Source: Desulfocapsa sp. (GTDB taxonomy: Bacteria; Desulfobacterota; Desulfobulbia; Desulfobulbales; Desulfocapsaceae). Taken from it: a stretch of 41,515 nucleotides of DNA. The translations under genes and the position numbers were made by a program. The notes under the pieces are model-generated. The model made no database searches. It saw only the letters and a program-made list of their open reading frames with translations, and had not been told where the DNA came from. Of the stretch, positions 1-41,515 are shown in pieces; the first letter of the stretch is position 1; every line of letters starts with the position of its first letter. Location of the stretch: contig JAQYVF010000040.1 of the NCBI GenBank assembly GCA_030145625.1, positions 1 to 41,515 of the forward strand, given 5' to 3'.

Positions 1-1
1 C

Positions 2-988
2 ATGGAAGTCATTGGCGGCATTGGCATGGCCTTGATCGTCTGGTTCGGCGGCAAAGAAGTCATTGCCGGAAATTCGACTCCTGGCACGTTCTTTTCCTTT
101 CTCACTGCCCTGGTGATGATTTATGAGCCAATCAAGGCAGTGAGCAAGATCAACTCTACTGTCCAGCAAGGTATGGCTGCAGCAGTCAGAGTCTTTGGCC
201 TTCTAGACAAAGTGCCAGCCATTGTCAACAAACCCGATGGAATTGAACTCCCCTCTTTTCACGATTCCATCACCCTGCAGGATGTGCATTTCAGTTATGA
301 TGGAAGCACAGAGGTCCTCAAGAACATCAACCTCACAGTTCCCTCCGGCCAAATTCTGGCCATCGTCGGCCCCAGTGGTTCCGGAAAATCCACCCTTGCC
401 AACCTCATTCCACGATTTTTCGATATTCAGCAAGGCGCTCTGCTCATAGACGGGCACGACATTCGTGATGTCACGCTGAAATCTCTTCGTGACCAGATAG
501 CCATCGTCACCCAGCAAACCATCCTTTTTAACGACACTATCCGCAACAACATTGCCTATGGTGACCCGAACAGGAGCGAAGAAGACATCAAAAAGGCTGC
601 GGATGCAGCCCATGCCTTACAATTTATTACAAACCTTCCTGAAGGATTTGATACCATAATTGGCGAATCAGGAATCAAACTGTCCGGTGGCGAACGGCAA
701 AGGCTCTCCATTGCCCGGGCACTCTTGAAAAATGCTCCCATCCTCGTCCTTGACGAAGCAACGTCTTCTCTTGACACAGAATCGGAACGCGAAGTTCAGA
801 AGGCCTTGGAGAATCTCATGAAAGACAGAACCACCTTTGTTATTGCCCACCGACTCTCCACCATCAAGAACGCGGATCGAATCATTGTGGTTAAGGATGG
901 AAAAATCGTTGAAGAAGGTACCCATGACAAATTACTGGCACTGGATGGCGAATATGAGACGCTCTACAATATGCAGTACAGATCCTGA
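2..988 (+). CDS. msbA: Lipid A/LPS export ABC transporter MsbA (5' truncated by window)
   Basis: This is the C-terminal part of a fused membrane-plus-ATPase ABC exporter that flips lipid A-core across the inner membrane. The visible part begins in the last transmembrane helices (residues about 1-45), followed by the nucleotide-binding domain: Walker A GPSGSGKST (123-131), Q-loop (about 171), signature LSGGERQR (227-234), Walker B ILVLDE (247-252) and switch His in IAHR (281-284). The first ATG is internal; the gene must begin upstream of the window because about 250 N-terminal residues of an MsbA-type protein are missing. It heads an LPS-core operon (O-antigen ligase 57 nt downstream), which favours MsbA over another ABCB-type exporter. 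Confidence 0.9.
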   Translation: MEVIGGIGMALIVWFGGKEVIAGNSTPGTFFSFLTALVMIYEPIKAVSKINSTVQQGMAAAVRVFGLLDKVPAIVNKPDGIELPSFHDSITLQDVHFSYDGSTEVLKNINLTVPSGQILAIVGPSGSGKSTLANLIPRFFDIQQGALLIDGHDIRDVTLKSLRDQIAIVTQQTILFNDTIRNNIAYGDPNRSEEDIKKAADAAHALQFITNLPEGFDTIIGESGIKLSGGERQRLSIARALLKNAPILVLDEATSSLDTESEREVQKALENLMKDRTTFVIAHRLSTIKNADRIIVVKDGKIVEEGTHDKLLALDGEYETLYNMQYRS

Positions 989-1045
989 TCAGCCCTCTGT
1001 TCTGCTCCGTACCCACAAAAACAATTAGGCCTTGATGTTTTCAAA

Positions 1046-2269
1046 ATGAATTCACTTGCACAAAAAGCAACAGCAGCCTCCTCACCGCTCATCGTTCTTT
1101 TTGCCTTTGCACTTCCTCTCTCAACATCCGTTACTTCTATCCTGGCCATCCTCCTCATTCTGATCTGGATAGCAGGCTGCAATTTGAGGGAGAAATTCAC
1201 AGAAATTTTCAATAATCCTCTGGCAATCGCTGTCCTCGTGTATATCGGTCTCCATGCCATCGGCCTGCTCTGGAGCGAAGACCTGGACTGGGGAACAGAT
1301 CTCCTGCTTAAACAATGGAAGCTCCTCCTCTTTCCCGTTTTCCTCACCCTTGTCAAAAAAAATCACACCAAATATTACCTGACTGCCTTTGTTGCAGCCA
1401 TTGTTATCCTAGCCGGTAAAGCCTACCTGGTCTGGCTGGGAATGCTCACCCTGTCTCCAGGATCAACCTTTACCACAGAGGGAACCAGCCACGTGGTGTA
1501 CAATCCCATGCTGGCTCTGGCCATCTATGTCATCCTCCAGAACCTGCTTTTTGGAAAAAACCGTCCTCTGATCAAAACCCTGAAAGCTTTCGTGTTCCTC
1601 TTTCTTGTCTGTAATATGTTTATCACTGTGGGACGCACCGGACACGTTGTCTTTTTTGTCTTACTTGTTGTCACCCTTTTTCAATATTTCCAGACAAGAT
1701 CAAAAAAAATGCTGGTTATGGCCCTCATTCTCCTGCCTCTCCTGGTTGTTGCCATCTATCAAATCAGCCCAACGTTCAAGACCCGCATCACGACAGCCAT
1801 AACAGAAGTGCAGAATTTCAGATCCGGTGAAATCACTTCAATGGGTTGCCGTCTCTGGTTCTGCACCAATACCCTGGAACTTCTTCAAAAAAACTGGCTA
1901 ATTGGCATAGGAACAGGCGACTTCCCCACTGAATATGCTAAAATCAACCAGTCTCGTTCACCTGGCATGCCCAATACGGATAATCCTCACAACCAGTATC
2001 TTCTTGTCAGCTCGCTCTTTGGTCTTTCCGGCCTTCTCAGCCTTTTTGCCATCTTTATCAGCCAACTTGTTCTGGCCGTGAGAATAAATGACTCTCTCAC
2101 TCCCTTACGTCTGGCATTCCCCATCTTTTTTTTGGTCATCATGCTCAGTGAATCGTACCTACAGGTATATGAAACAGGATTTCTCTTTTCTCTCTTCAGC
2201 TCCTTTCTCTATAAATACTTTGACGAAGAAAAGCAGTTGTCAGCCAGCTCAAGCGTGAATCCAATATGA
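1046..2269 (+). CDS. O-antigen ligase/polymerase-family membrane protein (WaaL-like)
   Basis: A 407-residue polytopic inner-membrane protein with about ten hydrophobic helices. It carries features of the O-antigen ligase (Wzy_C) family: a GRTGH motif (196-200) at the start of a helix, and the conserved NPHNQYL motif (313-319) in the periplasmic loop before the last helices. WaaL-type ligases join undecaprenyl-linked O-chain to lipid A-core on the periplasmic face. The gene lies just after msbA and overlaps the following methyltransferase by 4 nt (ATGA), so it belongs to the LPS operon. No strong ribosome binding site precedes the ATG. A polymerase (Wzy) cannot be excluded from sequence alone, but the lipid A context favours ligase. 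Confidence 0.8.
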   Translation: MNSLAQKATAASSPLIVLFAFALPLSTSVTSILAILLILIWIAGCNLREKFTEIFNNPLAIAVLVYIGLHAIGLLWSEDLDWGTDLLLKQWKLLLFPVFLTLVKKNHTKYYLTAFVAAIVILAGKAYLVWLGMLTLSPGSTFTTEGTSHVVYNPMLALAIYVILQNLLFGKNRPLIKTLKAFVFLFLVCNMFITVGRTGHVVFFVLLVVTLFQYFQTRSKKMLVMALILLPLLVVAIYQISPTFKTRITTAITEVQNFRSGEITSMGCRLWFCTNTLELLQKNWLIGIGTGDFPTEYAKINQSRSPGMPNTDNPHNQYLLVSSLFGLSGLLSLFAIFISQLVLAVRINDSLTPLRLAFPIFFLVIMLSESYLQVYETGFLFSLFSSFLYKYFDEEKQLSASSSVNPI

Positions 2270-3030
2270 TTAAATATCACCAAGAGCATATCGATTTTCA
2301 GAACCTGCACCAGAACAACATCGACCGACTTCAGCTGGCCATGATCCCTGCCCAAAGCCATGTCCTTGAGATCGGCTGCGCCACCGGTTACATGACCGAA
2401 TACCTTGCTAAAGAAAAAGAATGCCGCACGTTAGGTGTGGAACCGGTTGAAGAGCAGGCGGAAGCTGCCAGAAAAAGAGGACTGAAAGTGGTCACCGGTA
2501 TCATAGATGACCCAGATACTCAGGAAATAGTCACTCGCCACACCGAAGAACATGGCCTGTTTGAAGTCATTTTCATGTCTCAGGTCATTGAACATATTGG
2601 TGACCCCGCCGCCACTCTGCACACCTTAAAGAAATGGCTCGCGCCCGGCGGTTGCCTTGTCATCTCCACCTGCAGTATTGTCCACTGGAAGTGTCGCCTG
2701 CAGATCCTCATGGGCCGCTGGGAGTACCAGGACTATGGTATTATGGACCGGAGTCACCTCCGATTTTTCACCATCAGCAGTTTTCGTGATCTCCTGGAGG
2801 AATGTGGTTACACCTGTTGTGATTTCGCCTATACCTTTGAGGATATCTGTCCCTTCAAAATCCTTTTCGACACCCGTATCCTGGCGCCTTCAGACCTGTT
2901 ACGTCTAATTCCATGGGTAGGCATGAAGATGCGACGGGCATATACTGACCTCTTCAAAAACTTCCTGGCCACCCAGTTTGTCTACAAGGCACAGATACAA
3001 GCGGATGACAACTCAAACCACAGCGTATAG
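2266..3030 (+). CDS. Class I SAM-dependent methyltransferase
   Basis: A 254-residue soluble protein with a Rossmann-type methyltransferase domain. Motif I ([10 protein letters not shown]) is at residues 33-42, and a later [10 protein letters not shown] segment resembles the motif II region of the Methyltransf_11/23 group. The RSHLRFFT segment is common in methyltransferases encoded in polysaccharide clusters. It overlaps the upstream O-antigen ligase gene by 4 nt and is followed after 2 nt by an acetyltransferase gene, so it probably methylates a core or O-chain sugar. The acceptor cannot be named from the sequence. Confidence 0.8.
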
Positions 3031-3032
3031 CC

Positions 3033-3602
3033 ATGCTTTTCTCCAAACAAAAAAAACAACTCCTGACCAGGGATCACTTCTCCAACCCTAATTTCTCCAT
3101 TGGCAATCACACCTACGGAGAACCAATCATCCTCACCTTTGACCAAATAACTCACCTCTCCATTGGTCGTTTCTGTTCCATATCCGACAAGGTTACCATT
3201 ATCCTGGGAGGAAATCACCGAACCGACTGGCTGACCACTTACCCTTTCCCGGCCTTTGAGCAGACATGGCCCGAGGCCAGTAAAATCAAGGGCCATCCCG
3301 GATCGAAAGGGGATATTAGCATTGGCAATGATATCTGGATCGGCTATGGTGCCACCATCCTTTCCGGAATCACCATTGGCAATGGGGCGGTCATTGGTGC
3401 CGAGAGCGTGGTTACTGAAGATGTGCTCCCTTACGCCATCGTAGCCGGTAATCCGGCCCGGGAGAGAAAAAAACGTTTTGACCAATCCACCATCGAGGCC
3501 CTGCTCCAACTGGCATGGTGGGACTGGCCTGAAGAAAAGATCAGAAAAAACCTCTCGCTCTTGTGTAGCAATCAGGTCAAACAGCTTTTGGCACAGTCAT
3601 GA
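3033..3602 (+). CDS. CatB-like hexapeptide-repeat acetyltransferase
   Basis: A 189-residue acyltransferase of the left-handed parallel beta-helix (hexapeptide repeat) fold. Repeats of the [LIV]-G-x4 type are visible ([19 protein letters not shown] and following), then the [17 protein letters not shown] segment typical of the xenobiotic acetyltransferase/CatB subgroup. The [14 protein letters not shown] region contains the His expected to act as base. Family members transfer acetyl from acetyl-CoA to a hydroxyl, including on sugars. It sits between a methyltransferase and a GT2 gene with 2-nt spacing and a 4-nt overlap, so decoration of an LPS sugar is more likely than antibiotic inactivation. 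Confidence 0.82.
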
Positions 3603-4558
3603 ACATCCCCCTCTGCAGTGTCATCATTGTCAGCTTCAACAAGTTCCAGGAGACCACCGGCCCCTGCCTGCGCAGTCTGCAGAAAGATTCCACAGACATG
3701 GAGATCATCGTGGTGGATAACGGTTCTGATCGACTGACATGCCAGTCTCTTGAACAGGCCGCTCAAGAAGATTTGCGGATCAGACCTATCTTCAGCAAGA
3801 GTAACAGAGGCTATGCCGGCGGCAATAATATGGGAGTTGAAGCGGCCAGCAGCGAAATCCTTCTGCTCCTCAACAGCGACACCCAAGTCCTTGCCAGTTC
3901 CATCCCTAACTGTCTCACCCTGATGGAGGAGAATCCAAACTGGTCTATGCTTGGACCGGTCTCTAACCAAACGGGCAATGACCAACAGATATTTACCGAG
4001 GGCCAGGACCCGGACGAAATCCTGATCCAGGGAAAAAACTGGTGTGATCATTCACATAACTCCCACTACCAGACCGATATTCTCAGCTTTTGCTGTGTGA
4101 TGATTCGTACCAAGGTATACAGAGATCTTGGTGGCCTGGATGAAGCATTCGGATTGGGGTATTACGAGGATACGGATTTCAATTACCGGGCCGTGAATGC
4201 CGGCCTGAAACTGATGATCACAGAAGATGCCTTCATCTACCATCGCGGCTCAGGCAGCTTTGCCAATACCTGTCCAACTGTAAAGAAGATGGTCAAACAG
4301 AACAAGAGACTCTTTCGGAAAAAACATAGCCATGGTATTATCGCCGACCACTGGCGGATAAAAAATCTCGCGGCCATGGAACGTTACAAAATCACTGTAG
4401 ACAGCGGCAAGGACCATGCAGACATGCAGTACAAATTCAGCAACAGACAGCAGCTTGCCAAGCAACTGATCCCCAACAGCCCTCTAAAGAAATGGTTCTA
4501 CTTTCGCAGACTCAAGCAAGTGGAAGAGCAATTTTCAACACGATTTGACCGATTTTAA
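3599..4558 (+). CDS. Family 2 glycosyltransferase (rhamnosyltransferase-like)
   Basis: A 319-residue GT-A fold enzyme. The N-terminus has the SVIIVSFN strand and an IIVVDNGS motif that binds the nucleotide sugar. [11 protein letters not shown] and NSDT (92-95, the DxD-equivalent) follow, and the acceptor-side [11 protein letters not shown] motif lies near residue 190. This layout is typical of dTDP-rhamnose transferases of the WbbL/RfbF type, although the donor is not provable by eye. The basic C-terminal tail may associate with the membrane. It overlaps the preceding acetyltransferase by 4 nt and is 4 nt before the next glycosyltransferase, so it is translated as part of the LPS operon. Confidence 0.85.
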
Positions 4559-4562
4559 CCCC

Positions 4563-5615
4563 ATGAAAATAGCCATTATTCATAACCAGTTTTCCCTGGG
4601 CGGCGGCATGGAAACCTACATGCTCTCGCTTATCAAGGGCTTTCTTGCAGATGGTGATCAAGTATCCGTCTATGCCTTTGAGGTGAACAAGGAACTGGCT
4701 GAACAATCCTCCTGCAACATTTACCAACCCAGCCTCCTCCCCCTGCCCGGACGCTGGAAAAAATATCATTTTCTCCACCTGTGCAATACCCGTTTCAAGA
4801 AAGAGCCCTATGATATTACCCTCAGCCTCACCAGAACCAGTTGCCAGGATATCGCTGTCTGTGGCGGGGTCCATCCGGAAACGATCAAACGTATCAAGCG
4901 CACCTCACTCTTTCGCCCCCTGCACGACAAGATTGAGATGTTCTTCGAAAAAAAGATGTTCAAAACAGTGCCCTTTATCATGGCCCATTCAAAGGCTATT
5001 TCCAGGGAAATCATGGCAAACTACAGTGTTGATGAGACCAAGATCAATACTCTCTATCCTCCCATTGACACAGACAAGTTTTTCCCTGCCAGCAAGAAGA
5101 CCATCAAGAAAACCCGCAAAGATTTACAGATAGACGAGAAGAAGCTTACATTTCTCCTGCCCTCCTGCGGTCATCAGTGCAAAGGCCTGACGCAGCTCCT
5201 GGCGGCCTTCAATATACTGGACCCAGGGAAATATGAACTCTTGGTCGCCGGCAGTAAAATCCCGCACACACATCCTGAAAATTGTCGGTATATAGGCTAT
5301 ATTCCCAACCTGGCCCCTGTTTACAGTGCAGTGGATTTCACCATCCTGCCATCTGATTACGAGGCTTTTGGGCTGGTTATCCCAGAATCCCTGCAATGCG
5401 GCACCCCGGTCATTACCAGTAAAGCGGTGGGGGCAGCTGAACTACTCTCTGCCCGTGATGGTATAATCCTTGATGACAATAAACCGGAAACCATTGCTCG
5501 AACAATAAAAGAATTAGACAATACCTTTACAGTACCAGACAACTTCGCCCGGACCCACGGTCTGACCATTAGACAGCATATCAAAGCTATCAAAATGCTT
5601 ATGGAAAGATCATGA
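4563..5615 (+). CDS. Family 4 (GT-B) glycosyltransferase, WaaG-like
   Basis: A 350-residue GT-B fold enzyme. The ATG at 4563 is preferred, because the Rossmann strand MKIAIIHNQF starts there, followed by the GGG-METYM glycine loop; an in-frame TTG at 4545 would lie inside the upstream gene. The C-terminal half has the family EAFGLVIPES motif (E-x7-E) that binds the nucleotide-sugar diphosphate, followed by GTPVITS. The N-terminal half (SLTRTSCQDIAVCGG) resembles LPS core glucosyltransferase WaaG/RfaG. It starts 4 nt after the upstream stop codon and overlaps the following heptosyltransferase-like gene by 4 nt. The donor and acceptor sugars are inferred only from context. Confidence 0.85.
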   Translation: MKIAIIHNQFSLGGGMETYMLSLIKGFLADGDQVSVYAFEVNKELAEQSSCNIYQPSLLPLPGRWKKYHFLHLCNTRFKKEPYDITLSLTRTSCQDIAVCGGVHPETIKRIKRTSLFRPLHDKIEMFFEKKMFKTVPFIMAHSKAISREIMANYSVDETKINTLYPPIDTDKFFPASKKTIKKTRKDLQIDEKKLTFLLPSCGHQCKGLTQLLAAFNILDPGKYELLVAGSKIPHTHPENCRYIGYIPNLAPVYSAVDFTILPSDYEAFGLVIPESLQCGTPVITSKAVGAAELLSARDGIILDDNKPETIARTIKELDNTFTVPDNFARTHGLTIRQHIKAIKMLMERS

Positions 5616-6670
5616 CAGACAACTTCAGTGACATTTTCTCTGCCTCCACAAAACCCGTCAAGATCCTGATTATCAAACCCAGTGCCCTGGGCGATATCGT
5701 TCACAGCCTTCCTTTTCTTGCTGCTCTGCACAAACGATACCCAGAGGCGAAGATTCACTGGGTGGTTGCCAAGGGACTGCACACCTTCCTGGAAGGCCAT
5801 CCCTTCATAGAACGTTTATGGATTATGGACAAGGAAAGGTGGAAAAAAATCGGCATGTTCCGGCAGATCATTCCGGAAATGAATGCGTTCAGAAAAGGAC
5901 TCAGAGGTGAACATTTTGACATCTCGGTAGACCTCTCGGGCCTGCTGCGTAGCGGGCTCATTACCTGGGCTGCAGGAGCCAGATACAAACTGGGATTTTC
6001 CGACTCCGATGAAGGAAGCCCTTTCTTTTATACCCACAAAATAGAGGGCGGCGACCAGATCCATGCCATAGACCGCTATCTGAAACTGGCTCGCCTGCTG
6101 GACTGTGACACATCACAGATCGAATACCCCTTTCCTCCTCTACCTGCCATATCAGAGCTTTTAACTTCTCTCCCTGCTGAGTTCTGTATCATGGCGCCTT
6201 CTGCAGGAAAAGAAGCCAATCGCTGGCCAGCCGAACGATTTGGCCAACTTGCAGCAAAGCTTCCACTGCCAACAGTAGTTATCAGCAGTCCTGCCGATAG
6301 TCACATTGTCAGGGAGGTGGTAGCAGCGAGCAACGGCAAGGCCATCAATCTTGCAGGCCAGACAGGCCTCAAAGAACTGGTCTCCCTCACTGCCAAGGCC
6401 CGTTTCTTTATATGTAACGATACCGGCCCCATGCATATTGCCGCTGCCCTGGGCATTCCGGTTTTTGCCCTCTTCGGACCAGCTAACCCGGTCAGAACAG
6501 GCCCATACGGAAAATCTCATACCATCATTCAGGAAACACTTACCTGCAGCCCCTGTTATGCACAAAAGCCATGTACAAAACACAATTGGCGCTGCATGAA
6601 TGATCTGACAATCGAAAAAGTCCTCCGTACCATTCAGGCAGTTAGACTAAAGGGTACCTTGAAAAATTAG
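5612..6670 (+). CDS. Family 9 glycosyltransferase (LPS heptosyltransferase-like); 3' end supplied by a repeat element
   Basis: A 352-residue GT9 enzyme that probably adds heptose to the LPS inner core. The N-terminus reads KILIIKPSALGDIVHSLPFL, the classic heptosyltransferase start; SAGKEANRWPAERF and NDTGPMHIAAALGIP with a following FGPANP are donor-site motifs of the family. A Cys cluster (CSPCYAQKPC) near the C-terminus is also common in GT9. The last five residues (GTLKN) and the stop codon are encoded by repeat copy A, which begins at 6652. Removing the element and one TAAA copy restores a frame ending LKTEE plus TGA. The gene overlaps the preceding GT4 gene by 4 nt. Confidence 0.87.
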   Translation: MTDNFSDIFSASTKPVKILIIKPSALGDIVHSLPFLAALHKRYPEAKIHWVVAKGLHTFLEGHPFIERLWIMDKERWKKIGMFRQIIPEMNAFRKGLRGEHFDISVDLSGLLRSGLITWAAGARYKLGFSDSDEGSPFFYTHKIEGGDQIHAIDRYLKLARLLDCDTSQIEYPFPPLPAISELLTSLPAEFCIMAPSAGKEANRWPAERFGQLAAKLPLPTVVISSPADSHIVREVVAASNGKAINLAGQTGLKELVSLTAKARFFICNDTGPMHIAAALGIPVFALFGPANPVRTGPYGKSHTIIQETLTCSPCYAQKPCTKHNWRCMNDLTIEKVLRTIQAVRLKGTLKN

Positions 6671-6817
6671 AATTTTCGTTCAAAATCGAGGCACGAGAAA
6701 TTTTACCGCAGGTGCCCTGCAAGAAATGCCCTTGGGGTGCATATAGTTGATATTCCGAGGATAAAATTTTTCTCATAACGAAGAGTTTGGGCGAAAAGGC
6801 AATTTTGCAAGGTGGCC
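6652..6817 (+). mobile_element. MITE-like repeat, copy A (166 bp, 4-bp TAAA duplication)
   Basis: The element starts GGGTACCTTG and ends CAAGGTGGCC. The ends are imperfect inverted repeats: reading inward, GGGTACCTTGAAAAATT pairs with GGCCACCTTGCAAAATT, with weaker complementarity continuing for roughly 60 bp each side. TAAA flanks it directly on both sides (6648-6651 and 6818-6821). It contains no plausible gene. Copies B and C are the same family in the opposite orientation. This copy is 21 bp shorter in the centre and has a few smaller differences. It is inserted in the final codons of the heptosyltransferase-like gene. Confidence 0.85.
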
Positions 6818-6931
6818 TAAAGACGGAAGAGTGAAAAAAATAAGAACAGCTTGCTGAGAAAACACGTATCATCTTCTCCTTCAGCCTTCAACCTGTTCAC
6901 CTCACCCATAACCTTTACCCCACTCTGACTT

Positions 6932-7720
6932 GTGCGTACATCACTGATCATCACTACCTACAACTGGAAAGAAGCCCTGGAGCTATCGATTCGCTCTGTC
7001 TTCAAACAGATCCTCCTTCCATCTGAAATCATCATTGCCGACGACGGTTCCAATTCCGAGACACGACAAGTTATCAAATCTTTACAGAAAAATTCTCCTG
7101 TCAGCATTGTACATTCATGGCAGCAAGACAAGGGATTTCGCCTTTCAAGGAGCAGAAACAAAGCACTATCCATTGCTCAAGGAGACTATATTATTCTCAT
7201 TGACGGAGATATCCTGATAGAAGAAAATTTCATTGATGATCACATCAAAGCTGCCCGAGAAAATTTCTTTATTCAAGGATCCCGAGTCCTGCTCAACGCC
7301 GCAACAACCAGCAAGGCCATTGCCAGAAATGAACTCTGCTTCTGTTTGACTGATCCAGGAGTGGAAAATAGAAAAAACTGTATTCGTTCAAACATCCTCT
7401 CCAAACTCTTCAGTTTTTCCAGTAAACGCCTCAGTGGCATCAAGACATGCAATTTTGCCTTCTGGCGAAAACATGCCGAAGCGATCAACGGTTTCAATGA
7501 GGATTTTGTTGGTTGGGGGCGAGAAGACTCTGAATTTACGGCAAGGATGCTGAACTATGGGGTAAAAAGACAAAACTTGAAATTCAAAGGAGTTGCCTAT
7601 CACCTCCACCACAAGATCAACTCACGTCAACACCTGGCAAACAATGATAAAATTCTTGCCAACACCCTGCAGAAGAAACTGACCTGGTGCGAAAACGGAC
7701 TCTCACAACATAAAGGTTAA
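6932..7720 (+). CDS. Family 2 glycosyltransferase with C-terminal galactosyltransferase-type domain
   Basis: A 262-residue GT-A enzyme starting at GTG. It has the SLIITTYNW strand, IIIADDGSNSET, the DxD-type IDGD motif (about residue 90) and the acceptor-side GWGREDSEF motif (about 190-200) seen in the Glyco_transf_7C/galactosyltransferase group. It follows the LPS operon but is separated by repeat copy A and about 110 nt, so it may be transcribed by read-through or from its own promoter. I saw no strong promoter or ribosome binding site in 6822-6931. The convergent gene begins 46 nt downstream. Role in LPS core assembly is inferred from position. Confidence 0.83.
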   Translation: MRTSLIITTYNWKEALELSIRSVFKQILLPSEIIIADDGSNSETRQVIKSLQKNSPVSIVHSWQQDKGFRLSRSRNKALSIAQGDYIILIDGDILIEENFIDDHIKAARENFFIQGSRVLLNAATTSKAIARNELCFCLTDPGVENRKNCIRSNILSKLFSFSSKRLSGIKTCNFAFWRKHAEAINGFNEDFVGWGREDSEFTARMLNYGVKRQNLKFKGVAYHLHHKINSRQHLANNDKILANTLQKKLTWCENGLSQHKG

Positions 7721-7766
7721 GTGTAGAGCAAATGTTAAAACAGAAAGGATGATACTCAGCCGATTC

Positions 7767-8558
7767 TTATTTTCGAGTGAGAGGAGGAGAATCTGGTGGC
7801 GACCAGGAAGAATTCAGTTCGTGCAGTTTGGCATATTTAAAGAAGGTCCCTTCAAAATTTCCCACGGCAATGATAAAACCTGGCCATCCGTCAAGGATGC
7901 CCAGTTTGAGAAAATAGAGTTTACAAAACGACCAGAGTCCACGGCCGAGTGCCTTAGCCATCCCACCTTCTTTTCCCTTATCAGCCAATTTCCTGGCACC
8001 GAGGCTGGAATATTTATTGGCCTTATGGAGCACTTCTTCCAGATCCTTAAACGGAACCTGCCATATGGCGTGTTTGAGATAAGCAGGTGGCTCCGAGGAA
8101 AGAACTTGATAGGCTTCATGAACCATATCCGGCTCAAAGACCAGTTTCCCTTTTTTAAAAAGTTGAGGTTGGCGATAGTCAGGATAAAACCCTGAATGCT
8201 TAATCCAACGTCCCATGAAGAAATTCCTTCGAGGGATATACCAGGCCTCGGTCTTTCCAGGAGCAGCCAGCTTCTGTAAAATCTCATCGCGCACCTTTGG
8301 AGTACAGCGCTCATCTGAATCAAGACTGAAAATCCATTCATGGCTGCAGGCAGCTATGGCCCTGTTGCGCAGATCTCCAAATCCCTGAAAATCGACTTGC
8401 ACAACCCGGGCCCCCATGGACTCGGCAATGACTGCCGTATCATCAGTTGAATGAGAATCAACCACCACAATTTCATCAGCCCAGAGGACAGAGTTGATGG
8501 CATCCTTGATTTTCCAGGCCTCGTTATAAGCAATTATATAGACGCTGATCTTCGTCAT
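7767..8558 (-). CDS. Family 2 glycosyltransferase, WaaE/KdtX-like (LPS core)
   Basis: A 263-residue GT2 enzyme. The N-terminal ISVYIIAYNE, ADEIVVVDSHSTDDT, and SLDSDER (DxD equivalent) plus the acceptor-side WYIPRRNFFMGRWIKHSGFY segment match the lipopolysaccharide core beta-1,4-glucosyltransferase (WaaE/KdtX) group. A C-terminal hydrophobic stretch may contact the membrane. The start overlaps the stop of the upstream PilB-like gene by 4 nt (ATGA on the minus strand), so it is translationally coupled to a pilus/secretion ATPase, although its function points to LPS. It is convergent with the plus-strand GT2 gene, 46 nt apart. Confidence 0.83.
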   Translation of the reverse strand: MTKISVYIIAYNEAWKIKDAINSVLWADEIVVVDSHSTDDTAVIAESMGARVVQVDFQGFGDLRNRAIAACSHEWIFSLDSDERCTPKVRDEILQKLAAPGKTEAWYIPRRNFFMGRWIKHSGFYPDYRQPQLFKKGKLVFEPDMVHEAYQVLSSEPPAYLKHAIWQVPFKDLEEVLHKANKYSSLGARKLADKGKEGGMAKALGRGLWSFCKLYFLKLGILDGWPGFIIAVGNFEGTFFKYAKLHELNSSWSPPDSPPLTRK

Positions 8559-10801
8559 GACCGTTTGGGCGGGTTGCGGCCACTTCCTCCAGCCAGTTTG
8601 ACAATAATCTGGTTGGTCTTATGCAGCCTGGTGGCCATGGTCTTGAAAAGATGAATGGAAACATCAGGGTATTTTGTGATAATTTCGTCTAGCTTACCAC
8701 CCGGATACCGTTTTATGGTGGAACGCCCCATGGAAACAATAGATGCCGTACGCTGTTCACCAGACAAGGCAGCCATCTCACCGAAATACTCACCAGGTTC
8801 CGTCAGTTCAGCGATCTTCTTTCCACCCTTGACAACGGAAAGCCCTCCCCGAATCAATTTGAAGAAATCGATATCCGTATTTCCTTCACGGATAATAGTA
8901 TCTGCATCTTCATAATTTTCCACGTCCGGGTTGATCAGATAGGCGGGCAGACTTTCTTCATGGGCCACTGTTCTACGCAAGGCTTCTTCTACACTGGTTA
9001 CACCCTGACGGACCTTTTCAATAGCTGCCTGACGCAACGGCACCATTCCCTCCTGATGGGCGACCTTACGCAAATGATTTTCCGGAACCTCAGCACTGAT
9101 GGCCTTAGCAACCTCATCAGTCACTTCCATCAACTCGAAAAAACCGACTCGTCCCTTATAGCCCAGACCATTACATTCAGGACATCCTACAGGGCCGTAA
9201 GTGACAACGTAATCAACCTCTTCCTCATCAAAGCCCATACTGAGCAATTCTTTGGGATCACGCTGCTCAGGTTTTTTACATTTCTGGCAGAGCCTGCGAC
9301 CAAGTCGCTGGGAAAGGACCATGCTCACGGAAGAGGCCAGCATAAATGAAGGGATGCCAATATCAATCAGACGTCCGATGGTTGCGGCACTGTCATTGGT
9401 ATGGAGAGTGGAAAAAACAAGATGACCGGTCATGGCAGCCTTAATGGCAATCTCGGCAGTATCCATATCTCGAATCTCACCCACCATGATGATATCAGGA
9501 TCCTGACGCAGGAAGGCCTTCAAAGCGGCAGCAAAGGTCATCCCCACCTCGGAGTGCACATTGACCTGATTGATCCCTTTAAAGTTAAACTCAACCGGAT
9601 CCTCAGCGGTCAGAATCTTAATATCTTCTGAGTTCAAAGAGTTCAACGCGGAATAGAGGGTAACTGTCTTACCGGAACCGGTGGGACCTGTAACCAGGAG
9701 CAAACCCTGAGGACTGTTGAGACAACGTTTCAGAGCCTCATATGTCTCCACTTCAAAACCAAGTTTGGTCAGATCAACATTAAGGGAACTCTTATCCAAA
9801 ATACGAAGGACAACGGATTCTCCGAACAGGGTGGGGAGAGAAGAAACACGAAAATCCACTGACCGATTGCGCCCAAGCCGCATTTTAATTCGACCATCCT
9901 GTGGGATGCGACGTTCGGTGATATCAAGATTTGCCAGGATCTTGAGACGGGCGACCATGGCATTCTTAATGGTTATAGGCAGATTCATGGACTTAAAAAG
10001 TGAACCATCCTTGCGATAGCGCACCTGCATGGACTTCTCATAAGGCTCCACATGGATATCGGAGACCCCATCCTGCACAGCTTTCACAAGAATACCGTTA
10101 ACCAATTTGATAATAGGTGCATCAGAAGCAGCAAACTGATCCCCTCCACTGTCCTCTTCTTCCGATTCTATCTCAAAATCATCGGCGGCTTCGGCCACGA
10201 TACTGCCAAAGTCATCAATTTCAGTGACAGACATCTCTTCATCAAAATCGTCACCAGCGATGCTTAAAAAGCTCTTCGCCTCCTCGGCATCAATTGCGTA
10301 ATACTGCTTATAGGCATCGACCAGATCATCTTCCATGGAGACACAGACGGAAAGATCTTTACCCAGTATCTCCTGAAGCTGTTCCACGGCTTCAGTATCC
10401 GTGGGCTCAGCCATGGTGACCTGCAAGGTATTCCCAGCCAGACGAAGGGGAAAGGCCATGAAACGCTTGGCCACTTCATAGGTCATCAAGGCTACGGCAT
10501 CCTTACTCGGTGGCTCTTTACTGATCTGGACCGGGGTAAAGTTGTGCTGGCGACTGAGAAAGGTATAGATGGTGTCTTTATCGATATAATCGAGCCGACG
10601 TAGAATGGCTCCGAGCCTGCCACCCTTTTCTTTGTGCTCTTTTTTGGCCGTGGCAAGCTGGGCCGGAGTGATATAGCCAGCCTTACTCAACAGCTCTCCG
10701 ACCTTGACCTTTCCTGCACCGGATCGATCTTTTACGGTTCCTTTAAGAGAACTTTTCTTTTTGGATATCGTTTGTTTTACTGCCATATCTGCAGGACACA
10801 T
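8555..10801 (-). CDS. PilB/GspE-type secretion ATPase fused to a C-terminal cyclic-nucleotide-binding domain
   Basis: A 748-residue hexameric ATPase of the type IV pilus/type II secretion family with an unusual tail. Domains in order: N-terminal MshEN/T2SSE_N region (about 35-170), an acidic linker (185-220), the ATPase core with Walker A GPTGSGKT (372-379), Asp box, Walker B-like IIMVGEIRD (437-445) and HTND (467-470), and a zinc tetracysteine (CQKC 505-508, CPEC 540-543). After the usual end near residue 612 comes a cNMP-binding domain (about 620-735) with a phosphate-binding cassette that retains the key Glu and Arg (FGEMAALSGEQRTAS, 673-687). Typical PilB/GspE proteins are about 500-580 residues. 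ATG at 10801 or 10786 could start it; neither has a good ribosome site. Confidence 0.9.
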   Translation of the reverse strand: MCPADMAVKQTISKKKSSLKGTVKDRSGAGKVKVGELLSKAGYITPAQLATAKKEHKEKGGRLGAILRRLDYIDKDTIYTFLSRQHNFTPVQISKEPPSKDAVALMTYEVAKRFMAFPLRLAGNTLQVTMAEPTDTEAVEQLQEILGKDLSVCVSMEDDLVDAYKQYYAIDAEEAKSFLSIAGDDFDEEMSVTEIDDFGSIVAEAADDFEIESEEEDSGGDQFAASDAPIIKLVNGILVKAVQDGVSDIHVEPYEKSMQVRYRKDGSLFKSMNLPITIKNAMVARLKILANLDITERRIPQDGRIKMRLGRNRSVDFRVSSLPTLFGESVVLRILDKSSLNVDLTKLGFEVETYEALKRCLNSPQGLLLVTGPTGSGKTVTLYSALNSLNSEDIKILTAEDPVEFNFKGINQVNVHSEVGMTFAAALKAFLRQDPDIIMVGEIRDMDTAEIAIKAAMTGHLVFSTLHTNDSAATIGRLIDIGIPSFMLASSVSMVLSQRLGRRLCQKCKKPEQRDPKELLSMGFDEEEVDYVVTYGPVGCPECNGLGYKGRVGFFELMEVTDEVAKAISAEVPENHLRKVAHQEGMVPLRQAAIEKVRQGVTSVEEALRRTVAHEESLPAYLINPDVENYEDADTIIREGNTDIDFFKLIRGGLSVVKGGKKIAELTEPGEYFGEMAALSGEQRTASIVSMGRSTIKRYPGGKLDEIITKYPDVSIHLFKTMATRLHKTNQIIVKLAGGSGRNPPKRS

Positions 10802-10881
10802 AGAAAATAGAGAGAATTTATGCTACTGAACACTGTGCTTGGTATAGCTCAACACATACTAACAATACAAGCTTTTTGCTA

Positions 10882-10926
10882 AAAAAACAAACGGGTTAAA
10901 AAAAGACGAACTTTTTTTAACCCGTT
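10882..10926 (-). terminator. Rho-independent terminator of fhs
   Basis: A perfect 16-bp inverted repeat (AACGGGTTAAAAAAAG, 10890-10905; its complement at 10911-10926) with a 5-nt loop. On the minus strand it is followed by a T-rich tract (TGTTTTTTT, ending near 10882). It lies 66 nt after the fhs stop codon and before the PilB-like gene. The upper stem is all A/T, so the folding strength comes mainly from the six GC-containing base pairs at the base. Confidence 0.75.
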
Positions 10927-10992
10927 GTCTGGCAGCTCTCTGTCAATGTGAGATAACCACCTATTATTTACTCTTTTTTTTCAAATATACTA

Positions 10993-12756
10993 TTAGAATA
11001 CTCCTTTCACCTTTCCGGTCTCGACATCCACATCCACCCTGCGATAAGCAGGATCAGATGCCGTACCCGGCATGAGACTGATGGCCCCAGCTACAGGAAC
11101 AACGAATCCGGCGCCTTTATAAGTGAGAATATCACGAATGGGGAGGGTCCAACCCTTAGGAGTCCCTTTCAGGGCAGGATTGTGAGAAAGGGAGAGATGG
11201 GTCTTCACCATACAGGTTCCCATTTCCTTCATATCAGGATCATCAGCAAGGCGCTTCAGTTTGGTCTGGGCCTCTGGGGTGTAAGAAACGCCATCTGCTC
11301 CGTATACCTCTTTGGCGATAAGGTCGATACGTTTCTCAAGAGGATCAGACAGATCATAGAGGAACTTGAAGTCATTGGGCTCTTCACAGGCATCAACAAC
11401 AGCATCTGCAAACTCAAGGGCTCCATCACCACCATGTTCCCAATGACGGGAAAGGGCGACACGGGCACCGGCTGCCTCGCAAATACGACGAACGGCTTTA
11501 ATCTCGTTATCGGTATCGGTGTAGAAGGCATTGATACAGACAACAGGGTTGATGCCTGCCTTCTTAACGGTCCCGATGTGGTGGAGAAGATTCTTGCAAC
11601 CTTCCTCAACCCAGCCAACATTTTCCTTACCATACTCTTCAGGCATAGGCTTGCCGGGGACAGGAATCGGAGCACCGCCGTGACACTTAAGGGCACGAAT
11701 GGTGGCCACGACAACGGCACAGTTAGGCTTGTTGCCTGAGAAACGACACTTGAGGTTCCAGAATTTCTCAAATCCGATATCAGCACCAAATCCGGACTCG
11801 GTAACATTGTAATCGGCAATTTTCAGACCGACACGGTCGGCGATAACAGAAGACTGACCAATGGCGATATTAGCAAAAGGACCGGCATGAACAAGAACGG
11901 GCTGTCCTTCCAGAGTCTGCATAATATTGGGGTTCAGGGCCTGAACCATCCATGCAGTCATGGCACCGTCAACTTCCAAGTCAGCGGTGGTGATCGGCCT
12001 ATCCTGTTTATCATAGGCAACAACAATCTTGCCGATACGACGACGCATATCAGCCAAGTCATTGGCAATCGCGAGAATAGCCATGATCTCTGAGGAAACG
12101 GCAATGGCAAAGGAGGACTGCATAGTAAAGCCGTCCATTTTGCCGCCGATGCCGATGGTGATATTTCTGAGCGCCTGGGCGCAGAAATCCATGATCCAAT
12201 TGAACTCCACCTTTTTGGGGTGAATATCCAGACGTTTCAGGTTCCGCTGGGCAAGCTGCTCATCGGTATAATTGTTCTCATGCTGCATGCGGGAAGTCAG
12301 TGCCACCATACCGAGGTTATGGGCATTCATAATGGCATTGATATCACCGGTCAGGCCGAGGGAAAACTCGGTGAGAGGAATACACTGAGCAAGACCACCA
12401 CCGGCGGCAGATCCCTTGATATTCATGGTCGGTCCGCCGGAAGGCTGACGAATGGCACCGACAACAGACTTGTTCCGTTTCCCAAGGCCCTGTACCAGAC
12501 CCATGGCGCAGGTTGATTTTCCTTCTCCAAGGGGCGTGGGACTGATGGCAGTCACATCGACGTACTTTCCATCAGGTTTATCGCCAAGGCGATTCATGAT
12601 TTTTGTAAAATCCAGCTTTCCGACATAATGTCCGTAAGGGAGCACTTCCTCTTTCTCAAGACCGAGGATATCGCCAAGCTCATACACTGTTTTCATCCGT
12701 GATTCCGCCTCTTGGGCAATCTCCCAGTCGGCGTGTTTTGTTGGATCAAGAACCAT
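10993..12756 (-). CDS. fhs: Formate-tetrahydrofolate ligase
   Basis: A 587-residue cytoplasmic enzyme that makes 10-formyl-THF from formate, THF and ATP, feeding the methyl branch of the reductive acetyl-CoA pathway or one-carbon synthesis. The P-loop-like TPLGEGKST lies near residue 85, followed by [13 protein letters not shown] and the family segments TGDINAI and HAGPFANIA. The full length and intact motifs suggest an active enzyme. The start at 12756 is chosen because AAGGAGAT sits 4 nt upstream; an in-frame TTG at 12777 lies upstream of that ribosome site. It is a single-gene unit with its own promoter (12941-12969), long leader and terminator. Confidence 0.96.
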
Positions 12757-12790
12757 ATTGATCTCCTTTTGCAGCAAGGGTTAGTTTGTT

Positions 12791-12879
12791 AGTGTCCGAA
12801 AAAGATCTATTATCTCCGCAGGTCAAACAGATCGTTATCGACACAAATCCAAAAAGTTTAGACTCCCAGACAGCCTGGG
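12791..12879 (-). promoter_or_regulatory. Structured 5' leader of fhs
   Basis: The fhs transcript would have about 175 untranslated nt. Two foldable parts are visible. One is CCCAG-ACAGC-CTGGG (12865-12879). The other, at 12791-12845, pairs GTGTCG with CGGACAC (one bulge) around an inner GATCT/AGATC pair followed by TTTTT on the minus strand. The second could be a weak attenuator or a ligand-binding fold; I do not recognise a known riboswitch class. Confidence 0.35.
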
Positions 12880-12940
12880 CAGACGACATCAATTCATTTT
12901 CGAATCAACGCCAACCTCTATTTCATCAGAATTGATGATC

Positions 12941-12969
12941 TATATAACTAATTCTTAATAAAGTGTCAA
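12941..12969 (-). promoter_or_regulatory. Sigma-70 promoter of fhs
   Basis: On the minus strand a perfect -35 TTGACA (12964-12969) is separated by exactly 17 bp from a -10 TATATA (12941-12946). Transcription would start near 12934, giving a leader of about 175 nt before the fhs start codon. Confidence 0.72.
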
Positions 12970-12991
12970 TACAGGGAGAAAGGGGTACACA

Positions 12992-13028
12992 AGAAAAAAG
13001 CTCTCATCCCCGAAGGAGATGAGAGCTT
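12992..13028 (-). terminator. Rho-independent terminator of the nifU-nifS-thyX operon
   Basis: A strong 11-bp stem (AAGCTCTCATC at 13018-13028 in minus-strand sense, complement at 12998-13008) closes a short loop containing TTCG. On the minus strand it is followed by TTTTTTC. It starts 27 nt after the thyX stop codon and precedes the fhs promoter. Confidence 0.88.
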
Positions 13029-13054
13029 GTAAAAAAAGAAAACTGGGACAGACT

Positions 13055-13987
13055 TCAGACAAAGACAGCCGGATAACGTTCTTTCATCTCAGCCGCAAGG
13101 GGAATCATGACTTCCCGCATGGAAGGTTCAGCGGCAGGAGTAGTTCGAAGACTGAATATATGTTTCCACTCCACCAGATTACAATAGACGACAATCTCTG
13201 TTTTACAGGAGTTGGGTAACACGGTTCGGGCTGCCTGAGGAGTGGAGGTCTCCAGGAGTTGGAGGTAAATCTGCTCAGTATCTTCCATGGCCTTCTTCCA
13301 GAGCGCATACTCCTCTGTCCCCTCCTGGTAAAACATGGGTTTGATGAAGGTCACCTGGCTACCGAATTTATCTTGACTATAGCGGCAATAACGCTGACTT
13401 TCCTGTAAAAAAGAACAGGGACGATGCCTGACAATTTCATGGGTTACAGCACGATTGACAATAAACTTCACGCCACAGAAACGATGACGAGCCAGCAGAT
13501 GAGCAGGAAGCATTTCCACCTCCTGCAAGTCCACTTTGCTGACCTCAATGCTGTCTCCTATACTCAACCCATGTCCACCATCCCAGACCCCTTCAAAGAG
13601 ATAGGGGTGACCATGCGTTATAAAGCTGACCATAGCCTCCACCGGTGCAATATTGCCTGCCCGCTGATAGAGCTCACGAAAAGAACGAATAGACCCGGTA
13701 ACCAACATCCCATCAGCAACACGATCAACAAAAAAATAAGTGGGTTTCACAAGCAGAAAGGCATCAAACTGCTCAGCAGAGCAGTGAACACGCAGCGTAA
13801 CCACTGCCATCTCCATAACCGAGTTATGCCCATGCTCCGCTATTTTTTTGACAAAGGGCAAAGCCGAGTCTTTGGTGATCTTTTCCTCACTCTTGTAACA
13901 GATCCGACCGCAGGACTCCAGGCGAATTACCAGTGAAGCTTGATCCAATTCGTCCTGAATTTCATAAGAGGGGTCAACAACATGCAT
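13055..13987 (-). CDS. thyX: Flavin-dependent thymidylate synthase ThyX
   Basis: A 310-residue enzyme converting dUMP to dTMP with methylene-THF, FAD and NADPH. The diagnostic RHRx7S motif is present (RHRPCSFLQES), followed by QRYCRYS. The protein is longer than the common 220-260-residue form, with extra sequence in the first half; key motifs are intact. The ATG at 13987 is preferred because GCGGAG lies 5 nt upstream; a longer frame from 14005 would overlap nifS. It lies 2 nt after the nifS stop, last in the nifU-nifS-thyX operon, with a terminator just behind. The Fe-S neighbours have no evident mechanistic link, as ThyX is a flavoprotein. Confidence 0.93.
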   Translation of the reverse strand: MHVVDPSYEIQDELDQASLVIRLESCGRICYKSEEKITKDSALPFVKKIAEHGHNSVMEMAVVTLRVHCSAEQFDAFLLVKPTYFFVDRVADGMLVTGSIRSFRELYQRAGNIAPVEAMVSFITHGHPYLFEGVWDGGHGLSIGDSIEVSKVDLQEVEMLPAHLLARHRFCGVKFIVNRAVTHEIVRHRPCSFLQESQRYCRYSQDKFGSQVTFIKPMFYQEGTEEYALWKKAMEDTEQIYLQLLETSTPQAARTVLPNSCKTEIVVYCNLVEWKHIFSLRTTPAAEPSMREVMIPLAAEMKERYPAVFV

Positions 13988-13989
13988 GA

Positions 13990-15174
13990 TTACTCCGCTT
14001 TCCAAAAGGGGGACATTTTACGAAGCTCCGCTATGATGGGCGGCATCTTCTCCAGCACGAAATCCACCTCGGCATCAGTGTTATAAATACTGAGGGAAAA
14101 GCGGATTGAACCGTGAGCAGCAGTAAAAGGGACGCCCATGGCCCGCAGAACATGAGAGGGTTCTAGGGAACCGGAGGTGCACGCTGACCCTGATGAGGCG
14201 CAGATATTATACAGATTCATGTGCAATAAAATGGCCTCCCCTTCCACAAACTCAAAACTGACATTGGTGGTATTGGGAAGTCGGTCTGTCTTATGACCAT
14301 TGAGCATGGATTTAGGAACAGAGGCGAGCAGACCCTCTTCAAGCCGATCACGCATTTTTTTGACCCTGCTGTTTTCTTCCTCCATTTTTTCCCCGGCAAG
14401 TTCACAGGCCTTTCCAAGCCCTACAATAGAGGCCACATTTTCTGTTCCTCCACGCCGACCTTCTTCCTGATGGCCTCCTGCAAGAAAAGGAACAAAAGGA
14501 GTACCACGTTTCACACAGAGAACCCCAACTCCTTTGGGAGCATGGAGTTTATGACCGGACAGGGATAGAAAATCGATATCGAGCTCTCCCAGGTTAATGG
14601 GTATCTTCCCCACGGCCTGGACTGCATCAGTATGAAAAAGGATCCCCCGCTCTTTGGCCATAGCCGCCATTTTTTCCACGGGAAAGATAACCCCTGTCTC
14701 ATTATTGGCCCACATGACAGAGACAATGGCGGTATCATCGGCCAATGCCTCTTCATATCGCGCCATGTCCAAAGTTCCATCGGACTCCACCTGCAGGCGG
14801 GTCACTCGATGTTTATGACCGGTGAGCCGATCGAGATTTTCACAAAGATTCTTAACCGCAGGATGCTCCACCCGGGTGGTAACGATATGTCTCTTTTCCG
14901 GAAAGGCCTGTAGAGCAGAGAGAATGGCAGTGGAGTCGCTTTCCGTGCCACAGCTGGTGAAGATAACCTCCGAATCCTCAGCACCGAGTAACTTTGCAAC
15001 CTGCCCCCTGGCTTTGGTGATAACTTTTCCCACCTGGCCGCCAAAGTTATACATGCTTGACGGGTTACCGTAACAGTCCGTCAAAAAAGGCATCATGGCA
15101 TCCACCACCTCGGGAGCAATACGGGTGGTGGCATTATTGTCCATATAAATTACTTTATCTGCTTCACAATTCAT
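13990..15174 (-). CDS. nifS: Cysteine desulfurase NifS
   Basis: A 394-residue PLP enzyme that takes sulfur from L-cysteine for Fe-S assembly. It has the N-terminal MDNNATT, TEHPAVKN-like region (RVEHPAVKN), the HTDAVQ motif, the PLP lysine in SLSGHKLHAPKG, and the mobile-loop catalytic Cys in SSGSACTSGS. This class-I loop is typical of NifS/IscS. The start codon overlaps the nifU stop by 1 nt (TAATG), giving translational coupling, and thyX follows 2 nt after its stop. No nif structural genes are nearby, so a housekeeping role is more likely than a nitrogenase-specific one. Confidence 0.94.
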   Translation of the reverse strand: MNCEADKVIYMDNNATTRIAPEVVDAMMPFLTDCYGNPSSMYNFGGQVGKVITKARGQVAKLLGAEDSEVIFTSCGTESDSTAILSALQAFPEKRHIVTTRVEHPAVKNLCENLDRLTGHKHRVTRLQVESDGTLDMARYEEALADDTAIVSVMWANNETGVIFPVEKMAAMAKERGILFHTDAVQAVGKIPINLGELDIDFLSLSGHKLHAPKGVGVLCVKRGTPFVPFLAGGHQEEGRRGGTENVASIVGLGKACELAGEKMEEENSRVKKMRDRLEEGLLASVPKSMLNGHKTDRLPNTTNVSFEFVEGEAILLHMNLYNICASSGSACTSGSLEPSHVLRAMGVPFTAAHGSIRFSLSIYNTDAEVDFVLEKMPPIIAELRKMSPFWKAE

Positions 15175-16010
15175 TATTTGGCCGCCTCCACAATCAGACT
15201 CTCAAGCACCTGTTCCCTCAATTTTTTCTCCACATACTCTTTCAAAGTCGTCTGAGATTTGGCGCAGGAGGTACAAGCTCCACGCAGAGAAACCATGACG
15301 AAATCACCATCCACATCCACCAGTTCAATATCCCCTCCATCCTTGCGAAGAACCGGTTTAATCTCACGCTCCAGCACCGCCTCAATCTTCTTGATCTTCT
15401 GCAGAGTGGTCATCCGTTTTGGCCCCTCGACCTGAACCGGAGTAACAATCCCTTCACTCACAGTTGCCTGCAGAATCTCACGCAACCGATCCTCGCACTT
15501 CCCGCAACCGCCACCTGCCTTGGTAAAATTGGTAATTTCTTCAACCGAACGCAGATTGGATTCTCTGATCGCTCGTATCACCTCAAGATCAGTAACTCCG
15601 AAACACTCGCAGACCACCTCACCCTCGGCCATAGGGAGAATCACTCCACGATAATCGGCAATGGCGGCCTCCAGGGCTTCTCGCCCCATGACAGAACAGT
15701 GCATCTTCTCCTTTGGCAAGCCGCCGAGGTAATCAGCGATATCTTCATTGGTAATCTTCTCGGCTTCGGACACGGTCATTCCAGTGACCATCAAGGTCAA
15801 CGCCGACGAGGAAGCTATTGCAGAGGCACAGCCAAAGGTCTTGAACTTGGCATCGACGATGCGTTCGTCTTTATCAATCTTCAATGTCAGCTTTAGAGCA
15901 TCGCCACAGGCAAGGGAGCCCACATCACCCGTGCCGTCGGGATTCTCAACTTCCCCAACATTATGGGGCTGTAAAAAATGCTGTTGTACCTTATCTGTAT
16001 ATTCCCACAT
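15174..16010 (-). CDS. nifU: Fe-S cluster scaffold NifU (three-domain form)
   Basis: A 278-residue scaffold on which Fe-S clusters are built with sulfur from NifS. Three domains are visible: IscU-like N-terminus (about 1-125) with the three cluster Cys in SLACGDA, FGCASA and MHCSVMG; a central [2Fe-2S] BFD-like domain (about 130-180) with CECFG and GGGCGKC; and a C-terminal Nfu domain (about 195-278) with the CTSC pair. The full three-domain structure matches true NifU rather than IscU. AGGAG lies upstream of the ATG. It is first in the nifU-nifS-thyX operon. In many anaerobes this NifU/NifS pair serves general Fe-S assembly. Confidence 0.94.
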   Translation of the reverse strand: MWEYTDKVQQHFLQPHNVGEVENPDGTGDVGSLACGDALKLTLKIDKDERIVDAKFKTFGCASAIASSSALTLMVTGMTVSEAEKITNEDIADYLGGLPKEKMHCSVMGREALEAAIADYRGVILPMAEGEVVCECFGVTDLEVIRAIRESNLRSVEEITNFTKAGGGCGKCEDRLREILQATVSEGIVTPVQVEGPKRMTTLQKIKKIEAVLEREIKPVLRKDGGDIELVDVDGDFVMVSLRGACTSCAKSQTTLKEYVEKKLREQVLESLIVEAAK

Positions 16011-16048
16011 AATCTCTACTCCTGCTCGATCTCTCTTGTATTAAACCA

Positions 16049-16070
16049 ATCCGGTCTGTGCTCTCCGGAT
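16049..16070 (-). promoter_or_regulatory. Inverted repeat in the nifU leader
   Basis: ATCCGG (16049-16054) and CCGGAT (16065-16070) form a 6-bp inverted repeat with a 10-nt spacer, about 40 nt upstream of the nifU start. It could be a leader hairpin or a regulator site. It does not match the IscR operator pattern I know. A possible promoter (TTGCTT, 16 bp, TAGAAT) lies further upstream on the minus strand. Confidence 0.3.
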
Positions 16071-16190
16071 GACTTGTTGATGAACTTGCTGTAACAAATC
16101 AAATTCTTTGATGAGTAACTATTCACATAGTTTTTCTATTCTAATACCAGAGGGTCAAAAAGCAATGACGATTTCCACAGGAGTGAGAAT

Positions 16191-17927
16191 TTACAAAAGA
16201 CCGATCTCTTCAAGCATAACTCTGGCTGCCTGAACCAGAGCTGCAGTGCCGCTAGCTGTCCGTGACTCCACATAAAAACGTACCTTGGGCTCAGTCCCAG
16301 AAGGCCTGATCATCAACCAGGACCCGTCTTCAAAAATCATCTTCCGACCATCAATTGCAATCACCTGAGCTATAACCTGTTCCCTGTCTCCGACATATAC
16401 TGTACTGCCGACATCATATCTTTCGAGCTTAGACAGTGCACTTGTCAGTTCCTCTCCCTGAGCACTCACCAGCAGACCATCCCTGTCAGGATAATAGGCA
16501 CCAAACTCCTCTTCTATCTCGGCCAGGTAATCGCCCAGGTTCTGCCGACGGCTCAAGACCATATCTAAAGCAAGCAGCAGACCGATGTAAGCATCTTTTT
16601 CAGGAGTATGACCAATGATAGATATGCCATCCGATTCCTCAAAATAGACCAGAGCCTTGCCAATAACGGGTTTAAACTCCTTGAAGCCTACCCGTGGTTC
16701 ATAGGTTTCTTCACCAAAGACATCAGCCAGTCGATTAGCAAGGTTTGAAGTGGCCACGGTTTTTGCAACCATCCCCCTTTTTCCTTTTCCCTCATGAAGA
16801 AAATGATAGGCCATGGCCCCAAACTGATTCATACTGATTTCAGTGGTTCCATCCGTAAATCTGATCCGATCACCGTCAGGATCAATGATGGCACCAAGCT
16901 TAAAAGATTCATTGCGTGAGGCAAGAAAATTGATTACCCCGGCTATATTTACCGATGAAGGCTCAGGGGCAATCCCGTTAAAGGTGGGATCCGCATCGTC
17001 CCGCAATTGAACCAGGCGTTCACTTCCAGCTCCTTCAAAAAGGGATTCAATATGAATCCTGCTTGCCCCATGAACAGAGTCAATAGCCACCACCACTTCA
17101 CTGTCCCCTGCAAATTGAGCCAGAATCTCGTCGTAATTTACCCCATGAACTGAAACATTTTTGCGGACAAGCTGTTTCCAGGTGTTCAAAGCATCAAATG
17201 GCTGCACATCATCACGCACCTCAGGTGACACCACAGGCCTATCCAAGGCAACCAACGGTGAGTTTCCAGCTGTAATGATCTCCCGGGCACGAGCCGTAAT
17301 TCGTTCGGTCAGCTCTGCTGCTGCAGGACCAGCATCTGCTGCGTTGTATTTAAAACCACCATATTCAAGAGGGTTATGGGACGGAGTAAGATTAATCGAG
17401 AATGCAGCATTCAACTCAAGGACGGCGGCGGAAAGAACACCGGTGGTAGACTCCCCGGCATAGTGAACAGTAAAACCTGCACCTCTCAGAACCTCAGTCA
17501 CAGCTCCAGCCAGAATTTCCCCGCCGAAACGATTATCAAACCCCAGCACACATCCTCGCTTTCTGGCCTCGGCCAAACTGGACACTCCAAGAAAAACTGT
17601 CAGTTCAGGCTCATCATCCACACTCATATACAAATCAAGAATTGAGGCGGTGACAAAGGATACGGATCGCAGGAAAAGGTCTTTCCCTAATATTCCGCGC
17701 CAGCCTGAGGTGCCAAATTTCACAGGTGTCTTCGGTTGACTGGAATTGGTTATAATCTCGTCCATTACAAGAGCATATACCTGATCAATAAATCGCTGCC
17801 ACTCAACGCCTTCATCACTACGTAAACGAACCAGCTCCCTAATCAGGGAAAAATAATCGCTTTGGGAGTGGATACTGCCAATGTTGCATTGATGATAGAG
17901 TTCTTTAAATTTTAATGCCTGAGACAT
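16191..17927 (-). CDS. Phosphoglucomutase/phosphomannomutase-family enzyme
   Basis: A 578-residue alpha-D-phosphohexomutase that would interconvert hexose 1- and 6-phosphates. Visible motifs are FGTSGWRG (about 72-79, entry of domain 1), the phosphoserine loop LTPSHNP, the metal-binding loop DPDGDR, the sugar-recognition EESDGIS and the phosphate-binding RPSGTEPKVRFY near the C-terminus. An N-terminal extension of about 65 residues precedes the usual start of the fold and looks helical. GGAAG precedes the ATG. It is a monocistronic gene divergent from the PEP synthase gene. Substrate (glucose or mannose) is undecided; it may supply sugar 1-phosphates for the LPS and EPS clusters in this window. 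Confidence 0.88.
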   Translation of the reverse strand: MSQALKFKELYHQCNIGSIHSQSDYFSLIRELVRLRSDEGVEWQRFIDQVYALVMDEIITNSSQPKTPVKFGTSGWRGILGKDLFLRSVSFVTASILDLYMSVDDEPELTVFLGVSSLAEARKRGCVLGFDNRFGGEILAGAVTEVLRGAGFTVHYAGESTTGVLSAAVLELNAAFSINLTPSHNPLEYGGFKYNAADAGPAAAELTERITARAREIITAGNSPLVALDRPVVSPEVRDDVQPFDALNTWKQLVRKNVSVHGVNYDEILAQFAGDSEVVVAIDSVHGASRIHIESLFEGAGSERLVQLRDDADPTFNGIAPEPSSVNIAGVINFLASRNESFKLGAIIDPDGDRIRFTDGTTEISMNQFGAMAYHFLHEGKGKRGMVAKTVATSNLANRLADVFGEETYEPRVGFKEFKPVIGKALVYFEESDGISIIGHTPEKDAYIGLLLALDMVLSRRQNLGDYLAEIEEEFGAYYPDRDGLLVSAQGEELTSALSKLERYDVGSTVYVGDREQVIAQVIAIDGRKMIFEDGSWLMIRPSGTEPKVRFYVESRTASGTAALVQAARVMLEEIGLL

Positions 17928-18504
17928 ATCTTCCGACCTCTGCTTTCCCCATACTGGAGTTTTTTCAATCTAGCTGAGCAACTATGCTCCTTCAGGATAA
18001 AAAATAATATCATACTTTTCCCTTCTCTTCTACCAATTCATCTCAGACCACTCTTGACAGCATCACAAAAAATATTTTTCTGCTAATTTGTTGCGAATTT
18101 TCTTTCATTACGGCATACTTCATGTATATTTCATTTTTCAAATTCATACATTTTGCACAAAATACTTTTCACAATCTGTTGATACCTACCTAGCCATTCT
18201 AAAATTGAATACCTAACAATTGCACCATATCTTGAAAAATACAATTTTATTCCACATCCTGAAACGTACAAATTTAAATACTTCACATTGACAGAAAATC
18301 GGAATTATTGTTCCAGACAAAGTCTCCCTCTAACACTTGACGAATTGACAATTTTACTTATATAATACTTCAATATTTTTTGAGTCCCTCTTTTCAGGTT
18401 TTTGAGAAGTGGACCATGTTTTTTTATACCTTAATGATTCTAAGACACATTCGAACCTGCGAATCTGTCACCTCAACAATCTAATCCCAGTAGGAGAAAT
18501 AACG
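17928..18504. other. 577-bp A+T-rich intergenic region between divergent genes
   Basis: No open frame of note. It is much richer in A/T than the flanking genes and has several loosely repeated motifs (for example AATACTT and ATACATTT forms). The right part carries the ppsA promoter and leader. A small hairpin ATTCG-AACCTG-CGAAT lies in that leader (about 18449-18464). No tRNA or clear second promoter was seen. Confidence 0.6.
18337..18366 (+). promoter_or_regulatory. Sigma-70 promoter of ppsA
   Basis: A -35 TTGACG (18337-18342) and a perfect -10 TATAAT (18361-18366) are separated by 18 bp. A second TTGACA (18345-18350) is too close to the -10 to pair with it. The transcript would start near 18373, leaving a leader of about 130 nt before the ATG at 18505. 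Confidence 0.65.
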
Positions 18505-20946
18505 ATGGGCAGTAATCACGACAAGGAATTCATTCTATGGTTTGATGATATAGGCATTGATGACGTCCCTCTGGTCGGTGGCAAAAACGCATCACTTGGT
18601 GAGATGTATCAGCATCTTACCGGTAAAGGCGTTGCAGTGCCCCACGGTTTTGCCATCACTGCCTATGCCTACCGTTATCTCCTGAAAGAGGCCGGCATTG
18701 AGGACGAGATCAAACAAGTGCTCTCTGATCTGAATATTGAGGATATGCATAATCTGGCAGAGCGCGGTGAAAAATGCCGAAACATCATCCGCCATGCCCC
18801 GTTCCCCGATGATCTTCGCGATGCCGTTATCGAGGCGTATCAAAAAATGGAAGCCGAGTACGGCGAGAACGTCGATGTAGCAGTACGCTCCTCTGCAACG
18901 GCTGAGGATCTTCCCGACGCCTCTTTTGCCGGACAGCAGGAGACCTATCTGAACATCCACGGTTACGATAATATCATCGAAAACTGTCGGAAATGTTTTG
19001 CTTCCCTCTTTACAAACCGTGCCATCTCCTATCGCCAGCATCAGGGCTATGGCCAGTTTGATGTCTACCTCTCCATTACTATCCAGAAAATGGCCCGTTC
19101 CGACTCTGCCTCTTCCGGTGTCCTCTTCTCCATTGACACCGAATCCGGCTTTGAAGACGCCATCTTTATCACCGGCGCCTGGGGCTTAGGTGAGAACGTG
19201 GTACAGGGTGCAGTCAATCCGGATGAATACTACGTCTTCAAACCCACCCTCAAAGAGGGAAAAAGGCCCATCGTTGGCAAAAAAGTGGGGTCCAAAGAGA
19301 TCAAGATGATCTACGATAATGACCCTGCAACTGAAGAGCCTGTGAAAAATATCAGCACCACCGAAGAAGAACGCAACGCCTACGTCATCAATGATGACGA
19401 GATCCTGCAACTTGCCAAGTGGGCCTGCATCATCGAAGATCATTACGGTAAAGGCATGGATATCGAGTGGGCAAAAGATGGTGACGGCGTCAATGTCGGT
19501 TCCGGCAAGCTCTTCATCGTCCAGGCCCGTCCCGAGACCGTTCACTCCCAAGCCAATAAAGGCGTCATGGAGACTTACAAGCTGCAAGAGAAGGGCGATG
19601 TTATAGTCGAGGGACTGGCAGTGGGTACCAAAATCGGCCAGGGTATTGCCCATTGCATCAACGATGTCAAAGATATCAGCACCTTCAAGAAGGGTGAAGT
19701 CCTGGTCACCGACATGACGGATCCCGACTGGGAACCAATTATGAAGATCGCAGGTGCCATTATCACCAACCGCGGCGGTCGAACCTGTCATGCCGCTATT
19801 ATCTCCCGTGAGCTCGGTATCCCCTGCGTCATTGGAACCGGTGACGGCTCAGAGAAAATCAAAAATGGCCAGGCAATAACCGCATCTTCAGCCGAGGGCG
19901 AGACCGGATATGTCTACGACGGATTGCTTAAGTTTGAGATCGAGAAGGTGGATCTCGGTGACATGCCTGCCACCAAGACCAAAATCATGATGAACCTGGC
20001 CATCCCTGAAAAGGCCTTCACCGAGTGCCAGATCCCCAACGATGGTGTGGGCCTGGCCCGTGAAGAGTTTATTATCAACTCCCACATCGGCCTCCATCCG
20101 CTGGCACTCGTCAACTATGAAGAGCTCAAAACATCCAGCGATCCTGAAAAACAGGAAATTGTCAAACAAATTGACGCTAAAACAGCTGCCTACTCCGACA
20201 AGAAGCAATTCTTCATCGATAAGGTGGCTGAGGGTGTTGGCCGTATTGCTGCCGGCTTTTACCCCAAGGATGTCATTGTCCGTCTCTCTGACTTCAAGAG
20301 TAACGAGTATGCCAATCTAACAGGCGGCACCCTCTACGAGCCCAATGAAGAAAACCCGATGATCGGCTGGCGTGGTGCCTCTCGTTACTACGACCCCAAG
20401 TATCGGCCCGCTTTTGAATTGGAATGTCAGGGATTGCTCAAGGCACGAAACGATATGGGCCTGAACAACATCAAGTTGATGGTACCCTTCTGCCGCACTC
20501 CCGAAGAAGGCAAAAAGGTTATTGAAGTGATGCGCGATTGTGGTCTGGTACAAGGCGAAAACGGCCTGGAACTCTACGTCATGTGTGAGATCCCCAGTAA
20601 CGTTATCTCCGCAGATGCCTTCGCCGACATTTTCGATGGCTTCTCCATCGGCTCCAATGACCTCACCCAGCTCACCTACGGCCTTGACCGTGACTCCGGC
20701 ATCATCGCCGGAATCGCCGACGAGCGTGACGAAGCAGTGAAGGATATGATCCGTATGGTCATCAAAACTGCCAAGCGTCGTGGCAAAAAGATCGGTATCT
20801 GCGGTCAGGGACCATCCGACTTCCCCGAGTTTGCCACCTTCCTGGTAGAACTTGGTATCGACTCCATGTCGCTGATCCCAGACACAGCTATCAAGACCCG
20901 ACTGGCGGTACATGAAAAGGAAAAAGAGATGGGCATAGCTCCCTGA
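18505..20946 (+). CDS. ppsA: Phosphoenolpyruvate synthase
   Basis: An 813-residue enzyme forming PEP from pyruvate and ATP (AMP plus phosphate released), the entry to gluconeogenesis. N-terminal ATP-grasp-like nucleotide domain: LVGGKNASLGEM, VAVRSSATAEDLPDASFAGQ, and VQARPETVHS at its end. The swivelling phosphohistidine domain has GGRTCHAAIISREL (His about 429). The C-terminal PEP/pyruvate barrel has GWRGASRYY, FSIGSNDLTQLT and GICGQGPSD. The ATG at 18505 is chosen because TAGGAGA lies 7 nt upstream; a longer frame from 18409 has no such site and lies in the leader. It is a single-gene unit with its own promoter and terminator. Pyruvate phosphate dikinase is less likely, as its longer insert is missing. 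Confidence 0.94.
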   Translation: MGSNHDKEFILWFDDIGIDDVPLVGGKNASLGEMYQHLTGKGVAVPHGFAITAYAYRYLLKEAGIEDEIKQVLSDLNIEDMHNLAERGEKCRNIIRHAPFPDDLRDAVIEAYQKMEAEYGENVDVAVRSSATAEDLPDASFAGQQETYLNIHGYDNIIENCRKCFASLFTNRAISYRQHQGYGQFDVYLSITIQKMARSDSASSGVLFSIDTESGFEDAIFITGAWGLGENVVQGAVNPDEYYVFKPTLKEGKRPIVGKKVGSKEIKMIYDNDPATEEPVKNISTTEEERNAYVINDDEILQLAKWACIIEDHYGKGMDIEWAKDGDGVNVGSGKLFIVQARPETVHSQANKGVMETYKLQEKGDVIVEGLAVGTKIGQGIAHCINDVKDISTFKKGEVLVTDMTDPDWEPIMKIAGAIITNRGGRTCHAAIISRELGIPCVIGTGDGSEKIKNGQAITASSAEGETGYVYDGLLKFEIEKVDLGDMPATKTKIMMNLAIPEKAFTECQIPNDGVGLAREEFIINSHIGLHPLALVNYEELKTSSDPEKQEIVKQIDAKTAAYSDKKQFFIDKVAEGVGRIAAGFYPKDVIVRLSDFKSNEYANLTGGTLYEPNEENPMIGWRGASRYYDPKYRPAFELECQGLLKARNDMGLNNIKLMVPFCRTPEEGKKVIEVMRDCGLVQGENGLELYVMCEIPSNVISADAFADIFDGFSIGSNDLTQLTYGLDRDSGIIAGIADERDEAVKDMIRMVIKTAKRRGKKIGICGQGPSDFPEFATFLVELGIDSMSLIPDTAIKTRLAVHEKEKEMGIAP

Positions 20947-20978
20947 CCCCCTCCCCCTTTTTAAAAGCTAACAAAAAA

Positions 20979-21011
20979 GCCCGGTTCCTCTTATGGAACC
21001 GGGCTTTTTTT
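20979..21011 (+). terminator. Rho-independent terminator of ppsA
   Basis: GC-rich stem AGCCCGGTTCC with its complement GGAACCGGGCT around a 6-nt loop, followed by seven T on the plus strand. It begins 32 nt after the ppsA stop codon and ends before repeat copy B. Confidence 0.92.
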
Positions 21012-21054
21012 ATGTATTTCTCTTCTCTTACACCTCACTCCCCTCACATCTCAA

Positions 21055-21243
21055 GGCCATCTTATACAATTGCCTTTTCGCCCAAACTCTTCGTTATGAG
21101 GAAAACTTTATCCTCGGAATATCAAATATATGCACCTCAAAGGCACTTGTACCCGTAGTTAGGGTGATTCTTGCAGGGCACATGCGGTAACATTTGCCTC
21201 ATGCCTCAATTTTGAACGAAAATTCTATTTTTTCAAGGTACCC
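21055..21243 (-). mobile_element. MITE-like repeat, copy B (189 bp, 4-bp TCAA duplication)
   Basis: Same family as copies A and C, oriented on the minus strand (GGGTACC end at 21243, GGCC end at 21055). TCAA flanks it on both sides (21051-21054 and 21244-21247). By eye it has about 20 differences from copy C and the same length. The centre carries ACCC/GGGT self-complementary stretches missing from copy A. The GGGTACC end lies inside the last codons of mscS and provides its stop codon. No protein is encoded. Confidence 0.87.
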
Positions 21244-22370
21244 TCAAGAAGGTCCGATTCTGGCTGAGGCAGTTCGTTGACCGTAGATTTCCCCTCACCA
21301 CTCCTAACATAGATATCCCTCTGCGGGAAAGGAATGGAGATATTGTTCTCGTTAAAACATCTATAGATCTCTTTCAACAAAAGATGTGTCTGCCGCCCTC
21401 TTTCCCGTGGATCCCGAACCCAGAGAAGCAGCTGAAAATTGACTGCTGAATCGCCAAAGGAACGGAGCCGCAGTCGCGGGGCAGGCTGCCGCATCACTTG
21501 ATTATTATCAGCCACAACCTGCAGAAGTAACTCTTCCACCTCATCCAGATTTGTTCCATAGGCCACAGCAATATCGAGACGAATGCGAAAATTTGGTTGC
21601 GGCGCTGATTGATTAATAATCTTGGTATTGGCCATGATTGAATTGGGGATGGTGATAAGCACGTCATCTCTGGTCTGTATCTTAGTGGAACGAATCCCCA
21701 CTTCCACCACTTCACCCCGTTCCCCTGAATCAAGAATGATATACTCCCCCACCTTATAGGCACGATCCATAAAAACAGAAATACCTCCAAAAAAATTTGC
21801 CAGGGTATCTTTGGCTGCAAGAGCTATGGCGATACCGGCAATTCCGGCCGAGGCAAAAATAGGGGAAAGATTCACCTTCCAAATGAGAAGGATCCAGACA
21901 ATGGTAAGAAAAAGGATGAGAATCCTGGAAACATTTTTAAAGAGCAGGAAAATATCCCGATCAATATACTTCGCCCCAAAGAGTTCCAGAGTCTCCTCAT
22001 GGGTCAACTTGCTCAGACTGCGAGAAATGGCTCCACACCATAGCAGCAGAATCAGGGTCTTGACTCCGCCCACAAGAATAAAAAAAGAGACCTCAGGGAG
22101 TTTCGGCTCAATCGATGCGGCATGAAGAACACCGAGCATAGCCACAGTAACAAGCAGAGGCCGATGAAAGAAGGCTACGAGGTAATCATCGAGTTGAAAT
22201 CTTGTTTTATGGGCCAAACCTCGTAGGGCTCGAATGACAATCAGATCAATTATCTTGGCCAAGACAAGATAAACAAGGATGATTACCAGCCTCTCAAGCA
22301 CATCATATTCCTGGAACAGGGGGAATTTGGTCAGGTAGGCCTCAAGATGGTCAATAAAAGAAAATTCCAT
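21225..22370 (-). CDS. MscS-family mechanosensitive channel; 3' end supplied by a repeat element
   Basis: A 381-residue small-conductance mechanosensitive channel. About four hydrophobic helices precede the pore helix with its Gly/Ala packing pattern (FASAGIAGIAIALAAKDTLA), then the beta domain (GEYIILDSGERGEVVEVG and TIPNS) and a C-terminal alpha/beta domain. It releases solutes from the cytoplasm when membrane tension rises. The last five residues (GTLKK) and the stop come from repeat copy B. Without the element the frame would read DLLEM followed by TGA. The gene lies 11 nt after a Trm112-like small gene and is probably co-transcribed with it. Confidence 0.92.
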   Translation of the reverse strand: MEFSFIDHLEAYLTKFPLFQEYDVLERLVIILVYLVLAKIIDLIVIRALRGLAHKTRFQLDDYLVAFFHRPLLVTVAMLGVLHAASIEPKLPEVSFFILVGGVKTLILLLWCGAISRSLSKLTHEETLELFGAKYIDRDIFLLFKNVSRILILFLTIVWILLIWKVNLSPIFASAGIAGIAIALAAKDTLANFFGGISVFMDRAYKVGEYIILDSGERGEVVEVGIRSTKIQTRDDVLITIPNSIMANTKIINQSAPQPNFRIRLDIAVAYGTNLDEVEELLLQVVADNNQVMRQPAPRLRLRSFGDSAVNFQLLLWVRDPRERGRQTHLLLKEIYRCFNENNISIPFPQRDIYVRSGEGKSTVNELPQPESDLLEGTLKK

Positions 22371-22381
22371 ATGCTGCGTCG

Positions 22382-22561
22382 TTATTTGCTGGGTTCATCC
22401 AATGGTTTTGCCTCATCCACCAACATCACAGGGATATCATCCCGAATCTCGTAAAGCAGATGACAGGTATTACAAATCAAACCATCACCTGTTTCATTGA
22501 GAAGTACCGGGCCTTTACATTGAGGGCAGGCGAGTATATCCAGCAGTTCCTGATTAACCAT
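22382..22561 (-). CDS. Trm112/YcaR-like small zinc-ribbon protein (59 aa)
   Basis: A 59-residue protein. The sequence has LDILACPQCKGP (Cys12, Cys15), then LICNTCHLLY (Cys30, Cys33), followed by IRDDIPVMLVDEA, which is the Trm112-like (UPF0434) pattern; the IPVML segment is a family hallmark. Such proteins are small partners or chaperones of methyltransferases in some organisms; in bacteria the role is poorly known. AAGGAG lies 8 nt upstream of the ATG at 22561. mscS follows 11 nt downstream. Confidence 0.85.
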   Translation of the reverse strand: MVNQELLDILACPQCKGPVLLNETGDGLICNTCHLLYEIRDDIPVMLVDEAKPLDEPSK

Positions 22562-22644
22562 TCGTTGTTCTCCTTGGGATACTTATTATTCCTAGCATCA
22601 TCTTGTAATCACACTATATAAAGTTGGCAGCTTCTTTCGCTAAA

Positions 22645-22833
22645 GGCCACCATGCAAAATTGCTTTTTCGCCGAAACTCTTCGTTATGATAAAAATTTTA
22701 TCCTCGGAATATCAAATATATGCACCCCAAGGGTACTTGTACCCGTAGTTAGGGTGATTCTTGCAGGGCACCTGCGTTAAAATTTTTCTCATGCCTCGAT
22801 TTTGAACGAAAATTCTAATTTTTCAAGGTACCC
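22645..22833 (-). mobile_element. MITE-like repeat, copy C (189 bp, 4-bp TAAA duplication)
   Basis: Third member of the family, minus orientation (GGGTACC end at 22833, GGCC end at 22645). TAAA flanks it directly on both sides (22641-22644 and 22834-22837). It starts 8 nt after the stop codon of the MORN-repeat gene. The centre holds GGGTAC-AA-GTACCC, a perfect 6-bp hairpin. Together with copy B it brackets the Trm112-like/mscS pair in direct orientation. Confidence 0.87.
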
Positions 22834-22841
22834 TAAAGTAC

Positions 22842-23279
22842 TCAATCCAACAAATCACCATCCTCCCACTCTCCTTCCTTGACCTGACCATTGGGATAAC
22901 TTAGACGACCTTGTCCATGCTGCATCCCATCCATCCATTGCCCTTCATATTTCCGACCGTCAAGCCAGTTCATTACCCCCTGGCCGTTCATCAAGTTGTC
23001 ACTCCACTCTCCACTATATTTTTTACCATCAGGGAATGCCATCTCACCTTTGCCGCTGCGGGCACCGCTTTTCATTTCGCCTACATATTCACCGCCATCA
23101 GGATAAAGCATGGTTCCTTCACCATCCGGAGCCTTTTCACGTATACTTCCTATATAACGCGTCCCATCTTCCCATTCATAGGTTCCATGACCATTGACAC
23201 AATCGCCCTCTATACAAGCCCCAAAGCTCTGTCCGGCCAGCAACAACACCATGCATATTCCAATCACAATTCCTTTCAT
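22842..23279 (-). CDS. Exported MORN-repeat protein
   Basis: A 145-residue protein with an N-terminal signal peptide (MKGIVIGICMVLLLAGQSFG) and then about five to six MORN repeats of the G-x-G-x-[YM]-x(5)-G-x-Y-x-G-x-[WF] type, for example GTYEWEDGTRYIGS, GTMLYPDGGEYVGE, GEMAFPDGKKYSGEW, GVMNWLDGRKYEGQW. MORN repeats form open beta-hairpin solenoids that bind lipids or proteins; the function here is unknown. The start at 23279 is chosen because GGAGAAAAG lies just upstream and the signal peptide begins there. The Cys after the signal does not fit a lipobox well (FGAC), so periplasmic rather than lipoprotein is likelier. Confidence 0.85.
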   Translation of the reverse strand: MKGIVIGICMVLLLAGQSFGACIEGDCVNGHGTYEWEDGTRYIGSIREKAPDGEGTMLYPDGGEYVGEMKSGARSGKGEMAFPDGKKYSGEWSDNLMNGQGVMNWLDGRKYEGQWMDGMQHGQGRLSYPNGQVKEGEWEDGDLLD

Positions 23280-23482
23280 TCTTTCTTTTCTCCAGTGTGA
23301 GTAATAGTAATTTATTTCAATAGAATTGAGACAGTATATCACGAATGACTGCAGATATCATCACGAATCAAAAGGTCTGTTATCCACTCTAGACTGTTGC
23401 CCTGATACATGGTACATTCTCACAACATTTCCGGTAGCCCTAACAAACGGGATCTTTAAAAAGTACTGAACAGGATACGAAA

Positions 23483-24295
23483 ATGGATAACAGAATTGGT
23501 TTTATCGGTGGCGGCCAGATGGGTGAGGCCCTGATTCGTGGTATCATCAAATCGGGTCTCTATGCTCCTGAGGCCGTTTCCGTCACGGAACCCAACTCGG
23601 AACGACGTGAATATATTACCAACACTTATGGAGTTCATGGATTCGAGAAGAGCACAACGCTCTGGGAATCTTGTGCAACAATCATCCTAGCTGTAAAACC
23701 ACAGATCATGGATATTGTGCTAGCAGCCAGTAAAGACCTGGCAGGCCCGCAACACCTGATCATCTCCATAGCTGCAGGGCTTCCAATTGCTTTTTACGAA
23801 CAGGGACTGGGACGGGACGACTGCAAAATCATCCGGGTCATGCCTAACACCCCGGCTCTTGTCCTAGAGGGAGCATCGGCACTTAGCGGCAACAAAAATG
23901 TCGAAAAAACAGATCTGCAACGTGCCGAAGAAATTTTCAGCAAAGTCGGCAAGGCTGTCACCCTTGATGAAAAGGCCCTTGATGCGGTAACCGGACTCAG
24001 TGGTTCAGGCCCCGCCTATGTCTTCACTTTTGCCGAGGCCATGATCGATGCCGGAGTGGAATCAGGGTTAACCCGCCCCGTTGCTGAGACCTTGGCCCTG
24101 CAAACAATTTTGGGTTCTGTAAAGCTCCTCATAGAGAGCAATAAACACCCTGCTGAACTCAGGGCCATGGTCACCTCTCCAGGTGGCACGACCATTGCTG
24201 CCCAGCACGTCCTGGAACGCAGTGGATTCCGGGGGATCGTCATGGATGCCATTGCAGCAGCAGTGAACCGTTCAACAGAACTTGGAAAACGCTAA
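23483..24295 (+). CDS. proC: Pyrroline-5-carboxylate reductase
   Basis: A 270-residue NAD(P)H-dependent enzyme catalysing the last step of proline synthesis. The Rossmann loop IGFIGGGQMGEALIRG is at the N-terminus, ILAVKPQ and RVMPNTPA follow, and the C-terminal dimerisation part has ALSGSGPAY-like (GLSGSGPAYVF) and VTSPGGTTIAAQ signatures. Length is typical. AGGA precedes the ATG. The nadK gene starts 1 nt after its stop codon, so the two form an operon. Confidence 0.95.
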   Translation: MDNRIGFIGGGQMGEALIRGIIKSGLYAPEAVSVTEPNSERREYITNTYGVHGFEKSTTLWESCATIILAVKPQIMDIVLAASKDLAGPQHLIISIAAGLPIAFYEQGLGRDDCKIIRVMPNTPALVLEGASALSGNKNVEKTDLQRAEEIFSKVGKAVTLDEKALDAVTGLSGSGPAYVFTFAEAMIDAGVESGLTRPVAETLALQTILGSVKLLIESNKHPAELRAMVTSPGGTTIAAQHVLERSGFRGIVMDAIAAAVNRSTELGKR

Positions 24296-24296
24296 G

Positions 24297-25157
24297 ATGG
24301 CTTTTTCCACTGAGCCCTTTCGCACAGTTCGGAGTTTTTCTCTGCACCATGCAGGAATCATCAGAAAAAAGGATGCCTCTCCGGCCGCAGTCCTGGCCGA
24401 AACCCTTTCACAAAGATTAGAAGAGAAGGGAATTAAGGTCTCTGTGGACAAATTGGATACAGACATTGACATCCTTATTGTTCTGGGAGGTGATGGAACC
24501 CTCCTTCATGTAGCAGACCAGGCAGCACGGCATTCTATCCCGGTGCTCGGAATCAACATGGGAAATCTCGGATTTCTTACTGAACGTACTGAACAGGAGG
24601 CTCTTGCCGCAGTAGAAGAACTGATCTCAGGAACGGTCACCATTGAAAATCGAATGATGCTCAAGGCCTCTTTAAACAAGAAAGGAGTACAAGGCAAGTC
24701 CCACTATGCTCTCAACGAAGTGGTTATCTGCAAAGGAACACTGGACCGAGTGCTGGAATTTTCTACCACGGCCAACCAGGAATACATCACCACTTACAAG
24801 GCAGACGGCCTTATCTTTTCCACGCCAACCGGATCAACAGCATACAACCTCTCTGCCGGAGGCCCCATTGTCTACCCCGGACTGGCATCAATCCTGGTTA
24901 CCCCCATCTGTCCCTTTATGTTGAGTTCAAGACCGGTTCTTTTGCCTGCAGACAGTGAACTGCGGACAATACTCAAAACCGGTCACAACCATAAGGCTCA
25001 AGTTATTATTGACGGCCAACCCGCCTGGACCATGGAGGAAGAAGATTATCTAAAGATCGAAGTGGCAAAACAGCCCCTGCGCCTCATTATCTCTCCGAAC
25101 AGAGATTTTTTCGCCATTCTCAGAAACAAATTGCACTGGGGCATCCAGCGAGTCTAA
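24297..25157 (+). CDS. nadK: NAD kinase
   Basis: A 286-residue kinase that makes NADP from NAD and ATP. The diagnostic GGDGT motif (VLGGDGTLLHVAD) lies near residue 65, followed by NMGNLGFLTE and the NE/TPTGSTAYNLSAGGPIV segment. Length and motifs are normal. The ATG at 24297 directly follows the proC stop; an in-frame TTG at 24282 would overlap proC and is less likely. Pairing with proC, whose enzyme can use NADPH, may be functional or simply operon history. It is convergent with the NtrC-type regulator gene, 21 nt apart. Confidence 0.94.
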   Translation: MAFSTEPFRTVRSFSLHHAGIIRKKDASPAAVLAETLSQRLEEKGIKVSVDKLDTDIDILIVLGGDGTLLHVADQAARHSIPVLGINMGNLGFLTERTEQEALAAVEELISGTVTIENRMMLKASLNKKGVQGKSHYALNEVVICKGTLDRVLEFSTTANQEYITTYKADGLIFSTPTGSTAYNLSAGGPIVYPGLASILVTPICPFMLSSRPVLLPADSELRTILKTGHNHKAQVIIDGQPAWTMEEEDYLKIEVAKQPLRLIISPNRDFFAILRNKLHWGIQRV

Positions 25158-25178
25158 TAAACCGACAAAGTTTGCCCC

Positions 25179-26567
25179 CTATTTTTTTTTCTTTATCCCG
25201 TACTTTTTCATCTTATACTGAAGCAGGCTCTTGGTAATCCCCAGCTTTTCGGCAGCTCGAGCCTGCACATAACCCATCTCATCCAGGGCCTGGTTCAACA
25301 TTTTATCCTCTATGGCATAGAGGACCTCATTGAGTCCGGCATTCTTCGGGACAAGCTGCTCCAGATCAAGATCTCGGCTCCAGGCCTGCTGCCCGTTACT
25401 CCCCAGCGATTCGGGCTGAACATCATCAGCCTCTATTATATTGTCATCACATAGGATAGCTGCTCGTTCAATGGTATTTTCAAGTTCCCTGACGTTGCCC
25501 TCCCAAGGCAACGTAACCAAGAGTCGCATGGCATCACTACTGATAGACAAATCAGGCTTATCAAGACGATCGGCAAAACTTGTAACAAAATATTCGACAA
25601 GCAGGGGAATATCATCCAAACGTTCCCGCAAGGCCGGCAAGCCCAAATGGATCACATTCAGTCGATAGTAAAGATCTTCACGGAATTTCCCCTGGCCAAC
25701 CTCTTCTTTCAGATCCCTGTTGGTGGCACTTACAATACGCACATCCACACTCAGGTTCTTATTACCGCCCACCCGTTCAAAACTCTTTTCCTGGATGGCC
25801 CGAAGCAGTTTAGCCTGGAGGGCCAAAGGAATTTCACCAACCTCATCCAGGAACAGCGTGCCACCATCAGCCAACTCAAAACGCCCCTTACGCATAGATA
25901 CGGCCCCGGTAAAGGCACCTTTCTCATGACCAAACAATTCACTCTCAAGTAAATTATCAGCAAGGGCGGCACAGTTCACGGTAATAAAAGGCTTGTCAGC
26001 CCGCGGACTGTTAAAATGAATGGCCTTTGCCACCAATTCTTTTCCTGTTCCACTCTCACCGGCAACCAAGACCGTTGAAGGCGTTGGAGCCACCTTTTCA
26101 ATCAATTCATACACATGCAGCATATTCTTATTCTTACCAACCATACCGCCAAACCCGGTACGAGTCATCATCTCCTGGCGCAGTCTACTGTTTTCTCGAA
26201 TCAGGGAGTAATGATGCACTGCCTTATTGATATTGACTAATAGTTCATCATTAGAAAAGGGTTTAGCAAGATAGTTGTAGGCCCCGGCCTGCATAGCGGC
26301 GACAGCTTTGTCCACCTCTGCAAAGGCCGTGATCATAATCACCGGTAGATCATTGAGAGTCTGTTTGATCTTCTGGAGAAACTGCAATCCGTCCATACCA
26401 GGCATCTGCATATCCGTAATCACCAGATCAAGATCCACTTCCTGTATCACCGCCATTCCCTCTTCTCCACCAGGGGCCGTGAAAACCTCAAACCCCTCGT
26501 CCCGAAGCAGCTCCGAAAGGACAACTAAATAATTGGGCTCGTCATCAACTACGAGTATTGAATACAT
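25179..26567 (-). CDS. Sigma-54-dependent response regulator (NtrC family), orphan
   Basis: A 462-residue transcription activator. Receiver domain (1-120) with the acidic pair DDE (8-10), phosphorylation Asp52 in TDMQMPG and Lys102; AAA+ domain (about 140-375) with Walker A GESGTGKE (170-177), the sigma-54 contact loop GAFTGA (217-222) and Walker B GTLFLDEVGEIP; and a Fis-type helix-turn-helix at the C-terminus (about 430-458). Such proteins open sigma-54 promoters when phosphorylated. AAGG precedes the ATG. No histidine kinase gene is adjacent: nadK is convergent downstream and a PHP phosphoesterase lies upstream. I found no sigma-54 promoter sequence I trust in this window. Confidence 0.93.
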   Translation of the reverse strand: MYSILVVDDEPNYLVVLSELLRDEGFEVFTAPGGEEGMAVIQEVDLDLVITDMQMPGMDGLQFLQKIKQTLNDLPVIMITAFAEVDKAVAAMQAGAYNYLAKPFSNDELLVNINKAVHHYSLIRENSRLRQEMMTRTGFGGMVGKNKNMLHVYELIEKVAPTPSTVLVAGESGTGKELVAKAIHFNSPRADKPFITVNCAALADNLLESELFGHEKGAFTGAVSMRKGRFELADGGTLFLDEVGEIPLALQAKLLRAIQEKSFERVGGNKNLSVDVRIVSATNRDLKEEVGQGKFREDLYYRLNVIHLGLPALRERLDDIPLLVEYFVTSFADRLDKPDLSISSDAMRLLVTLPWEGNVRELENTIERAAILCDDNIIEADDVQPESLGSNGQQAWSRDLDLEQLVPKNAGLNEVLYAIEDKMLNQALDEMGYVQARAAEKLGITKSLLQYKMKKYGIKKKK

Positions 26568-26690
26568 GATTATGCCTTAAAAGTGATTTTTATTATTTTT
26601 CGCGGGAATTAAGCCAGACAACCTACTGCAATATCATACAATTATTACCTAGCAATACGACAATTCCCCCCTCGGGGAAAAGAAAGTCTC

Positions 26691-27584
26691 TTAAAAACAG
26701 TTAATCTGATTTATCATTGTGCTTGATTCCGTTAGGGGCTGCCTGCACCGCTGTAATCGTTCCTTCATCTTGTCAAGGAGTGCAGGAGGAACAAATACAT
26801 TATTCCCTCCGGCAAGACGGGTACCCGGACGAATGTCCCCATGGTAATCACTGCCCCCGGTCAGTACGAGATCGAACTCATCGGCAAACTGTCTGATTTT
26901 TTTCCGCATTTTTTTTGATTGAGTGGGATAAAAGGTTTCAATTCCTTCCAAACCAAAACCCTTCAGGACAGCAAGCAAGGGAGGCAGAGAATTCATAGTT
27001 CTATCTACCTGAACAGGATGAGCCAGTACTGCGATGCCTCCACCGTTTATAATCAAGGTAATTGCCTCCTCTGCGCTATAGGCAAACCTATCCACATACG
27101 CTATCGCATCCTTTTTCAAATACTCATCGAAGGCCTGCTGCATCGACCTGACCACGCCATGGTTCATGAGCAGCTTGGCAATATGAGGTCGGCCGGTCTG
27201 ACCCACTCCTGATATTTCTGCAAGCTCCTGAACAGAAGCATCTATCCCGAGAGCCTTTAATTTTTCGATGATTTTTTCATTTCTCTGATCCCTGGCCTTC
27301 TGCAGGACAGTCAACGCTGCTGACAGTTCGGCGTGCGCAGGATCCATCCAGTAGCCTAGAATATGTAAAGGTTTTTTCTCATACACAACACTGAGTTCAA
27401 GTCCCGGCACCACTTCCACCCCATATTCCATTCCGGCGGACAAGGCCTCCTGAACTCCATCCATGGTATCATGGTCGGTAATAGACAACGCCGACACCCC
27501 ACTTTTTGAGGCAAGCCGAACTAATTCCATCGGACTTTTAGTGCCGTCGGAATAGTGAGAATGGGTGTGTAAATCGATGGACAT
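26691..27584 (-). CDS. PHP-domain phosphoesterase (RNase AM/nucleoside bisphosphatase-like)
   Basis: A 297-residue metal-dependent phosphoesterase. The start is placed at 27584 because the PHP domain begins there with MSIDLHTHSHYSDGTKSP, a metal site; SITDHDTMDG, PGLELS, RPHIAKLL, VLAHPV and GGSDYHG supply the other metal ligands. The COG0613 group contains the 5'-3' exonuclease RNase AM (YciV) and 3',5'-nucleotide bisphosphate phosphatases. A GTG at 27716 would add 44 residues with no PHP match. No good ribosome site is seen before either start. It is divergent from the thioredoxin gene. Confidence 0.85.
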   Translation of the reverse strand: MSIDLHTHSHYSDGTKSPMELVRLASKSGVSALSITDHDTMDGVQEALSAGMEYGVEVVPGLELSVVYEKKPLHILGYWMDPAHAELSAALTVLQKARDQRNEKIIEKLKALGIDASVQELAEISGVGQTGRPHIAKLLMNHGVVRSMQQAFDEYLKKDAIAYVDRFAYSAEEAITLIINGGGIAVLAHPVQVDRTMNSLPPLLAVLKGFGLEGIETFYPTQSKKMRKKIRQFADEFDLVLTGGSDYHGDIRPGTRLAGGNNVFVPPALLDKMKERLQRCRQPLTESSTMINQINCF

Positions 27585-27857
27585 AAGGGAAGAAAAATAG
27601 CTATCTGGAAATATACAATTCCATAGAGGCAAAGAACAAACTGAGGCAATCGATACTGGTGAAACAACTTCACTAGAGAAACTGCCGATGAAACGCAATA
27701 TGCCTTTAAGGACCACCTAATTATTATAGTCATTCAGACCAGATTGGGCAATAGTGAATACAGACCACATCTCTCCTTGACAGATCTCTCTTTCATTCAC
27801 ACCTTTTGCTGCATCGATCTCCCAACCGATAATGTAATGCCAAGTAAGGAGTTTTTC

Positions 27858-28304
27858 ATGAACAGCCTCATTGTTTCCTGCACGTCCTGCGGTGCAAAAA
27901 ACAGAATACCAGCTGACAAGCAACACCTCTCCCCAAAATGCGGTAAATGCACTGGACAGATAGATATGCATTCCTTAGCCGTCTCTGTGGAACTCACCGA
28001 CACTGAGTTCCAGTCATTTATTGCACAGGCCTCACTGCCTGTGATGGTAGATTTTTATTCCCCAACCTGTGGTCCCTGCAACTCCATAGCCCCCCTGATC
28101 TCAAAAATGGCCAGAGAATATTTTGGCAGAGTACTTATCGCCAAACTTGATACTTCCTGCAACCCCGGAACAGCAATGCATTACCAGATCCGCGGCGTAC
28201 CCAGTCTCCTGTTTTTCAAAAACGGAACAAGAGTTGACCAAGTAGTCGGAGCCCCTCCAGAATCACAGCTGCGACACAGCCTTGATAATCTCAACAAACA
28301 ATAA
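27858..28304 (+). CDS. Thioredoxin 2-like protein with N-terminal zinc motif and altered active-site context
   Basis: A 148-residue disulfide reductase. The N-terminal Zn-type Cys pairs (Cys8, Cys11; Cys28, Cys31) match the TrxC family, which in E. coli carries a similar finger. The thioredoxin fold has VMVDFYSPTCGPC, with the redox pair Cys71-Gly-Pro-Cys74, and the cis-Pro in RGVPSLLFF. The usual Trp before the first Cys (WCGPC) is replaced by Thr. The ATG at 27858 is preferred because AAGGAG lies 6 nt upstream; a longer frame from 27744 lacks such a site. It is monocistronic or weakly linked to the envelope genes 190 nt downstream. Confidence 0.9.
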   Translation: MNSLIVSCTSCGAKNRIPADKQHLSPKCGKCTGQIDMHSLAVSVELTDTEFQSFIAQASLPVMVDFYSPTCGPCNSIAPLISKMAREYFGRVLIAKLDTSCNPGTAMHYQIRGVPSLLFFKNGTRVDQVVGAPPESQLRHSLDNLNKQ

Positions 28305-28492
28305 CAAGAAAGATAAAGAGAAAACATTGTTTTTCCCTTTACTTCTCGGCAGATCATCCGATAAGGTCTATAGGTTAGCTTAAAAAAATTTAAAGACACC
28401 TGCCGGGGATACTGAGGGCTGCAGTACGTCGCAAAAAGTATTGTATAACGTTGTCGGTGCCCCATGACTTTCTCTTTTGCACCGTTAGAAAT

Positions 28493-29167
28493 ATGATACG
28501 CATACCTCTTTACCTTTTCCTTCTTTTCCTCCTTAGCGGCTGCACGCGCATTCCGCAACCTGCCTCCTATGCCTACTCTGAGCAGCAAAAAATGCAGGCA
28601 GCACACCACTGGGATATTCTGGCCAGTGATGTGGCAAACCAAATCAACAATCAACTGATACGCAGCGACTACCTTGACAAGGCAGTCTTTGTCAAAGCAA
28701 CCTGCGGCAGCGATGCTGTTCCCTGCGATCAAGGAGAGACATCGCAATTCAACGAAGGCTTCCGGGATCTCCTTATTACCAGGCTCGTCCACTTCGGTGT
28801 CCCCACCAGTATCGAAAAAAAACTGTCTGATATCGAAGTAAACTACAAAGTACAGGTAATCTACCACAGTGCCTCCCGCTCTACCCTACCGCCTGGTGCA
28901 CTGACGGCAATAACTGCAGTGATCTCCGTACTCCGTCAGGCTCCTGGAGAAATTCAGGCCATAGCCATAGCAGCAGGACTCGACCTTGTCAACTCAGCTG
29001 CTCCGCGTATCGGCCATTATGAAGTAATTATCACCACATCCATGATAGCTGATGAAAAATACCTATTCAGAACTTCGGATATTTATTACATTAATGACCC
29101 TGATTTCTGGCACTATCAAAATACGCAGCAAGGAAAAATTATTCAGATGGTCTCTACCGACAGATAA
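28493..29167 (+). CDS. Lipoprotein of unknown function
   Basis: A 224-residue predicted lipoprotein. The N-terminus MIRIPLYLFLLFLLSGC has a lipobox (LLSGC, Cys17), so the mature protein is anchored to the inner or outer membrane. The ATG at 28493 fits the signal peptide; a longer frame from TTG 28451 adds residues that do not. The mature part has no motif I recognise and two Cys (VKATCGSDAVPCDQ) that may form a disulfide. It begins a run of envelope-type genes on the plus strand; the next lipoprotein gene follows 54 nt downstream. Distant FlgO/CsgG-type relatives are conceivable but not shown. Confidence 0.8.
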   Translation: MIRIPLYLFLLFLLSGCTRIPQPASYAYSEQQKMQAAHHWDILASDVANQINNQLIRSDYLDKAVFVKATCGSDAVPCDQGETSQFNEGFRDLLITRLVHFGVPTSIEKKLSDIEVNYKVQVIYHSASRSTLPPGALTAITAVISVLRQAPGEIQAIAIAAGLDLVNSAAPRIGHYEVIITTSMIADEKYLFRTSDIYYINDPDFWHYQNTQQGKIIQMVSTDR

Positions 29168-29221
29168 ATTTTCCTTTTTGGGTGAAAATCACCTGAACAA
29201 TCAAAGATTGTACCATTCCCC

Positions 29222-29848
29222 ATGATGAAATCCTTCACCAGCTTTGTTATAATCCTGATCCTCCTTCCCCTGCTTTCCAGTTGTTCCACCTTCAATTGTA
29301 CCCGCCTTGAAGGTCTGCTTGGAGGCAATGTCAACCTTATCAGTCTGGCAGAAAAAATAACCGACAACCTGGTCGACGAAGCTCTCCCCCCCCTGATCCC
29401 CAGACACCCTGACCTTCCAATCCTCACCTCTACCTTTGTCTACAATGATGACCTGGAGCAAACTTCCCGTTTTGGCAGACTACTCCAGGAATATATTGGA
29501 GCGCGTCTAGTGCAGCGTGGCTACACGGTGCGGGAAGTGAAACTCCGTGACACCATGCAGATCAATCCTGGCTCCGGCGAAAAAATGCTTTCACGAGAGC
29601 TCTCCAAGATAACTACCGATCAACCTGCCCAAGCGACCCTGGTAGGCACCTACTCCCTCATCAATCGCACCCTCTATATCTCTGCCAGATTGGTTAACCC
29701 GGTCAACAAAAATATCCTCTCAGCGCACAGCTACAAGCTCTGCATGGATGATAATCTGCTGGCCATGTTCGGTCTGCAGCGCCAAATGGAAGACCAGGAC
29801 ATCATTGAAGCACCTTCCGAGTCAACTCTTGATAAAGTTTTTTACTGA
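29222..29848 (+). CDS. FlgO-like outer-membrane lipoprotein
   Basis: A 208-residue predicted lipoprotein. The signal MMKSFTSFVIILILLPLLSSC has a lipobox (LSSC, Cys21). The mature part has TSTFVYNDDLEQTSRFGRLL, QEYIGARLVQRGYTVREVKLRD and a final STLDKVF-like tail, which match the FlgO domain pattern (PF17680-type). FlgO proteins are outer-membrane lipoproteins linked to Vibrio flagellar stability, but the domain is widespread in bacteria without that role. No flagellar gene is nearby, so the name is structural only. A 54-nt gap separates it from the upstream lipoprotein gene. Confidence 0.8.
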   Translation: MMKSFTSFVIILILLPLLSSCSTFNCTRLEGLLGGNVNLISLAEKITDNLVDEALPPLIPRHPDLPILTSTFVYNDDLEQTSRFGRLLQEYIGARLVQRGYTVREVKLRDTMQINPGSGEKMLSRELSKITTDQPAQATLVGTYSLINRTLYISARLVNPVNKNILSAHSYKLCMDDNLLAMFGLQRQMEDQDIIEAPSESTLDKVFY

Positions 29849-29920
29849 TAATGAGCTGCCTTTCGGCTTAGATATCCAGATATATAATTTTATAAAACTA
29901 TCCCCTTGCTGCTCATCTTC

Positions 29921-30229
29921 ATGGCCCTCATCAATATTGCTTCTATCCTTGCCGACACCCTGCGTGTCCTTGAAAAAACAACTCCTCCAGGTGGAGTAGA
30001 GCTCCTCTCCTATAAACGCAACAGAAGTATCGCCATTATTAAAAAGGATACTGTTAAGGTTCGACTGCAGGAACAAGGTTATCAGGAACAAGAAATTGAT
30101 ATCCCCTTGTCTCAACTGGCCAGAGAACTCAAGGCCATGATTAAGCGAGAATTTCCCAGAAGCAGAAAAGTACGAATGATAAAATTCCAAAATCCCAAAA
30201 CGCTGGAACAGCTCCGCCAGAAAATTTAA
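29921..30229 (+). CDS. Small conserved-looking protein of unknown function (102 aa)
   Basis: A 102-residue basic protein with no recognised domain. The sequence from residue 5 to 95 is rich in Lys, Arg and Leu with alternating hydrophobic pattern (for example DTVKVRLQEQGY and SQLARELKAMIKREF), suggesting a compact alpha/beta fold. No signal peptide or membrane segment. ATG at 29921 or TTG at 29906 could start it; neither has a good ribosome site. It lies 72 nt after the FlgO-like gene and 37 nt before the Cys-rich gene, so it may be co-transcribed. Function cannot be inferred. Confidence 0.65.
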   Translation: MALINIASILADTLRVLEKTTPPGGVELLSYKRNRSIAIIKKDTVKVRLQEQGYQEQEIDIPLSQLARELKAMIKREFPRSRKVRMIKFQNPKTLEQLRQKI

Positions 30230-30266
30230 TCTACACCTATAACTCTTCAAACCCTCAACTGTCTCT

Positions 30267-30497
30267 ATGCTTACCATCCACTGTAGTGCCTGCAAAAAGA
30301 AACTCTGGCGTTATGACAAAATTGGCCAGGGAGAGGTGCTTCGCTGTCACAAAGCGCGAATCACAAAGATGTACTCCTCTCAGATACAAGGTGACAAAAT
30401 TCATTGTCCATGTGGAAAGAAAATAGGAATCGACAAAGGCAGCTTTTACAAAATGATCGCCAAGGCATTCACTTACAAAGGAAGTAAACGGAATTAA
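30267..30497 (+). CDS. Small Cys-rich (zinc-ribbon-like) protein of unknown function (76 aa)
   Basis: A 76-residue basic protein. Cys pairs CSAC (6-9) and CPC (47-49), plus Cys27, suggest a metal-binding ribbon: HCSACKKKLWRYDK and KIHCPCGKKIGIDKG. This layout resembles short zinc ribbons that bind nucleic acid or protein, but I cannot assign a family. It is the fourth gene of the plus-strand envelope group although it has no signal peptide, so it is probably cytoplasmic. The L,D-transpeptidase gene starts 113 nt downstream. Confidence 0.7.
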   Translation: MLTIHCSACKKKLWRYDKIGQGEVLRCHKARITKMYSSQIQGDKIHCPCGKKIGIDKGSFYKMIAKAFTYKGSKRN

Positions 30498-30610
30498 AAT
30501 AAAAAATAAACACCTCCATTTCCCTGGACTTTTCACTCTCCTTTTGGTTAATTCTATATATTGGCTTTGGTTGACGTATTATCTTCTCCCCGAATATCAA
30601 AATACAAAAG

Positions 30611-31435
30611 ATGCGCCATTTCTCCATTAACGCTCTGATTATTTTTTCTCTTTTAATTCTTCCAACAGTCCAGCTGCAGGCGGAAGAACGTCATATTCCC
30701 ACCAGCAAAACCTCCCAGGAAGCATACAGACGTGTTGCCCCTCGACTGATTCTTGAAATGCAAAACATGAATATCAGGCTCGGTGATCCTGTTTTCATCC
30801 GAATTTTCAAAAAAGAAAAACAACTGGAAATATGGACTCGCAAAGGACTCACATATAAACTTTTCAAGACCTATACCATCTGTGACCATTCCGGTACCCT
30901 CGGACCTAAAATCAAAGAAGGCGACAGACAGAGCCCGGAAGGATTTTATACAGTTGGGCCACGCCAACTGAATCCCTACAGCAAATACCATTTGTCTTTC
31001 AATCTTGGCTTCCCCAATGAATTCGACAGGAGTCACAATCGGACGGGAAGTGTGTTGATGGTGCATGGACGCTGTTCTTCCATTGGCTGTTTTGCCATGA
31101 CCGACTTCCGCATGGAAGAGATATACGCCATTGTTGAGTCAGCCATGATCTCAGGTCAACTCCAGGTTCCTGTACATATTTTCCCCTTTCGGATGACCTG
31201 GAAAAACATGGCTATCCACCAAGACTCTAGGTGGATAAAGTTCTGGGAAAATCTTAAACAGGGATATGACTATTTTGAAGGACACAGATCCCCGCCCTTA
31301 GTTGTCGTTCAGGATAAACACTATCACTTTCTTACGTTCCGTCCCCTGCTTTTTGGCGGCAATCTCCCTGCCACCCCTGCTGATAACAACTATGCACAAC
31401 TGAGGTCGGCACCTCGCAACACAGATACCCTGTAA
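30611..31435 (+). CDS. L,D-transpeptidase-family protein (YafK/DpaA-like)
   Basis: A 274-residue exported protein with an N-terminal signal peptide (about 1-24, ending LQAEE). The YkuD/L,D-transpeptidase fold carries the active-site motif HGRCSSIGCFAMTD with the catalytic Cys160 and His152. The context resembles E. coli YafK (DpaA), which releases Braun lipoprotein from peptidoglycan, more than the cross-linking enzymes with LysM domains. It ends the plus-strand envelope group. No ribosome binding site of strength is visible before the ATG. Confidence 0.86.
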   Translation: MRHFSINALIIFSLLILPTVQLQAEERHIPTSKTSQEAYRRVAPRLILEMQNMNIRLGDPVFIRIFKKEKQLEIWTRKGLTYKLFKTYTICDHSGTLGPKIKEGDRQSPEGFYTVGPRQLNPYSKYHLSFNLGFPNEFDRSHNRTGSVLMVHGRCSSIGCFAMTDFRMEEIYAIVESAMISGQLQVPVHIFPFRMTWKNMAIHQDSRWIKFWENLKQGYDYFEGHRSPPLVVVQDKHYHFLTFRPLLFGGNLPATPADNNYAQLRSAPRNTDTL

Positions 31436-31522
31436 CCTGCTATTTCCACAAAGATCACCACAGAGCCCCCCCGCGGAATTCTCAACAAAATCTCTACAAA
31501 ATTGAATTTTCTGCCGGAGAAT

Positions 31523-32110
31523 TTATCTCCCGAGATCAAACAAGAAAATAATCGCCATCATCATTACTGCAAGGAACACTGTTTTAAGGCCTGCCCATAA
31601 CCAAAAACTTCTGCTGATCTTTCCCAGGTAGACCCCAAGCAGAAATATACTGAAAAGAGCCGCAGCAATGGCCACAAGAAATGGCGAACAGGGCATTGCA
31701 ATCCCATGATAGGCAAGGAATAAAGGGCAGAGAATCAACAGAGAGAGAAGCAGAGGAGAAAATCCATTCACCGAGGCAATAAGTAGCGGCAGATAGCGAC
31801 TGGCCTCACCATATTGACTCTCTTCCAAATCCACAAGCAAGGCCTGCTCCAGCTCCAGTAAGTCCTGTTTGCGTTCCGCCGTCTCACTGAGATAAGCACT
31901 GGAAAAACCACTGACAAAAAGGGCTATTGCCGCGCCCAGACAGGCATTAATCGCCACCCCCAGCTCCCTAGTTTCACTGACATAAAAACCGGTCATCAAT
32001 CCGAGCATGGTCAGAGCTCCATCAAAACCGTTGGTAATCAGGTAGCGCCTGGCAATTCTTCGGCCCCGATAGAGAAGAGAAAAAAGTTGTTTTCCCTTCT
32101 CTATAACCAT
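31523..32110 (-). CDS. VIT1/CCC1-like membrane protein
   Basis: A 195-residue membrane protein with about four to five helices. The ITNGFDGALTMLGLMTGFY segment near residue 30 is typical of the VIT1/CCC1 group, whose members move iron or manganese; some bacterial relatives lack the metal-binding helical domain, and so does this one. The ATG at 32110 is preferred because GGAG lies 6 nt upstream; a longer frame from 32131 lacks one. It lies 81 nt after the DUF211 gene. Metal transport is inferred from the family, not shown. Confidence 0.75.
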   Translation of the reverse strand: MVIEKGKQLFSLLYRGRRIARRYLITNGFDGALTMLGLMTGFYVSETRELGVAINACLGAAIALFVSGFSSAYLSETAERKQDLLELEQALLVDLEESQYGEASRYLPLLIASVNGFSPLLLSLLILCPLFLAYHGIAMPCSPFLVAIAAALFSIFLLGVYLGKISRSFWLWAGLKTVFLAVMMMAIIFLFDLGR

Positions 32111-32191
32111 GGATAACTCCGTCCAAGACAATAACGTTTACAAAAAGACTGTGATATGGAGAGCCTGTGTCTCTCAAGAAGACCTGGCGCT

Positions 32192-32458
32192 CTATGCCAT
32201 TTTCGAACCATGGACTTCAACTTCATCGATACTGTGGACCGATGCCCCCATTTTCCTGATGAGATCAACTATCGGATCAAACGCTATATTCTCTCCCTCA
32301 AGAACCACGATGACACTCTCAGTTTTCTCATCAACCTCGACCACGGTCAGCCGTACTTGATAATCCGGTGACAAGTCAGCCAACGCCGCGGCAAAATCAA
32401 CACCATTGGGTTGATGGGGTTTGAGGACATCCAGAACAATTTTTCGGGTAGAGGCCAT
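32192..32458 (-). CDS. DUF211-family protein
   Basis: An 88-residue protein. The ASTRKIVLDVLKPHQPNGVD start and the LTVVEVDEKTESV and GASVHSIDEVEV segments match the DUF211 family, mostly known from archaea, with a ferredoxin-like fold; structures of relatives are reported to bind metal. The ATG at 32458 is preferred because AGGTG lies 5 nt upstream. The VIT-like gene follows 81 nt downstream on the same strand, suggesting a two-gene operon. Confidence 0.85.
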   Translation of the reverse strand: MASTRKIVLDVLKPHQPNGVDFAAALADLSPDYQVRLTVVEVDEKTESVIVVLEGENIAFDPIVDLIRKMGASVHSIDEVEVHGSKMA

Positions 32459-32494
32459 GGAACACCTATTAAATTGCAAGAACTCGTATTATTT

Positions 32495-32504
32495 GATCAT
32501 TATC
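32495..32504 (-). promoter_or_regulatory. Weak Fur-box-like half site upstream of DUF211/VIT
   Basis: On the minus strand GATAATGATC, about 37 nt upstream of the DUF211 start, matches nine bases of the GATAATGAT half of a Fur box. The second half does not match well, so this is a candidate only. Confidence 0.2.
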
Positions 32505-32800
32505 ACCAGAGACATATAACGAGTCACTTTTCAGACACGGAAACATCAACATTTCCTATCACAATGATGACAGGAAACTCTTCTCTCTTTTCAATGACCA
32601 CAATCCCCTTCTATTACCAAAATACCTCCTACAAATGATAGCACACGTGAAAAAGAAAACAAAACCGAAAAATAACAACACCACAGCAAGGAAATAAACC
32701 TAACACTTTTATACGTCAATTACATTCAATAGTATTAAACAAAACAGCTCCAATAAAAACAAATAATTTATTATGCTATCGTTTTGTTACTTGTTGCTCC

Positions 32801-32821
32801 TGATGTTGTTTGATAACATCA
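32801..32821. promoter_or_regulatory. Inverted repeat upstream of the diguanylate cyclase
   Basis: TGATGTT (32801-32807) and AACATCA (32815-32821) form a perfect 7-bp inverted repeat with a 7-nt spacer. No T-run follows on either strand, so an operator is likelier than a terminator. Confidence 0.4.
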
Positions 32822-32856
32822 ATTGGGTACTTCCTTTCTGAGAGCATTAATGTCTT

Positions 32857-32871
32857 ATGCAAAATTTGCAT
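32857..32871. promoter_or_regulatory. 15-bp perfect palindrome upstream of the diguanylate cyclase
   Basis: ATGCAAA-A-TTTGCAT is a 7-1-7 palindrome about 83 nt before the cyclase start. The size suits a dimeric regulator. The regulator is unknown. Confidence 0.4.
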
Positions 32872-32953
32872 TAGTTACAGACACAGATGTATTCAGCAAG
32901 GTCCGGGCATGGATCAATTAAAGATCATTTAACCGGTACAGTGGAGAGATGAG

Positions 32954-35410
32954 TTGACACCTGAACACCAAGATACGAATTTTTCAAAGAAGAAGCTATC
33001 AAGAAAAATCAAAGTCTTCCGGTTTCTTGTTCATGAATTCCTTACTTCCTGCCATCCTCGGCACTGGACATTAAAAACAAGAATTCTTTACCTCCCTGCT
33101 TTTTTAATTCTACTATTTGTCGTCCTCCTGCTTTTTTATCTCAATCAGGCATTCAGTATCCAGGCCAGACACTCGGCCAACAATCAGCTCTCCCTCCTCT
33201 CACAATGGATAACTAATGACCTTGATGAGCACAAAAAGACTCTCCTGACAGAAACCTTACTCATTGCAAGAAAAACGGAGATATCTGCAGCACTTGCCAG
33301 CAAAGATCGTGAAAAGTTGGACATATTATTGCGACCGGATATGCAAACAACGCTGAAGCATGCAGGGTACCATCAAGACATCTCCTATCATTTTTACCTA
33401 CCAACAACTGTTTCTTTTTATCCCAATAGCCAGACCAATATTGAGGTAGAAGATATGTCCCAATCAAAAGCAATGGTGGTAAAAGTCAACCATGAACTTC
33501 AGTCCCACAGTGGTTTCGAACGAAATGCCAGTGGTATTTCAGTCATTGCTGTTTCGCCGGTTTTTTTTCAGGACGAACACGTTGGCGCGGTGGAAGTAAA
33601 AATGAGTCTGGAAAATGCCCTTGAAAATATAGTAATAGCTGAGCCATTCGGGTTGATACTAATGGCCAGTTCAGCCAAGAATTCACCTGGTACCGATCAT
33701 GATCTCAGCCTTGACAGAATAAATATACTGCTGAGCAGAGGTCCCATCAACTCAAAAATTCTCAGCCAGAAATTGTCGTTCCTGACTGACTCGTCACAAT
33801 CCAGTAAATTTCTTTATAAAAGCATCGAACTGAGTAGCGTTAACAGTTCATCTCTGGCAAAAATATTTCTTGTTTATGATGCTGCCTCAGACATTGGCAT
33901 CTACAACAAGGATGTTTTCAGCTTTCTACTCGTTCTCGGCTCTATTCTACTGATCTTGATACTCTATTCAAATCTTATGCACATCGGCAGCTTCTTGTCA
34001 CTCTTAAAGAAAATATTGATTGGTTCATTCAATAATGATTTTGAAAAACGTTTTGAGAGTGATCATATTCATTGTCTACATGTTCTCAACTGCAAGCATG
34101 AGGAATGTCCTGTGCATCAAAACCCCTCTCTGGTCTGTTATCTGGAAACCGGCTCCCTGGCCATTTCGCCCAAATGGAGAAACACATGCATTTTCCTCAA
34201 TAAATATAAAGATTGTGTTCACTGTCCCGTTTATGGCAAACGAATCAGGGACGAACTGACCGAGATGCGTAACGTAGTGAATACTATCATGCACTTGTGG
34301 AGTGACTTCCTTAATAAAATTCAAACATTGCTGGCAGACGCTGATGTATTGAGAAGTTTTACCTATCAACATAAAAAATTATCCCTGGACAATGTTTCCA
34401 CCTTTCTTGAGCAAATGGAGAAAGTGACGAATTTCGGCCGCGACCTACAAGGAGCGAGAAACGAGGAAGAAGTCTATAAACAACTCAGCTTTATCTTGGA
34501 AAAAGAATTCAGCATTGATTATTATCTCCTGCTTGGCGTGAACAAAAAAGATACTACAATGAAGGTCCTGATGGATAACAGAAATGCTGAACCACTCTGC
34601 ATCAAGGAGGTAAACCTCAATGCAAACTTCTGCCGGGCGCAGAGATTGGGAGAAGTGGTCTACTCCTACAATAATCAAATGCTATGTCCCTATTTCAACA
34701 TCAATCATAATGAATATCATCGTTACTGCCTGCCCATGGTCATGGGGGGTAGTGTGGGGGTTGTTTTTTCCTTTATGGCTCCCAAAGAACAGCTTGAGAT
34801 CCGCAAAAAACAGATAATGCTCATGCGTAAATACATTGATGCAAGTGCTCCGGTCCTCAACTCCCTTCGTCTGTTGTCATTGTTAAAAAAACAGACCCTG
34901 AAAGATCCTTTGACCCGTTGTTACAACAGACGTTTTCTTGATGATTACATCAAACAGTATGAACCACTGGCCAAGCGGAATAACAGCGAAATCGGTTTAT
35001 TCATGCTGGACATTGATTATTTCAAGCTCGTCAACGATGAGTTTGGCCACCCGGCTGGAGACAAAATCCTAAAAGACATTGTTACTATTATCCGTGATCA
35101 AATCAGAGAAAGCGACCTGTTGGTCCGTTATGGTGGTGAAGAATTCCTCGTAATACTTCTGGAAATGAAAGATGCAGTCTCTTCAGAAAATATGGCTGAA
35201 AAAATCCGCACCGCGGTTGAGCTCTATCAGTTTACACTTCCCAATGGAACAATTATTCAAAAGACGGTGAGTATCGGAGTAGCTGATTTTCCAAAAGATG
35301 CCGATTCAATAAATCAAACTATCAAATATGCAGACGTAGCCTTATATGAAGCGAAACAGACAGGCAGGAATAAAACAATCACGTTTAAACCGGAGATGTG
35401 GCAGGAATAA
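32954..35410 (+). CDS. Membrane diguanylate cyclase with periplasmic sensor, Cys-rich segment and GAF-like region
   Basis: An 818-residue GGDEF protein that would make c-di-GMP. Order: TM1 (about 44-64), a large periplasmic domain of Cache-like size (about 70-320), TM2 (about 321-342), a Cys-rich cytoplasmic segment (Cys374, 380, 385, 395, 412, 421, 424), a GAF-like region (about 490-630), and the GGDEF domain (about 650-810) with active-site GGEEF (727-731) and inhibitory I-site RESD (718-721). The gene probably starts at TTG 32954, with GGAG 7 nt upstream. The Cys-rich part resembles the two-CW pattern with Trp replaced. It is monocistronic and convergent with the EPS cluster. Confidence 0.9.
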   Translation: MTPEHQDTNFSKKKLSRKIKVFRFLVHEFLTSCHPRHWTLKTRILYLPAFLILLFVVLLLFYLNQAFSIQARHSANNQLSLLSQWITNDLDEHKKTLLTETLLIARKTEISAALASKDREKLDILLRPDMQTTLKHAGYHQDISYHFYLPTTVSFYPNSQTNIEVEDMSQSKAMVVKVNHELQSHSGFERNASGISVIAVSPVFFQDEHVGAVEVKMSLENALENIVIAEPFGLILMASSAKNSPGTDHDLSLDRINILLSRGPINSKILSQKLSFLTDSSQSSKFLYKSIELSSVNSSSLAKIFLVYDAASDIGIYNKDVFSFLLVLGSILLILILYSNLMHIGSFLSLLKKILIGSFNNDFEKRFESDHIHCLHVLNCKHEECPVHQNPSLVCYLETGSLAISPKWRNTCIFLNKYKDCVHCPVYGKRIRDELTEMRNVVNTIMHLWSDFLNKIQTLLADADVLRSFTYQHKKLSLDNVSTFLEQMEKVTNFGRDLQGARNEEEVYKQLSFILEKEFSIDYYLLLGVNKKDTTMKVLMDNRNAEPLCIKEVNLNANFCRAQRLGEVVYSYNNQMLCPYFNINHNEYHRYCLPMVMGGSVGVVFSFMAPKEQLEIRKKQIMLMRKYIDASAPVLNSLRLLSLLKKQTLKDPLTRCYNRRFLDDYIKQYEPLAKRNNSEIGLFMLDIDYFKLVNDEFGHPAGDKILKDIVTIIRDQIRESDLLVRYGGEEFLVILLEMKDAVSSENMAEKIRTAVELYQFTLPNGTIIQKTVSIGVADFPKDADSINQTIKYADVALYEAKQTGRNKTITFKPEMWQE

Positions 35411-35547
35411 AACGAGAAGTACAAGATTTGACCTCGATATATTTTGGAACATTCTGCTGAGTATCTCCGAAATTGTTTCTGCCACAATAAACTTAACATC
35501 CTCTTTCCCGATAATCTTATTACCAGCTGGATATTAAAAAAAATTAA

Positions 35548-36978
35548 TCAATAGGCGTTCTCACCGACGATAACAACTTTAAAGGTCATCAAACAAATCT
35601 TGAGATCAAGCAGAGGTGACCAATGGTTGATGTAGTGAAGATCATATAGCAGTCGATCGTTCATTTTCTTGACCGTATCTGTTTCCCCACGCAGTCCGTT
35701 GACCTGAGCCCACCCGGTTATCCCCGGACGAACATGGTGTCTCAGCATGTAGGCGTCCACTTCCCCCTTGTATTTTTCGTTTAGCCAGACAGGATGGGGC
35801 CTTGGTCCGACAATCGACAACTTTCCCTGCAGGACATTGAACAACTGCGGCAGTTCATCGATGCTCCACCGGCGGAGAATCTTGCCAATTGGTGTTATTC
35901 TGCTGTCGGAAGGAATGGCCTGCTTTTCGATTTCACCCTCTTTCGCCATTCGCATGGTCCGGAATTTCCAAATTTGGATTTTTTCCCCATAGAGTCCCTG
36001 GCGAACCTGTTTATATATTATCGGACCAGGAGAAGAGAGCTTCACTACTATAGCAATTAATGCCAGGAATGGAGCAATAAGAACCAGCAAGATAAGAGAA
36101 CAAACAACATCAAAACCCCTTTTCAGGAATTGCTGTCCCATGCGTATTGGTGAATCGGAAATGCAGATAACAGGATTGCCATTGATGTTAGAAATGTAAT
36201 GATTCAGATAGGTCGGCAGAGAAGCACTTGGAACCCAATAGGCATTGATGGGAAAATTCAACAAAGCCTTAGCAACAGGTTCGACAACATCCGACCTTTC
36301 AGATGGCAGAGTAATGAATACCTCACCGACAAAATGATCCTCGATGACTTGCTCAAGACTGTCGAGCCCCCCGAGCAAAGGCATATTATAAATCTCAGGA
36401 CGAGTCTTATCAAACGAGTTTTCCCATTCCGGCTCGGAGATGTAACCGACAAGCTCAATTCCCATCCATTGCTGAGAAAGCAGGTGGGCATGGAATCGTT
36501 GAGAAAAGTTCCGAGTACCAACCAGAACTGCGTAACGAATATTACAGCCCCGACCTCTCAGTCTATTCATGAGACAACGGGCTCCGAGATGCATACTGAG
36601 TTGACCTAAGTAAGCGCTGATTACCCATATAAAAATCACTTCAACAGGGTAGAAATAAATCTGCCCGGTGAAATAACCAACACATAACAAAAGCGCTACA
36701 ACCCTATACCAAGCCTTAAAGAGATAGAGACTCTCCTGGACGATGGGGCGCGTTCTAATACGGTTGAAAAGTTCTATCAGAGGATAAACAAAAAAAATAC
36801 ACAGGGTGCTTACCAAGGAGATGACAATGAAATAATGATCTATTTCTATACCGAAGACGGTAAGGATTGCAAAAAGAACAAGAATAACGACAGAGATATC
36901 CAGTAACAACCACAGCGTTGCAAGGTAAGAATAAAACTTGGAAAACCTACCCCGCTTTATTACATCATGATAAAGCAT
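35548..36978 (-). CDS. Polyprenyl-phosphate sugar-1-phosphate transferase (WcaJ-like)
   Basis: A 476-residue initiating transferase of exopolysaccharide synthesis. N-terminal four-helix region (about 20-120), a cytoplasmic Rossmann-like CoA_binding_3 domain (about 140-270), then the catalytic bacterial transferase domain (about 285-476): KRGFDVVCSLILLVLIAP membrane anchor, KFRTMR, RWSIDELPQLFNVL, SIVGPRPHP and RPGITGWAQVNG. This layout is that of WcaJ, which puts glucose-1-phosphate on undecaprenyl phosphate. AGGAGG lies 6 nt upstream of the ATG. It is the last gene of the minus-strand EPS cluster. Confidence 0.92.
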   Translation of the reverse strand: MLYHDVIKRGRFSKFYSYLATLWLLLDISVVILVLFAILTVFGIEIDHYFIVISLVSTLCIFFVYPLIELFNRIRTRPIVQESLYLFKAWYRVVALLLCVGYFTGQIYFYPVEVIFIWVISAYLGQLSMHLGARCLMNRLRGRGCNIRYAVLVGTRNFSQRFHAHLLSQQWMGIELVGYISEPEWENSFDKTRPEIYNMPLLGGLDSLEQVIEDHFVGEVFITLPSERSDVVEPVAKALLNFPINAYWVPSASLPTYLNHYISNINGNPVICISDSPIRMGQQFLKRGFDVVCSLILLVLIAPFLALIAIVVKLSSPGPIIYKQVRQGLYGEKIQIWKFRTMRMAKEGEIEKQAIPSDSRITPIGKILRRWSIDELPQLFNVLQGKLSIVGPRPHPVWLNEKYKGEVDAYMLRHHVRPGITGWAQVNGLRGETDTVKKMNDRLLYDLHYINHWSPLLDLKICLMTFKVVIVGENAY

Positions 36979-37081
36979 CTACTTCCTCCTACTCAGCGTA
37001 CCCCTACCTCTTTCAAATCATTACAAGAATCATCTTTTTTTATCCAACTGGCCAGAGACGATATTGTTCCTTTGACTGCAA

Positions 37082-38230
37082 CTAATAAAGGTCATTGAAT
37101 AGCTCCAAAATACTCGCTGCAGCATTGGACCATCGATACTGCTGTGCATGACTTTTTCCTTCCTCTGCCATTCTCGTTCTTGTCCCACTGTCTTCTGAAA
37201 GGCGATAGAGACCTTCAGCGATGCTTTCAGGATCGTTCGGATTAACATAGCAGGCAGCTTTGCCAAGAACTTCCGGAAGAGCTGTTGTCTGAGATGCCAC
37301 AACAGCCGTACCAGATGCCATTGCCTCCAGAGGGGGAAGACCAAAGCCTTCATTCAGGGAGGGAAAGGTGAAAATCTCTGCTCCCTGGTAAAGAGTTGGG
37401 AGATCTTCAGCTGCAACCTCACCAAGTAAATTGACACTTTCTTCGAGGGAATGTTTCTGACAGTAATCAATAATCTTCGCCGTGTAGTCCCCTTGCGGGC
37501 CTGCAAGAACAAGTTGCCCGGGAAAGTTATTCCTTTGGCGACAGATCCTGAATGCCTCCAGCAACCTGAGTAAATTTTTTTTCTGTTCAATGAACCCGAC
37601 AAACAGGATATATCGTGCCGGAATGTTATGACGCACCCGAAAAGTCTCAACTCTCTCCTGACTGACTTCTGTGAAAAATTCTTCACCGACACCATTATGA
37701 ATGACCTTGACCCGGTCTGCCGAAATGCCGCACTGGTTAATCAATTGATTTGCAGTAAATTTCGATACTGCGATCAGGGCATCGGCCCGCGCAAGAGATT
37801 CTTTGGTAATCTTGCTGAAATGATTAACTGCAGCAGGGTCTGAAAAGGTTTCCGGTTGCAAAAGAAATCGGAGATCATGAATGGTGACCACTGATTTCCT
37901 ATAAAGACTACGGGGGAAAATCCTGAATCCCGGCCCAAAGTAGATATCAACCTTACCGCCCATAAGCCGATTCACCGGCAATTGAAACCTGTCGACTGTG
38001 GAATAGAACCGTTGCGGAATAACTGACCGACAAGAATGAACATTGGGGTAATCAGCAATGAAGGAGTCAATGGATTCCCTTTCTGCCCTGGGAGAACCAC
38101 TTAAATAAATACGATATTCGTTCGTTGAGTCCAAGGAGAAGAGCTGCTCGAGAACTCTTTTTGCATAGTAGTAGATTCCCGCACGGTAATGCGGAAACTG
38201 CAAAGCAACACCGTCAATACCTATCAACAT
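37082..38230 (-). CDS. Family 4 (GT-B) glycosyltransferase
   Basis: A 382-residue GT-B enzyme. The N-terminus MLIGIDGVAL with the RAGIYYYAK loop, HNGV, FVGFIEQKKN and the C-terminal NEGFGLPPLEAMASGTAVVAS (E-x7-E type) are typical of the mannosyl/rhamnosyl-type GT4 group. The start at 38230 has GGAGG 5 nt upstream and overlaps the end of the upstream GT4 gene by 17 nt. It acts in the EPS cluster, after the WcaJ-like enzyme in the biochemical order. Confidence 0.88.
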   Translation of the reverse strand: MLIGIDGVALQFPHYRAGIYYYAKRVLEQLFSLDSTNEYRIYLSGSPRAERESIDSFIADYPNVHSCRSVIPQRFYSTVDRFQLPVNRLMGGKVDIYFGPGFRIFPRSLYRKSVVTIHDLRFLLQPETFSDPAAVNHFSKITKESLARADALIAVSKFTANQLINQCGISADRVKVIHNGVGEEFFTEVSQERVETFRVRHNIPARYILFVGFIEQKKNLLRLLEAFRICRQRNNFPGQLVLAGPQGDYTAKIIDYCQKHSLEESVNLLGEVAAEDLPTLYQGAEIFTFPSLNEGFGLPPLEAMASGTAVVASQTTALPEVLGKAACYVNPNDPESIAEGLYRLSEDSGTRTRMAEEGKSHAQQYRWSNAAASILELFNDLY

Positions 38231-39461
38231 TGCCGCCTCCTGTCACTTCTACGTAAAGATCTTTAAAACCTGACTGGGAATGGTCGGCGTCCAACCATTT
38301 TTGTGCAGAGTATGTTGCCTGATGGCAAAACTCTTCATATCTGGATTTGTTTTCAAGAAGCCCCCGGATGCGTTCCGCCATGATTTTATTCGCCCCGGGA
38401 CTCACCAGGTAACCATTGCCGCCGTCCTGCAGCCACTCATGAATTGCACCGACATCATAAGCAACAACCGGCAGGCCAAACCACATGGCTTCAATCCCCA
38501 CCAGCCCCAACGATTCCGGGGCAAGTGTTGGAAAAACAAGAATAGAGGCCTGTCGATAAAAGGATGCCAGCTCATGCCGGGGAACATACCCATGGAGTTC
38601 TATTCGTTCATCAAGACCGAGCCGCTTAATTTCTTTCTCGATTTGAACACGGTCAGGTCCTTCACCAACCATACTACCCTTCCAGGGTATATCTTTGAGT
38701 TGTCCTAAGATGGCAACAAACTCCCTGGCACCCTTGATAGTTGACAACTGACCAACAAACAGAAGATGAGGAGTGGCTGAAGAAAGAGAGCTGTCACCCC
38801 GAGACCATTGCTCGGGGATAGTGAGTGGGGCAGGGATAACCTTAATATTTTCTTTCACAATATGATTTCGCACCAATTCCGACTTGGTAAACTGACTGTT
38901 CACGATCATTCTGTTAATAGAGCTATACAGATGCCTTCTCCAGAACCTCTCAAGCAAGGTCACTACAAAAGAACGCAACCCCTCATTTTGCAGAGAAGAC
39001 ATGAGGCAACCCGCCTTCAGACAACTACTCCCCATGCTCTTTGTACAGGGAGAGCCATCCGGAAGGATACGTGCAGACAGTTTGCGTGTCACCCCCTTGA
39101 CAGGTTTCAGACAGAATGTGAGGGTATCGTGCATGGTCATGACCGTAGGATGAGTTTTAATCAACCAGCGTAAAATGACCGGACTGATATCATACTGCAC
39201 AACATGCAGGTGAATGATGTCCGGGGTAAAATTAGCCACCACTCTTTTAAATTCAGGCAAAAGGGACATTCCGCTTCTTAACCCATGGGACGCACCACAA
39301 AAGTAGGCCATACAGGTGTCAATGCCATTCACAGGAGTCTCATCAGCATAAATGACTGCCAATTCATGTCCCTGCTGTAATTGAGCTTTGACAAGTGAGC
39401 GCAGATAGGTTTCGGCCCCTCCTTCTGCATAATATCTGCCATGTACGTGAAGGATACGCAT
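38214..39461 (-). CDS. Family 4 (GT-B) glycosyltransferase
   Basis: A 415-residue GT-B enzyme with MRILHVHGRYYAEGGAETYL at the N-terminus (the GGAE loop of the family), FVGQLSTIKGA and the C-terminal PESLGLVGIEAMWFGLPVVA donor-binding motif. A Cys-rich insert (CTKSMGSSCLKAGC, about residues 148-161) resembles inserts in some GT4 proteins and could bind metal or form a structural loop. It follows the GNAT gene by 6 nt and overlaps the next GT4 gene by 17 nt, so it is in the EPS operon. Confidence 0.88.
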   Translation of the reverse strand: MRILHVHGRYYAEGGAETYLRSLVKAQLQQGHELAVIYADETPVNGIDTCMAYFCGASHGLRSGMSLLPEFKRVVANFTPDIIHLHVVQYDISPVILRWLIKTHPTVMTMHDTLTFCLKPVKGVTRKLSARILPDGSPCTKSMGSSCLKAGCLMSSLQNEGLRSFVVTLLERFWRRHLYSSINRMIVNSQFTKSELVRNHIVKENIKVIPAPLTIPEQWSRGDSSLSSATPHLLFVGQLSTIKGAREFVAILGQLKDIPWKGSMVGEGPDRVQIEKEIKRLGLDERIELHGYVPRHELASFYRQASILVFPTLAPESLGLVGIEAMWFGLPVVAYDVGAIHEWLQDGGNGYLVSPGANKIMAERIRGLLENKSRYEEFCHQATYSAQKWLDADHSQSGFKDLYVEVTGGGNVDRY

Positions 39462-39467
39462 AATTGT

Positions 39468-40574
39468 CTAAACAAGATCGGAATCGCCGTAGGTCAAATA
39501 CCACTGAGTAGGATCGCAAATGACAGCAAAGGGTAGAGTATGACTGAGGTCAAGAGCAACACAGGGCCTCCCCCCAAACCCCTCCTTCACCACAAAACCG
39601 AATTTTTTCAAAGAGTCTTCCTCCGCAGTTCCAGGTGAGACCATGACACTGACATAGTCAACGTTTTCGCGGTTCATCATGTGCAGAGCATGGTCAAGAA
39701 GATTGTTAAAAATACTTTCCGTATCGTACAAAAAATCAACCAGATAGCCGACTGTATCTCCTTCAATTAACTGCATTCTAAAGACCATGTAACCAACGAC
39801 AGCCCCATTTTCGTCCCTTGCCACCAGCTTCCGATAGGGGATGATTTCATCATGGCCAAATCGCCAGTTGAGATATACGCTGTTGCGCTCCGCACAAATG
39901 GTTCTCTTGCTTTTCAACCGTTCCCATAACTGATCCAGCTCATCTGAAAAGCGATCTACTTCAACAATGGTTAGCCGACGATCACTAGCTGACCGCCCTT
40001 TCAAAAAACTACTCCGTTTTCGAAGAACATTGGCAAGGACCCTCACCATCGATTTCGGGAGCCACGGCAGTCGCCTGGCGAATGCCGGACGCCATGACAG
40101 CCTGTAAAAAAGTTCCGGCAAAAGGGCTACATCGCGATACCCCAACAAACGCTTCCCAATGCGATAGGCCTTTTTATTGGGAAAACCGTAGCCAATAGTA
40201 ATGCCGTTTTTCTTTGCCATTTCAACTGCATGAACAAACATTTCCTTCTGAGCAGGATACCCCCGACGATATTCCTCGGCCACAATATTGTCCATAACCA
40301 GAGCAAAGCGGGTTGGCTTCCCCTGAAAGTGCAGTGACCTTATTTGAGAAGGATACTGACCGATAATCTGACCATCAACCTCCGCCAGCGAATAGACACC
40401 TGACCAGTCTTTTGCCGTTCCATCAGAAAATCTCCAGCGCCAGCAGGGCAGTGACCGATCTTCTCCAAACACCTCGTTATACAGATCATTTAAGGCTTTG
40501 CCATCAGCTGCTGTCGCTTCCCTGACGGTCATTGACTTTTTGACAGGTTTCCTGCCCGTCGTTGTTTCACTCAT
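39468..40574 (-). CDS. GNAT-family acyltransferase
   Basis: A 368-residue protein with a GNAT fold. The VREATAADGKALNDLYNEVF start and the DNIVAEEYRRGYPAQKEMF segment (acetyl-CoA loop) are visible, and a second related domain may occupy the C-terminal half. Such two-part proteins occur in polysaccharide clusters (FemAB/GNAT type) and may acylate an amino sugar. GAGGA lies 8 nt upstream of the ATG. It lies between the sulfotransferase (42 nt upstream) and a GT4 gene (6 nt downstream). The acceptor is unknown. Confidence 0.72.
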   Translation of the reverse strand: MSETTTGRKPVKKSMTVREATAADGKALNDLYNEVFGEDRSLPCWRWRFSDGTAKDWSGVYSLAEVDGQIIGQYPSQIRSLHFQGKPTRFALVMDNIVAEEYRRGYPAQKEMFVHAVEMAKKNGITIGYGFPNKKAYRIGKRLLGYRDVALLPELFYRLSWRPAFARRLPWLPKSMVRVLANVLRKRSSFLKGRSASDRRLTIVEVDRFSDELDQLWERLKSKRTICAERNSVYLNWRFGHDEIIPYRKLVARDENGAVVGYMVFRMQLIEGDTVGYLVDFLYDTESIFNNLLDHALHMMNRENVDYVSVMVSPGTAEEDSLKKFGFVVKEGFGGRPCVALDLSHTLPFAVICDPTQWYLTYGDSDLV

Positions 40575-40616
40575 TATTTATTTCCTCGTAACCTTCCCCT
40601 CTTCCTACATATTTTT

Positions 40617-41513
40617 TTACTGCAAGAGTTGCCGCAACTTTTTCAGCCCCGATGCACGATAGGTTTTCTGCAGGAGCGAATAACAGCGTAGACCTGCCTT
40701 GAATTGTGCCAGTTGTCTGGAAAATCCATCGCCAAGAGTGCTGACCTGTTCGTTAAACCTGATTTTCATCTTATTATATAATTCGATATCAACGCTGGAT
40801 GCTTCCTCAATTGCTCTTCTGGTTTGCCTGGATACCTGTTCAAGGGCTGGGCGTGAACGAGTCTGGTTATGCCTGGCATAGAGGACATTTGACCAGCCGA
40901 AGGCCTTCCGAAACAACAGGAGACTTGTATCAAAATCCTCCACCAGCCCCACAACTGGAAAATCCCGATGAACATTGTCCTCTGCGACCTGCAGTGCATT
41001 TTCCGGTAATTTTTGAAAAGGAGGAATAACATTGGACGGATCAACAAAACCTCCAATCATCCGGGTTTGGAGATTCATCACATCGAGTTCCACACTCAAC
41101 TCCAAAAAATCTTGCAAGCTTCCTCGTCGACTCTCCGTCAGGCGAAGAAACTCAAGAGCCTGCTGCTGATAAGGCGTTGGTTCCGTGATTTGTTCAAGTT
41201 TTCTTTTTAACGGTCCAAAAGAAGACTCCTTGCTGAAATAGTAGTGTGAAACAAAACGATCAACCGGATCACGCATGAATGTCATGTACACAGCTGGTTG
41301 GGGAACAGATCGGTGTAACCCGTAAAAAGTATGCCCACCTATAAAGTGGATATCGCTTTTCTCTTTATCAGAAAGTGCTGTAAACTCATCAATCGTCTGC
41401 TGACGACGATCCCAGTCCATATCAAAGTCATATCGACTAGATGCCGGGTACTGACGACGGATAACATTGAACACCGAATTACCGGCAGTCTTTGGTATAT
41501 GCAGAAAAATCAA
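40617..41513 (-). CDS. Sulfotransferase-family protein (5' truncated by window)
   Basis: The visible 298 residues match PAPS-dependent sulfotransferases: the 5'-phosphosulfate loop FLHIPKTAGNSV at the start and the 3'-phosphate motif MTFMRDPVDRFVSHYYFS (about 78-95). The HIPKTAG form is typical of heparan/carbohydrate 2-O-type enzymes. The frame runs to the window edge and the real start is probably a few codons beyond. As first gene of the EPS cluster, it may sulfate the polysaccharide; some such proteins in bacterial clusters have unproven activity. Confidence 0.8.
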   Translation of the reverse strand: MIFLHIPKTAGNSVFNVIRRQYPASSRYDFDMDWDRRQQTIDEFTALSDKEKSDIHFIGGHTFYGLHRSVPQPAVYMTFMRDPVDRFVSHYYFSKESSFGPLKRKLEQITEPTPYQQQALEFLRLTESRRGSLQDFLELSVELDVMNLQTRMIGGFVDPSNVIPPFQKLPENALQVAEDNVHRDFPVVGLVEDFDTSLLLFRKAFGWSNVLYARHNQTRSRPALEQVSRQTRRAIEEASSVDIELYNKMKIRFNEQVSTLGDGFSRQLAQFKAGLRCYSLLQKTYRASGLKKLRQLLQ

Positions 41514-41515
41514 CA

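Follow-up and report, generated by a model that had tools for sequence, protein, structure and literature searches.

A gene-less MITE family with 4-bp target duplications in Desulfocapsa sp. and its likely IS5-family parent in related genomes

The window analyzed here, a stretch of 41,515 nucleotides from the Desulfocapsa sp. genome, contains three related short repeats (A, B, and C), which raise the question of whether they are mobile, what moved them, and whether their fold serves the element or its host. Direct reading and alignment bore out the coordinates, the ends, and the exact 4-bp flanking repeats given for them in the initial annotation (Table 1). Its estimate of about 20 differences between B and C proved accurate (exactly 20 of 189 positions). 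Copy A, which lacks 23 bases, was identical to B at 151 and to C at 157 of 166 aligned bases. The long imperfect terminal inverted repeats were also present, their arms matching at 53–56 of 87 aligned bases with gaps allowed, and the 189-bp consensus has stop codons in each of its six frames, confirming the lack of coding capacity. The last codons and the stop codon (TAG, element bases 17–19) of the glycosyltransferase family 9 gene now lie within copy A; those of the MscS-type channel gene, with the stop formed by the same element bases, lie within copy B.

Table 1. MITE copies, target duplications, and host genes in the window
Feature	Position	Strand	Form and basis
MITE copy A	6652..6817	+	166 bp, 23 bases shorter than the 189-bp form; read directly and aligned
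MITE copy B	21055..21243	-	189-bp form; read directly and aligned
MITE copy C	22645..22833	-	189-bp form; read directly and aligned
Target duplication TAAA, left of A	6648..6651		Sequence reading and alignment
Target duplication TAAA, right of A	6818..6821		Sequence reading and alignment
Target duplication TCAA, left of B	21051..21054		Sequence reading and alignment
Target duplication TCAA, right of B	21244..21247		Sequence reading and alignment
Target duplication TAAA, left of C	22641..22644		Sequence reading and alignment
Target duplication TAAA, right of C	22834..22837		Sequence reading and alignment
Host gene, glycosyltransferase family 9	5612..6670	+	ORF; PF01075; joined-flank reading
Host gene, MscS-type channel	21225..22370	-	ORF; PF00924; joined-flank reading

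These copies belong to a gene-less mobile MITE family that occupies well over a hundred sites in the Desulfocapsa sp. genome. The 17-base end pattern gave 369 matches versus 21 for the reversed control, and 109 copies of 65–191 bp were catalogued in 792 kb of the genome, where four left ends and no right ends remained unpaired (E < 0.001). The 189-bp consensus had at least 40 matches spanning at least 187 of its 189 bases (40 of 232 candidates scored). The genome-wide search suggested in the initial annotation thus revealed a large multi-copy family, which was also found in relatives; the named genomes with family matches were for the most part Desulfobulbales. No MITE match was found in plasmids, phages, and viral contigs, a set from which records very near the Desulfocapsa sp. 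genome were possibly left out. One odd single end (C163:27468) looks like a truncated relic, and two contigs terminate exactly at MITE ends.

The copies had been read as insertions, and the orthologous sites in relatives favor this reading. All three window sites were vacant in same-genus genomes, each with a single copy of the target: the site of A in both G002 and G007, that of B in G007, and that of C in G002. An exact 4-bp duplication was present at 83 of the 107 catalogued copies having both flanks; when the flank pairs were shuffled 5,000 times, such duplications averaged 7.0 and never exceeded 17. This excess, together with the near-full-length matches in the genome, shows that the family is not a product of chance. 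Duplications were found in every length class (65–83 bp, 5/7; 139–142 bp, 47/59; 166–168 bp, 3/4; 188–191 bp, 28/37), and in a second set, composed of loci from genome contigs, they were exact at 47 of 79 end pairings versus 3.9 expected. The 4-bp duplication claimed for the family therefore holds for most copies; a minority (24/107) lacks an exact one, and 16 of these 24 agree at three of four bases. The T-N-N-A pattern proposed for the target stands as a preference (59 of the 83 exact duplications) and not as a rule, the wider preference being the palindrome ACTWWAGT. A 36-bp form has TTAA on each flank; thus, little besides the ends is seemingly required.

The MITEs of Desulfocapsa sp. are short, carry terminal inverted repeats but no transposase gene, duplicate a fixed length of target, and exist in many copies, with both occupied and empty sites. 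Their mobility is indicated by the target duplications and by the vacant orthologous sites in relatives. Movement by a TnpA-REP (HUH) protein, as of REP/REPIN-like palindromes, would agree with the palindromic structure, the intergenic location, and the high copy number; however, the ends are inverted repeats of the DDE type, and HUH transposition is not known to produce a target duplication. The duplications noted above refute this explanation in practice, and we give it practically no weight.

The initial annotation had attributed transposition to a DDE-type transposase supplied elsewhere. A partner was sought in the Desulfocapsa sp. genome with PF01609, PF07592, NF033581, and two transposase protein queries. 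PF07592 (ISAzo13) had no match in this genome, but its negative result is uninformative, since the 14 control genomes gave no match either. The genome encodes four PF01609 transposases. Three belong to the types IS4_1, ISNCY_1, and IS5_1; the fourth is partial and closest to IS4_4, below the cut-off. In their vicinity, 17-base ends with two mismatches or fewer were not seen, apart from a MITE in locus L031, which sits outside the transposase gene. The search for an autonomous copy within this genome was likewise fruitless: no long element was seen between matching ends in the stretches examined.

In relatives, an IS5-family insertion sequence of about 1.3 kb was found, with ends very similar to those of the MITE. 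A query with its transposase, which is of the IS5_4 type and often fragmented, had matches in 31 of 257 Desulfobulbales genomes, and two intact transposases scored 276.5 and 278 bits, above the NF033581 cut-off of 140. The same transposase query at E ≤ 0.1 failed to find an IS5_4-type transposase in the assembled Desulfocapsa sp. genome. Ten copies of the insertion sequence, picked because their ends were locatable, were compared with the MITE: the left ends agreed at 15–16 of 17 bases in eight copies and at 13 in two, the right ends agreed at 10–13 of 17, and exact 4-bp duplications were present at seven copies and absent from three. Among 13 loci with intact transposase frames, five had a GGG-ended pair with a duplication (at L253, this pair was kept though the script ranked another higher) and eight did not, some of these eight being at contig ends and some perhaps having variant ends.

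We failed to find an insertion sequence with ends identical to those of the MITE; the nearest ones have 1–2 mismatches among the 17 left-end bases and at least 4 among the 17 right-end bases, and past about 17–25 bases from the ends no likeness to the MITE was seen by eye. Direct descent by internal deletion is therefore not visible. The full-length insertion sequence with the same terminal repeats envisaged in the initial annotation was thus found in part, as similar-ended IS5-family elements of relatives whose ends are not identical. The weaker right ends, the eight intact loci without such ends, and the missing IS5_4 partner in Desulfocapsa sp. would also suit a parent from another DDE family with 4-bp duplications, the IS5_4 end match being convergent. 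We consider such a parent very unlikely given the close left ends of eight of the ten insertion sequences and the equal duplication length. Moreover, among the 29 PF01609 loci of relatives, a 17-base end with one mismatch occurred only in L199 and L205, both of the IS5_4 type; the remaining loci had scattered end matches at 2–3 mismatches or none.

Judged from sequence, the IS5-family insertion sequence of relatives is the likely parent of the MITE. The similar ends of this element and the failure to find its transposase in Desulfocapsa sp. make the copies look like orphan IS5-type MITEs. The ends and duplications of the relatives' elements support the initial attribution to a DDE-type transposase from elsewhere, and no such transposase was detected in the assembled genome; mobilization in trans is what we infer. 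Very probably, an IS5-family (NCBIfam IS5_4) DDE transposase, encoded by the insertion sequence, binds the left end GGGTACCTTGAAAAATT and the right end GGCCACCTTGCAAAATT of the MITE and integrates it at ACTWWAGT-like sites, the stagger being 4 bp. The surviving copies lie mostly between genes, and those in Desulfocapsa sp. would now be stranded, their partner lost or never assembled. This reading builds on what was observed: repeats with duplications and a target preference, sites that are empty in relatives, insertion sequences whose ends resemble those of the MITE and whose duplications have the same length, and an assembly in which their transposase was not found.

The median distance to the nearest ORF was 92 bp on the 3' side of the MITE versus 184 bp on the 5' side, as counted in an earlier catalogue of 112 entries, among them a false pair of 341 bp and two copies entered twice. 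Of the nine sites labeled genic in that catalogue, eight were inspected. A and B cut the last codons of genes, and six seem to be artefacts of the start codon or the frame; the remaining site (C14:21348) is 7 bases ahead of a stop codon. A role as an intrinsic terminator was not supported, as only short matches were found inside B and C and no T-run followed the long stem.

The predicted hairpin was more stable on the plus strand in 52 of 52 and 30 of 30 copies from this genome's two main length classes and in 33 of 34 elements selected from named genomes. Across genera, the inner stem showed 78 double-changed cells versus 26 in shuffles, a test based on 23 of these 34 elements, which were themselves selected from the 79 pairings. 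Stable folding, covariation, and intergenic placement with nearer genes on the 3' side could speak for a structured RNA or regulatory repeat that benefits the host while also being mobile, as has been suggested for certain ERIC copies, its transcribed hairpin acting on mRNA ends. However, single-sided stem transitions in copies of this genome produced G-U and A-C pairs about equally (48:40 and 39:49), and the stem had diverged hardly less than the loop (3.8% vs. 4.3% and 4.7% vs. 5.3%); copy-by-copy selection on the hairpin is therefore unsupported. Relatives lack copies at the orthologous sites, and an Rfam search of the window gave nothing at the gathering level. A host function is thus unlikely.

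The copies within this genome decay neutrally. Combined with the paired changes across genera, this suggests that the mobile lineage is under constraint, as opposed to the element serving the host. The covariation, the plus-strand stability, and the neutral decay after insertion would be consistent with selection, in the actively jumping lineage, for a folded single strand whose polarity is fixed, either RNA or transposition-intermediate DNA, used in the element's own mobility or control; we offer this only tentatively and regard it as doubtful.

A likely IS5-type parent can thus be named for this highly abundant repeat, which belongs to an environmental order, and the findings suggest that the repeat can outlast its transposase. 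Its copies may break assemblies and alter the ends of adjoining genes. No paper on MITEs in Desulfobulbaceae or Desulfobulbales was found in searches of the open-licence literature. Whether mobility or host function maintains a repeat is a question that arises repeatedly for ERIC- and Correia-like elements, and setting cross-genus covariation against neutral decay within a genome provides a testable separation of the two. ERIC and Correia elements have a 2-bp TA duplication; by description, the present family differs from both in its 4-bp duplication, and it has a candidate parent. ERIC is described as a 127–140 bp repeat with a predicted single long stem-loop and 30 to 711 copies per genome (PMC10969869, PMC2267715); set beside it by description, the present MITE is similar in shape only, as a repeat forming a long hairpin.

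Among other described elements, MITECca01 of Cardinium (169 copies) is likewise an abundant, mostly intergenic bacterial MITE, but it is reported as derived from IS982 with intact parents in the same genome (PMC9769881), whereas the Desulfocapsa sp. family has IS5-type ends, and searches of its genome did not find the transposase of the likely parent. BrickBuilt of Porphyromonas gingivalis, as described in PMC4596501, shares IS5-family-like ends, the lack of a transposase remnant inside, and short duplications; it has 19 copies with duplications of uneven length in a host that itself carries the insertion sequences, in contrast to well over 100 copies, a uniform 4-bp duplication, and no transposase found in the genome here. 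The target reported for IS5 of E. coli is YTAR (PMC10359306), as opposed to ACTWWAGT for this family. Chunjie of Geobacter uraniireducens, in the account of a review (PMC10969869), measures 178–235 bp and has 38 full and 57 partial copies in one species. By this description it resembles the present family in size variation, conserved terminal and direct repeats, and mostly intergenic location, while the family described here is order-wide and has more copies.

Direct reading of the window bore out the positions, ends and exact 4-bp flanking repeats that the initial annotation had assigned to MITE copies A, B and C, and alignment of the copies gave 20 differences at 189 positions between B and C, in agreement with the roughly 20 counted there. 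Copy A was 23 bases shorter than the 189-bp form. In element sense (plus strand for copy A, minus strand for copies B and C), the left end had the sequence GGGTACCTTGAAAAATT; the right end, given in the inward direction, was GGCCACCTTGCAAAATT. When the three window sites, in joined form, were searched together as one query against same-genus genomes, matches of some kind were present in 19 of 20, the source genome included. Site A was uninterrupted in genomes G002 and G007, site B in G007, and site C in G002; these junctions held a single target copy (TGAA, TCAA and TTGA, respectively), consistent with the insertion proposed initially. Looser matches in G011 (site B) and G009 (site C) show only the absence of the element, because the junction coincides with an alignment gap.

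The source genome was 4.98 Mb in length and consisted of 229 contigs, the window being one complete contig. With copy C as the query, 232 candidates were found in this genome, and in all of the 40 scored the alignment spanned 187 or more of the 189 bases. Allowing up to 2 mismatches, the end pattern GGGTACCTTGNAAAANT had 369 matches, and its reversed control had 21; because this pattern is matched, at 2 mismatches, by the usual right end as well, we infer roughly 170–240 elements in this genome rather than 369. A total of 109 copies were catalogued in 792 kb of sequence mostly surrounding element matches: 61 of 139–142 bp, 37 of 188–191 bp, 4 of 166–168 bp, and 7 of 65–83 bp. The conservation of their ends is partly a selection effect because the ends served to find the copies. 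Exact 4-bp duplications flanked 83 of the 107 copies with both flanks present (shuffled flanks, 5,000 shuffles: mean 7.0, maximum 17), and 16 further copies agreed at 3 of 4 bases. The target consensus of the 83 was the palindrome ACTWWAGT (A 48, C 53, T 70, W 34 A + 34 T, W 33 A + 33 T, A 70, G 54, T 42), in which TWWA is duplicated and AC and GT lie outside. The T-N-N-A pattern claimed initially held for 59 of the 83 exact duplications and failed for the remainder.

Of the 36 genomes in the relatives set, 26 had matches, counting the source genome. In genome_contigs, a broad 27-position end pattern with 20 fixed bases matched at least 79 stretches. Titled organisms among the matches listed were mainly Desulfobulbaceae and Desulfocapsaceae, families of Desulfobulbales, and included Desulfogranum mediterraneum, Candidatus Desulfobulbus rimicarensis, and Desulfofustis; certain titles read merely Deltaproteobacteria, Proteobacteria or Pseudomonadota. 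Judging by these matches, the source genome probably falls within Desulfobulbales too. Among these matches, exact 4-bp duplications flanked 47 of 79 paired ends (two being alternative pairings of one element) vs 3.9 expected. Matches in Shiella and Salinicola lacked a partner end and are probably fortuitous. Elements of Old_saline_glass_biofilm.mb.15 (JAHJNL; loci L101, L075, L086, L124) were 95–96% identical to the source-genome consensus; judging by this identity, that MAG may represent a close relative among public genomes.

The 17-base MITE end was found with one mismatch at 2 of 29 loci surrounding PF01609 transposases of relatives. One (L205, G011) was a fragment with one end; the other (L199, G002) had both ends, with one and two mismatches, and was 1116 bp long, frameshifted, and lacked a duplication. 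The transposase pieces of L199 matched PF01609/PF05598 and the IS5-family model NF033581 (142.8 bits, above the cut-off, and 85.3 bits). At a threshold of E ≤ 1e-20, a piece of L199 matched 21 of 146 genomes; with an intact relative transposase and a threshold of E ≤ 1e-25, the figure was 31 of 257, many matches being fragmentary; two intact transposases scored 276.5 and 278 bits vs the NF033581 cut-off of 140. Ends were located for 10 copies of this IS5-type insertion sequence, the likely parent of the MITE (four in G069, one each in G044, G110, G120, G075, G040, and G002), seven with exact 4-bp duplications (TATA, TTAA, TTAA, CATC, ATTA, TAAA, and GGAA in element sense). Their left ends equalled the MITE left end at 13–16 of 17 bases and their right ends the MITE right end at 10–13 of 17. 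Of 13 loci where the transposase frame was intact, however, 8 showed no GGG-ended pair with a duplication, which counts against this parent. In the source genome, a search with the intact transposase found nothing at E ≤ 0.1, and the NF033581 matches were all sub-threshold and lay within two other transposases; the partner was either lost or is located in unassembled repeats.

The 141-bp members of a divergent subfamily (L058, L191) were 71% identical to the main consensus. Its inner stem is built differently and resembles that of the HyVt and rimicarensis elements. The 82–83 bp forms apparently have one internal deletion in common, and this, together with exact duplications at all four, suggests that a shortened element has spread in its own right. 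The smallest form, a hairpin with little beyond the two ends, may have jumped at that size or been trimmed after insertion. Contigs C14 and C188 stop exactly at element ends (L056 end, L177 start), with identical copies and differing flanks, which may mean that such repeats interrupt the assembly.

Coordinates of the MITE copies and of an adjoining stem in the source genome
Feature	Location	Strand	4-bp duplication
Copy A	window:6652-6817	+	exact
Copy B	window:21055-21243	-	exact
Copy C	window:22645-22833	-	exact
Divergent ~140-bp subfamily	L047:1333-1472		
Divergent ~140-bp subfamily	L057:19211-19352		
Divergent ~140-bp subfamily	L058:437-577		
Divergent ~140-bp subfamily	L191:7588-7728		
82–83 bp form	L175:3455-3537		exact
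82–83 bp form	L173:7157-7238		exact
82–83 bp form	L057:16034-16116		exact
82–83 bp form	L146:1496-1578		exact
36-bp hairpin	L189:6897-6932		TTAA on each side
Stem adjoining copy B	window:20973-21010		

The consensus was predicted to fold as a single long hairpin, with plus-strand energies of −55.0 kcal/mol for the 141-bp form and −73.1 kcal/mol for the 189-bp form, and −41.1 and −55.9 kcal/mol, respectively, on the opposite strand; the plus strand was predicted to be more stable in 33 of 34 elements hand-chosen from the 79 genome_contigs pairings. Covariation was analyzed in 26 related rows (3 own copies and 23 named elements) against a structure predicted from that alignment itself: 95.4% of cells pair, two-sided changes occurred in 78 cells (shuffles, 26; partner slid, maximum 31), and the covariation score was 0.283 vs 0.137. 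Pairs with a double change (11 vs 9.1) were equalled in 60 of 500 shuffles and are thus unexceptional. All double changes lay in the inner helices and none in the outer helix. G-U cells numbered 72 vs 12 A-C cells, with 41 of the 72 concentrated in two pairs and the structure predicted on the plus strand. Among own copies, the 141-bp class had 23 double changes vs 7.75 expected (19 compensated, partly common to subfamilies), and the 189-bp class 6 vs 6.2 (all compensated). Inserted copies appear to decay neutrally, because single-sided transitions to G-U and A-C arise about equally (48:40 and 39:49). Any hairpin constraint either acts on the still-jumping lineage, or template switching homogenises the arms.

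By counts from an earlier version of the catalogue, only 9 of 102 judged sites lay within a joined-flank ORF of at least 200 aa, vs 75% of 1,500 random positions. Eight of the nine were checked by reading: copies A and B were true and the other six artefact-like. Copy A replaces the final codons of a glycosyltransferase 9 gene and copy B those of an MscS channel gene, element bases 17–19 supplying the new stop in both. Of 59 sites between co-oriented genes, 38 had the element in the direction of those genes, a weak bias. The strong stem adjoining copy B, with T-runs on both strands, lies between PPDK-like and MscS genes and is likely a two-way terminator.

MITEs with IS5-type ends (BrickBuilt, PMC4596501), bacterial MITEs of more than 100 copies (MITECca01, PMC9769881), and ERIC with up to 711 copies (PMC10969869) are already known, and a shared fold is frequent among repeat families (57 of 92, PMC2267715). 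Within the literature searched, this MITE family is new, as are the identity of its likely parent, its target preference and its orphan state.
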